NCBI RefSeq assembly: GCF_000006405.1
Contig: NW_003206658.1
Span: 675,341-739,340, forward strand
DNA from: Perkinsus marinus ATCC 50983
Taxonomy: Eukaryota > Perkinsozoa > Perkinsida > Perkinsidae
Length of the DNA stretch: 64,000 nt
Reading direction: 5' to 3'
A model generated the notes under the pieces. The model saw nothing but the letters and a program-made list of their open reading frames with translations, had not been told where the DNA came from and did not search any database. The position numbers and the translations under genes are program-made. This document shows, piece after piece, positions 1-64,000 of this stretch (position 1 is the first letter of the stretch; the number at the start of each line of letters is the position of its first letter).

Positions 1-48
1 TATCACAAACCACCGTCATCAAACCCGCACAGGTTCGAATCCCCCCAC
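1..48 (-). repeat. Family B tRNA-like intron (partial, antisense B box) at window edge
   Basis: The intron begins GTGGGGGGATTCGAACCTG on the minus strand after GAG. The plus strand reads AGGTTCGAATCC, a consensus B box. The 3' splice site lies outside the window. Confidence 0.6.
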
Positions 49-3000
49 CTCCGCTCCAAGTTGATCACTGATATCCACTATACACCTCTTCATCTCAGCC
101 CAGAACTCTAGCGCCACTCCAAGGTCCTTCATTGGGTCCACACAGCATGCAAACTTCCTCCGAAGGTTCTCGTCAAAAGCCGCACGCTTCTCCGCACTAC
201 TCATCCTAACCAATCACAAATTCGTACTCCAAATCTTGCAATCTTGCTCTCCCTTACGGTTTCCTAGTTTGAGGGGCTTCCCATGACATGAAGTACTTCA
301 TAACAATACCCATACACGTTCTCGGGAGCATAAACACGGGAAGGACGGGAGACGGCCCGACTTCAGCCACACGAGGCTCCCGACGGTGGGGCTGAGAGTT
401 AAGGAAATGCAAGATCTATCAAGATTGCAAGATTGCCCTACCAATCTCTGTCCATTTGCATCTAAATCGCTTGGCAAGGGTCCATTCGGACTGAACGTGT
501 TATTCGGCAGCAACTTGATGAGAGACTTGTTTTCTATGAGGTCTTCAGTGAGACAAGATTCACATAGGACCCTTAACGTCCGTTTGAACAGCCTCACTAA
601 TGAATGGAAGGCGGCCAAGTCGAACTCCACTGTCGTATCCCAAAGATCATTCTTCAGCTTCATCGGAATAAGACTTGCAACTCTCGACAGCAGCGTTATG
701 CTTTTCTCCTTATCTGTCACCGTGTCGATATTCGGGTAACGGACCGCTGCAGGGAACTCGCTGCCGTCTACCGGCTCAAAGGGGTCTCCCGTCAATACGC
801 CGAATTTCATCAACTCCAGGGCAAACAGAGTGGGCTCCTGGAAGCGGCTTGGGGTATCCTTCAGCACGTCACCGAGGATGGTCATGCCGCCGTCTTCAGA
901 GAAGTACTCGAGAGACTCGAGCAACTGGAAATGGACCAGAGCCGAGAGGGAGTTCAAATCTTTAGGCTCAGCACGGGGACCAGCAGGGTTCCTCATATTC
1001 ACCACCAACGGACCATCCCGTTGGAATTCGTTCGCATGCCACTGCAAACAGAATCTAAAGTCGCTCATGCCTATATTCTCATACCACTCCTTCCCCAACT
1101 CACCTCAGATCAACAGTATTTACACCTTGTCTACGCATCTCAGCCTCTAGATCCTCCTTCGTGAACTTCCACCTCAAACCCTTCACATGAGGAATCCGAA
1201 TTCGACGTAGGTTCGGATCCTGACAATAACGACAATAAGATACCATTGCGCACAGCGAAGATTCTCCACCTCCCTATTCAGCGTGTAGAGCAAATGGGCC
1301 CTATTTGTCGTCGGAGTAGCACCCATCGGTGGACCGCCGCCTTGAGTCATCATCTGCTGCTGCTGTTGGGACTGAGCCAACTCCCCCACCTCCCAATAAG
1401 CAGTGCATATGATAGGCCGATCTCTCAGGGATGGGTTCAGCTTCTCAGCCATTATCCCAAGAGCCTTGGTCCGGTACTCGTTAGTTAAGTCGATAAGCAA
1501 AGACCTGTACTCCTTCGAATCAATCAGTGGGCTCTGTCGATCACACCAAACTCCCGTCGCCAAGACCAATGGAAGTCTACTGCTGATGAATCCCATCATA
1601 AGGAGCTCATAAACAGTCATTGGCAGTCTTTCACCCAACACTGTTGACATATCACTTGGACATACATGCGTAGGGGGGAATGATATCGGCATAAGAGTAG
1701 GAGTCTGTGTGCCATCAGGATTGCTTATGGTCATCTGAGGCGTGTTCTCCCCAGGTGGGCATAGATGAGGATTAGCATGACCCGATCCACAGGACAACGG
1801 ACGGACCTCCAAGTCGATCGTATTCAACACTGGAGTGTAGCACAAGAGCAGCTTGCATACACAATAGCCTTCAACGTGGTCATTGCGCATATCGTCCGTA
1901 GGGAACGTCTGCATCCAGGAGTTCAATGGGACTTGTCTGATGAACTCTATGGCGGTCTCGAAACTAAAGGCCCCCGCATGGTGAGCCGCCGCTGGAGGCT
2001 GATTCTCCCCACGGAATTGATCCAAATTGAGATAGGGGTAGGTAAGGCAATACTCAGTACCAGCCAATAGACATGCGTCTATGAACTGCTCTCGATTGAT
2101 GAACCATTTGCTCAGTACATGGTCCAGAGATACCCATTCAGCCTTGTTCCTGATCGGGGGGAGAAGTGATCGAACTTTGTCGCGCGCCACGAAATTATCC
2201 CTACTTTTGGAAGTCCATTTGCAGAACTACACTTTTCACTCCATACAAGAGAAGACCAGGAGGACCATAGACGACTTGACAGAGATTGTTGGCCGCCATA
2301 TAAGCCAGCTGAGCCGAGGCAAAGTAGCTGAATGGGATAAAATGCAGCATGCCGGGATCGAACCTGCGTCTATAGCCTACGGTGCTCGGATGACCTCGAA
2401 ACCCTTGGACTTCAAGAAGTGGAAGGCGAAGTGGCAAATGTCGCTATTAATACGACTGGTAGCAACCGCGAACGCCTTCTGGGCTCCGGAGTCATGCCCC
2501 TCAGCCGATAGTGTCCACGCCTGAAGAATATCTTTGGGCACGCCGTGTAAGATACAAAATAGGTCCGCTTAAGGCACTCTCAGTATCTACCTGATCCAAC
2601 TGCTGCTGACTGGATTGTTGAAACATTTGATGCTGTAGTGGAGGCACGATACCATCGAAGACCTACGATAGAGAACACACCGTCACGCGCCGCGAAATTC
2701 CCAACTTCATCAGTATCGAGTGAGCAACTTACGAAGATAGGCTTGATATTGTAGTGTGAGAAGAGCTCGAGCTCCTTCGCAATGATACCGAAAAGCCCTA
2801 AGTGAGGAATATGAATACAACATCCCAAGGAATAGAACCCGGTTCCTCCAGAGTGGCAGGAACTGTCCTTATCCGCTTGACCATTATCCCTACTACCAGG
2901 AGGCATTCCACCAAGAGCATCGGCATACGGGTCCTTCAACATTTGTATACTTCGCAACCAGAAAGTAGCATCCAAAGCCATCTTCATGTCACTCAACTGA

Positions 3001-3265
3001 TCCATCGAGATCTGACAACCACACCATCACCCACACATACGACCTCCTCAGCGACGACGACGACAACCTCATCTACTAGCGAATGACAACACATATTCTT
3101 CTATTATCATCCAACTATAACTATCAACAGCCCCCAGTAATCAGACCATGAAGAGATGCATCAAATGCTCCCCCACAGCATTGTATAACACAGAGCTTCG
3201 AATTCGCCTACCTGCTGGATCATGCCTTGGTCCTGTAGGGTCGTCTGCAACTGTCTTACACGCAT
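1..3265 (-). CDS. MKT1: Mkt1-like post-transcriptional regulator (XPG/PIN-like nuclease fold), 3' end outside window
   Basis: Multi-exon minus-strand gene. Exon 1 starts at the ATG at 3265 (MRVRQLQTTLQDQGM). Splicing over 3012-3211 joins it to ISMDQLSDMKMALDA, which fits the Mkt1/XPG N-terminus. Removing 2663-2732 creates the XPG motif KPIFVFDG, and removing 2328-2380 creates RAPYFASAQLAYM of the XPG-I region. Downstream exons carry the Mkt1 N and C domains (LCQWHANEFQRDGPL; PVFMLPRTCMGIVMKYF). In yeast Mkt1 works with Pbp1 in cytoplasmic mRNA regulation; the function here is inferred from the family. Introns placed by phase and homology: 1-48 (partial), 206-257, 392-441, about 1064-1103, one near 1180-1245, 2150-2204, 2328-2380, 2521-2590, 2663-2732, 2798-2896 and 3012-3211. 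At least eight contain a dispersed repeat of families A-D. Confidence 0.82.
206..257 (-). repeat. Family D intron in MKT1 (opposite orientation)
   Basis: A 52-nt intron GTAAGG...GGTTAG with GCAAGATTGCAAGATT, the reverse complement of the copy at 392-441. Removal joins APQTRKP to MSSAEKRAAFDEN. Confidence 0.75.
392..441 (-). repeat. Family D intron in MKT1
   Basis: A 50-nt intron carrying GCAATCTTGCAATCTTG and CTTGCATTTCC. Removal keeps the Mkt1 C-terminal frame open into PVFMLPRTCMGIVMKYF. Confidence 0.75.
2150..2204 (-). repeat. Family A intron in MKT1 (sense)
   Basis: A 55-nt intron starting GTAGGGAT directly before the family A core (2179-2196 on the plus strand as reverse complement) and ending CGATCAG. 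It joins VVLQMDFQK to NKAEWVSLDHV. Confidence 0.82.
2328..2380 (-). repeat. Family B (B-box only) intron in MKT1
   Basis: A 53-nt intron with GCAGGTTCGATCCCGGC, a tRNA T-arm-like sequence. Removal gives RAP-YFASAQLAYM of the XPG-I motif. Confidence 0.75.
2521..2590 (-). repeat. Family C intron in MKT1
   Basis: A 70-nt intron containing ACCTATTTTGTATCTTAC followed by CCAAAGATAT. The same module recurs in SPCS3, Sec16-like, GALNT, DHHC and LARP introns. Confidence 0.8.
2663..2732 (-). repeat. Family A intron in MKT1 (sense)
   Basis: A 70-nt intron (GTAAGTTG...TATCGTAG) whose removal restores the conserved IF-VFDG. It carries the family A core with one change (CGCGG for CGTGG) at 2680-2699. 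Confidence 0.85.
2798..2896 (-). repeat. Family B tRNA-like intron in MKT1 (sense)
   Basis: A 99-nt GT-AG intron (CCTG^GTAG...TTAG^GGCT) restores PPGLFGIIAKELELF. It contains TGGTCAAGCGG, an A-box-like motif, and GGGTTCTATTCC, a B-box-like motif, about 45 nt apart and in the gene's sense orientation. Confidence 0.75.
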
Positions 3266-3530
3266 CTTCTTATTCTTTTTACTACTAGCACACTAAATAC
3301 AACTTTTACCGCTTCAAGTGAACTGCTGCTAATGATCAAAGTGCCGACAATCTCGGGTTAACCTTGTCGACAAGAACTACTCTACACCGCTACCGTGCCC
3401 CGGGAGCAGCAGCAGAAGAAGAACAAAAGAGTTAAAACTGATTATAATACCCTATCCCATCCTATGTCACGCAGGGAATCCCATTCGCCCAGGCAACGCA
3501 GACCAGAACAGGTTGGGTTAATCTTACAAG

Positions 3531-3787
3531 TCACCAGACACATGAAACCACTAAATGCCACCAAAAGCAGCCCATGCCTTGCGAATTCTAGCTTCCTCTT
3601 GTGCACGCGTGCGCGGTCTGTTCATACCACTCCATGCGCTAATCCCAGAGCTACTACTCGTTGTAGGCCTCTCCAACGGTAGTACCATAGTCCCACTAGA
3701 TGTACAATACCCCACGCCCTCCACCGAGTACAGCGTCCGACCTGTCTTTGGATCCGTGATGGTGATCGGGCCCCCTTCTTCTGACAT
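3531..3787 (-). CDS. Small unassigned protein, probably one membrane segment
   Basis: The open frame from ATG 3787 begins MSEEGGPITITDPKTGRT and continues to a Ser/Thr run. A short intron (GTATGAACAG...GAAGCTAG, about 3591-3622) with the palindromic family E core at 3602-3616 would splice to a hydrophobic stretch reading LLLVAFSGFMCL. The 3' end is not resolved. No family is recognised. An unspliced reading ends at a stop near 3551 instead. Confidence 0.4.
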
Positions 3788-4004
3788 ACAACACACGCAC
3801 AGTGTGGGGAAAATGTGCATCATTCGTTCGTGACAATATACTAATTCTCAAAAAAATTTATCCAATTTTTCGTTGATTTTTGAACACTTCCGCTCGAGCT
3901 CCCTCGTAGATTCAACCCATCTAGAAGATTTATTGCAAAGCTACACATGCGCTGCTACCGAGTCGCTACTACATACAAACTGACTTCAGACAACTCAGCC
4001 TAGG

Positions 4005-4906
4005 TTACACTCGTATTGAGATAACGATCGTATGGTAGCATACGGCGTACAACCACATGAAGACTCCTTTAAACTTCAGCGTCCACAAATATACGAGAAT
4101 ACCCAGACTGAGTTCCTTACCAGATTCCGACTCGCTGCATCCATCAATAGAACGGTCCAAGTGACTACTGCTTCTATCAGCATTAGCCAAGGCTGTAACT
4201 CCACTGTAATCAACGAGTCGACTGCCGCTCTCTTGCGTAGTCGTAGACACTGGCCTAGTCGGAAGAGCCTCATCAGACTTCTCAACATCCATGGGAGTAG
4301 ATCCGCGGCTCGAGACCACTATAGGAAGCCTTAGACACTGCAGGACGGTCTTGTCACCAGCCAACCGAGCTCCCAACACGAGGCTTCCACCGATACCACC
4401 AGGACGATGTACCTGCACTCAAGCCAGTTAGTGGACATAAATGATATCTTCCACAAGCGAACCTAAGATACCCTCACCACACCGGCACCAGCCGCGTTCG
4501 TCACCATAAACACGTGGAATTCAAATGATAGTGTGGCGGTAGCATAAATTCCCTCCAATCATACCTTCAACAGGATCCGTTCACCCGCTTCTAACCCCAG
4601 CAGTGCACGGGTAAAAGGCGATGGGAGTCCCTCAGGACTGACGACCCCAGGAGGATATATTACTGATATACGTTCGCCTACCGTTGAGGAAATGCAAGAT
4701 TGCAAGATTACCCCCCACCTACCCTCCTCACAATGATCCTCTTCAACACCCATGAGGACATCAATGCGGTCCTGTCGAGTCCGATTCCGGACGATCACAT
4801 GTCGAGGTAACTCCATGGGGCGATACTTAGCCGAAGAACCTGAAGAGGCAGCCGGAATAACGAGGGCCAACCAGAATGAACCCTTTACATTGATAATTGA
4901 TATCAA
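4005..4906 (-). CDS. Unassigned protein, possible GreA/GreB-like C-terminal fold
   Basis: Two exons flank a 45-nt family D intron at 4678-4722. Splicing gives EEGERISVIYPPG and then SPFTRALLGLEAGERIL. The SPxxxALLGxxxGE pattern resembles the C-terminal domain of GreA/GreB/Rnk proteins, but nothing else supports that. A later intron (about 4408-4558), which includes a family C fragment, ends TTGAGTGCAG and continues KVHRPGGIGGSLVLGARL, followed by a Ser-rich acidic segment and a hydrophobic tail. Function unknown; the resemblance may be chance. Confidence 0.45.
4678..4722 (-). repeat. Family D intron
   Basis: A 45-nt GT-AG intron containing AATCTTGCAATCTTGCATTT. It is the third copy of this module after those at 206-257 and 392-441. 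Confidence 0.75.
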
Positions 4907-5336
4907 CGTGGACGTAAACGTGAAAACTCATAAGGAGAGCAGGGAGTAACATTACTATGGACAGCAAACTATACACCAGCCTATGTGACCTAGACAGAAC
5001 ATATTATAATACACCACTAATGTTAACGAGGCATGTCATAATATAATACATGAAGGAAGCTGTAGGGCTGTGGGCGGCGAGTACCAAAGAGACTAAGTTA
5101 AAGAGAGGTATCCTCAGACGCGACGATACGATATAACACCCACGCCTACGGCTAGCATCCCATCCGACCCCTACCTGTATATTTAACCTCGGTCGGAGTC
5201 ACCTCTAGCAGTTCCCTCACTATCCCATGCATCAGTAAGAAGGCACTAAGAATAGACAAACGTACCCGCCCACCACAACACAAGCACCAGTAGTCAGGTT
5301 GAAATAGTGATGATAAAAACTGCGCCACTTGCGTCC

Positions 5337-6361
5337 CTACAGCTCCTCGTCACTATATGGGTGCTCCTTGCGAACACTCTTCGTTCTCTTAGATCTGGTA
5401 GGCCTAGACCTGTGCTGTTGGCGACCTGAGCCTCCAGACTTGCCCTTTATGTACTCCGAGGGTAGACGATATGGCTCCGATGGTGGTAGAGAATGCTGAG
5501 GAGAGACATCATAAAATCCTTTTAAGAGCTTGTTGTTTCACTTGTTTCATCTGTCCTATGATGGGCATAGTCTGATAGTGCAAAGTCAGCGTTATGGTGT
5601 TGTCTCTGATATGAATTATAGAAACATGTGAATTATCTAGAACCAACCTCAAAGTCCCTTTGGTGACGTCCCTCAAGGGGTACTCGTTGGTGACACCTTC
5701 CAAATGCTGAGAGAAGCGATGCTGATAAGCTCAGGTAGAGACCTTCTATTACAATGAGAGCCTCGTCCTCAGACCGAACTATGTCATCCCAAATAGTGAC
5801 GGAATTACGAACCTATAGAGTATATCTGGAATAGCCGAACAGTCAGATCGTGGTGTCTTCACCCCGTACACCCCGGTTCGACCCCTCCCAAGCATTATTA
5901 CCACATTGTCCGTGGCATAATCAGCTGTGACGTAAACAAAGAGCTGATTCATACTCCAATGTCGCATCTCCTGGCGAAGATCTGATACAACAAACACTTC
6001 CATACCACATTTCTTTCAACTCATGATCACATATACCCGAAGACCTACCAGCATCAATATTAAGCTGCAGATTGGCCTGATCCGCTCTCAGGAAACCGTT
6101 GAGTACTCTGAAGATAAGCATGAACCGCTGATGAGCATCACAACGTACATGTCCTGGACACCAGCTAGAGTCACACTGCCCGACACGACTGGAGTTGGAT
6201 CGATATAACTCGTGAAGTGGCACAATAAGCCTAGAAAACACAGGACTGAGGTGTAAGTACCTAAGGAGTGGAGCATCATAGGTCCGAGCAAGCAAGATAC
6301 AAAACAGGTCAGAATGCATCATACAGAATAAGGTGTTCGCCCTGCTGGTGTAGGACTCCAT
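5337..6361 (-). CDS. SPCS3: Signal peptidase complex subunit 3 (SPC22/23, SPCS3)
   Basis: Starts MESYTSRANTLF, the conserved SPCS3 N-terminus, followed by a membrane segment (SVLCFLGLLCHFT). Later blocks all match the family: LRQEMRHWSMNQLFVYVTAD, VTIWDDIVRSEDEALIVIE, NTITLTLHYQTMPIIGQM and PPSEPYRLPSEYI. SPCS3 is a single-pass ER protein that supports signal peptidase activity. Introns: 6261-6324 (family C), about 6106-6140, about 6004-6055, 5813-5904 (tRNA-like), about 5701-5737 and 5499-5544. The protein ends with an Arg/Lys-rich, then acidic tail (about 36 residues, ending HPYSDEEL) beyond the usual C-terminus. An in-frame ATG 33 nt upstream (6394) is less like the family. Confidence 0.85.
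5813..5904 (-). repeat. Family B tRNA-like intron in SPCS3 (antisense)
   Basis: A 92-nt intron between ATDN and VRNSVTIWDD. On the plus strand it carries CCCCGGTTCGACCCCTCCC, a tRNA T-arm-like block. Confidence 0.65.
6261..6324 (-). repeat. Family C intron in SPCS3
   Basis: A 64-nt intron GTATGATG...CTCCTTAG with ACCTGTTTTGTATCTTGC. Removal restores TLFC-TYTSVLCFLGLL. Confidence 0.75.
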
Positions 6362-6399
6362 ATTCTGAGGTATTATCGCCTTGAGATTATCCATAGAGA

Positions 6400-7279
6400 T
6401 GAGGAGCAGAAGAAAACTCAGAAAGCGTCATTCAGGCTCTCCGAACAGTAACACCTATCCGTATGAACATGAGGGGCACGCAGCGTGAAAAACACGTGAA
6501 AAATACCCCTCCCGGGTTTCGAACCGGCGGTCTCATCTTCACTCGATATCATTTCGAATCAGTTTGTGGTGACTTTTTCCTCACAAGTCAGAGTGCGGCC
6601 ATCGTCTTGCCAGATCTACCGTAGCCACGGAGACTAATCAACGGTTTCACTCAGGGTTGAGTGGAATTCTGATTCAGATGTCTTCTGTGGGAAAAGTCCT
6701 CGCTTCCCGCTACTCGTTCGGTGTACTGAATCTAGGCAGGCCCAACTGCATGTACACTGCTGCTTGTTTGAAAACAGGTGTGGTATTCAAAATATGTCCT
6801 GACATGCGGTGGCGCTGGCGAACACTGGAGGGCCTGAGGGCAGCGCATCTAACCACTACCGATTCCACACACTACGTATCCCACTTGGCTCCACGAAAAC
6901 GATACCGTTAGGCCAAGATTCGTCTCAAAAAGTTCACCTTCGTGTGAAGTCCAACGACTGTCTTCGAGTGGGATAAGACAGTTGTCGATGCTGAGATCAC
7001 TTATGATGAACGCTACTACGGGATACCACATTCGCCACGCGTGCGTACAGTATGACATGTGCGCGCGTGCACGTGACGCGGAGTCGGCATCGCGAATGTT
7101 GTTGGGGATTCGTCGACATCTACTGCAGTGTGTTGGGCAAATCGTGGAAAAATCAATAGCCACGTTGATTGTGCTCTCCTATAACACACGTCGTTCCTAA
7201 CGAGGCGACTAAGCTCATTATATATAAGCTGTCTTATGCATATCGCAACGTATAGAAGCTGTCAGCACTTTCGTCTTCG
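6400..7279. other. Stretch without a supported gene
   Basis: One tRNA-like block (CGGGTTTCGAACCGGCGG near 6514) and a TATA-like stretch (TATATATAAG near 7218) are visible. Open frames here show no family similarity and no convincing exon chain. Confidence 0.4.
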
Positions 7280-7920
7280 ATGGCATCGACCACCTCTCTC
7301 AGCATGAATACAGACCAGACTTTCACTCTGGATACCATCCCCGAGGTCGATATTGTCTTTCCTCATCACGAAAGACAAGAATCCCTCGCCACATTGCCTG
7401 CTGCGCTCCCATTACCTCCCCGGAAGAGTGAGCCCATCAGCATGACGACTCACTATCATCTGTTATGTAGATCGCGTGGGCATAGGGTCTGCAGATGCCT
7501 GGGTGCAGCAGGCTATCGAGGAAAGGTGCCTCTAGCGAGAAGGCGAGGTACAGCTTCCCATTCGCTCCCTACTGATTGTTCTCCATCAGATTCTGCACCC
7601 GGCATGGTGGTGGTAGACCTTGTCGGTATCATGGCTGCCGTGTGGCCTCTCGGGGCCTTCTAGGATTTTGTTATAAGCATCGTCATCACAGTGGTCACTG
7701 TTTTGACTCAAAGTCGTCATGTGATGGTCTCAACAGCCAAAGCAGATATCGTCCTCCCGCCACGAATAATCAAATGTCTCGACAGTCGAATGGATGGCGG
7801 TGCGACCAACCTGGGGAATCGGGACTGACCCTTCCCTTCACAGAAAGTTCATTGATGGATGGTGAGACCGAAGGATCCGAAGCGATCGCAACAATCGCGT
7901 ACATCAGATTTGCTGCATAA
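7280..7920 (+). CDS. Hypothetical protein, boundaries uncertain
   Basis: ATG 7280 begins MASTTSLSMNTDQTF, about 60 nt downstream of a TATA-like run. The first 55 codons look coding (acidic, then Pro-rich). Further exons are likely, since the region around 7600-7760 has a hydrophobic run (VISIVITVVTVL) in another frame, but I could not place the introns. No family recognised; could be a degraded membrane protein. Confidence 0.3.
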
Positions 7921-10078
7921 TTTCTTTCAGACCTCGGACGGTGTACGAGTATCAGCCTCGGGACCTCCGAAGTGGACAAGACTCCGGAGAAAACTTCTGC
8001 TGAGTATATGGCGTTTACATTTGACTCTTCTTACGACCATGCATCATTTCTCAATCTCGACGAGCTTTTCTGTGTTCCCTCGGCGCTTTTGAGTCTCGAA
8101 GAATCCCTATGGCTAACGGCAACGACTCCTCTGAAATATTAGCTCTTTAAACCATCTTTCTTCGACAATAACTACATTTCGCCTGGGTACATCAGTGCTA
8201 TTCTCATGCGCAGCGCTCTTTTGCCTGCCCAGCAGCTATTATCTTATCATTTTGAAGCCTATGTAGTGGTGCACTACGTTTCCCACATCAACGATCTTCT
8301 TTCCATATGAGCGATGTTTGCGGCGAGTGGCGAGGCTACCCGAGACTGTTTTTCTATTTCGTGTGTCTCATAACTAATGCTTCACACGCCTATAACAACA
8401 ATCGAACACTTGCCCTTGAGAAACTTCGTCTCCCGAAGTTTTTACAGGTTTTCAACATCTGTAAGCGCTGCAGAGTTATGAGGAATCGCCATTTCTTATT
8501 TCAACGATAATCTCTTAGCCTTTGAGTTTCTCGAGTTCATGAAGGGGTTGCTCTCTGTGAGTACACTGGCAACGTCTTCGTCGGTGGGGCAGCTATGCCA
8601 TTGCTCCAAGATATGACACAATCGATTGAGCAGTAGCAGGCACAGGAAGATCAACATTGCAGAGCCGTGACCGTAATCAATTGCACTCGTGGGGCAGATA
8701 TGCCATTATCTAGAGACTCAGCCGACGCGATGTATCATGTTTTGAGTAGGACCACTGTCATGCATTGAAGTGGCACTGAAGGTACACTCCAGGCCAAAGA
8801 TGGCATACCCGCCCCTCGAGCGGAATTGACTCGACTATGATACGCGTCTGCCAAATCGATTGACATATCATCCTAAGGTGGTGGCATAGCGGCCCCGCTT
8901 CACAGTCAATAAGAACTAGGAAATATGCCATTTGATAAATGTTAATGTTGATACCGATCGTTGCCGCCTCCTCACTACTGGATTTAATCCAGCGGTTGAT
9001 CACCACTGTAAACTTCGCTTGAAGCTTCGTGTAGGTAATAATAAGACGACCACAACTAGAAAGAAACCTCTGTTGATGCTATCCCTGAGCCCCACTCAGA
9101 GGCAGCAGCTTGTGGCATTGGCTGATGTTCTTCCATCAAGTGCCGGAATGAAACCTCGTTCTTAGTGCCAGCGGTCAACAGCACCAAACTACGATTCGAA
9201 AATCGTAATCGTGAAGGTTTTAGGTAAGAACTCTAACTTCGCGCTTGGATATCTCGCGCAGAATTCCGTGGCTGGCTGTTCGAGGAGCTGTGCCACCAAG
9301 TAAAGCAGAGCGGCACTATGGTGGAGAGTACAGCGTTGAATCGTGAGCTTTGTAATGAGACTGATGAACGCATTGGAGACTCTTTGAGGCAATTTATTAC
9401 AACTTACGACTCATCAAGAATCTTGATTTGAGATTTTCAACAGCAGGGTTAACGGAAGAAAGGCACGGGTGACAGCTGATCAGACGTGCCTGAGATAACT
9501 TGCTGGTAGCCACAACAGCTCCTTGCCTTGTCGGAACGAGGAGACATTTTCTACATCGGATTAGCAACTCGTCGGCTTTCCTCCACACTATCCGACATAT
9601 TCGGGACGACAACAAATTCGCTAACAGTTGCAGAAGGCTTTCTGATTCAAGGTTCCCTTTTCCTCCCCTCCACACGATCGAAATCGATACTGGCATGGCA
9701 CGAGCACGTGTCTGTAGCTAATCACAAGTCGCAGTTTGTGTCATCATTCTATAGAGTACGGTTCAAGTGCAGTCTCCATCCCGGGTAGCGTTTTCTTATT
9801 GCCAGAACACAATCAGTGTATCACCGCCTAGTAGGTCCCTAAGCTCGGTCTCTAGGCCTTCCAGGGGGAGCACCGCTAGTGTGAGTAGACACCACTAAAG
9901 TGACTAAATGAGTGACTGTGACTAAATAACACCACTCTGCTTGAATAGAGAGCTCTGATACACCAACAAAGCTAATCATGTTGATCTCAAGGGTGTTCCG
10001 TGCTCGCTCTAAAGACGACAGTCTCCTTGTCCTCCCCCTCCACAACTCCATCATCGGCCTAAAAAGACGGTGCTTAGG
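7921..10078. other. Stretch without a supported gene; short local repeats
   Basis: GTGGGGCAGNTATGCCATT occurs at about 8586 and 8690, and an inverted relative (GGTGGCATAGCGGCCCCGC) at about 8880-8898. Otherwise I see no recognisable exon, RNA or element. Confidence 0.35.
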
Positions 10079-12330
10079 CTAAAGCGCTCCCATAGCGATC
10101 ACCGGCAGTGGCTGCTGCAAGACAGATGCCATGCTCCATGAGTGCTCAGGTTGACCCGAACTCCGAGATTGACGCTTGTCTAAGACACAGCTTGAGGGAT
10201 TCCCCTTCGAATTGGTGATGGTCAGTCGCGCGTGGCTCTCCTGACGACCAACCAATTCCCATGGCGAATGGGCATCTGCAACCTCCACCAAGCCGTGGTG
10301 AAGGTCATAAGTACCGCTACTGACTCGAGCCGGCTGGCCCTCGAGCCGTGACCGCAGTCGGATGGAACGAGAGTCCCTGACTAACATCATCGCCATGTAG
10401 TCCCCAACAGCCCACGTCTTTTCTCCCTCAGTCATCTCGTTGCTCACAGCCACAGCTCCTCGTGGCTTTGCCTTCTCCTTACCCTCCCCGACCTCCTCAT
10501 CAAGATACCTCCATTGCCCGATGAGCGAGAGACAGCATCAACGGTACCCACTCTCGTAGAGACTCCTGCAAGGCAGCTTCCATCTGCCTGGCTTCTTCCT
10601 CCCGAGCCAGCCTACTGCCGTATGAATGTTCACCATCAGACGGTACCTGTCAATACCAACGACTTAAGGCCCTTCACAAAACCCTACCTTCTCCCAGTCA
10701 CGCCTCTCTCGTGTGTTGGCGATGACAGGATCAACTCTGGCCTGAGACATGCTGCTGCTGCTCACGAGGACTCGCCAGCTACTTGCCTGTGATGGTCGAT
10801 CCTTGAGGCCTCCACAGCCCTCCACGGACCATCTCAGCTCGCCTGAGGCAGTCGCCACCTGACTTCAGCAGGTCGATACCAGGACCAGTCATACCTCATA
10901 CGGCGGCATAGGGAGGCAACTGGGAGCCTGCGATGAACTCGGCAACGTAAACGCGGAAGTACATCGATCCATAGAGGATGCGGATGCTGTCCACACCTGG
11001 TTTGGCCACTCCGAACCAGACGACAAGAATGCGGCAGCACTCACCCGGTTGCTCGGCCTTGTACGCAACCCTTTCAGCAATTTCGTGGCGCGTGACGGTG
11101 GTTATAGTCACTCTATCCTTGCAGAACTGGTCCTGTGATAACGCAGTGAGGACGTTGAAAGTTCTTCGGGTAACCTGTAAGGCTGCTACTCTTCATCATT
11201 CTCACCGTCACCGTAACCCACCTCGAACACATCAGGACGGCCCAGATCACCGTGATAGCATCTATCAGAGGCTATCAGCACCTGCAGATAGTAGTAGTAG
11301 TAGTAGTATCTACGTTCCTTCTGAGAAAACTGCAATGTATCACATTGAAGGCGCTGCCTAGTGCGCGAATCTTCGCGGTGAGTCGCAATAGACTGCATTC
11401 GGCATCCAAGGCCCCATCATCGATAACAGGCTGAAAGATACCATTTCCTCCCTTCCCCTTATGAGGAGCTTCTACGTTGTACAGAACGTGGTGGGAGCCC
11501 ACGAGGTTAGGGTACTTCATCAGAAGCTTGAACAAGAGACCAGCGCCTTCGTAACAGGCCAGTACTCGGCACCGATTCACTCCCAACTCAGCCAGGACCT
11601 ACACCGCATCTGCTGACGATAAGCAGGTTGAGAGCAGAGCCTTGCATGGGAGATGGTGGAAGCATCCAAACGGTCAGGATGGCATCGTATATTCTGGGCA
11701 ATGCTCGACCTCCCGAAACCTGGTAGGTCTATAAACATGACGTTGAAGCCTTTCTTGTAGAGTCCAATGGCGAACTGAAGGCCAATGGGGCTGTCATATG
11801 TTGTCACTCGAAAGAGCTCACCATTACCTTGATCCAAGTCCAAGAGGTTGTGAGATTACCATAGTCGTGTATGGCCAGGACCCACTCCCCTTGTCGCTCC
11901 TGATGACCATAACCGCGGCCTCCCAGCACGTCCTCTCCTACTACTACTACCCTCCTTCTCCTCTGTGATCTCTCTCGAGCCTGACTCTCAGTCTTCGTCG
12001 TAGGTTGGAGTAGACACCTGTCAGGAACTTCCCATCCCCACACTAGCGGTCGCCGCTCACCGGACGAATATTTGGAAGTTTGTCGCAACGCTGAACTCAG
12101 CGACCTCCGTGCGAAGGTGCCCCATAAGGAACTTCCGTTCCTCCTCAGTGAAGGCTGGACCCGCCAACACACTCGATTCCGAAACTTCCGATATAACACT
12201 CATGACCTACACCGTATTATCAAGATCGCAGCACCGAGGCAACGGCACTTGAGAGCCGCCCAACTCCTGGAAGCGATGCCTACGGCCCTTCATAATCGGA
12301 GTAGCACTAAAGTAAACCCCATGTAGTAGT
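10079..12330 (-). CDS. Alpha/beta-hydrolase-fold protein, probably catalytically altered
   Basis: Exons read (5' to 3' on the minus strand) GEWVLAIHDYGNL, FAIGLYKKGFNVMFIDLPGF, ELGVNRCRVLACYEGAGLLF, then NLVGSHHVLYNV and more C-terminal exons, ending at the stop at 10079. The order strand, DLPGFG loop, helix, strand-elbow is the alpha/beta-hydrolase pattern. The elbow reads ACYEG where active members have GxSxG, so the Ser is missing. The N-terminal exon boundaries near 12200-12330 are uncertain. A 41-nt family A intron lies at 11071-11111. Confidence 0.55.
11071..11111 (-). repeat. Family A intron (antisense core)
   Basis: The core AATTTCGTGGCGCGTGACGG is on the plus strand at 11079-11098, antisense to the gene. 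The proposed intron GTGACTAT...GCTGAAAG is 41 nt and leads into RVAYKAEQPGECC. Confidence 0.6.
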
Positions 12331-12825
12331 TGTTGACGAACTTAACAAGAACTGCGTTAGACAATGTTATCACTCGTTCTCGTGTTCACAATGACACCAA
12401 CAGTCACTGAGATTCTAATAATGGGCTACATATGCAGACTCTGGATGACCGCAAGCTGTGCATGATGCTCTGTTCGGTGCTCCTGAGCCTTTAACGTTCG
12501 AGGCGTCACCTACACCGGAACCTCATTAACCCTGGCCAACAACACCAAACTCACTACCGCTAGCTGACACTGTTTCAAATCAGCATCGACCTCAGCTCCC
12601 TTCGTGTGCTCCAAAAGGGTTGTCAATGCCTAATATAGAGCATCGCAACAAGCAAGGGCCCAACTCTGCCATTACCTTTGCCTTCTCAATCTCCAGATGC
12701 TTCCCACGACGTTGATAACATGCTACAAGCTCTCTTTCCATACGAAGGAGGTCGCTAACTCGATAGTACTCAATCTACCCACGGCCACGACGACAATCAT
12801 CAACACGGCATCATCTCAAACGCCC

Positions 12826-15800
12826 CTTCTGGCACTTCACACTCACCAAGATCTGTTTTTGTAGTTGAAGTTTAGCTTCTAACTCCACCTCTAGTGCGAT
12901 GAGCTCGGGATTGTTGGAACTAGCTTCCGCTACAGCATCGGCCGTCACCGTTGTGAAAGGCCTCGTCGACTGCCGGTGACCACCATCGTAGGCCTCTGAA
13001 GAAGCTTGCCAAGTCCAGAGCCAATTTCGTGGCGCGTGACGTACCCATACCTGCCGTCATATCGTGTCCATCAACCTCTTCCTCCGGCGAACTCGGAGTG
13101 TCTGGTGCCTCCCCGACCACAGCGGCTGCTTTCTGCACAACACACAACCATCACCATCCATGATCAACTTTCAATGACCTACTGTTTTCTCCATTAATGC
13201 TGCTACCGCTCGAGAGACAGCCAGATTAGGTCTACTAGTAGCGGTAGCCTAATACAGCCACAACCCTGTCCAACATCGCTGTCTAGAACCTCACTTGTTG
13301 ATGCTTGGTCGCTTCCCTCAATTGTTCCTTCAACGCTGCGAGCTGCTCCTCCAACACTAACCGCCGACCGTATGCCTCTGCCCTTGCCGAACTAACCACG
13401 GCTAACAACAAAGCCTTGTCTTGAGTCCTTCCTCACCAGCTGTCCCCAGGATCCACTCTAGCCTTCTTCCTCTTGCTGCTGCCGCCACCGTCGGTGACCA
13501 TAGCCTCATCGAGGTTCTCCTCCACAGGGCACCACATGTCGCTTCGCACCAGGGATTCGACCATTGATCGCCCTACGATGATTCTCCATATACAGTGTAC
13601 TATGAACCAGCCATCGTACCGGTGAGGTAGGCCAGTAGGAGCTGCCGCTCGCGAGTGCTGTCTAATACGTCGATGCTAAACCTGTAGAAAATGCGGGTTG
13701 TGCGGATCGAACCCGGGACCTGTGATACTTGTTCGCAACGTCCTTAACTAGCTCTTGACTCCTCTGTACATCCGTACTAGCCCCAATCGGTAACGATCGA
13801 GATGCCATCAGCAGCCACAGAGAACCAATCGTCACCTACGCCACCCAAAAACGTCAAGCCCAGGATTCGTACCCAGGACCTCCGCTAGCACAGTCGAGGA
13901 CACTCCCTGCTACCCTGCAACTTTCTCCCTTCATATTGATGGCTCGCAAAGGCATAGGAAGCTCCAACGGCATGTCGACGTGACGAGATCCTCGACAACA
14001 GCGATCATATCACTCCGAAGCCCTATCCCTCCCTACTTGTAATCACCATTCTAACAGCAACTGCACCGTCACCACGAGCGACCAACTGCTGCCCAGTAGC
14101 GTTGCATATGCAGAAGCCTCGGTACAGCTGTAGCGCTCGTACAGATTCCAAAGTCTGTGGACTCAGAGACTTCCACAAGGCCGTCGTTGTGAACATCCGA
14201 ACCCCTAAAAAGGGAGCAATAGACAACATCGTCATCTAATAGCATCTTGCCTGACTCCTCCATACCATCATCCTTCCTACTCTCCTCAAGCTGAAGGGTT
14301 GGGGGTGTTGGAGTCTTCGGACTATGTGTTCGAATCCCCGGCTGCCAGTCTAGTTCAGTATCAAGCGCTGCTATTGCTGGCCGCCGCCGCCGCTGGCGAG
14401 ACGGTCTATCACCGTCCACCTAGCAAATAATATTGCACGCATGCACACGATGATGCCTTCCTACTTCACGTGTTGCCAACGACTCTGCCTCCTCCCCATC
14501 CCGCTGCAGTTGCTTGCGTTTCTTCAAGGTGTGGTATTCTTGCGCAGAGGGCAGCAACAACGATATCAAGTTTTTGTACGTGACGGCTGTCGGACGAGCG
14601 CTGCCTTGTGAAGACCTAAGGCGCGTATTCCATTTTCCTACAACCACATACTTACCCTTGTTGTTGATGATGATCAGCCTCTTGCAGCGGGTCAATAATC
14701 TGTTTGTTAATCATATTCCGCAACTTGACGTAGTCCTCTTGGCTGACTGCTCCCTCACCCTCACCACCCGACAGACAAGAGGAAGAGTCCTCATCAACAG
14801 GTCCAGGTCTTGTCGACATTACGATGTACTGATGGAGTGGTATCATACCATTGGTATGCACGCATGTGCATTCGATCATACTATAACACAAGACCTATCG
14901 TGAAGAAATGTCCCTCTTCATGGGGGGGGGTACTCACGCGGAAGAATTTGGTAAGGATGATATGTAATTCTGCAATGCAGTGAGACGATCTTCTTCTACC
15001 TAAAAATGCATCTGCCGGGAATCGATCCTGGGACCTATCTACCATAGTCGCTGCAGCCCGCAGCGCATCCGAGTTGATGCTGGTAGACGTCCGCTCAGCA
15101 ATGCGGGAATCCTGAGGTCGTGAGAGTCCGAATGCTTCCGAGTTTCTCAGCCAGTGACCGAATTTCGTGGCGCGCGACATCGTACTTCGGCACAGAGTTC
15201 GTACAGCTCCTTCCTCAGAGAGTTCACCGCCGCCGTGTAATTCAAAACCAAACTTGACAACTTCTGATCAGCATCGAGAATCGAACCAACTATCCTTCGA
15301 ATGACAAACTACACCAACAACCTACTCAACAACTTGACACACAAATTTCTACAGCCCCTCCCCCCCATACCACCTCGGAAACGTCATTGAGCTGCCCCGT
15401 TATCCGAGGCTCCTCCTCCGCCGCCGATGAGGACGACGATGACGCTGTTGAATCAGCCGTTACCGCATCGCTTCCCTCGATCAACTAAACGACAACCATA
15501 CTATCCATATACACATACCACATATACATACATATACAACTACATACATAACAACTATATATACCATATATATACTATAGCAGCACACACGTGCGTTGGG
15601 GGTAAATCTCCTGAGTTGTCTCACAATTTCAGAGTGAAGCTCAAGAGGGTATTCTTTCACAGCTCACTACAGCTGAGGAATTCCTATATCACCAATCACC
15701 AATGCTGTTCCGATAAGTTCTTCTAATAACGCACGACACCCTCTTCATGTTTACATGTATTACCACTTCGTGTAGCCGATCAATGAGAGTTGCCAAGGTC

Positions 15801-15943
15801 CGCAGCCGAGTGTCTATTTGGCTGAGTAGAAGGTCTGCTGAAGATAGCCTGGTGCTGCCTCCTCCTCTTTCCTCAGCAGCAGCAGCAGCAGAGGCGGCCT
15901 TCAACGCACCATTACTCGACATCACTGAGGACCCGTTGTCCAT
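12826..15943 (-). CDS. Coiled-coil-rich protein of unknown function, many short exons
   Basis: Starts MDNGSSVMSSNGALK at 15943, with a helical segment LLLSQIDTRLRTLATLIDRL. Further exons include LNYTAAVNSLRKELYELCAE, INSDALRAAATM, SQEDYVKLRNMINKQI, YHTLKKRKQLQRDGEEAESL, RRLVLEEQLAALKEQLRE and IALEVELEAKLQLQKQIL. The heptad-like pattern predicts coiled coil, with a basic KRKKARVDPGD segment. Bre1-like architecture is possible but no RING is visible, and it could be two genes. Introns include 15112-15185 (family A), about 15262-15377 (tRNA-like), 14420-14464 (family E), a possible GC-AG intron near 14290-14348 (tRNA-like) and 12996-13050 (family A). Confidence 0.5.
12996..13050 (-). repeat. Family A intron (antisense core)
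   Basis: The core is on the plus strand at 13023-13041. The 55-nt intron GTATGGGT...TTCTTCAG joins GHDMTA to EAYDGGHRQS. Confidence 0.7.
13681..13910 (-). repeat. Two adjacent tRNA-like blocks
   Basis: CGGATCGAACCCGGGACC at about 13701 and AGGATTCGTACCCAGGACC at about 13862 are antisense T-arm-like sequences with the family B shape, each followed by D-arm-like sequence. They probably mark introns of the coiled-coil gene, but splice sites were not resolved. Confidence 0.45.
14420..14464 (-). repeat. Family E intron
   Basis: A 45-nt intron GTAGGAAG...TTTGCTAG carrying TGTGCATGCGTGCA. It joins SLATRE to VDGDRPSRQ. Confidence 0.65.
15112..15185 (-). repeat. Family A intron (antisense core)
   Basis: The core is on the plus strand at 15161-15178. 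The intron GTACGATG...GACCTCAG joins ELCAE to DSRIAERTSTS. The alternative acceptor after CTGGCTGAG gives an early stop. Confidence 0.6.
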
Positions 15944-16099
15944 ACCCCCCAGCCCAGCCCAGCCAACGCATCACCATCGTTATATTAATATTTCTCGACA
16001 ATAGAATAATGGTGACACAACTGTTCAAGGTATAATCAAAACGACAGCTGCAGCAGCAGCAACAACATCATCACCCGGATCATTAATAATAGGCATAAA

Positions 16100-18640
16100 A
16101 CTGCACGCGTGCGCAGACGATGATGTCCTGGTAACCGCTGCTGCTGCTGCCGCCGCTGGCATCACATCGGCAAAGAGCAGAGCTTCTTTACATACCGACC
16201 GACTCGCCCTGAGAGTCGATAATTCTTGTAAAACGTTGATACAGCCAACTTACGCTCTTCTACGAAAAGATGAAAGCCTCGACCTTCGGAAAATATCGCC
16301 CATACAAAATCGTTCATAGCGGCAATCGAGGGAAAATAGAGCCGGCCAACTTCATTGTACCTAGCAGACAAGCAAATCGATCGCGTAATCGATTTCAACA
16401 CCCTTCTTACCAATCTTTCAATTTTATCGTTACATCATCATTCCACGCGTGAGCTAAATATGTATAATACACAACTATGTTGAATGCATTGTGCCCGAGT
16501 CTGCCCAACTTCTCCAACATTTCCCTCGGGGTTTCCTAAAACACATAACCACCTCCTCCTCAGCCGCCGCCTCCTCCCCCGCTTCACTACTTGTATGTAG
16601 ATCAATGCTGTCGCAAGGTTAAGAGCAATATCGCACGGGTGTAGTTGATATTTGTAGAATATGTACATCAACGTCACCGATATCAACCTAGTATCCTGGT
16701 CGTAGGGAATGAGATCATAAACGCCCAAAGAACATAACTGTGCATGAAAATTATAGCCCAGCAAAGCACCTAGAATACCAATACATCGTATAAAAACTCC
16801 AACTGCTTACATTGTTTGGAATATGTGTTCTTCACAAAGTAGATATAGTCAGCTTGAGCTTGTTTACGTCCTTGCAAATCGTCATCATCATCATCATCTA
16901 CAGCAGCAGCAACCGACACCTACAAGCAGCTATAACAACCAGAGTTACCAGGAGCGTGTACCACTACTACCTGGGGAGCCACAGCCATCGTTGTAGTTTC
17001 CTCTTCTGACGATGACACGCTTGCCGGTTGCCGCGGCGGCCGCTGCTGCTCTTCTTGTTGTTGTTGCCGTCGTCCCCTTCCCGACTCCTCCGTGTAATAC
17101 ATGCTTGTCGATGTTTGCTCTCCCGCCGCCGCCACCCCCACCAACGATGATGATGAGGATAATGCTCTACCAGCATCACCGATGTTCTTCTTATCCGTCT
17201 TACTGCTGCTGTTGTTGTTAGGGATGATGCTCGATGATGATGATGTGACGGCAGCCGATGCGGCAATGGTGCTCGTGATAATGATGGTGGTAGTAGCGCT
17301 AGAAGGAGAAGAGGAGGATGATGCTGTTGTTGATGATGATGATGTCCCAAAGCTGAGTACGAGAGTAGTGCTGCCAGACTGATCTGATGATGATGATATT
17401 GGCAATCTCAGTCAAAAAAGACAGTAAACTCTAAAAGCCGCGTAATACCAATCATTAACTCAACATCTACTGCCACTGAGCAAGATACCACACTTCTTAC
17501 GGAAGTTCGTCGTAAGAGTAGCACATGCAATCCATGTCCACATCGAAACGTTGTATCTGCGTGCAATGATGATGATGATATGAAACTAGTGGTAGGTATA
17601 AGTACGGCCAGGAGCATGCTGGGATGCCCGCCTTGGCAGTCCATCTAGAATTAAGCCACTGTACGACTACAGCACAGAGCACAAGCTGAGTGGTAGAAGA
17701 GTCGACAGCAGCTTAGCATCACCTCATCGACTGAAAAGGGAGTGACTGGCAACAGGTGTTGTAGCAACGATAGCTTACAGGTCCTAGCCTGAGAGGCTCT
17801 AGCATCAAAACAGCCCATAGCCATGCCAAGAAGGGTACCGTTCAAACCGTATATTCCAGACCCTACGAGTGGCTTCAATTCAGGTGGTCCGAATAGTAGA
17901 GGGAAACCAGTGGTGTAACAACCTGAAGATATATGATGCAACAGGACCTCATCCGTATCTTGCTCGGTTGAACCTAAGATTCCATCCCCACCAACTCACA
18001 TCCAATGAATGCACATATGCCGACACACCAATTGCCAACGCATGCACCAGATAAGATACCAAGTCCCGTCCCCGAAAGATACGGATCAGGCCCGATTCAT
18101 GACCATTCCATCATACATATATTATCGTTCCAAGTAAGCTGAGCCATGCCTCGAATCACCGAACCTACGACCCGAACAAACTGAAACTCCATCGCTAACA
18201 GCAGCAACAGCAGTCGTCATTGTAGTACCTCTTTCCAAAAGCCCTTCAATCCTCGACTGTCCTCCTTATTAGGAATAGTTGGTTTGATAGTCTCCGCTTC
18301 ACAAAAGAACACCGCCAGTCACTTGGAGGAATCCACAAAGGCGGTACGAGCAGCAATAAGACGCACTAACCCCTTTGGTAAAGTATCCATCTTCGAGCCC
18401 ACTAACGCTTGATCCTGATGTCGACGGCCGTGGGAGAGGCAGACATTCCATCGTACCAGCAAACTGAGTGGTGACACGTAGAAGCAACACTTGACCTGCC
18501 CGAATGGGGAGCGTAGTGGCCAATCGCCCAACGCATAACGCTACCGTAAGAATAAGGTGTAATATGAGCCCGGCAGCGTTTCTGTGAGTATACCACAAGG
18601 ACGAAAGCAAGCGACCATTCAGAAGCACAGTGACGAAATG
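16100..18640 (-). CDS. Unassigned multi-exon membrane/low-complexity protein(s)
   Basis: Coding-looking pieces on the minus strand include SKMDTLPKGLVRLIAARTAF near 18380, GPPELKPLVGSGIYGLNGTL near 17880, FDVDMDCMCYSYDELP near 17520 and GRLYFPSIAAMNDFVWAIF near 16330. Between them lies a Ser/Thr/Gln-rich segment at about 16940-17400. A family C module lies at 17943-17986. Hydrophobic runs suggest a membrane protein. I could not assemble one reading frame, so this may be two genes. No family recognised. Confidence 0.35.
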
Positions 18641-18699
18641 ACAACCTCAATTTACTTCTCGCTGCACGCAAGTCCCAAAGCGACTGTTCACTCGTACGA

Positions 18700-18721
18700 C
18701 GTTTTAACGCGCGTTAAAACG
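18700..18721. repeat. Perfect 22-nt palindrome
   Basis: CGTTTTAACG followed by its own reverse complement CGCGTTAAAACG, a perfect 22-nt inverted repeat with no loop. Confidence 0.7.
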
Positions 18722-18879
18722 CTCAAAGCGGCTAATCGTCGGGAAGTGACTAACTGTCCCCGACCCTTTATCCTTATTCCTGCAACTAATTCTTTCCCTT
18801 CTGCCACAATTTTCCCTCTGCTGCCACAAAAAAATTCTCGCTCGCCACAATTTCGCGCCTACGCCTTAGCAACGAACTA

Positions 18880-18992
18880 CGAGAGAAACAGACTATCAGG
18901 GACCTATTCGAGCTGGTACGAGTCACTCAGAACTCCAAATAGTTTGCAGGTTGGCTCCACGTGCGCCAGATCGAGAATCGCCCTACACCTTA
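18880..18992 (+). repeat. Dispersed repeat, copy 1
   Basis: Contains ACTATCAGGGACCTATTCGA and then GGTTGGCTCCACGTGCG...CGCCCTACAC. The same two blocks recur at 22957-23096 in the opposite order. Confidence 0.6.
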
Positions 18993-19215
18993 GGATCGTC
19001 GCCGTGAGAGGATAAATTATCGCTCGATGCATCTACGTGGCAAGAAGCAGAGTGAAGAATGAAGATTTTCCATCAGAGGCTCTGATTCAGAGCTGTCTTT
19101 ATGCATGTTCGTTCGAACATGTAGCTCACTGTGTTTGGGTGTTCAATGGCTTCACTCGCTTTTTCTGCGTCATGGAGCTTAAACCCTCTAGCTGTTCGAG
19201 TTCGAATAGTAGTTA

Positions 19216-22200
19216 GCATCGTTACTGGCAAGGCCAGGAAATCGACATTGCGCTGGTAGAAGAGCATTGTGTGTGTCGGGCTTGATGTTTTTGTGAGAGT
19301 AGATTGCGGCCGGGACAGCCCCCGCTGGGCAAGCGTCAACTTGGGCGTCTTCCTTTGCCGCGATTGCGGCAGTATCCATAACCGTCTCGGAGTCAATGTA
19401 TCCATAGTCCAGAGCCTAGTTTTGGATTCATGGCAGAACACGTACGTAATTGGCGGCCTGAATCTTTCACCGTCGAAGTTTCGCGCGCTTCTCCATCTTG
19501 ATGGACATCGCTTATACTTCGCAGGTGGATTCTCATCATGACTCACGTTGGAAACAACATAGCGAACAGCTACTATGAACAGAATCTACCTGAGAGCTTT
19601 CGGAAGCGGGTCGAACGTAGGCAAAACGCTAGGGGGATAATTAAGGAAGTTGTACGCGAGCCTCCGGCAAGCTTTTTAAATAGGGGTGGATCATTTTTCA
19701 GCACTTCAGCAACCTTGCTGAATAGTTAAAAGTGCCGTAATGTGTCTCCACAACAATTTCAGCACTCAAATTTGCGCGCATTTTGTAATAATTCAGCATT
19801 TTCAGTTACTTTTCAACACTTTAGAAGACACTATTCATCAATTACTATTGTGCAACATCAAGTTTTCAGCACTCTAGTGCCGGAAGTGTTGAATTGTGAA
19901 TTTTTAGTGGATGTTCATTAAATGGGCACTCACAACACCCATATGCTGAGTATGGCTAATCATCGTACAATATGGATATTCCAGCAATATATACGAGTGC
20001 TCAGGATATGTGCTCAATCATTGAAATACACGATAAATATCCTAATTTCAGCAAGTTTTTGTGATTCGGAAATTCATTAAAAATGCCCAGATGTCAAAAC
20101 ACTCGATAACTTTTCCAAACTCGGTAATCTTAAAATTCCTCACCTCAATAAAAGTGACCAATTATCGGAACACTCGATAATTGTCTGAAACTCAGCAATC
20201 TGGGAATTTGTCATCTCAATAAAAGTGCCCAAATGTCGAAATACACGATAATTATCTTAAACTTAGCAATCTTGAAATGACTACTTGTAAGACAGCAGGT
20301 AACCAACTTCTGGACCAATTCGTTGAGAAAGATTGTCTCATTCAATGAGAAAGAGAAGAGATTGCTCAACAGTGTGGGCTAAACAGTGGAGTAGAATGAA
20401 GCATGGGATGACTGAAACGATGTAGCAATGCTGCAACAGCAAAAAGTTTAGCTATGCTCAAATTGAGCAGCTCAATGCTAACTGCATCGACTCCTTGCCG
20501 GCATAGATCTGCTTAAATAAGTAGTGCTTGGTCTCCGTAGGGGGAAATAGCTGGAAAGTGAGTAGGATGACATTGCAGAAAGACCGGACATGATAGTAAC
20601 AGGTGTTATATTGAGTGTGGTGCATTGTGACATACTCAGGATGTAGAGGATCGGGTGAATGGGAGCACTCCGAGAAGTAGGCGTTACAACATGCACTGAT
20701 CGGTATGAGCAGAATAGTGTAGGGTACCAGTAGTCATACACCACGATCGAACTACTCCAGAAGTTATATTTTAATTGACACTAGAACCTTTCTAGTGTCA
20801 ATTAAAATATAGCACTCTGCGTGAAATCCAAACCCGACAGTTGCTTCGACAGCAGCAACCAGGGGCCTATTTCACAAGCGTCCTTAGATTAGGACGTCTT
20901 TACGTATAGGATTTTAACCTTAGGACGTCCTCACCTAACTAAGGCTATTTCACAAGATTTTCCTTACCTAACGTTAGGATCCTATACTTAAAGACGTCCT
21001 TACCTAACGTAAGGATGTGCTAACTGAGGATATTAGGACTCCTAACGACAATTAAACACAACGTAAAATATTATACAGCTACGAATCGAACCTGGATCGG
21101 TCGAACAACAGCCGCAAACTCTACCACCCCACCATTTCATACATGATATAAACTAAATAAGAATCCGACAAAGATAGTGCCACAAGGCGCCATTCAGCAG
21201 ATTTAACAGATAAAACCTCTTTTATTATCAACTGATACGCGTAATGAATGATCCAGTAATGGACCATTATGGATCTTAACGTCTTAACGTCGTATGGAGG
21301 GGTCTTGTAGTAAAAAAAGGCTTGACTCTACCGAAGATTAGCATTTGTAAGGAGTTTCATACGAAGTTTATAAGCTTCAGATAAGTATCGAACTTGGTAA
21401 AGAGTTTTGATAATAGTTGTAAGATTTTTGTGCAAGTTACAAATTAATTTAAAAATGTGCTCGCAGAGTTTCGAACCAACGACTGTTTGGCGGAACGTAG
21501 CGAGTCGTCTTGTACACCTTTAACGTTAGGATGGTCGGTAAAGTACCCCCCCGAGGTACTTTACCATTAGGATGAAAATTTTCTTAAAAATATAGCTTGT
21601 GAAAGCCGAGCGTCCTAACAGGCTGTTTTTCAGGATAAAGGCATCCTAATATCCTGAATCCTAACGGTAAGGATCCTAATGTCCTAAAGTCCTAACCCAA
21701 CCTAAGGAAAGTGCCCTTGTGAACGCCATTTATCCTTAAATTGCATCCTAATGGGTTAAAATCCTAACATTAGGATGCTTGTGAAATAGGCCCCGGATCT
21801 ACCTATCAGTAGATATCTGAACTGTGTGTAAGATTGCACGAAAAGTGTTCGGCGACACAAGCGACACTGTGTCGCCTATTCATCTTCGATGGCCCTTGCT
21901 ACTCGCAAGGTAACGGTTATTGCGGCAATAATATTGCCCTATATTGCATCCACTTACGCCGACACTGTCGGCGGGAGCCTGTCGGCCCGACAGGCTCCCG
22001 GTGCGACAGCCTGCGGCAACCGCTATGATCTTGCACTCCAACAGACCTTGCACTCTCTAGCTCTCCAATAGGCTGCTAGCATGGCACTCTCACTGTGGCA
22101 GTATAATAGTGTCATCATGATAGTGCCGTGTTATGAAATATCTTACTAAGGTAATTACATCAATTACGCACTTTTCCCTGCGCTTATCATTAACAATTCA

Positions 22201-22879
22201 ACAGCAATTCAAGTTTGAATTTCAAAATGGCCCATAACTATTTCAAACTTTGAAATAGTTGTGGGCCATTTTGACATCTCGGCACTTTTGATGAATTATC
22301 GGATCACAAAGTTGCTGAGTTTAGGATAGTTGCCGTGGATTTTGGCATCTGGACACTTTCACAATATTGAGAAGTCGCAGGGTTGCTGAGTTTGAAATAA
22401 TCATTGAGTCTTTCAACATCTCGGCACTTTTAGCAATTATTCAGAATAGCCTACTCCCATAGATCGTTCCTGCCGTCATGACGTTGCTGTGTTATGGAAT
22501 TCTCGAAGTAATTACACCAATTCCGCACTTTCTTCCGCGCTCATCAGTAACAGTTCAGCAACAATACACTCCTCAACACCTCAGAGATTTACAATTCAGC
22601 ACTTTAATTAAAGTGCTGAAAACTTCGAAGGTGCTGTATCATATTATTGCCACGAAAATTTTCACTTTCCAGCACAGTGCTCAATTGTTGAATATTTTAC
22701 GCTTCCAACACTTTGGCACTAAAGTGCTGAGATTAAAAGTGCTGAATTGTGTTACCTTCTTTAAATAGAAGGGTTCTTATCAACTTTCGGGATACGGCCG
22801 TGGCTGGCCATGTTGTAATATTGTCCCTAGAGCTCCTTGACGGTATTCTATTGGACGGCAAGCCGCCAGAGACCCCCCA
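19216..22879 (+). CDS. ArfGAP-domain protein, interrupted by a 3.1 kb element
   Basis: Splicing out 19256-19299 gives LARPGNRHCAVDCGRDSPRW and splicing out 19442-19524 gives DSWQNTWILIMTHVGNNIAN. Together they form the ArfGAP zinc finger (CX2CX16CX2C) and the following VGN-AN-YYE block. The first exon, upstream of 19216, is not resolved; a tRNA-like block (CTGTTCGAGTTCGAATAG) sits just before it. The frame runs through EPPASFLNR into a 9-bp direct repeat and the element at 19684-22759. Skipping the element, the frame continues open for about 44 codons to TAA at 22877-22879. ArfGAPs stimulate GTP hydrolysis on Arf in vesicle traffic. Read through the element, the protein would stop at 19729. 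Confidence 0.65.
20765..20811. repeat. Perfect 22-bp hairpin with 3-nt loop
   Basis: TATATTTTAATTGACACTAG (continuing AA) at 20765-20786, loop CCT, then the exact reverse complement at 20790-20811. Confidence 0.85.
20862..21794. mobile_element. 933-bp terminal-inverted-repeat element nested in the 3.1 kb element
   Basis: Starts GGGGCCTATTTCACAAGC and ends with the reverse complement GCTTGTGAAATAGGCCCC. The interior is rich in CCTAACGTTAGGAT-type words in both orientations and holds tRNA-like blocks near 21080 and 21470. No coding capacity. No clear target duplication seen. Confidence 0.75.
21972..22000. repeat. GC-rich 14-bp hairpin with 1-nt loop
   Basis: CGGGAGCCTGTCGG at 21972-21985 and its reverse complement at 21987-22000. 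Smaller GACAC/GTGTC inverted repeats lie just upstream. Confidence 0.75.
22223..22273. repeat. 25-bp imperfect hairpin
   Basis: CAAAATGGCCCATAACTATT (continuing TCAAA) at 22223-22247 pairs with 22249-22273 with one mismatch. Confidence 0.8.
22595..22620. repeat. Perfect 26-nt palindrome
   Basis: TTCAGCACTTTAA followed by its reverse complement TTAAAGTGCTGAA. The half-site matches the terminal TTCAGCAC of the surrounding element. Confidence 0.85.
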
Positions 22880-22956
22880 GTAACAAGGGATGAGGTGGGT
22901 GGGTTGAGTTCAAGTTGATCTGGCTTCAAAGGAAGGCCAGAAGGCTGTCGGGAGGT

Positions 22957-23096
22957 TGGCTCTACGTGCAGCGGATCGGGAATCGCTCTACACTTTATTA
23001 ATCATCGACGATTGGCCCCGGATTACGAGTCCGAAATCGAAAAGAAACGGACTATCAGTGACCTATTCGAGATGGTACGAGTGACTCAGAGATGAA
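22957..23096 (+). repeat. Dispersed repeat, copy 2, blocks permuted
   Basis: GGTTGGCTCTACGTGC...CGCTCTACAC comes first and ACTATCAGTGACCTATTCGA second, the reverse order of the copy near 18880. Together the copies flank the 19-23 kb element region. Confidence 0.6.
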
Positions 23097-23289
23097 CTTC
23101 ATCTCTGCCATTGAGGTTGGGAGCATTGAGATCTAGGCTCAACGTCAACTGCCTCACAGGTGACGCGAGGATTGGGACTTTCTAGCGACCGCTCGGGTCG
23201 ACCGTCGACTCGATCACTTAAGTCCAGAATCAGAGTTTCCCGATCAATTTGGCATTATTAGCGTTATCGCTAGCCCCGTTTGGAAGTTC

Positions 23290-23688
23290 GTGCTCAGTGT
23301 GATGAGAGAGTCCCATGGGCATTTACGTCGTGAAGGTCTCCATCCGATTCATTGCTCGATAGTCAGACGGCTAGAGACAGAACGTGGTGTACTGGTGGTC
23401 AGTGCGGTACTGCACTCCGCGTCTGACAGTCTATTCATGGGAACACTCAATAGTGAACTCTACTGTGTGCCCAATAGAGGCGCCCAGAAGGGGCCAATAC
23501 GCATTGCTCGGGGGCTAAGCTGCTGTGATGGCTTGTGGGAGCTATCCGGTCGGGGTCTCATTCGGGTATTCTCCAGTACTCAAGGAAGATGCTGTGATCA
23601 AGCACTTATCGCGGCAATTCAACGCTGTTTTCAACTCATCCCCCATACCGCCCGATCATCATACCCATGTTTGTCCCATGCAGAGTAA
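23290..23688 (+). CDS. Hypothetical open frame
   Basis: A 132-codon frame starting MLSVMRESHGHLRREG. It has few compositional oddities but no family similarity and no splice evidence. It could be coding or chance. Confidence 0.25.
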   Translation: MLSVMRESHGHLRREGLHPIHCSIVRRLETERGVLVVSAVLHSASDSLFMGTLNSELYCVPNRGAQKGPIRIARGLSCCDGLWELSGRGLIRVFSSTQGRCCDQALIAAIQRCFQLIPHTARSSYPCLSHAE

Positions 23689-23699
23689 CTGAGTTAAGT

Positions 23700-25234
23700 T
23701 ACACGGTGACAGCAACGCTTCTTCGGAGGTTATCATTCATTTAGCGTATTAACTACTGTAGTTAGGTTCTGACCAACCCTCAACCTTTTCTCATTTTTCC
23801 GATCTACAATTGCCTGGTGCGATGGAGACTAGATACTCTTGATTGTTCCCATCCGGGCCTCATATAACGCTCGTTAGGTTTATGTGAGAGAGTATTGTAT
23901 TGGCGAGTATAACATGGGGACTGACGACGGAATTTTACCGCTGATTCAGTCCGGTCGAATAGAGTTGTACAGCGCTGATCCGAATAGGTCAAGATATGAA
24001 CATAGGGAGGGTACCGAGCTCATTAGATTAGCAATGTGTAGGGCATTCGAATCATTTGAAAGACCGTTAGCCAGAAAACCGGCCGGGTTGAAAAAAATCC
24101 CTTGCGAGGTAGCGCGGGATAACTTTTCGAAATACACGTAGCGGTTCTATTTTCTCGATGAGAAGTGAGCTGCTCCACGAAGTTCGAAAGCTCTGAAAAT
24201 TTCTGATCTAATATGTTCAGTACAAACCCTATATTCGCATTTTTAACTATTTAGATCGGCTCTGGACAACTCATTTTGACCGGAATGTATTGTCTTACAC
24301 TCGTATAACACGAATCAGAGCTTCGCACAACGGTCCGATATCGCGGTGAGGGAGCCTTGACCTGGTCCTTGATCACATGTGCGTCGAGGAAACTGTCTGT
24401 ATTCTACTCATGGTCCGCAAGGGCACTCTCCTTATCTCAACGGTGAGTCACACTCGTTAACAAATACTGGATCTTCAGGTGTACTGGAGACCGGTGATAC
24501 TCTCTCGCGGATATTCCGTCTTGATTCGTCAATGTCAGTCAGAGTTATGCTCGCAATTAACTCTAGTTATCACTCCAATTCAAGGCACATATCACTTGTG
24601 TAGAAAAAATGTCTACGTCAATGTCATCTTGTCAATGTGTAAGACATTGACGAGTAGAATGGGACGAAGCCGGTGAAGTAGATCGTACCGAAGTCACCAA
24701 GACTTAGTAATCCGAGACGAATGAAATGCCTAAGTCGGATGCTGTACAGTACTCTCCATTGAAGAGTCTCCAATATAAATCACTGTCGTATGCTCTACAA
24801 AATAGAGATTGTGTTACACATCGTCATCAGAGGACTAAGTAATGGTATGAGTAACCGCGGACAAAGCCACCGGAATAGAACTGTAGCAATAGCGTTAAGC
24901 AGCTAAACATTAGCCAACACTGTCGACAGGCATTTGGCCTTGGAAGTTCAATTACAACTAGTGATGGAAATAGGAGGCGAATGGTACTGAGAGTATAATC
25001 AATTTACTGGATAGCCATTACTGTGTGTAGAATCAGGCGACAACGAAATGCAAATACGAGGTATCAGCAAGTACAACAGGTATGGGTAAATTCGAGGTGC
25101 TTATCCTGTTAGTACACCAGTTCGTGATGATTCTAAACGAGTCTCCATTCGTCGGGTTATAAAATGGTCCTACACAACATGAGGGTTCCTACAAGTCCAC
25201 AGACTCAACTTCTTCCTTACCGGTCGTCCGTTAC
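23700..25234. other. Stretch without a supported gene
   Basis: Several short frames, none with recognisable motifs. An imperfect inverted repeat (GTCTACGTCAATGTCATCTTG / TGTGTAAGACATTGACG) lies near 24612-24655. Otherwise I see nothing to annotate. Confidence 0.35.
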
Positions 25235-25750
25235 TCAATCCACGCTCAACATGCTCGTGCTTTCTATGACGACTCGATCTAGTTCTGGACGAATGTCTGC
25301 GATGACCTCTCGATCCTGCGAAGATACCGAAATGAGATCTAAGCATAACTGGGAGTATAACCTTGATATGTGGTCGAGAAGGGATGACGAGTACAATGCT
25401 CGACATGAGGATCACTATAATGATGATAGCGTCGACGAGCCGAGTGGGGTACGTGTGGAGACCTATGAGTTGTTGTGGTTTATAGGGAAACATGATAAAT
25501 CAGTTATTTACCTCCAAGTAATGCTCCTTGTTCCCCATAGACTGCTAGGCTCCGATTGCGGCATGGTGGATACACCTGAGGGGTGATCATAATAGGCAGA
25601 ACCCAGGGTTAGCCGCAAGCTACCAGTAGGAGGTGAGATAAGCTCGCCTGAAGTACGACTATCTTGACCTGTTTTGGTTGCCTCTGCAATTGAGAGAGGT
25701 CTTACTTCCCGACCTGGGGCATTTTTCGACCGACTGCCAGTGCAGCCCAT
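25235..25750 (-). CDS. Small protein with MGC N-terminus (predicted dual lipidation), unknown function
   Basis: ATG 25750 begins MGCTGSRSKNAPG. Gly2 fits N-myristoylation and Cys3 fits palmitoylation, which suggests membrane attachment. Three exons: 25512-25750, 25362-25462 and 25235-25338. Splicing at 25463-25511 gives ITWRSPHVPHSARRRYHHYS. Removing a 23-nt intron at 25339-25361 gives TTYQDLISVSSQDREVIADI, ending LSVD and TGA. About 146 residues; no family recognised. Without the 23-nt intron the frame stops at once, which supports it but does not prove it. Confidence 0.5.
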
Positions 25751-27832
25751 ATGATACAACAGGAAGAAGCGCAAACAATCGAAGCCTTAACTGGACTTCA
25801 ATGAACTGCCTTAACCCCAATAATCCTCCTGTTTAACAAGACATAACATTGGCCACAGAGCTCTCCACTACCAGTATGCGGGCTCACTAGCACCAAGGCC
25901 ACACCTTTCCCCACTCACAGTACCCAAATTGCCCCACGGTGTTCAACAAATCGGTCTCAAACATACGCAGGAATTGATTGTTTACATAACTACTAAAGTT
26001 ATATCGGTGCGATCTATCTCTAGAAGCCTCACTAATGCTAGATAGATCAAATGAGCAAGTGTTACACAGGCATGGGGAAAATATCCCTGCCGCGACCAGT
26101 CTTCCTGCACTTTGCACAACCGTTTTCTTCGCACGCGTACGTGAGGTGAACGTCTCATAGTCATGCCGTGCCGGAGAGACGAGGGCGGGAAGCTATGTCG
26201 AAGTAGATTCACATCTCTCTATACCTTTCAGAAATCTTTTTGGCGGATTAGGCTACCGATTCAGCGGATAGGGAAGTCACCTTCGCGGATAGGGACATCA
26301 AATTGATGTCATCAATTTAGCGATGAGAGTCGAACAGGGAAATCAATTTCGCGAATAAAGACGTCGATTTCATGATTAAGGAATGCAATTTCACAAACAA
26401 GGACATCAATTTCGGGTTAGAGTTCCATGTACATGCAGATATTTCAAGCCATTAACAGTGCTTTTAATCGTACGTACCGCGGAATTTCGAGTTAATTTCC
26501 AGGGATCACCGCGATTCAAAAAACGTCAAGAAACGACGAAAATACAGGACGTGACTCACGGGCCCCGTGACACTTCTTGCGGCGTAATTATGGACCGCCG
26601 CAATGACCGGTTTGTACTTTTCGGATTTTGTCGTTCTTGCTTGGATTTTGTACATCACCCGTGGAATGCGCCCTCCTCGCAGCGGTCGCCGAACTCCAAA
26701 CTGCGCATCCTGGGCGGGCGTTCATCTTGAACGTTATTTACCATAGCCAATGCAGCTTGTTTCATTTCCACATCTTCGTCTCGTCGGCGAAGTCATCCTT
26801 GAGCTCTCTATCTAGTTGCATATCAATGACCCTTGCAGTCTATCACAGGTTATGGGGTATGACCGAACAGTTTGCCGCCCGCAAGAAGTAGTCTCAACCC
26901 CCCTTCCAGCGATCTTGCCACTACCCTTTGTCAGATGGGGCTGGAGACAAGTCTATCATCGCATGCTGCCCTTCCAAATAGCCTTCTACCCTAGTTTGAT
27001 GTGGTAGGTGTTGCTCACCCACTCGTGATGCAGACAAGCATTTCCCCCAGGTATCTCTTCGGCTGGTTCGATGATCCGTACAAGGAAGCAATGACACTCG
27101 GGATTTGGAACGTGTCAAAACGCTCACTGTAGGGTCCCTTTGGCTTACGCATATAACTTCTGATGCCATTTTCAGATACTTTTGGGATCCTTTACGTTCA
27201 GGCGGCGACAAGGGCTGGTATGTTGCGGGCACGTGTGAGATGGCGATGTCTCATTATTCAGGTATCCCTAGTTGGCTCTACCGCTACCGGACAACGTGTT
27301 GTTGGTTACCACGTTATGATGATACTTTTGTTTTTGCCCATCGATTGTTGAGTTCTGTGCAGGGTGGAAGCATCGATTGTTACAACCCCATATCACTCTC
27401 AGACGCAACGTTTAATGCAAAAGTATTCCGTCGAAATTCGGGTTTCAAGTATGCGAATAAGTTCTTGGCGATCACGCGTATTTCCGCGGAATTGTTAGGC
27501 CTTTGCAACCCTACCGTCCAAATTGTATGCTGTACAAGTTTATGGTGGCATGTGTCCCGATCTTAGCGTTGTTATTTCCCAACGGCTTTGGAGACTTCAG
27601 GAAGGTATATGCGTCTTGAGGGGAGTGAGTCTATAAGGCTAAATGGTTGGATCGAACCGGATACCTTCCAGATGCTGAGCAACATCCTTCTCGTGTTGAG
27701 CTGGTAGCAGATGAGGAATGCAGCACCTGAGAAACTACCCCGCAAGAGAATGACCAAGTCTCGTCACAGCAGCAGCAGGACCCCACCGCAGTAATTGCGA
27801 CAAGGTCGAATCGCGCCTTCAAGATTCAGTCA
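25751..27832. other. Stretch with no gene I can support
   Basis: Degenerate repeats of the type ATCAATTTCGCGAATAAGGA occur at about 26250-26415. Open frames at 26383-26730 and 27105-27566 on the plus strand have no recognisable motifs or splice chain. A tRNA-like antisense block (TGGATCGAACCGGATACC) sits near 27650. Confidence 0.3.
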
Positions 27833-28794
27833 ATGCCAGGATTCGTCCGTGCGGAAGCCGATGATCGTGTCCATCCTCACATTGCTCATTTCGATTCCAG
27901 CTCTGGTAGGAAGTATGATGAGAATTAGCAGTGATATTTACATCGCTCCGCCATTTTCAGCTTGGCGCCTGATGTTGGCCCGTGCTCGTGTTTGGTCTAT
28001 TGGGCCTCGCGAGCACAGCGGGATTGAACGGTTTCTCACATACTTTAACCTTCGGGCTCAACCTCGCCATCTTCACCAATCTCTGTCAATTTGTCTATGC
28101 TGGAACGAAGAGTCGGAGGAAACACATAAAGCCTCATGTGCGGAAATGGGGTCCCTTCTATTGCGTCCTCATTGCCACCATCGGGGTTATGATGGACCTC
28201 ACTCGACATGTCCTTATTGACTCCAACAACTGGTTCATGACCGACGGTAAGTGGTGGTCTAATTGCCGTTTGTTGAGAACTCACGACCAAGACTCTTGTC
28301 ATCTGTGGAAGCAGTAGATCATTCGGTGAAAAGCTCACGACACGTTCGCTTTGGAATTCAATACACTCGGATTCAGAGGGTCGGGCTCGAGCACATGGTT
28401 GATGTGTTTGCTCAGTCGCCAATGGGGACAGAGTGAAGTTCAACTTCGACGGTTGCAAGTACAGAATCGAACGAGTTGAAGGAACCCCTGGCGAGTGTGC
28501 TGACATTGGTCGTGGGCCTCTACAAGTTACTGAGGAAAACGCCCTGGGCGTGAGTGCTCCAATGTAAGGCATCGTCAACCAGCACTCAGCACTCGCTGAG
28601 GATCAATCAGGTACAACCCTGACGGCTCCTATTCCTTCTATGGGATATGGTTCACTCTAGTGGCGACATGGACGGGCTTCCTGATGATGTTTATTGGCAT
28701 CCTTTGGTACACCGACCTCCCCCACAAGTTGGCCCTGCAGTGGCGACAGGTCTTTGGTGATAGGAGCAGCAACCGTGAACCTTTACTACCATGA
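27833..28794 (+). CDS. Conserved multi-pass membrane protein of unknown function
   Basis: Exon 1 starts MPGFVRAEADDRVHPH. The best join (intron about 27905-28008) leads to SSAGLNGFSHTLTFGLNLAI and then the hydrophilic block HIKPHVRKWGPFY and a membrane span VLIATIGVMMDLTRHVL. Middle exons near 28340-28560 are not resolved. The last exon reads LVATWTGFLMMFIGILWYTD and ends QWRQVFGDRSSNREPLLP-stop. At least three membrane spans. I recall uncharacterised protist and animal proteins with a similar KPWVRKWGP block, but I cannot name the family. Confidence 0.5.
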
Positions 28795-29070
28795 AAAGCA
28801 TCAATTCTGTTGGCGGATGACGAATGACTCGCCGGCGGTAAACTCTGTCTGTCGGCGCGGACATGTCAGACGTCTTGAGCAATCGTTGTAGTGATGCAGA
28901 TTTTTTAATCGTCTAGAATGCCATTGTTGTGTTCATGCTTGAGTCAGTTATACAGTGAGTATGGTAGGTGTAGAATTACGAATAGCTCCCTATGGCAATG
29001 TTCGTCCCAAGACTAGAACACGATAACAAAAATACAAGAGAAGAGTTACAGACGTATTAAAGTACAGCGA
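28795..29070. other. Intergenic, convergent gene ends
   Basis: Lies between the plus-strand membrane protein and the minus-strand poly(A) polymerase. No element recognised. Confidence 0.4.
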
Positions 29071-30689
29071 TCAGTTGGACTTGTCGTCATCATCATCATC
29101 AGTCCAACCTCCGATGTCCTCGAGTCGCACTACCCGCCGTACCTTTCTTGGAGGCTGCCTTACTTCAACTACAGACTCCTCCGACACCGACACACTCTCG
29201 GTCGTTTTGTCACTTTCTGTATCGGATTCGCTCGTGTCATTGAACAGTATCTGTCCCTTCTCTGGCGCCAGACTAGCAGCCTTTAACCCAGTGGTTACTA
29301 CGTCCGCCCGAACCTTAGCCTTCAATCGCCTATCCAGCTTCGCTCGTGCGTCTATAAATCCCCTCCCTTGTCCTAGTAAGCCACTCACCAGCAACAGGCT
29401 CTGACCATTCCGCTCACCCGAGCATATGGTGAGGTAAGCGTTGTCGAAGGCTTGTATAACGTGAGGGTAGTCGAATGTGCCACGGCCGAGGTCGATAGAG
29501 GAATCTTCGGGACTTTCGATGCTGATAACCCATGATGGATTCTCTCGGGGGAAGAGGCTAGCCTGTTTAGCAGACCCATTCGGTGGACGTAAGCCGAGCT
29601 TCTTATAGTTCATATCGTTGGAGTAGAGACGGAAGAATTCGAACAGGAGGTGACCGAGTGAAGCCTTACGCCAATGTTCAGGACTTCTCGCACCTAATTA
29701 ATTCGACCTCCCAGATACAACAATGGTAGAGCATTCACATAACAATCAAATGGTCCAAAGTTCTATTCCCGCATCCTCCCTATTACCATCGCTCAAATGT
29801 AATCCACATAGTAGCATCGTAAACAGCATGAAACTGCCGATGCCCCCTTTGTACGGCTCGCTCAAGCCTCGTATGGACAGAAACAGTTTAAGGAACTGCG
29901 AGGAGGAAGCCGATAACGCCTACCATAAAGAGACCCCCATTACCATCAAAAGAGGCTTCAGTTGAGGCATTTTCTGGCAATTGGCTACCACCCATTCTCC
30001 GCTCTTCGTGACAACTCCTTGCAGCCCAAAAGCCACGTCCACCGAAAAGCCGCTACGACGGTCGATGAACTTCACTATTGGCACTCGAGCGGTGTCGATA
30101 ACGTGAATATGAGTGGCGATTTTAGACACATGAAGAGCCTTAGCGAACTGATTCATGAGTAACTTTAGATTCTCCCGAACATGGTTCGGTCCTGGCAAAC
30201 GCTGAATCGCCAGATCGATATCACCATCAGGTAGATTCAAACCGGTCCAGCTAGAGCCAAACTCCACTACAACAGCCTCTGGCCACAGTGCGTTGGTGAT
30301 GGCCCTCACGTCGAGAACGATCTTACGGCGCTCCTCCTTCTCTTGAGGTGTCGCGTCGAGCCACTTACCAAAGGCGACCAATTCCGAGTGTAAAGCCAGC
30401 ATTGTAGGAAGGCTCGGATCGGGGGTCTTCCACGGCGCACCACCACCCTGCTCGAATTTATCGGCCGAGACGTAGTCAGGCGCGACGTCAGGAAATGAGG
30501 ATTCGGAGGACGGTCGAGTGGACCGACGCCGCTCAGCTAATGCATGACGGAAATTGTCGTTGAAGACGATCTGAAGTTCATCGTCAAGTCAACGTCACTG
30601 CGCCACGAAATTACTACCTGTTTCTGCTGCCGCTTCAGATCGGCCTCCAGTACAGGATCGTGGAGCAAGTCATCGATAGAGGCCATCAT
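29071..30689 (-). CDS. Non-canonical poly(A) polymerase, TRF4/PAPD5-PAPD7 type
   Basis: ATG 30689 begins MASIDDLLHDPVLEADLKR. The nucleotidyltransferase signature is present: FGSSWTGLNLPDGDIDLAI (hG-S and the first two Asp), then SVDVAF for the third Asp. The PAP-associated region follows with SIRGLSEPYKGGIGSFMLF, LGHLLFEFFRLYSNDMNYKK and RGTFDYPHVIQAFDNAYLTI. The C-terminal tail is acidic (GGWTDDDDDD). TRF4-type enzymes add short A-tails in nuclear RNA surveillance; that role is inferred. Introns: 30537-30617 (family A), about 29921-29968 and 29694-29786 (tRNA-like, antisense). Confidence 0.85.
29694..29786 (-). repeat. Family B tRNA-like intron in the poly(A) polymerase (antisense)
   Basis: A 93-nt intron between LHLSD and GARSPEHWRKASLG. 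The plus strand reads TGGTAGAGCATTC (A-box-like), then CAAAGTTCTATTCCCGC (B-box-like), a nearly full-length tRNA-like order. Confidence 0.75.
30537..30617 (-). repeat. Family A intron in the poly(A) polymerase (sense)
   Basis: An 81-nt intron beginning GTAGT directly before the core (30593-30612, with CGCAGTG for CGCGTG) and ending GCATTAG. Confidence 0.75.
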
Positions 30690-31088
30690 CGTGCCAGGTA
30701 TCAAGGAATTCAACAACAAGGCGTGCGAGAGGAGGAGGAGCTCGAATGGCGCATGATAAATCTCGCTCGCCCGAAATTAAGTCCCCACCCATCATCGATG
30801 GAATTTGTTGTTGATTTCAATTGACGATGATGTATGCATGCTGGTTGATGACGCTTGTCCGGTCGAGACATGTGACCGGCCCTTGCCTGCGGTCTTATTT
30901 GCTTAGTACCCTCATAGAGGGGTATAAGTTTAGGTATGACGTGCAAGTTCCCCAGTGACTATCGAACGAAAGAGTTAAACACGTAGAGACACCGTGATGG
31001 CTCCTGGCCCCGAAGGGGAAGAAAAGGCAGTAGAAAAAACAACACAGTTTACAGCCGTTCAATGGTTCAGCAAATGGCCTCCTCGCTA
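30690..31088. other. Intergenic, nothing recognised
   Basis: Lies between two minus-strand genes. No coding frame, repeat family or RNA gene identified. Confidence 0.35.
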
Positions 31089-33000
31089 TCATCGCTTATT
31101 ATTCCTTGTCGACGATCGGAATAGGATATCCCTCAGCCTCGAGGCATGCTTAATGCCCTGTAAACGGTCCAGAGTGAATCTATCTATCTGGCTGCCAATA
31201 CTAGCTCGACACTCCGGGACCACCGTAGCGAGGAGGAAGATGCACTGGAGGGCCTGAGAGGATGGCAGCGTGGTAGAGCAACTGCTGCCTGTCATGAGTT
31301 CATCACCTGTTCCGTTGCCGCATCTTCCTGTTCGAACTTGTGCGTTCGCAGTACTGATGTAAGCACGCTAAGGCCTCCATCGATCGCCAGGAAATCCCGA
31401 CATAACTGGGAAAATAATTCCGAAAATTTCCTGTGTGAAAATCACCCACCTTGCTATCGTTGGTCATGAGTGTCAATAGAAGCCCGCAGGCATTCTTACA
31501 GATCTGCCGATCGTCCACTGAGTATCGGGCTAAGACCTGGACCAAGCTGGGCAGGAGGGCCGAGCCTGAGGGGACAATTTCGTGGCGCAGTGACGCTGAC
31601 GATTACCTCCAGTGAGGATCGGATTGTCATGGGAATCCTCATTAAGAGATATGTTCCACATCGCGCCAAGCATTGCCCTCACTTCCTGCTGCATTTCCAC
31701 CGATAGAGGGCATCTCGTAGAGGACTTCAACAACTAATGTGGCGGAAGTGTGGTATGCACGCATGCACATCATCATCGAGTCTCCTACCTCCTCCAGTTT
31801 GTCCGGCATACATGAGAAGGCCTTGAAAATAGTAGCCTTAGTGAGCAGAGGATTTCGAGGAAGAGCCGACGAGTCCCACGAAAAAGACACCACTTCCATC
31901 GTCTGAACAGAGGTCCCTGGTTCGATCCCTGCATCCGACATCATCCCCTACCTTGGCGAACGCTGATGCAACCATAGCGTCACTCGAAGCCGCTACTTCC
32001 TCTAAAGTCGTCCTGGCAGCCTCCGCCTCCTCCCTACTACTACATGACGGCACCGCGTAACGACAGTGGCTCGAGAGGTACTCCAATCGGGCTACCAGAC
32101 CTGAGAAGGAGGAGGAGGCTAATCTAGACTAGACCCGAGGATAGATGAATCCTCACCTGTACTGCTATTGATTTCTGATAGTCTACTATCGTCCAGATCT
32201 AATCGTGAGGTGGCCGCCTCAGCTGGGGAATGCATTATAGTATTCTCATCATCATCATCACTGCCATACTCCTCCATAAGTCTATGGAAGGAGCGTGCAG
32301 GGGTATAACCCTGGCAACCATAGGCTTTACTACGGGATGACCTGTTGCTGCACAATCCAACAATACCATAATGAGGACTGACCCCTACTTGACCACCCGA
32401 CTAGTCGAGGTCCTCTGAGTGCGGCTGATGGAGGAGGCAGGGGAGGAAGAGTCCAACTGCTGCTGCTGCTGTCGGTATTGTCGTCCATTACGGCCTCCTG
32501 GCATGAGGGTGCGAGAGCGTTGAGAGTAGACCGAGCCTGTCGACTCCAACCGAGAAGACTGGTACTGAGAGAAGACCCCACTAGGCTCATCTACCACCAC
32601 ACCTCCCTACCATCGCCTCCTCCTCCTTCGTCTTGGCTTTGATCAGGTTCTGCACGAATAAGAGGATATCCTCCCTATCTCGAGTACGGACGAAATCTGG
32701 CAAATCCTTGAGGATCCCCTCCACATCCTCCTCCCCATCAGCAGGGGCGGCCTTCGAGACCTCCTCCTCCGCTGTCTACATACAACAGGTGTCTCCCCAA
32801 TACCTCCTCTACCTTACCTTCTTGACCAACTCCTCCAGCTGCCTTTGCTGATCCTTTACCCTCCCCCTCAACTCCGCATTAGCCTCCTTCTGTGTTTCCA
32901 ACACTGTAGTCACCTCCTCCAGCTTAGCCTCCAACCGAGCAATGGTCTCTGAGCTTTCCTTAGATAACTTCTCGAAGGCTTGGCTCCCCTCGGACCTGTC
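31089..33000 (-). CDS. Coiled-coil plus armadillo-like repeat protein
   Basis: From 33000 downward: a coiled coil (KLSKESSETIARLEAKLEEV, then AELRGRVKDQQRQLEELVKK), DLPDFVRTRDREDILLFVQN, a Ser/Gln-rich linker with an acidic DDDDEN, then helical repeats LLKSSTRCPLSVEMQQEVRA, MLGAMWNISLNEDSHDN, SLVQVLARYSVDDRQICKNA, CGLLLTLMTNDSK and LQCIFLLATVVPECRA. The latter look armadillo/HEAT-like. Introns include 31837-31951 (tRNA-like), 31734-31788 (family E), 31566-31606 (family A) and 31254-31306 (tRNA-like). It may be the 3' part of the Sec16-like unit upstream, as no clear gene boundary is seen near 33000. Partner and function unknown. Confidence 0.55.
31254..31306 (-). repeat. Family B tRNA-like intron (antisense, A-box part)
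   Basis: A 53-nt intron. The plus strand carries GCGTGGTAGAGCAACTGC, a D-arm-like block. It joins EDAATEQ to ALQCIFLLATVV. Confidence 0.6.
31566..31606 (-). repeat. Family A intron (antisense core), 41 nt
   Basis: GTAATCGTCAGCGTCACTGC at the start, with the core on the plus strand at 31576-31595. Removal gives ILTG-GSALLPSLVQVLA. The core makes up half the intron. Confidence 0.82.
31734..31788 (-). repeat. Family E intron
   Basis: A 55-nt intron with the palindromic TGCATGCGTGCA next to ATACCACACTTCCGCC. It joins PDKLEE to LLKSSTRC. Confidence 0.75.
31837..31951 (-). repeat. Family B tRNA-like intron (antisense)
   Basis: A 115-nt intron GTAGGGGA...CACTAAG. The plus strand reads GGTCCCTGGTTCGATCCCTG, a T-arm-like block. 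It joins ASAFAK to ATIFKAFSCMPDK. Confidence 0.7.
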
Positions 33001-33074
33001 AGGAAGGCTCTACTGAAGCCCCCAAGGTGAAGGAGGAGGCCTACATGCGTTCCTCTAAGGATTGTATCCTCCTG

Positions 33075-40452
<7,378 letters not shown>

Positions 40453-40644
40453 AATAATATCAACAAACTAGGGTGATCAATGAAGGCGCTTCCGTCACGA
40501 ATTTAATTGACATAAAACTGACCATCGTGGGATTCGAACCGGGGACCTCTCAATGTCTCTATTGATTCTGTGCTAGTTGCGTCTCAGGGCGATCTCAGTA
40601 GTGTATCACTTCAGCATCAGTAGGCTTTTTTAACTCTCATAATA
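40453..40644. other. Divergent intergenic region with a tRNA-like block
   Basis: Lies between the Sec16-like start and the GalNAc-transferase start, 192 bp. Contains GTGGGATTCGAACCGGGGAC at about 40528, an antisense tRNA T-arm-like block followed by D-arm-like sequence. It may lie in a 5' UTR intron or serve as part of a shared promoter. Confidence 0.4.
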
Positions 40645-42964
40645 ATGCCACCAACTACTAGAAGGAACCGACACAGAGCCTCTGAAGGTCAACGTCGGGT
40701 GAACTCCTCCTCTACTGAGGACTCTAGGCAGTTCATAAGCTCCTCTAAAGAGCTCATAATACGACTCTTGATACCTACGGTGCCGATGCTGTTGGTATGG
40801 ATATGGAAGATGTGGTTGAGGGAGTGGTGGCTATCTACAACCTTGGGGAACAACAAGGGGTTACCTCTCGAGGACAGGATGAGGCTCTCCTCTGTTGAGC
40901 TATCGGATGAATCTAAGGTCGATGGTGTCGTTACAGGAGGCTTGGCGTTACTATTAGCGGCAGTGTCGCCTTATATTATGCTGGCTATGCATTGGAATAA
41001 AACTGCTGATGATAAACTTAGGAAACCGTTCAGTAAGTTAGGCCACATGCGGACCTATTTTGTATCTTGTCCGCTCAACCTTAAGATTCCTCCTCTCAGT
41101 CCCCTATCCCTTCCTTCTAGCCGGCCTCATCGGTCTACAGTCCTCCATATTGTTGTCGAGCTCCACTGACGAGTTGGTCCATCGGCTGCTCATCTCCTCG
41201 GAGCCCCCAAGGGCCTTCGAACCTCTTTGGACCCCACCAGGAGCTCCGGAGTCCCTGCATTGGCCAACACACATACAAACGATGAGTGTTGTACTGGTCG
41301 GGAGGAATGAACATAAATACCTCTATCGTAACAGGTTACCTCTTCTACAGCTATGTAAGATTCAGTACAGGTACGGTGGACTCAATCATTAGGAATACCC
41401 CGAGTCGTCGATTAAAGGAGATCATCCTTGTTGATGATGGATCGATCCCCCCTATGGAACCTCTACTGGCCGACTATCGTGATAAGGTACTATCGATTGT
41501 CCTAGGGCAACGACGCCAAGTGGTACTGCCAGTCTCTGTGGTGGTGGATGCTGCTATAGGGTGTATATATATAGTCTGGGTGGATTTCGATCTGGTGTGG
41601 TATGCTTGTAGACCTACTTCGAATCTTGCTTAGGTGAGGCTTATTCGCCATGAGCAATCCCAAGGGCTCATCAGAGCTAGAATGGCCGGTGCCAATGCGG
41701 CTGTTGGTGATATGGTAATGTGGGGATGGCCGAGTGTTCTTCCGTGGATCCATCTGGTCTTTTCTATGCGGAAGTTTTCACCGCGCCACGAAATTCCTCT
41801 CAGGTGATGTTTTTGGATTGTCACGTGAAACCAGAGCCCGGGTGGGAGAGAGCGATGTTCAAGAATACGAATGAGAACTACAAGCGGCTGGTGGTGCCTC
41901 TCATACCCAAGCTGGATGGTGACACTTGGGAGGTGACTGGGGCCAATTAAGACGTTTATGTAACATGCGTTATATACTCCGAATTCGGACTTCTGAGGGA
42001 ACGTTTTGAGGAGGTATATAGATCTTTTGCGGGCGTGTTGTTAAGGGAATTGAATGCTGTACCGCTCGGAAGAGCGAGTGAGATTATGTGTAGTTGTGGG
42101 GTGGAGGATTCGAAATTATAGTGGTGTAGGTCCTCGGTGATGAACCCGGTGTGAAGATGATGTTCGACTGGGGTCTGCAGTTCGATTGGTTCGAGGACGG
42201 CAATGATGAGGTGAGTATAAATATCGATCCCAGGATTCGAACCTGGGTCGATAGGATGGCAGTTGAGTGACAGACCTCGTTGAGCTGTTTAGGTTCCTGT
42301 TATGAGTGGTGGCCTTTATGCCATCACTAAGAAGTGGTGGCATGAATCTGGAGAATATGATTATAACATGCTCCTCTACGGCGCTGAGAACATCGAGCAG
42401 TCGGTAAGAAAATGGATCACAGCGGAGCGAAGCAGATTTTGTTTTCTGCCAGGTTCGTGTTTGGATGTGTGGTGGCGAAATAGTCGTTGCCCGGAATAGC
42501 CGAGTGGCGCATCTTTTCCGACCGAAGTTCCCCTATAAAGTTAACGACACCACAGTGTATGTGAACAAGATTCGTAATAATAGGAATTTCGTGGCGCGTG
42601 ACGGATCGTTGATTGTCGGCAGGTACTGTGGAGGTATGGTTCGATGAGTGGAAAGACAGGTAAGCTGTGATTTTCGAACACGTATGAATTTGACAAATTA
42701 TGGTAATATAAGATACTACCAAACTGATGAGCATGCGTACAAGGTTTTGGGCGGCATGGGAGATGTGACCAAGAGGAAGGCCCTGCGACAGGAGCTCAAC
42801 TGCAAGTCCTTCAACTGGTTCCTCGATCGCTTCCAGGACGTGTTTAAGTCTAGGAACTTACTACCAATGGGTAATCGAAAGGTCTCGGGTTCGAACCCCA
42901 CAGTGGATGTTTTTTGTTAGATTATAATACTTCCCGGAGTTTGGAGGCGTACGCTTATGAGTGA
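40645..42964 (+). CDS. Polypeptide N-acetylgalactosaminyltransferase (GT27), no lectin domain
   Basis: Type II membrane protein: a short basic N-terminus, then a membrane span (LLIPTVPMLLVWIWKMWL). Catalytic blocks after splicing: SVVLVGRNEHKYLYRN, LKEIILVDDGS, VRLIRHEQSQGLIRARMAGA, MVMFLDCHVKPEPGW (DxH metal site as DCH), MSGGLYAITKKWW, YGAENIEQSVRVWMCGGEI, RVAHLFRPKFPYKV and DVTKRKALRQELNCKSFNWF. Starts mucin-type O-glycosylation on Ser/Thr in the Golgi. It ends about 40 residues after the last block (EAYAYE-stop), so the usual C-terminal ricin lectin domain is absent. Introns: 41033-41120 (C), one near 41341, one near 41501-41636 (C), 41715-41803 (B+A), one between about 41940 and 42140, 42211-42292 (B), 42404-42452 (F), 42574-42622 (A), 42660-42713 and 42871-42920 (B). 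Confidence 0.88.
41033..41120 (+). repeat. Family C intron in GALNT
   Basis: An 88-nt intron GTAAGTTAGG...CCTTCTAG with GACCTATTTTGTATCTTGTC and CTCAACCTTAAGATTCC. Confidence 0.75.
41715..41803 (+). repeat. Composite intron: tRNA-like A box plus family A (antisense) in GALNT
   Basis: An 89-nt intron GTAATGTG...CCTCTCAG with GGATGGCCGAGTGTT (A-box-like), then the family A core in reverse complement at 41779-41795, 8 nt before the acceptor. Removal restores GDM-VMFLDCHVK. Confidence 0.78.
42211..42292 (+). repeat. Family B tRNA-like intron in GALNT (antisense)
   Basis: An 82-nt intron with CCCAGGATTCGAACCTGGG, a self-complementary T-arm-like hairpin, between DGNDE and VPVMSGGLYAI. Confidence 0.8.
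42404..42452 (+). repeat. Family F intron in GALNT (sense)
   Basis: A 49-nt intron GTAAGAAA...TCTGCCAG with CAGCGGAGCGAAGCAG. It joins ENIEQS to VRVWMCGG. Confidence 0.82.
42574..42622 (+). repeat. Family A intron in GALNT (sense)
   Basis: A 49-nt intron GTAATAATAGG, then the exact 20-nt core (42585-42604), then ATCGTTGATTGTCGGCAG. It joins YVNKI-R to TVEVWFDEW. Confidence 0.88.
42871..42920 (+). repeat. Family B tRNA-like intron in GALNT (sense)
   Basis: A 50-nt intron GTAATCGA...TTTGTTAG containing CTCGGGTTCGAACCCCACAG, a consensus T-arm. Confidence 0.75.
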
Positions 42965-43612
42965 TGGATTTCGTGGGCTCGAAAGTGTCGGAGCTAGCAG
43001 TTTCTCATATTGAGAATTTGTTCAGTTTATTAATACGATGTGGCGGGATTGATCCAGGGACCTATTCCGAGGAAAATCGCGCAGCTACCACTTGAGTAAT
43101 TTCACTTATGGATAGTCGCGGCTACAGTCGGATAGAGGAGGGACGATCCCGTGAAGAAGACAGACAGAGGTTGATGGACTCTACAGAGATGTATGTTAAC
43201 ACCCTTCCAGCACTTGTATGCGTGAGATGCTCTTCAGGCTGCGGGATAGTTCCAACCAATTACGCGATGCCAAGAGGACGGCTCTCGAGACGGAGGACAT
43301 CGCTGTGGGGGTTATGTCCGATTTACGGTAGTACCTCGTATCAGTAACTTTGCCTTATGTTGATTCCTGTGTCGGGTCTCTTTGATAATCATTGAAGCCA
43401 GCCTCCGATCTGAGCTTGTCAGGTCCCAACGTGAGGTCATCTCCCGTACCGGTAACAGCCTGAATGAGATAGACTCCAACTTGAGCACTGCTCGTCGAAC
43501 CATCAGTAGCATGGCTCGTCGGGCCATGGCTAACCGTATGGTCCTCACGGCCATTGCTATCGCCATTGGCCTTGCTGTTTTGTACATCTTGTATCGAAAG
43601 GTCGCTGGTTGA
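42964..43612 (+). CDS. VTI1: Vti1-like Qb-SNARE
   Basis: The clear part is the SNARE motif and tail: RLRDSSNQLRDAKRTALETE, DIAVGVMSDLRSQREVISRT, then a C-terminal membrane anchor (VLTAIAIAIGLAVLYILY). DLRSQRE is diagnostic of Vti1. The splice at about 43332-43421 joins SDLR to SQREV. Qb-SNAREs of this type act in Golgi-endosome fusion. The start is uncertain. ATG 42964 (MDFVGSKVSELAVSHIENLF) overlaps the TGA of the GalNAc-transferase (TGATG), with a tRNA-like intron at about 43028-43105; a later start at 43108 (MDSRGYSRIEEG) is also possible. Either way the usual N-terminal three-helix domain is short or absent. Confidence 0.75.
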
Positions 43613-44516
43613 AAGCAGTCAACCTCTCATATCAACAGTTGGTGTAATATTATCCGCCATACAGTACCATTTTTACACCCGTCCTGTTGCTGTGTTCAGT
43701 TGTGCGGAAAAGACCAATCAGGGGTATCGAATTTTCAAGTATCGTCTATACTTGAGTTCTATTGTCAAGTTGACGGACTTCTGAAAGTGTCAACAGTAGT
43801 GGTATTGAGTTGTGGAACCCTAGGCCTGTGGGGAGAGGGGAGTTTCCTCCTCAACAGATGATACTATACTATTGCCGTTAGAGGCGGCTGGCGAGGTCCA
43901 CGCCATGATACTTCATACCATTGCGGTTGATGCCTCGTCCTCGAGTTGGAGGATATTTGATATACGTTGATGAGTTATCAGAAATGGGCCTAACGTGGCG
44001 ATCCGAACGAGCCTCCTTCGTCTCACAATCCCTACTGTTACGGAACATACCCTTCACTGTTATCATCATCACAGATACTATGGTTCATAAAGAGACCTTA
44101 GGACGTCATTAGTGTCTTAGGTGATTAGTAGTAACAACTACTGCCGGTAGGGTAACCCTTGCATCATAGGATCGGGTGGTATGACTATTTCAACGCATAG
44201 CTGGTGATAATACTGAAATCATTGATAGCATCACAACATACCCGGTGCCCCCTTCCTAAGCTGCCGCCTTAGGCTGTTCAATGGGGCTGCCGACTTCTAC
44301 CATGTCGGGGGAGTTCTCAGAATATATTATCTAAAGACCACCATCGTGAAGTAGGGTCCCATCAAGAGCACATGGACTAGAACAGTGGCAATACCCTTAC
44401 TGTTGGGGTGGACTGTCGTGATCGTGGTGTACGACGTCGCCTTTTCCCTTCCCCCCTAGGCCCATTGAGGATCTTCCAAGCGTTCATATAAAGGTCCTAC
44501 CAACACCTGGGCCCCC
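43613..44516. other. Stretch without a supported gene
   Basis: An open plus-strand piece near 43858-43970 (AAGEVHAMILHTIAVDASSS) might be an exon, but no chain of exons was found. No repeat family copies seen. Confidence 0.35.
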
Positions 44517-46913
44517 TCACCCCTCATCACCCCTTACCGTGATGAAGTCGGCGAAGTGATTGCTTTGCTCCAGACCATACTCCAGTAGAGAGCCTCTTCC
44601 TCCTCTTCCTCCTCCTACTCCACAACAAGAGGAGGAGTTTTGTGTGGTGTGACCAGGCGATGACGGTGTTGTTGTTGACCCCTCAGGGGATGGTGGGGCC
44701 TCTGGTTCCTCTTCCTCCACCTCGAGCTCTCGCTGCCTTTCCATTAACGCTTCTCGTATCTATACAGGCCTCCTTGGGAATCTACTAACCGGACGTTTAA
44801 AGAAGTGGGTGAAAAACTCCGGATCAGTTCGCCCCCTCCCCACCTTAACATGGGTGTTGTCTTCTTCCTCATCACTGCTCATATCGATCGGCTGCCTTGT
44901 CCGGCCTCCAGAGCTTCGTCTCCGACCCGTCTCCAAATCGCCATCATGTAGAATACCAAGTTCTGAGGATCCCTTCAAACTGCTCCTCCCCCTTCCTCCT
45001 CCTCCTCCTTACCTCCCCTCAGCACCTCCTTAGCCTCCTTATTGACCTCGAACGCCAAGCCCTGACCTATGCCTCGAGGACGGGTCGGTAGCAACCAAGT
45101 GATCATGTTGTGGCCTATCGAAGGGGAGCTGCCCTCTCCTGTAGGGAGGACTCTCACCCATCACAGCCTGCCAGTTTCGTATGAGGCCGACGTCATAAGG
45201 GGACCTCTGCGGCATTCGGGCGACTATGTTTTTCGATAACTCTCCTGCCTCCCCTCCTCCACCGTCCCGGCGCTTCTCACAGTACCTGTAGTTTATGCAA
45301 CTTTACCATGTATAATTATTTTCCACCAAACTCACTCGACTGTGGTGACGTTAGTTGATATCAGCCATGCATGGAAAGCGAAGAATGGCGTGACGATGAC
45401 AGAGAGGAGTCCAGAGATGCTGAAGCCCTCCAGCAGGAAGAGTAGTTGACCTACTCAATAGAGGCATCAATAGCATACAGGAGGAGGGAGGGGGCGTCGC
45501 ACCCGGGTTGGCGGCGAAACCCCCCGCGACGTGAGCCAGGGCGTGCAGGATTTGGCAGGTGACCGTGTTGCAGGCTATGACGACGTAGAGGAGGAAGAGG
45601 AAGAAGTATCTGAGGTGTGGTATGGGAGGCCGGCTGAGGAGGGGGGGGGTGATGGAGATGACTTATGGTTGTAGAATCCGACACTGTTGGCGAGCCAGGG
45701 GCAGTAGTGGTCCATTCGGAGGACATTGCGGCCCATAGGGGAACAGAAATGCGCTCGGTCGGGTTTGAACTTGTGCTCTTTATTGCAATACCTGCGAGGA
45801 GTTATCCACGAGTTGACAAAGGAGTGGTACGATAAGCAGGACCCCTACCTTATGCTTCCATCCTTGCCCTTCCTCTCGTAGAGGTGTGGAGGAGGAGGCC
45901 CTTGAGGAGAGGGGGAGGACCATAAGCCCCCTGTATCGGGTATCTTGCCGGGATCGGTGACCACCGCCTAAGGGGAGATTATGCAACCAGTAGGGTGGTC
46001 ACTTACCTTGTAGTAGGACACCATAGCAAGTAGAGAACAGAGATGGAAGGTGATGGAGGAGAAGCTCGAGAGGGATATACCCAGTAGAGGCATCACACAG
46101 AATACGTATCTGATAGGGTATCTTATAGGTTGAGTTGGTAAGATACGGATTAGGTCGGTTTTTGAACAGGATTCTTATCATATGATGCACCTAGCCATAG
46201 CGATCTAGATAGCCACTATCGTATTCAGTGGGATGCTCCCTCCGAATGGCAGTCGAAATGGAAGTAGGTCGACCCCGGGGGGCCTCTACCATGAGCCTAC
46301 TCCAGTAGGAGTGCCAATGAGTTCAAGTAGTATGCATGAAGTGTCGGAGTTACGGTATGGGCTTACACGATATAGAGAAGCATGATGATGTTGCAGACGA
46401 ACATAAGGGGGAGGACCATGGCTAAGGGGCGGCCTTTGAAGGTGTTGAGGATCTGAGATGTGGCCGAGGAGTGGTATGGGAAGTGGGGGAGGAAGCTCAC
46501 CTCTGGAGTGGGGAATATCCATTTAAAGGGCCATGCTATGGCCTTGACTAGTTCCACCATGAGTATACCAAGATGCCTGAAGAAGTATCTTTAGGTTGAC
46601 CATGTAAGATACAGAATAGGTCAGGATGAGTAACACGCCATATAAGCCTACTCCAGAGCAGTATCAAGAGCATCCCCCGTAGCTGACAAACAGGTTAGTA
46701 GAATTCCATAAGTCGCCTTTAGGAACCTGGCAGCAACCTCGAGGCCCCCCTCCCTACCCAGGCGACCAACACGAACCTCTTTATCCTCCTTAGAGTGCGA
46801 TAAGCCAACCCCTGTTGGTGTTCACTCGATCGTCTTCGCCCACTGCTACTACTAGTACCAGTGGAGGGTCCCCCGTCGGTACTACTAGGTGGAGCCCCTC
46901 GGTATAAAGGCAT
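44517..46913 (-). CDS. DHHC-type palmitoyltransferase (DHYC variant)
   Basis: The catalytic domain after splicing reads YCNKEHKFKPDRAHFC, then GRNVLRMDHYCPWLANSVGF. The His-to-Tyr change gives DHYC, as in yeast Akr1 and other active members. Just upstream LLAMVSYYKAVVTDPGKIPD is the usual pre-domain TM and TDPG; downstream LRYFFLFLLYVVIACN is the next TM. An upstream exon gives a span (RPLAMVLPLMFVCNIIMLLY). Integral Golgi/plasma-membrane enzyme that acylates Cys. The N-terminus from 46913 is Ser/Arg-rich; the C-terminus (to 44517) is Glu/Pro-rich. Introns include a family C copy ending at 46577, one near 45780-45838 and a possible 28-nt one near 45646-45673. Confidence 0.8.
46577..46700 (-). 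repeat. Family C intron in the DHHC gene (5' end approximate)
   Basis: The plus strand reads AGTATCTTTAGGTTGACCAT then GTAAGATACAGAATAGGTC. On the minus strand it ends GATACTTCTTCAG before ASWYTHGGTSQG or an alternate frame. Confidence 0.65.
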
Positions 46914-47364
46914 CTACTCTTTTGAATGACGGTGACTTATGACTACTAACACAATAGTATCTTAGATTCCTGATGGTTGGATACAGAATAGGCCCATCAT
47001 GAGCATGGTAACTTCATAGTAACGTAAGATACGCAGCAACGATAATACTATACTGAAGTGCCTCAACCTCCTTATAGACCTCGAGCGGCTACTTCACAGC
47101 TCACTCACTTCACTCCGGGGGGGGGTATCTGTATGATATCAGCGAGATAGTCTCCATACTCCTAGCATAGGATTAGTCTTAGCCCCTTGTAGAGGACCTC
47201 GAAGGACGAGTATAGTGGGAGGGTCATAGATCATCCTATCTAGGGTCTAGACAGCTACTCAAGAGCAATAGGAGGATGGGAAGCTACTGTATTCCTGTCA
47301 CTATACACAAGGCTTGATACGGTGGCGACATGAAATGATTCGACGCGATTTGACGTTAATTGTA
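46914..47364. other. Intergenic with a degenerate family C copy
   Basis: TATCTTAGATTCC, then GGATACAGAATAGGCC at about 46960-46998. A short G run at about 47117. No gene seen. Confidence 0.4.
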
Positions 47365-48269
47365 TCAGAATTCCTCCTCTGGCTCATCATGAACCTCATC
47401 TCTGCCCTTAACAGCAGCTCTAACTTCCCCCTGTATCTCCCTCAGGAGATCCTCCTGGTTACCAGCTAGTAGTATCTACGACCATCAACCTATACCAGTG
47501 TTGAAATACATCTTCGACCTTCCTCAGCTCAGCTCGGAAGTTCACATACGAATTCGGGTAGAAATCATTATAGTGGTTTCCAATGAGAATTTCCCAATTT
47601 TTTTCAGAATTACCACGTCGTCAGCAACCAATGCAGTTGACCATGTGCAGAATATGCCAGCCTGGCCTGCGCTCATTTGGCCGATATCCGAACCCACCTT
47701 CTCAGCATTCTCCAACTCCCCCCTAGCCTTGAGAATCTGAACGGATTCTTCGCTGTGCGCATCTTCGAGATCGTCGGCCTGTGGGTGATGGGAAGACTCA
47801 TGTGAATGGAAATGTGGCGGAGTTACGGTATGGGAGGGAAAGCTGCCGTCGTTGAGCATAGAGAAAAGAGCCTTGTATGCCGCCACGAACTGCTCATGGA
47901 CCTACTCGACGAGGTATCTTAGGTTCAAGCGTGTAAGATACAAAACAGGTTACCACTGGACCCATATCCTGTGTTTCCTTGATAACATCATCCATATGTT
48001 TCAAATCTGCCGCAAGGACCTCCTCCTCCCCTCCGCGTTGAAGCCTCTCCCTCCTCTTCATCCTGAGTCGGTCTTCCTCATCACGATAGTACCTCCAAAG
48101 GCGAGCGTATCTTCGAGTATCTTAATCGATTTAAGAAGTCCTACTTAGCATCTTTTATTATCCTTTTAAGAGCATTACAAGCAACATACAGCTTCTTAGC
48201 TCTCGAGTCCTTCGGAGGCCCACAAGGAGGCTTCCTACTACCTTCTGGAGTACTCTGTTCTGTTGTCAT
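47365..48269 (-). CDS. Acidic/coiled-coil protein of unknown function
   Basis: ATG 48269 begins MTTEQSTPEGSRKPPCG. Exons continue with YYRDEEDRLRMKRRERLQRG, AADLKHMDDVIKETQDMG, FVAAYKALFSMLNDGSF and a His/Asp-rich part. The C-terminal exons read NSYVNFRAELRKVEDVFQHW and LLREIQGEVRAAVKGRDEV, ending EPEEEF-stop at 47365. A family C copy at 47911-47952 lies in the intron before VAAYKALF. A family G-like stretch lies at about 47575-47655. No family recognised. Confidence 0.5.
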
Positions 48270-48553
48270 CAAGGCTGATCCTAGTGATCGAGATGATGCT
48301 CAATTTAAATCGATCACAATGGCGCGCGCGGTTTCTTCTGCGGCAGCGATCCCTCATACTCGACCGTCACGCACATAGTGGTTAAGAGGCAGGTGTGTAG
48401 CCTCTCTGGAGAGGGAAAGGGCCTTGGAAGGGCATTGATGGTAGGGATCAGAAGTAGTAGAGAAATCTCAGCGGAGCGAAGCAGTTATTGTTGGTGGGTA
48501 GAAGAGGGAATACACTAGGGTAGTATATAGGGTTTATTATTACATCGATTAAA

Positions 48554-50244
48554 ATGCAGAGTGGAGTAGTAGTGAACAGTACGACCGCTACTGAGCCTTC
48601 GAATGCTGATCCTGAGGACTCTGGCAAATATGAGAAAGTTAAAGTAGCTGTTGAGGGGGTCCTCTCGAAGGAATACTTGAAGGTAGTAATAATAAGATGG
48701 TCAAAGTGTGTGGAGTTGATGCTTCGTAGAGCAACCCTTCCTTCGCCTCTCGTATGAATGCCCAGATGTATATGAGCTTGGACAGCCTATTCAAGTAATA
48801 GGGGTATGGTAGGAAGGAGTTGTATGTGTGGTGGTAGTGTGAAGGCTATTGAAGACCTTAACACGACCGTTGAGGAGATCGCTGATGCGATATCATCGTT
48901 GGGGTCGTCGAAGGTGGCATTGGACTCGACTCGGACTTTGATTAAGCCGGTCATACCTGAGTTGCAGCGGAGAACAACACTCATTGTGAGGTAGTGTATG
49001 GGGATTTGGTGTAGTGGTATGTATATGGTTGAGGAATCGGGAGGTCGTCGGTTCTATTCGAGGTGAGTCATCATCGAGTTTATTTCAGAGACGTCGATTC
49101 GAAGTCCCTATCAATAGAGGACTTTAAGACTGAGGTATTGAAGGATGCCCCGTGTGATAAGGATGCTATACTTGATATCCGCCCTGATGTTAACGACCAT
49201 TGGTACTACTACTACTACTGCCAACAACAACACCCCCGACTATCACTCATTAGGTATGTCCGATTCACTACAGAGGATGCGTGTGAGGATGTCGCATTAT
49301 GGTTAAGGAATAAGAAGTATAATGACAAGCCGATACATACAGCTGTTAAGGCTGAGCATTTCATGCTTACACTCTTCCCTAACCTTGACAAGACTTCCGA
49401 GGCTTCCCGCTCCCCTGCTTTGAGTAAGCCTCTTTCCTCCTCCTCCTCCACTCCACGTCACTACTACTCATCATCATCAATCCATCAGGTGCCAGCAGCC
49501 CCGCGTTCGTCCCTAGCTCTCCTGGGACCCCGTATCAAGGGTAAGCCGACCATTAGCAGTTGTAATGATGAGGTGGACCTCGTTCTCCACGTGTTTAGGT
49601 ATTCTTCTTTCAACCCCTACGCCGGTGTGGACCAGTATGGATATTATCATCCAGCTGGTTCGAAAGGGAAGGGTAAAGGCAAGGGTAGTAGTAGTAATGA
49701 TGATGATATGACTCATACAACTACTCCTTTTCTGTTGCTTAGGTAAGGGAGGTCGAGGGCGTAGACGTATGAGTAGCAGTGGGGCAGCGTCGATTGGCGG
49801 TTGTTCTATAGTGGAGGAGGTAGGTACCCTTTGGTGGGGCTCCTGTTGGGGCTAACTTACTAGTGTCAGATGATTAACCCGGCGGACCTAGCAGGTGATG
49901 AGACGAAGTATAAGTATGAGTATAGGAAGTATACCAAAAATGAGATACAACACCTATGCGAGGGGATGCCAGCGGAGGCACTTTACAAACCAGAAGGGAT
50001 GGTGAAGGTAACTGGACTGTTACGGAACGTCGATGGTGAACGTGAGCTCCTCCTTCCTCTCCTCAGGCTGAGAAAGAAGTCGGTGAGGGTCTTATTAGAG
50101 ATACTCCTAATAGGTAGGTAGTTGCTACCTTCTTGGGTTACCTTCTACTTCCGACTTAGGGAATGGATAGTTGAGGGAAGTCCCATGGGGGGCGGACGAA
50201 AAGCATCGACGGCAACAGCAGCAACAGCAGCAGCAGCGAAGTGA
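48554..50244 (+). CDS. La-related protein (La motif + RRM), paralogue 1
   Basis: Starts MQSGVVVNSTTATEP. The La motif begins at VLSKEYLK and runs through SLDSLF, IEDLNTTVEEIADAISSLGS and LIKPVIPELQRRT. The RRM follows: TTLIVRDVDSKSLSIEDF ... HWYVRFTTEDACEDVALWLR. The C-terminal part has FNPYAGVDQYGYYHP, a Lys/Gly-rich run (GKGKGKG) and EYRKYTKNEIQHLCEGMP, ending in a poly-Ala/Thr tail. LARPs bind RNA, often poly(A) or oligo(U) ends; specificity unknown. Introns: 48991-49088 (tRNA-like), 49202-49254 (TAC-rich) and others. A second copy lies 0.6 kb downstream in the same orientation. Confidence 0.75.
48991..49088 (+). repeat. Family B tRNA-like intron in LARP paralogue 1 (sense)
   Basis: A 98-nt intron at codon phase 2 (GTG-AG^). 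It contains TTTGGTGTAGTGGTATGTA (A-box-like) and GTCGTCGGTTCTATTCGAGG (B-box-like). The matching intron of paralogue 2 (51316-51364) has neither. Confidence 0.8.
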
Positions 50245-50408
50245 TTACATGAAGCCGCTCCTTTGTATAGTTATTATCAGCTTAATGAACTACAGTCGTT
50301 GGCTTACTGATACCACGCTTCCGCCACATCGTCACGATTAGGTTGTCGAAGTTGTGTCGCTCTACTACTACTACTTACTACCCTCTTGACCTCTGATGGT
50401 AGTAAGAC

Positions 50409-50453
<45 letters not shown>

Positions 50454-50854
50454 CCATTGTTGCTAAGGTTTCATCTCAATCATTATACTACCAGGGAATA
50501 GTAATACTACCGATTCAACAATAACAATAACACTGAAGAAGAATATTTTCAATCAAATGCCTTGTGTAGAAGTATTGGTCGAAGGAATGGAATCGATCGT
50601 GTGGGCGCGCGCGGTTGTGTTTTCTTGTCGTGGTCTTTGTTTGCTGATGTTGGTATCTTGAGGTCGAGCGTGATAGATGCAGAATAGGTCCGGGAATTGG
50701 TGAGCAGAGTAGTGTCCTCATGTTGTTGTATCTTAAGTACATTTTGGAGCCTCTTATTATTCTTCCCGCTCCTCCTCCTCCTCCTCTCGTGTGCTCCTTT
50801 TAACAACCTACTACTAATAGTACTCCTACACTACTAACAAAAACGACAAGAAGT
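50245..50854. other. Intergenic between LARP paralogues: (AGT)n tract and a family C copy
   Basis: AGT units at 50408-50455 and family C-like GGTATCTTGAGGTCGAGCGT then GATGCAGAATAGGTCC at 50652-50691. No gene seen. Confidence 0.6.
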
Positions 50855-52793
50855 ATGGAAAATACCAATAATAGTACGAATGCAGGGTCGTCGCCCACTG
50901 AAGATGCGGATAAGGTGAAGAAGGATGAGCTTATCAAAACAACAGTGGAACGTGTTCTCTCTAAAGACAACTTACGGGTAAGCAGCTGTAATGGGGAGGT
51001 CCTCTTGTTGTGCATCATTATCATCATCAATGACGACCTTTTAGAAAGAGCCCACCCTGGTGTCTAACATGACCTCTCAAATGTACCTGCCTATAGCGAT
51101 TCTATTCAAGTAAGTGTTGTTGTAGTAGTAGTCCTATAATGGTGGTCATGTATGGTCCTTAGTCTTGGTGCTGTCTCTGAGCTTAATACAACCCCTGAAG
51201 AGTTGGCTTCTGCTATAGCCTCCCTTGGGTCGGACAAGGTGACATTGGACCCTACCAAGACTCTTATTAAGCCTTGCTTACCGGAACTACAACAAAGGAC
51301 TACTCTGATTGTCAGGTAGGTGCTCTTGTTGATGATTGTGGTTTAGTGATGCTGCTGATTTCAGAGACGTCGATTCGAAGTCCCTATCAATAGAGGACTT
51401 TAAGGCTGAGGTATTGAAGGATGCTCCGTGTGATAAGGATGCTATACTTGATATCCGTCCTGATGTTAACGACCATTGGTACTACTACTACTGCCAACAA
51501 CAACACCCCCGACTATCACTCATTAGGTATGTCCGATTCACTACAGAGGATGCGTGTGAGGATGTCGCATTATGGTTAAGGAATAAGAAGTATAATGACA
51601 AGCCGATACATACAGCTGTTAAGGCTGAGCATTTCATGCTTACACTCTTCCCTAACCTTGACAAGACCCCTGTGGCTCGTACCCCTACGAGTAGGTGTGG
51701 AATTTCGTGGCGCGGTGAAGTTTTTTCTCGGTAGGTGCTCTAGGGTATGGCAAACCGCAAAGTGTCCAGCAGAGGTAAGATGTCGGCGATTACTATCAGG
51801 TCGGACGGATTTTGAACAGTTACAACCCTTATTCCGGTGTGGACGAGTTTGGTTATTACCACACCAAAGGGAAAGGGAAGGGAAAAGGTAGGAGGGGCCC
51901 TCAAGGGAGGGACTATTGTTGGTCCTTAGGTAAGGGCAAGGGCAAAGGGAAAGGTGGTAGGCGTATGAATGGTCCAGTGGAACAGGTAGGAGCAGAAGTT
52001 GTGGAAGGTGTGGTATTGGCTTGTTTTCAGTACGGCAGTAGAATTTCCGTGGTTGAGGTGGACTCGGCAGTGGTCTCTTATGGTTTGAAGTATCCCCCGC
52101 AGGTCAGTTTCGGACCTATTTTGAATCTTTGAGTATCTTATTATTATTGTAGGCGGCTCCTAGTGGTGGTATGTCGGCGGTCGAGATGGACTCTGCTATT
52201 GTATCGTACAGTCTGAGCACGCCTACTCCTACTCCTCCTGCTACTGCCGAGCGTAAGAGCTCGGCAGCTGGCCCCATTAGCATGCCCGAATCGGAGAAGG
52301 AAATCAAGGTAGGGTAGTGGTTGGATGAGGCTGTGAGCCTTATTCATTTAGTATGTTATCGTCATTTACTGTCGTTTTCTGATGTGATATTATTTTCTAA
52401 TGAAGATATGATTGGAGTATTATGTTTATTATAGCATATCTTCGCTGGTCACTCTATTTCAGGAAAAGTACCCTGATATCACTGGTGATGAAACTAAATA
52501 CAGCTACGAGTATCGTAAGTATTCCCGTAAAGAGATAGAGGCGATCTGTGATAAGATGCCGGCAGCCGCCCTGTACATGCCCGATGGTATGGTGAAGGTG
52601 AGTGGGGTCCCTTGAGGTTGTATAGAGTAGTATGTATTAGATTGAACGACAGCTTGGGGAAGGTGTCTTCCGTAAGACCCCATATAGGGAATGGTTACGT
52701 CAACAGCCGAGTAAGAAGGCAACAGCAGTTACGACGAGCAGTAAAGAGGGGAAGGCCGCCGCTGATGTGGTCACGACGACAGTAGCGGCATGA
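50855..52793 (+). CDS. La-related protein (La motif + RRM), paralogue 2
   Basis: Starts MENTNNSTNAGSSPTEDADK. The La motif (VERVLSKDNLR ... IASLGSDKVTLDPTKTLIKP) and RRM match paralogue 1 in order. The RRM exon pair with its intron (51361-51668) is nearly identical to 49085-49395. The C-terminus has NSYNPYSGVDEFGYYH, GKGKGKG and YEYRKYSRKEIEAICDKMPA, ending VVTTTVAA-stop. Introns: 51316-51364, 51479-51527, 51691-51734 (family A) and 52103-52152 (family C). Outside the near-identical tract the copies differ clearly in protein and intron sequence. Confidence 0.75.
51316..51364 (+). other. Short intron orthologous in position to the tRNA-like intron of LARP paralogue 1
   Basis: A 49-nt intron GTAGGTGC...GATTTCAG at the same codon and phase (GTC-AG^A-GAC). 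It carries no tRNA-like motif. Confidence 0.8.
51691..51734 (+). repeat. Family A intron in LARP paralogue 2 (sense, degenerate 3' end)
   Basis: GTAGGTGTGG directly followed by AATTTCGTGGCGCGGTGAAG (51701-51720) and ending CTCGGTAG. Paralogue 1 has coding sequence, not this intron, after LDKT. Confidence 0.7.
52103..52152 (+). repeat. Family C intron in LARP paralogue 2
   Basis: A 50-nt intron GTCAGTTTCGGACCTATTTT, then GAATCTTTGAGTATC, ending ATTGTAG. Confidence 0.7.
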
Positions 52794-53210
52794 TGATGGA
52801 GTTGCCTATGTAATCGTTACTAGCATTATTCCTGCTATTAAGAGGGTTAATGATGCCATAATTGTGATTTACTTTTCTTCTACCACTCCCTGTTGAAAAT
52901 ATCTATCTTTTTACAATGCCACAACATGCTGTACTGGTGGGATGGTTGTACCAGGCCTCGTCCTCAATGTCACGGTAATAATAATAATAGAAGTATCTTA
53001 GGTTGATGATGGAAGATTCAAATTAGGTCCGTAATCGACACAAGAGTGGAGTAATTGAGAGGATCATAATAGTAAATCCTCGACCCATTTCGAGCGGAAG
53101 TCTCCTCCTCCTCCTACTTTCACTTGTATAGTCTTGAGTTATATATATACCTTTAACACAGTTATAAGAGATTAACTTGGGGAGTGGTAGTTAATATTGT
53201 GAACTTCGCA
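52794..53210. other. Intergenic with a degenerate family C copy
   Basis: AGTATCTTAGGTTGATGATG, then GGAAGATTCAAATTAGGTCC at about 52991-53031. No gene seen. Confidence 0.5.
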
Positions 53211-54579
53211 ATGTCCTCAACGCTAGTATTCGACGGAAGTGTGGTATGATATGTATGACATTGTGTGGGCAGAGACTAAGTTGATGATGATGAGATTGGG
53301 TGTTATGCATGGTGAAGGAGAAGTTTGTATTGATAGAGCTGGGCAAAGCAGCAGGAGGAGGCATTGTTAGTTGGATGCTGCTGCTGCTGCTCATGAAGTT
53401 GCTATTGTTGATTCGTCAACCATGTCGCTATTATGAAGTACACATTGAGAGTTGTATAGGATGCTCGCTTAGTTGTAGGATTGGCGGTTGGTGGCTCTCC
53501 TCGAGGCCATTATGAGCTGCTCTGGGTCTTGGCACTTATATCTACTTCTTTCCGGAGAAGGAGATGCTGAGATTTTGAGGATCTATGGGTCAATTTGCAA
53601 TTGTTTCAAAGGTTTTTGAGTGAACTTGCTCATCAGTTGGGCGGAGCGAAGCAGTAGGGTGGGTTTGATATTTTCTCACTTCCCCTGGCTTGATAAGGGA
53701 CGGCGAGGTTGGTGCCTGGGGGATTTTCTGGCAATTCTGAGGCAGTTGGAGTGAAGAGGCCGAAGTGGCATGTTTGAAGTTTCTATCTATCATGTGCATG
53801 CGTGCTAAAAGATATGACGTCGTTTGTATCAAGTTTGGTTGAGTTGAGGATAGCGGACTGGGCGAGGCTTTGGGAAGGAAGACGTCGTTTTCTGATGGAA
53901 AAACCGAAAACTGCGGACCGAATAGAGGCTCTAGCAGAAGAGGTCATTGACATGCTTGGGCAAGTGAGGGTCTCGACTGAAGAGGAGGAGGAGACTGATT
54001 GGACCGCTGAGACTCGTAATGTGGCATTCCTCCGTCACGCGCCACGAAATTATTCAGGAAAATGTCTGTCGTTGATGGCCGGTAATGTAGCAGCCTCAAT
54101 GGGAGAGGCGACTACAGTAGAGGTCGCCGCGGCTGTACAGAGGAAATTGGAGGGGCATCGGACGGTGGAGGAGGGGGACAGGAGCCCGTCGATAGCAGTA
54201 GAGGAGGAGGAGGAAGGGTTTTGCCAAGATGGATTTTTCTCGGAGGTGAGGACACTTCTTTTATTGCAGTCCCGAAGAGGTGTTGGTATCGTGAATAGTT
54301 ACCTCTATCGGTGAACTTACGAGTCTTGAATTACCTCGATCCAACTGAAGGGGAGTATAACACCTTTGCTGGGGTGTGTCGGGCTGCTTGTGTGGCTACT
54401 AATATGCAGCTTGAGTGAGTCTCTCAGGAGGAGGGGCGTGAAAGTACTTTATCATTGCCAGATACATTTACTTGATCGTGCGTATTATCCGATTCGTGGT
54501 ATTTGGTCCTAGTGTTGAAGAAGATGATGAGGAAGAACCGTCGGGCTCGACAGCAGCTTCTGATGATTTACTTTCCTAA
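53211..54579 (+). CDS. Unassigned protein, acidic C-terminus
   Basis: Starts MSSTLVFDG and, after a 34-nt intron rich in GTGTGGTATG (53239-53272), continues KTKLMMMRLGVMHGEGE. Later exons: SSLVELRIADWARLWEGRRR, ADRIEALAEEVIDMLGQ, NVAASMGEATTVEVAAAVQR, LNYLDPTEGEYNTFAGVCRA and the acidic end VEEDDEEEPSGSTAASDD-stop. Intron 54016-54057 is family A. A family F copy lies at about 53640 in a longer intron. No family recognised; the exon order between 53330 and 53800 is uncertain. Confidence 0.45.
54016..54057 (+). repeat. Family A intron (antisense core), 42 nt
   Basis: GTAATGTGGCATTCCT, then the core in reverse complement at 54032-54051, then ATTCAG. The length is a multiple of three with no stop, so splicing and retention both keep the frame. 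Confidence 0.72.
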
Positions 54580-54633
54580 GAAGTGTTGTTGAGTTGATGG
54601 GATCGTTTAGTGTATCGCAGTAGTTGATTTCAA

Positions 54634-55471
54634 ATGGTACAGAGGCCACTAGGGAAGAAGAAAGCCGGCAAGTCCGCCACCCAAAGGGTTAATAAACCCA
54701 AACAGGGTAAGGCTAAGTCCGTGGCAGAGAAGATAATGCATGTAATAGGGGGTCGGTGTTGGGAGAATGTGTTCGCTTTCCTCAGATCAGCTCAGGAGTT
54801 TCCTCACTAACTATAGAGTCTTGAAATCAAGAAGAATTTCCGAAAAAATTCCATCTGAAGTTTCATATTATCACCATCACATGTGGTTGACCACACTGCT
54901 AGGGGGAAGCAGGAGGAGGGTATTTACTTTGTGCTTGTGTAGAGGATCGGTGGCACTCGACAAAGAGTGATGGAAGCCCAGTTGGCGGCTGAGGCAACAC
55001 AGACGAATGCAGCACAAGGAAGCACTGATCTCGGCCTGGGAGGAGGGGCTCGTCCTAGTGTCGTTAAGGTAGTAGTAGGAGGAGGACATGGACGTAGTAG
55101 AACCCAGAACTGCAAAAGTTGGATGAAGATCTCGAAAATATGTTCGCTCTCCTCAGCTGCTGAGCTGATGAGTTATCTCACTAATCACAGGAGTTTGTTA
55201 ACGAGTTGGGTTTGAGGTTCACAGGAGCCAGCAATAATTCCTGCGAATTTCCTCTCAGAATTGTCATATTGTCACCAACACATGTGGTTGTTGACCATGT
55301 GCAATTTTTATCACACTTCTGGTTTAATAATGATGATGAGCTTGGTTATGTTGTTGTTGTTAGGTTGATAAGCAGCTGTTGGGGTCGGCTAAGGCGATGA
55401 AGAGGAAAGGAGGAGGAGGAGGGTCACAGAAGAGGAAGTCGGGTGGCGGAGGAAAACAGTCGAAGAAATAA
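54634..55471 (+). CDS. Small Lys/Gly-rich basic protein
   Basis: Starts MVQRPLGKKKAGKSATQR and is rich in Lys. After intron 54742-54942 it continues RIGGTRQRVMEAQLAAEATQ and LEDL-type helix (KLDEDLENM), and ends KRKGGGGGSQKRKSGGGGKQ-SKK-stop. The composition suggests a nucleolar or RNA-associated protein, possibly like the short lysine-rich UPF0390/LYDG10 group. Two of its introns hold related family G segments. The last intron's exact ends are not resolved. Confidence 0.5.
54761..54905 (+). repeat. Family G segment, copy 1
   Basis: Starts GTGTTCGCTTTCCTCAG and ends CATCACATGTGGTTGACCAC. Lies in intron 54742-54942. Confidence 0.65.
55137..55300 (+). repeat. Family G segment, copy 2
   Basis: Starts ATGTTCGCTCTCCTCAG and ends CACATGTGGTTGTTGACCAT. 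Shares order and several 10-20 nt blocks with copy 1. Confidence 0.65.
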
Positions 55472-55811
55472 TCAACGTATTACTACTACTACCAATAGCG
55501 ATAAACATGTTTTGAGTTGAAGTCCGTCCAAAGGCAACAAGAACCATCGACGACGATGGTAAGGTGGGAGATCTGTTTTATGCGACTTTACTGACTGCAA
55601 TTAATTCCTCCATGATAATATCTATTATCCCCCTTAATAGAGAATGAGATCCACTACCATAGTAGAGAACACTGCTTTTCATGGGCTTCATTACACGCGG
55701 CAGACACTAAGCCTCTATAGTGTATTCATCATACTGCACGGCGAGCGCTACCTAGGACGCTAATATCAAAATACGCGCCACTCTGCAGGTGGTAGAAGTG
55801 TGTGGCGGCAG

Positions 55812-57300
55812 CTATACGCGTTTACGTTTCAGTTGAAACATGCCAAGGAAAGAGGTATGTTCACAAGAGGTTATTATCATTAATATGAAGGTGGTTATCT
55901 TACTCGTATTTCCTTTAACATTACGGAGCCATCGAGCGGCTGGTGTTGGTGCTCCTATGGGATTCATTATCAAACTCGTAGTCGTTTGAAAAGACGATGC
56001 TAAACCTCGTCTGAGAACTACATGTAGTAGGAGAGACATGCACGGATTAGGAAGAGGAGGAGGAGGAGTTATGAAGGATGATGATGAGGGGACTGGTAGA
56101 AAGGAAGTCATAGCACGCCGAGAGCTGCCTTGTCGGCATTGATGATGTACAGCGGTTAAAATAGGAGGACCCGGGGATCGAACTTGGGACCTTTAGCTTA
56201 ACAAGTATAACGAGACCTCTGCTCGGTCGAAGATCCCAATATGTTAACTTCAATCACAGCAGCCATCCCTCCAGAGACACTCCTCCCGATCAACGTGACC
56301 ATATCACAGTAGCTGTGACTCTGCTCGAATCTTGCACGCTTACGGCATCTTGGATTTCCTCAACGGTGGTGTAGTTCTCTTCGAAGTGATTCCTTTACGC
56401 TCGACGCTTGAGTGCTGTAGTCGGTAGTATCAGCACCTGCGCCCTCATCATCATCGCAACTATGGTGGTGGGGAGGCAAATGCTCGTTTGACGGTATATC
56501 GATTTTCGTTTTGCTGTTCTTGTCACTTGTCGCGCACGCGGAAGGATTTGGATATCATAGCAATCAGGTCCTGTGGGAGCTACCCCCCAAGTGATATTGA
56601 CAACGAACTGTTTTAGGGTCTCTCGAGGGTGGATGGGGTTAGTATTAATAGTATCACTTGAAAGAGACAGGAATAGTCGACTATGGGAGAGTTGATTAAG
56701 CCATGTGATGGTATGGGGTGGATTAGGTGTACTCCCTGATAGGTTCAAGCTTAAGGACTGTTGTTGTCGTCTGCCACATGTACGAGGAGGATCAGTAGTG
56801 ATGGAGGAGGCTAAGGGTAGTAGGAGGATGTGTATGTCTTCGTACCACTCCTTCTTCAATTCTCTCAGTGGACACCTTCTGACCATCTCAGTTAACTGTG
56901 CCCAGCTGATAGTATACAACAACCAGTTGTTGACGAAGGGAAGGATGTTGAGAGGCTCGGGATGATGATGTCCCCGGCGGAGTGTAATATCTAGTGAGTT
57001 TGGTCTCTTAGATAGTGCCGCGGTTCCCTATCGGGAAGGTCTCTGGTTCAAGTCCCTGCGAATAGCTTTTGTAAGTTCTGGTTCCATCCCATGTCTGCTG
57101 TCATCGCTCCTATCGACAGCGGTGAACCCAAGACTCTAATGAGAACCCCAGGTGAGAAGTGATACCCCATAGTGACGAGCAGCGACCCATTAAGCTTTGA
57201 GAGACAACGTTTTGATAACAATAAGGAAATGCTCCCAATGTGATGATACTCACATGGGGAACTGATTGAAGAATGTGCCCAGAGCCATGTGGAAAACTCA
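55812..57300 (-). CDS. Unassigned multi-exon protein
   Basis: Coding-looking pieces in order: MALGTFFNQFP near 57300, LTEMVRRCPLRELKKEWYED through HSRLFLSLSSDTINTNPIHP and NITWGVAPTGPDCYDIQILP (56550-56920), ENYTTVEEIQDA near 56350, VNILGSSTEQR near 56230, and a last exon with NPIGAPTPAARWLRNVKGN and a basic end LKRKRV-stop. A tRNA-like intron lies at about 56129-56216. No family recognised; joins are provisional. Confidence 0.4.
56129..56216 (-). repeat. Family B tRNA-like intron (sense)
   Basis: On the minus strand: GTCTCGTTATACTTGTTAAG, CTAAAGGTCCCAAGTTCGAT and CCCCGGGTCC, a T-arm-like hairpin with a D-arm-like region upstream, ending CAAG or GGCAG. Confidence 0.6.
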
Positions 57301-57702
57301 AGATGAGTTCCCCCCTTGGGTGGTGTCCTGGCAGTGACCAACAGTCTCCTCTTCCTCCTCCTTGCGATGTTGCTCGCATTTCTTCACAGAGTATTCGGTA
57401 GTAGGTATGTCCCTGTTATTTATGTTATGGGAGTTTCACCGGTGATATGAAAAACACTTGTGAAAAAAAAACGCATTTCACGACTACTGTGTAGCGCGAA
57501 TATCGCGTTTTTCACCGAGTTTTACGCTACCTCACGGAAAACGGCTGAGACTCCATTGTTTTTATCGTTAAACGATCTACATATGAATAGTATCGATATT
57601 GAAGTAGTATACGTAATATTACAGAAATTGAATCTATGTGGTATGAATATGTCGATGACACGGGGGAATAAAGCGTCGTGAAAGGTAGTTGGTTTTTGTT
57701 CT
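57301..57702. other. Intergenic (divergent), nothing recognised
   Basis: Upstream of DNAAF11. An A run and GCGAATATCGCGTTTTTCAC lie near 57470-57515. Possible shared promoter region; no defined element. Confidence 0.35.
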
Positions 57703-60097
57703 AATGCCAGCATTGACGGAGGAGTTGATCAGAAAACGCGCGGAACACAACGAGGGCATCTTGGCAGATCTCGAGGAAGTAGTAGATTATCATTACCAAT
57801 TAGGTTGACTCTAATGTGAACTCTCCTAACCGCGTGCCGTGAAATTGCATTCATGGTTTTAGATAGCTTTGCACCAGGAGGAGATTGAGAAAATAGAGAA
57901 GTGTCTGGGCGAGCGCTGTCGTCGTATAAAGATACTCCTACTGCAGAACAATGTGATTGGAAAGTTGGAAAATCTCAATAAACTTAAGGAGTTGGAGTAC
58001 CTCAATGTGGCAGTGAATAACATTGAAAAAATTGAAGGTAATAGTGTCTGTGGAAGGGATCGAACCTGGGTACTCTGGCGGTTTCTATTATCGAGCGTCC
58101 TGGGGGTAATTTCGTGGCGCGTGACGGTTGTTGAGTAGTAGGTTTGGAACGCTGCGAGAGTCTGAGGAAGCTGGATCTTACGGTGAACTTCATTGACATT
58201 GAGAATCTTAAAGGCTCTATTACTAATTTGGAGGTATCTTTTGCACGCATGCGCACGATGGATTCCATTGGTGATGTTTTTAGGGTAACTACAATCTCGA
58301 GGATTTATATCTTCTTGGGAATCCTTGCATGGACTGGTCTAAGGCGAGGTAGAGGGTTAATACCACATTTCTTTCACTTTGTGTTTGAATGCCTCCTTCG
58401 CTAGGCAGTATGTAGTAGCGAGACTGCCTAGCTTGCTCCAACTTGACGGTACTCTGGTCACTCCCACCGAGAGGATACAGGTATCTATCTGCACGCATGC
58501 GCAAGGGTATCTTAGGTTGACCATGGTTTAGGCTAGACGAGAGCTTCCAAAGCTGGAGGAGGAGTTGGAGAGGCTTTCGGACTTCTCTATTAAGAGAAAG
58601 AATTATGAGAGGGAACACGGGATAACACCAAGCGAAGGTGGTGGCATTTCCAGCGTTGTTATTTTCGGATATCCAAAGGCGAATTTGCACATATGTAGTC
58701 GTATATAGTCTCTTCTTGTGAGGCATGCGCCTACATATTTATAGTAGCTCTCGTCCATAACAGAAAGCATGTTTGGGTGATAGGCTTCGTAGTAGTGTTG
58801 GTTTGCCATGCATGTTTATGGAACCTCCATTGTGATAGGAAGAGGCAGGGATGGAGAGTTGTCTGTATATTCGGCGTAGATAGGGGGGAAGGAAAATACC
58901 ATGGTAGATGCCTATACCAAGGAGTCCCGACTGGAGATGTATAGGGAACAGGGTGCCGCTAAGGAGGAGAAGAAGAGGAGGGAAAGGAAGAGGCTAGGTG
59001 ATCATCATCATCGGATAATGGCCGCATCGCTCCGCTGTTGAGAATTTACTAATAATAGGTTTGGAAGCGAAACCTCCTCGGAAGGTGCCGGAAGTGATGA
59101 ATCAGCGAGGGGAGGTGGGGAAGTGAGGGTAGCCTAGAATTGTGGTATCGAGGATCGTAGTGTGAGGGAAAAGGCACAATCTCGTTACAAGCGTAGTGGC
59201 GTCGTTAAGGGCATTTTCCATGGGTTGCCGTATTCGAAGTGATAGTGCCATATATTGTGTGCATGTCCATGAGGAAGTAGGGCGTGGAATCGAGTGTTCG
59301 ATCTGGTGCTTCATTTGCTAATTTTAATGTTCATTTAGATGAGACATGTTGTTGCTAGGGATCGATCCGGGGACCTTTGGGTTTAGATACGTCAGTGTAA
59401 TGAAGGGAAGTATAACTTCCATATTGATGAGTTTGGTACTCCTGGGATGGTGGTTATGGAGATAGACATACCGGCTTTCATGGACACGAGTTTTATCGAT
59501 GTGGACATCCAACCTAATTATGTTAGGTATCTCTTGTGCACGCGTGCATACCGCAATTCTTTCAACTCGTAGTTGTTCATGGCAGGTGTGTTATCAAGGA
59601 GAAGCTGACGCAGTTGCGAACGCCGTGTGAGGTCGTGGTCCATGCGTCTACAGTGAAGAGAAGCAGCACGACGGGCGCTCTAAGGTGAGGATACGTTAAC
59701 GGGTTAGTATGTCATACTCCATAGGGAGTGGTTGTCCGTTCGATCCCGTCAAGTGACATATTGTATTGTTTAGAATAGAAATGCCCCGTGCTGATCAATC
59801 AGGAATGCTAAGAGTGAAAGAAAAAGAGGAGAAACCCAAGCAGGTGAGCAATCCTTCGTTAAGGAATCAGGTTGGAGAGCAAGTGGTCGGAAGTCTCATC
59901 CTTAGACTACTACATCGTCTCGTGTGAGAGGGAGCGACGGAAAAGAATCAAGCGGAGCGAAGTTTTTGCCGTTGAGCAAGAGTGTTTCTCTGAGGATCGT
60001 TAGGGATGTTGAAGGGGATACTCTGATGAAGGAAGTGCATGATGAATATGATGAATCAGATGTGCCGCCCTTGGAGGCTATTTCGGCCTATTACTAG
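57703..60097 (+). CDS. DNAAF11: Dynein axonemal assembly factor 11 (LRRC6 / tilB)
   Basis: Starts [20 protein letters not shown], as in LRRC6/tilB. LRRs: [80 protein letters not shown]. Then [10 protein letters not shown] and [20 protein letters not shown]. The C-terminal CS-like domain reads [35 protein letters not shown] and [20 protein letters not shown], ending [13 protein letters not shown]-stop. A cytoplasmic factor for preassembling outer and inner dynein arms of motile cilia. About eleven introns, e.g. 57779-57862 (A), 58038-58141 (B+A), 58234-58283 (E), about 58349-58401, 58481-58531 (E+C), 58636 to about 58907, about 59000-59059 (F), about 59123-59404 (B), 59527-59585 (E), 59695-59773 (B), 59844-59980 (F). 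Confidence 0.9.
57779..57862 (+). repeat. Degenerate family A intron in DNAAF11 (antisense)
   Basis: An 84-nt intron with CGCGTGCCGTGAAATT at 57831-57846, a diverged reverse-complement core. It joins ADLEE to [10 protein letters not shown]. Confidence 0.6.
58038..58141 (+). repeat. Composite B + A intron in DNAAF11
   Basis: A 104-nt intron. Its first part has AAGGGATCGAACCTGGGTAC (antisense tRNA T-arm-like); its second part has the exact 20-nt family A core at 58108-58127 in sense. Removal restores [14 protein letters not shown]. Confidence 0.85.
58234..58283 (+). repeat. Family E intron in DNAAF11
   Basis: A 50-nt intron GTATCTTTTGCACGCATGCG ... GTTTTTAG. It joins SITNLE to [12 protein letters not shown]. 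Confidence 0.82.
58481..58531 (+). repeat. Composite E + C intron in DNAAF11
   Basis: A 51-nt intron with CTGCACGCATGCGCA (family E), then GGGTATCTTAGGTTGACCAT (family C), ending GGTTTAG. It joins ERIQ to ARRELPK. Confidence 0.82.
59527..59585 (+). repeat. Family E intron in DNAAF11
   Basis: A 59-nt intron GTATCTCTTGTGCACGCGTG ... TCATGGCAG inside the CS-like domain ([11 protein letters not shown]). Confidence 0.8.
59695..59773 (+). repeat. Family B tRNA-like intron in DNAAF11 (sense)
   Basis: A 79-nt intron with GTTAACGGGTTAGTATGTCA (D-arm-like), ACTCCATAGGGAGT (small hairpin) and TGTCCGTTCGATCCCGTC (T-arm-like). It joins TTGALR to [10 protein letters not shown]. Confidence 0.8.
59844..59980 (+). 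repeat. Family F intron in DNAAF11 (sense)
   Basis: A 137-nt intron GTGAGCAATCC ... TTGAGCAAG with TCAAGCGGAGCGAAG at about 59948-59962. Confidence 0.72.
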
Positions 60098-60134
60098 CCT
60101 TATCGAGTTTACAGCGGGGAGGGGGGCAGCAGTG

Positions 60135-60153
60135 GATTTTGTGGCGCGTGACG
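60135..60153 (+). repeat. Family A core, intron not resolved
   Basis: GATTTTGTGGCGCGTGACG, two changes from the core, between DNAAF11 and the next gene's first confident exon. Probably in a 5' intron. Confidence 0.55.
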
Positions 60154-60186
60154 CTTTACAGTTATTGGTCGTTATTTATATGGAGC

Positions 60187-61163
60187 CCCTTCTCGGTCAG
60201 CGGTGAGTGACAGCAAGCATGTGTTTCGTGTGGTCTGCTATGAGAAGTTGATTGTCGAGTTCTAGTGAGGATAATGGTGGGAGGATATCTTCGGGTTGAC
60301 TCTGTCGTCATTTGACAGGTTCATAACATATGCAACATGAGTCGGCATCACCGACAGGGAGGCTGCCTACAGGTAGTGACTTTTATCCTCACGGTTGCCG
60401 CCCTCGTATTGGGAATGTAATATATCGTGGTAAAAGGGTCTGTCGTTTACTATACCAACAATAGGTAGGTAGGAGTAGTGCTCATCAGTAGTGGTGGTGG
60501 TTGGAGGCATCTGCATTGCCCTAAACGGGAAGGGTTATTCACTATAGTGTGTGTGGCAGTTTGAAGTCCAACACCGTCGTCGGCTTTGAGTTGTTGTCGA
60601 TCTGAAAGCAAGTCGATGAGTTTATAATGGCAGTTTACTTTTCTCCCAGCCACAGAATTAATGCTGGAAAATTCGAGTTTTTCTTTCACACGTATAATTG
60701 TGATTCACCTGAGGTCTGTGACTGTTGTTGACCGTGTTTGAATGTTGTCGCCGACAACCTTAGGTGCATGCCGCGAGGTAGAGAAGCTCTTGAAGACTTA
60801 CTATGGACCTCAGCCTTCCGTGTCGAGACTGGGCCGCTGGCGGGTGTGGCGGAAATCTTCGCTGTGCGCAGTAGGATATCTTGGATAGCAATGGATAGGT
60901 GATGATGGTGATGGGCAGGCGAGCTCATCTGTGGTAGTGACTGATGCAGTGTTTGATCGACTTGTGGAGACTGTGCGGGAAGAGGCAGCTTTCGATGAAT
61001 GGAGTTTGGAGAGGTGAGGATGGGGTAAAGTGATGATGACAGTACTATCCAAATGGCTATAAAGAATAATAATTTATTATCACACGTATGATGATCATAC
61101 ATATGAGTATGATTTTAACATGAATATCGAGATATATGAGGAAGATGAGGACGGTATTAAGTA
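60187..61163 (+). CDS. Unassigned protein with acidic C-terminus
   Basis: Exon-like pieces: SKHVFRVVCYEKLIVEF near 60210, REVEKLLKTYYGPQPSVSRL near 60770, SSSVVVTDAVFDRLVETVRE then EAAFDEWSLER near 60930, and the final exon YDDHTYEYDFNMNIEIYEED-EDGIK-stop. GT-AG joins between the last three are plausible. The start is not defined. No family recognised. Confidence 0.4.
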
Positions 61164-61172
61164 GCGCTTCTG

Positions 61173-62156
61173 ATGGTAGCAGTCGAGTGTATTACATTTC
61201 TCTGTCGTATTACTTTCGCCTCGCTACTTGAGGGGTTCCTCAGTGCTATAATGGTGATGGTCGGCAACGTTATATCTGCTGATGGGTCGCCCCCGGTCTA
61301 CTCCAACCAACATCGTTCTGGAGAAGGCAGCATATCTTGTTTCTCTAAGGAGGCTATGGATGGCCTAGTGGATATCCTACAGAAGAGGTTGTTGAGGCTG
61401 TTGGTGAGATTGGGAGTAATGGAAGTGCTCGCAAGTGTTGCTGTTGTCAGTACGTGTCAGGACAGTAGACTTTTTAGTGAGCAGCTGTGGTTGTCAGTCC
61501 GACCAGCTCGAGAGTATAGCACTCCCTGTCCGTCCCTCTGGCGTCAACCTGTTGTATTGCAATCAAGGGAGTTGTGGGAGATATCTTACGTGGCAGTGGC
61601 GAGGGAGATGAGGGGGTGCATCAAGAGCATCCAGGAAGACCCTCCACCGTCATTGGCCATCGAGAGTAGTGCGAGATCGGTGTTGCTATCGCTTGCTGGT
61701 ATCCCTCCTGTACTCACCGAGATGAAGGCAATTTCGTGGCGCGCGGTAGAATATGTGCCTTGTGATGTAGAGAAGCACCACTTGAGGGAGCTTAAGTCGT
61801 TGCCAAGACCTCATCCGGTCATCCACTTGATTGTGTCGATTGTCCCCATGCTGCTCTGGGGCGTCGACACATTCCTTCCATGGCAAACACTAAGGCAGGA
61901 GGTCCTTGGCCTGGCTGATGAGCTCATATTAGAGATGGCAATGTTCTGTCCGAGAAATAATGAGAAATCCGACGGAGCGATACGAGCTGTGATAAATGAT
62001 CTTAAAGGGCGTGGGCTGGAGAGCCCATCGGATGTCGGCCCGATTCATACTGCGGCAGCTGTGCTCTTCGAGTGGGTCTTATTGGCGTATGAGAAGAAGA
62101 AGACAACGACACGAAGTAGCCGAGAGATGGTAGGGGATGCGGCAGGAGCAGGCTGA
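61173..62156 (+). CDS. Protein with a dynein-stalk (microtubule-binding-domain)-like C-terminal half
   Basis: A long ORF of 327 codons. The C-terminal half reads LRELKSLPRPHPVIHLIVSI, then AIRAVINDLKGRG, HTAAAVLFEWVLLAYEKK. The order xELKSxxxPPxxV...SxAAxxLxxWVxxxxxY is that of the dynein heavy-chain stalk/MTBD, but no AAA module is present. It may be a stand-alone MTBD-like ciliary protein, which would fit its place next to DNAAF11, or the resemblance may be partial. The true start is uncertain. A family A core lies in frame at 61730-61746. Confidence 0.45.
   Translation: MVAVECITFLCRITFASLLEGFLSAIMVMVGNVISADGSPPVYSNQHRSGEGSISCFSKEAMDGLVDILQKRLLRLLVRLGVMEVLASVAVVSTCQDSRLFSEQLWLSVRPAREYSTPCPSLWRQPVVLQSRELWEISYVAVAREMRGCIKSIQEDPPPSLAIESSARSVLLSLAGIPPVLTEMKAISWRAVEYVPCDVEKHHLRELKSLPRPHPVIHLIVSIVPMLLWGVDTFLPWQTLRQEVLGLADELILEMAMFCPRNNEKSDGAIRAVINDLKGRGLESPSDVGPIHTAAAVLFEWVLLAYEKKKTTTRSSREMVGDAAGAG
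61699..61749 (+). repeat. Possible family A intron that is also in-frame and stop-free
   Basis: GTATCCCTCCTG ... GCGCGGTAG, 51 nt, with the core start AATTTCGTGGCGCGCGG. Spliced or retained, the frame stays open. Confidence 0.5.
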
Positions 62157-62279
62157 TGATACATTGCCCATGGCTCGTGGTGACGACCCTCTTGTTGAGT
62201 TGATGTGGGCTATCTCACGTGGTCGTGGTAGTTGTTGTAGTTTTAACCTTCCCTCCTCCTCCTTCTCCTCCTCGAAGAT

Positions 62280-64000
62280 ATGCTCAGTAAAGCTTGTATG
62301 ATGCGGCCTGGATCGTCGTCGTCGGCGGCATTCGTTAGTCAGTTGTCCGCAAGTAGTGTCATAGTTAGTCGCACTGCCACCCGGTCGCCGCCGGTCTTCA
62401 TCATGCCTCGGCGAAATGAATCATCGTTTATCCGACAGGTAGAGCATGTGGTTACTAATGCATAGGCCGTGGGTTCAATTCAATGTCGATCCTTTTTTCA
62501 TCCCAGGTTATGGAGCAAGTACGGAAGGACGCCGAGAACGATCCAGCACTAAAGAAGGCTTTGGACGATATGGACAAGACCAAAACACGAGTAGTATCAA
62601 TTTCGTGGCGCGTGACGGAGATCGTCATGACAGAGTCGTTGGTCTGATGGATACTTTTATCGCGGGCTATTCAATTCAGAGTCTTCGGTGTCGTTTGAAT
62701 TTGGTGGCGCGTGACGCTTGGCTATGCTTTCACCATTGTGAATGTCCCTCAGGTATCGGATACAGGAGAGCAGTTGCGTACGCGTGCAGAGGCCCAGGAG
62801 GCTCGGATGCGTGCCATGCGGCAACATATGTCGAATGCGCAGTAATGATGTAAAGGAGGTGCCAACCTCAATCGTGTTGGGCTTGTCAGGCAGCGTACAA
62901 AGAATCTTTTTGAAGAACTCAGAAAACAGATGCCCCATGGCAAGGCCGAGGAAGAAGAAGAAGTGAAACCATCAAGATTGAGCCAATGTAATAATAAATG
63001 TTGTGCTCGAAGCTGGTCGAAGCTCAGTGTAGAATGATGATGGTAGGGGGGAGTCCAGTCAGCGTTGGGACGATCTCAGCAGTGGTGGGGTCTTCTTTCT
63101 TCGGTCCTGGCATGTCTTCGCAGCAATATACACGTGTCAGTGACAATATGGAAGCTCTGGGGAACTTTTGGGAAAATTTCGCTGGTTCCTGGCCGAATTC
63201 TTATATAGCGCCCTATAATTAGTGAGGGAACTCTCGAGCTTAGCTTAGGAGAGCGAAAGTATTTTTCAATGACGCTGTTGCTTCACACTGTAAAGATTTG
63301 CTTTTATGGATTCTTCTGGTTCTCCTCAGTGCATGTTCCTGATTGGATGAAGACGGCAGGAGAGAGTGCTAAGCAGGTTGGAGTTAAGGTAGTGATCTCG
63401 GAGGTCCCGGGTTCGATCCCTAGGGGGCGCACTTTTCTACCTAGGCATTGGACCGCACAACAGCGTTTGTTAATATGATGACGAAGGAGAGCAAGGAAGG
63501 CACCGCCAAGCGGCAGGAGGAATTCTACCGCTCCCAAGAGGTGCATATCATCATCAATCGTTTCAATGTCGGTATTCATGTGTCTCTCAGGCGGCCCGAC
63601 AGGCTGCCAAGGACGAGGCGATACGGGAGGCAGCTGCTGAGGACCCCAACGTAAGGAGGAGGAGAATTCAGCGCCCCACTGACTTCGAATGTCACTGATT
63701 GTGCTCTTAGGCTGAGCCCATCCCTGAACACCCCCACGCCAATGCGTTGGTCGTCTCGGATAAGCAGCGGTCGACTTGGGAGCGATTCGGCTTCAACACG
63801 AGTGATTCTGAGGATTCGAAATTCCTAGGTGGCTTTTTTGAGAACCCCATGCTTGACAGGTAGGCCGCCTTTAATTGGATGCTCTTTTCGTTGTGCTGGA
63901 CTAACTCGGTTGTCAAATCGGGCACTAGTTACGGATGGGAATCGGGGAAGTGTCCTCCCTGGGGGAGTTATTGCAAATACCGGAATGATGGGTCAGTGAA
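62280..64000 (+). CDS. Tim44-like mitochondrial import subunit, C-terminal domain outside window
   Basis: The N-terminus MLSKACMMRPGSSSSAAFVS is rich in Ser/Arg with no acidic residues, as in a mitochondrial presequence. After splicing: ESSFIRQVMEQVRKDAENDP, ALKKALDDMDKTKTR, EQLRTRAEAQEARMRAMRQH, RVGLVRQRTKNLFEELRKQM, ESAKQALDRTTAFVNMMTKE, NALVVSDKQRSTWERFGFNT and FLGGFFENPMLDR. The helical N-terminal part followed by ALVV..xxWxxF and ENPM fits Tim44, the matrix-side scaffold of the TIM23 motor. Introns: 62439-62506 (B), 62591-62752 (A twice), 63377-63444 (B) and others. The C-terminal domain would lie beyond 64000. Confidence 0.6.
62439..62506 (+). repeat. Family B tRNA-like intron in the Tim44-like gene (sense)
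   Basis: A 68-nt intron GTAGAGCATGTGGTTACTAA ... CATCCCAG with CCGTGGGTTCAATTC. The intron's own 5' splice site (GTAGAGC) lies in the A-box-like part. It joins ESSFIRQ to VMEQVRKDAEN. Confidence 0.8.
62591..62752 (+). repeat. Intron with two family A cores in tandem
   Basis: A 162-nt intron GTAGTATC ... GTCCCTCAG with cores at 62599-62618 (exact) and 62699-62717 (one change), about 100 nt apart and both sense. It joins DKTKTR to VSDTGEQLRTR. Confidence 0.82.
63377..63444 (+). repeat. Family B tRNA-like intron in the Tim44-like gene (sense)
   Basis: A 68-nt intron GTTGGAGTTAAGGTAGTGAT ... TCTACCTAG with GGTCCCGGGTTCGATCCCTA, an exact B box. It joins ESAKQ to ALDRTTAFV. Confidence 0.82.

What the first reader, a model, noticed from the sequence alone, without database searches (positions are those of the whole stretch)
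2150..62752. Family A: a 20-nt core shared by introns of unrelated genes, in both orientations
AATTTCGTGGCGCGTGACGG or a near match occurs 18 times: 2179, 2680, 11079, 13023, 15161, 30593, 31576, 34962, 41779, 42585, 51701, 54032, 57831, 58108, 60135, 61730, 62599 and 62699. Where protein homology fixes the splice sites the core lies inside a short GT-AG intron, some only 37-49 nt. About ten copies are sense and seven antisense to the host gene. In most copies the AATTT end faces the nearest splice site: just after GTAG/GTAAT when sense, just before YYCAG when antisense. A random 20-mer would not recur once in 64 kb. This fits introner-like elements, known from other protists, algae and fungi. 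I do not know this sequence as a described family.
Basis: partly seen in the sequence, partly recalled or inferred. Interest (0 to 1): 0.95.

Follow-up and report, generated by a model that had tools for sequence, protein, structure and literature searches.

The report
Dispersed 20-base motif, partly in introns
A Perkinsus species, a protist of the oyster-parasite group, carries hundreds of copies of one 20-base DNA word, some of them inside tiny introns; it looks more like a conserved docking site on DNA than like a mobile intron.

Summary
The core is real. The genome, a Perkinsus species, has 589 copies at up to 2 mismatches and 708 of the first 13 bases; reversed controls give 0. Protein homology puts five window copies inside GT-AG introns of 47-89 nt.

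It is not an introner in the usual sense. Only about 20 nt are shared, without splice sites, flanks or target-site duplication. A paralog has an intron at the apparently same place without the core. Elsewhere a copy is coding, inside a Sen1-like helicase, without added length; the P. olseni protein has the same peptide.

Variants sit at a few fixed positions; copies cluster at gene scale. I favour a constrained protein-binding DNA motif (0.47) over an ultra-short mobile unit (0.25). Excess in introns beyond the window is only weakly supported: one rough gene-model test positive, another not.

The parts
2177..2196 (-). core copy, class GCGACA, sense to the MKT1-like gene
   Evidence: 3 mismatches; in intron 2150-2204
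2150..2204 (-). 55-nt GT-AG intron of the MKT1-like gene holding the core
   Evidence: DFQKNKAEWV continuous in P. olseni P0007 and P. marinus P0008; same alignment in dinoflagellate transcript proteins; coordinates
2680..2699 (-). core copy, sense to the MKT1-like gene
   Evidence: 1 mismatch
2663..2732 (-). 70-nt GT-AG intron of the MKT1-like gene holding the core
   Evidence: junction KPIF|VFDG
11079..11098 (+). exact core copy, host feature unresolved
13023..13042 (+). core copy, antisense in a predicted intron 12996-13050 (-)
   Evidence: gene model only
15161..15180 (+). core copy, class GCGACA, host unresolved (gene finder: antisense in an exon)
30593..30612 (-). core variant with one extra base (GCGCAGTGACG), sense
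30571..30617 (-). 47-nt GT-AG intron of a TRF4-like poly(A) polymerase gene holding the core
   Evidence: KRQQKQIVFND continuous in P. chesapeaki P0001 and P. marinus P0002
31576..31595 (+). core variant with one extra base, host unresolved
34962..34981 (-). core copy; possible 37-nt intron 34949-34985
   Evidence: gene model only (the gene finder drew 34933-34985)
41776..41795 (-). core variant, antisense to the GALNT-like gene
41715..41803 (+). 89-nt GT-AG intron of the GALNT-like gene holding the antisense core
   Evidence: junction GDM|VMFLDCH aligns without gap to GALNT12 (6pxu); exons joined by eye
42585..42604 (+). exact core copy, sense to the GALNT-like gene
42574..42622 (+). 49-nt GT-AG intron of the GALNT-like gene holding the core
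   Evidence: junction NKIR|TVEVWFDEW aligns without gap to GALNT12 (6pxu)
49424..49488 (+). core-free intron in paralog A of a duplicated gene, apparently at the position of 51691-51734
51701..51720 (+). core variant (GCGCGGTGAAG), sense
51691..51734 (+). 44-nt GT-AG intron in paralog B holding the core
   Evidence: inferred from the paralog
54032..54051 (-). exact core copy, antisense in a predicted 42-nt intron 54016-54057 (+)
   Evidence: gene model only
58108..58127 (+). exact core copy, host unresolved; a B-box-like motif lies about 41 nt away on the other strand
60135..60154 (+). core copy with 3 mismatches, host unresolved
61730..61749 (+). core variant (4 mismatches) inside an open 327-codon frame; exon or intron unresolved
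62599..62618 (+). exact core copy; possible 43-nt intron 62591-62633
   Evidence: the gene finder calls it exon
62698..62717 (+). core copy with 2 mismatches, 99 bp after 62599, host unresolved

Best explanation
The core is a cis-acting DNA motif of about 17-20 bp (AATTTYGTGGCGMGYGAC plus two loose bases). It is most likely the recognition site of a sequence-specific DNA-binding protein of this Perkinsus species, kept by selection inside gene bodies and in other DNA. It works at the DNA level, since both orientations occur. It sits where it does least harm: in short introns and non-coding DNA, and now and then in an exon. Shown: the repeat, its limits, its variant spectrum, its clustering, five homology-fixed introns, one coding copy. 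Inferred: selection, the binding protein, and its role (regulation of the host gene or chromatin organisation).
For: Nothing is shared beyond the core: in 34 exact copies only positions -1, +20 and +24 exceed 0.35 bits; weak preferences only in 78 copies. Among 26 inexact copies (up to 4 mismatches) 56 of 62 mismatches fall on positions 5, 14, 17, 18 and 19 (numbered 0-19); the other six are at 0 (2), 6, 7, 12 and 16; ten positions have none (even spread rejected). Genome-wide, against 291 copies of AATTTCGTGGCGCGTGAC, position 5 varies in 104 (95 of the 100 listed are T); positions 10/12 vary in 55, and of the 16 such rows listed 15 are 12A, 1 is 12T, none is at 10; positions 1-3 together vary in 25. 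Both 5T and 12A occur together 10 times, about 18 expected if free. Clustering: among the first 100 of 708 places, 25 of 73 same-contig gaps are within 3 kb against 3.8% expected, 15 of 25 on the same strand. In a 10-unit tandem array the core has 3 of 200 changes, the spacer part compared 18 of 360 (P 0.04). A coding copy in a Sen1-like helicase adds no length, and its peptide NFVARDA is shared with P. olseni.
Against: 14C and 18A are fully linked (18A in 10 of 10 copies with 14C, in 4 of 62 without): two discrete classes, which also fits subfamilies of a copied unit. No binding protein is identified. No nucleotide sequence of a second Perkinsus species was available, so DNA-level conservation is not shown; NFVARDA may be kept for protein reasons. 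The array test is marginal, and without the last unit it is not significant (2 of 180 against 10 of 324, P 0.23). The rise of some 700 near-identical sites by point mutation alone would need strong selection. The 'AATTT end near a splice site' tendency (5 of 6) is not predicted by this model.
Confidence: 0.47

Rival explanations
1. An ultra-short mobile or templated DNA unit of about 20-26 bp that is copied into introns and other DNA, in some cases seeding new introns from neighbouring splice sites.
For: About 700 near-identical copies without shared flanks; two linked classes; arrays with different periods, 58-59 bp and about 41-42 bp (spacings); local clustering; sharp AATTT end lying near a splice site in 5 of 6 supported introns.
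Against: No target-site duplication: best P 0.0005 among 3,240 combinations, exact repeats of 2-8 nt only; unit far shorter than any mobile element known to me; no added length at the coding copy; an intron without the core at the apparently same place in a paralog; very uneven variation along the unit.
Confidence: 0.25
2. Remnant or subterminal transposase-binding repeat of a larger DNA transposon.
For: Two inverted-repeat structures carry the core in their arms: L036 5053-5110/7684-7627 and L046 3291-3545/4354-4112.
Against: In 300-bp flanks of the copies held, no extended repeat runs through the core apart from segmental duplicates, the L035 array and these two structures, though several flanks contain other dispersed repeats; neither structure was shown to be a transposon.
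Confidence: 0.12
3. A splicing or RNA-processing signal read in the pre-mRNA.
For: Copies sit near splice sites in several short introns.
Against: Occurs in both orientations, in an exon and in a tandem array that the gene finder leaves intergenic; the intron of paralog A and another MKT1 intron, 2328-2380, lack it.
Confidence: 0.08
4. A classic introner family: whole introns that are copies of one another.
For: Copies inside short introns of unrelated genes, both orientations.
Against: Intron sequence outside the core and the splice sites are not shared.
Confidence: 0.04

Closest known systems
Introners / introner-like elements (survey PMC9860276, passages read)
   Same: Copies in short spliceosomal introns of unrelated genes; both orientations; an aquatic protist.
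   Different: Only about 20 nt shared, not the intron; splice sites not part of the repeat; no target-site duplication; an intron at the apparently same place lacks it; one coding copy. The main text of the survey does not contain 'perkins'; its supplements were not seen.
Amoebophrya introner elements (PMC7789003, passages read)
   Same: A relative within Myzozoa; motifs of 8-20 nt near intron ends.
   Different: There, inverted repeats between the two ends of one intron and direct repeats of 3-5 nt over the boundaries, often with non-canonical splice sites; here one motif, canonical GT-AG, no such repeats noticed.
Long, information-rich protein-binding sites such as CTCF sites or the CENP-B box (recalled, no call)
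   Same: About 17-20 bp, fixed and tolerant positions, many copies, some in tandem repeats.
   Different: Sequence differs; no binding protein known; found inside gene bodies and in local clusters.

Membership tests
Introner / introner-like element | Many similar copies in introns of unrelated genes | tested here: met
   Three unrelated genes with homology-fixed introns, a fourth by paralogy; 708 copies of the 13-mer genome-wide, most of them not assigned to introns or exons
Introner / introner-like element | Similarity runs over the intron up to the splice sites | tested here: not met
   Only about 20 nt shared
Introner / introner-like element | Insertion created the intron (absent from the homologous site) | tested here: not met
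   One locus only: paralog A has an intron apparently at the same place without the core; other loci not testable
Introner / introner-like element | Transposon hallmarks (target-site duplication, terminal inverted repeats), present in many families but not required | tested here: not met
   No duplication above chance in 75 copies; inverted repeats with the core in both arms at two of the loci examined
Introner / introner-like element | Presence/absence polymorphism or recent gain | not testable with these tools
Three duplicate pairs have the core in both members (L003/L024 and L041/L049; L045/L046), but were found by searching for the core
Protein-binding DNA motif | Fixed and tolerant positions without shared flanks | tested here: met
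Protein-binding DNA motif | Free combination of tolerated bases | tested here: inconclusive
   5T+12A 10 against about 18 expected; 14C and 18A fully linked
Protein-binding DNA motif | Conservation at orthologous sites | tested here: inconclusive
   One peptide-level case, NFVARDA in P. olseni
Protein-binding DNA motif | A protein that binds it | not testable with these tools
   no binding data

The most novel reading that the evidence does not exclude
A self-propagating unit of only about 20 bp that spreads by templated copying, even by replacing host sequence without changing its length, into introns and now and then exons. It would be the smallest dispersed selfish element and a seed of intron sequence.
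Probability: 0.14. Interest if true: 0.92.

Novelty: new variant of a known kind. Interest (0 to 1): 0.58.

Why it matters
If the motif is a binding site, it is a long and very specific one, in a lineage where I know of little about cis-regulation (recalled), and it would show selection on DNA inside tiny introns and across codons. If it is copied instead, the unit is far below the size of mobile elements known to me. The same comparison, orthologous introns in other Perkinsus genomes, decides between the two. It is also a caution: a shared word inside introns is not by itself evidence of introners.

Tried and rejected
tRNA or other known RNA: ARAGORN found 1 tRNA in all sequence then held and none at a core; Rfam gave 0 hits at the curated threshold in the window and in 16 of the 30 loci fetched, and in the window at E up to 10 only 11 matches, all below their curated cut-offs. 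I considered an A-box resemblance of TGGCGCAGTG and dropped it: the spacing does not fit most copies (by eye).

Phage or bacterial origin: 0 exact matches in viral contigs; 2 in prokaryote genomes, one in each of two unrelated records.

Ab initio gene finding: a home-made HMM gave a modest excess in introns (12 of 54 copies; controls 2,484 of 32,260) and a deficit in exons (7 of 54; controls 10,773 of 32,260), with 10 copies of the L035 array left out. With the core masked it gave less: 8 of 64 in introns and 13 of 64 in exons, and intron posterior above 0.5 in 9 of 64 against 117 of 1,283 controls. A splice-pair test gave no difference (54 copies, 860 controls, P 0.11). Of the three homology-fixed copies it scored, the HMM gets one right (2680) and two wrong (2177 as exon, 42585 as intergenic), so I do not lean on it. 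Donor-like words rise only mildly next to the core (75 copies).

Empty sites: a search with 14 of the window's 64 kb returned repeats and one paralog, 98% identical over 313 bp, whose identity ends before the core. C79 and C202 differ by a 4.3 kb insertion, not by the core.

Full report
ORGANISM. The window lies at C137:675341-739340 of a 54.46 Mb genome in 347 contigs. The window's MKT1-like protein is 92% identical (aligned columns) to a P. olseni protein and 89% to a P. marinus one. A TRF4-like poly(A) polymerase is 83% identical to P. chesapeaki, and 98% identical over 78% of its length to P. marinus. So it is a Perkinsus species; I do not name which.

THE REPEAT. Genome-wide there are 589 copies at up to 2 mismatches, 708 of the first 13 bases, and 230 of the last 13; reversed controls give 0. 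The window is exceptional: 13 copies of the 13-mer against 0.83 expected per 64 kb. Copies cluster: of the first 100 of 708 places (those the tool lists), 25 of 73 same-contig gaps are 3 kb or less against 3.8% expected, none lies between 3 and 5 kb, and 15 of 25 close pairs are on the same strand.

WHERE IT LIES. Five window copies are inside introns fixed by proteins: two in the MKT1-like gene, one in the poly(A) polymerase, two in a GALNT-like gene, one of these antisense. Lengths are 55, 70, 47, 89 and 49 nt, all GT-AG. A sixth, 44 nt, is in paralog B of a duplicated gene. Paralog A, 98% identical over 313 bp just upstream, has a 65-nt intron in what looks like the same place without the core. 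The identity ends about 25-30 nt before these introns, so their homology is inferred from frame and position. Four more introns are predicted only; seven copies are unresolved. My gene finder puts 12 of 54 copies in introns (7.7% of controls), 7 in exons (33% of controls) and 35 in unassigned DNA (59% of controls). It is unreliable (1 of 3 homology-fixed copies right), weaker with the core masked, and a second test found no difference.

A CODING COPY. In L048 (C233) a core with one mismatch encodes NFVARDA next to the IIDEA motif of a Sen1-like helicase. The stretch between TLS and IDEA has 17 residues. Of 91 proteins listed that fit the pattern, P. olseni included, it has 14 residues in 8, 16 in 68, 17 in 12 and 18 in 3; most of the closest relatives have 17. 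The motif therefore most likely did not arrive there as an inserted block.

SHAPE. In 34 exact copies and in 78 exact or inexact copies nothing beyond the core is conserved apart from mild preferences upstream (G-rich, hardly any A at -1) and at +20 to +25. Some copies continue with AAT (10 of 46 exact ones), giving an imperfect dyad AATTTCGT...ACGGAATT. Variation is confined to a few positions: 5 is mostly C or T, 12 C or A, 14 T or C, 18 G or A, 19 free. 14C always comes with 18A (10 of 10), so there are two classes. Target-site duplications are not seen. Most held copies were fetched because they match the core exactly, which inflates exact counts; the genome-wide pattern counts do not suffer from this.

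READING. A whole-intron copying model is contradicted by the unrelated remainder of the introns. A constrained DNA motif explains the lack of shared flanks, the fixed and tolerant positions, both orientations, gene-scale clusters and the coding copy. An ultra-short copied unit explains the linked classes, the arrays and the end-near-splice-site tendency, but not the coding copy unless copying can replace without insertion. I put the first at 0.47 and the second at 0.25. No function was tested.

LITERATURE. Full-text searches for AATTTCGTGGCGCG (0 papers), TTTCGTGGCG (12 papers, none by title on this subject), Perkinsus with introner (one paper, on Amoebophrya), and Perkinsus with genome, intron, repeat or motif terms listed no paper that by title or abstract start describes such a motif; beyond the listings only passages of three papers were read, PMC7789003, PMC9860276 and PMC9399869. 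The library is open-access only.

Noticed in passing
window 2354, 31919, 40530, 42233, 58056, 63410 and others: A second dispersed motif: 34 GGTTCGANYCC entries in the loci held (one palindromic place counted on both strands). Spaced conserved positions match my numbering of a tRNA 3' half (44, 48, 52-62, 72-73) followed by TTTT, yet ARAGORN finds only one tRNA. One lies in MKT1 intron 2328-2380.
   Followed up: partly
window 33280, 34426, 42432, 48481, 53651, 59962: A third dispersed word, CTTCGCTCCGC followed by T or C, after an A-rich stretch: 27 non-redundant copies in the loci held.
   Followed up: partly
window 36097-39693 (-): ORF of 1198 aa with a reverse transcriptase domain, best PDB matches R2 retrotransposon proteins.
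   Followed up: no
L045 4266-8603 against L046: Two near-identical contigs (99.7-99.8%) differ by a 4.3 kb insertion with a 9-bp overlap that looks like a target-site duplication.
   Followed up: partly
L035 2580-3127; contig C43 17616-17872: Arrays containing the core with different periods: ten cores at 58-59 bp and five on C43 spaced 42, 41, 115 and 42 bp (places).
   Followed up: partly
window 49082-49394 and 51358-51667: A 313-bp tract 98% identical between two tandem genes whose other alignable pieces are 69-75% identical, as after gene conversion.
   Followed up: no
window 57430-57560: A repeat of about 130 bp with dozens of relatives genome-wide, often several per locus.
   Followed up: no
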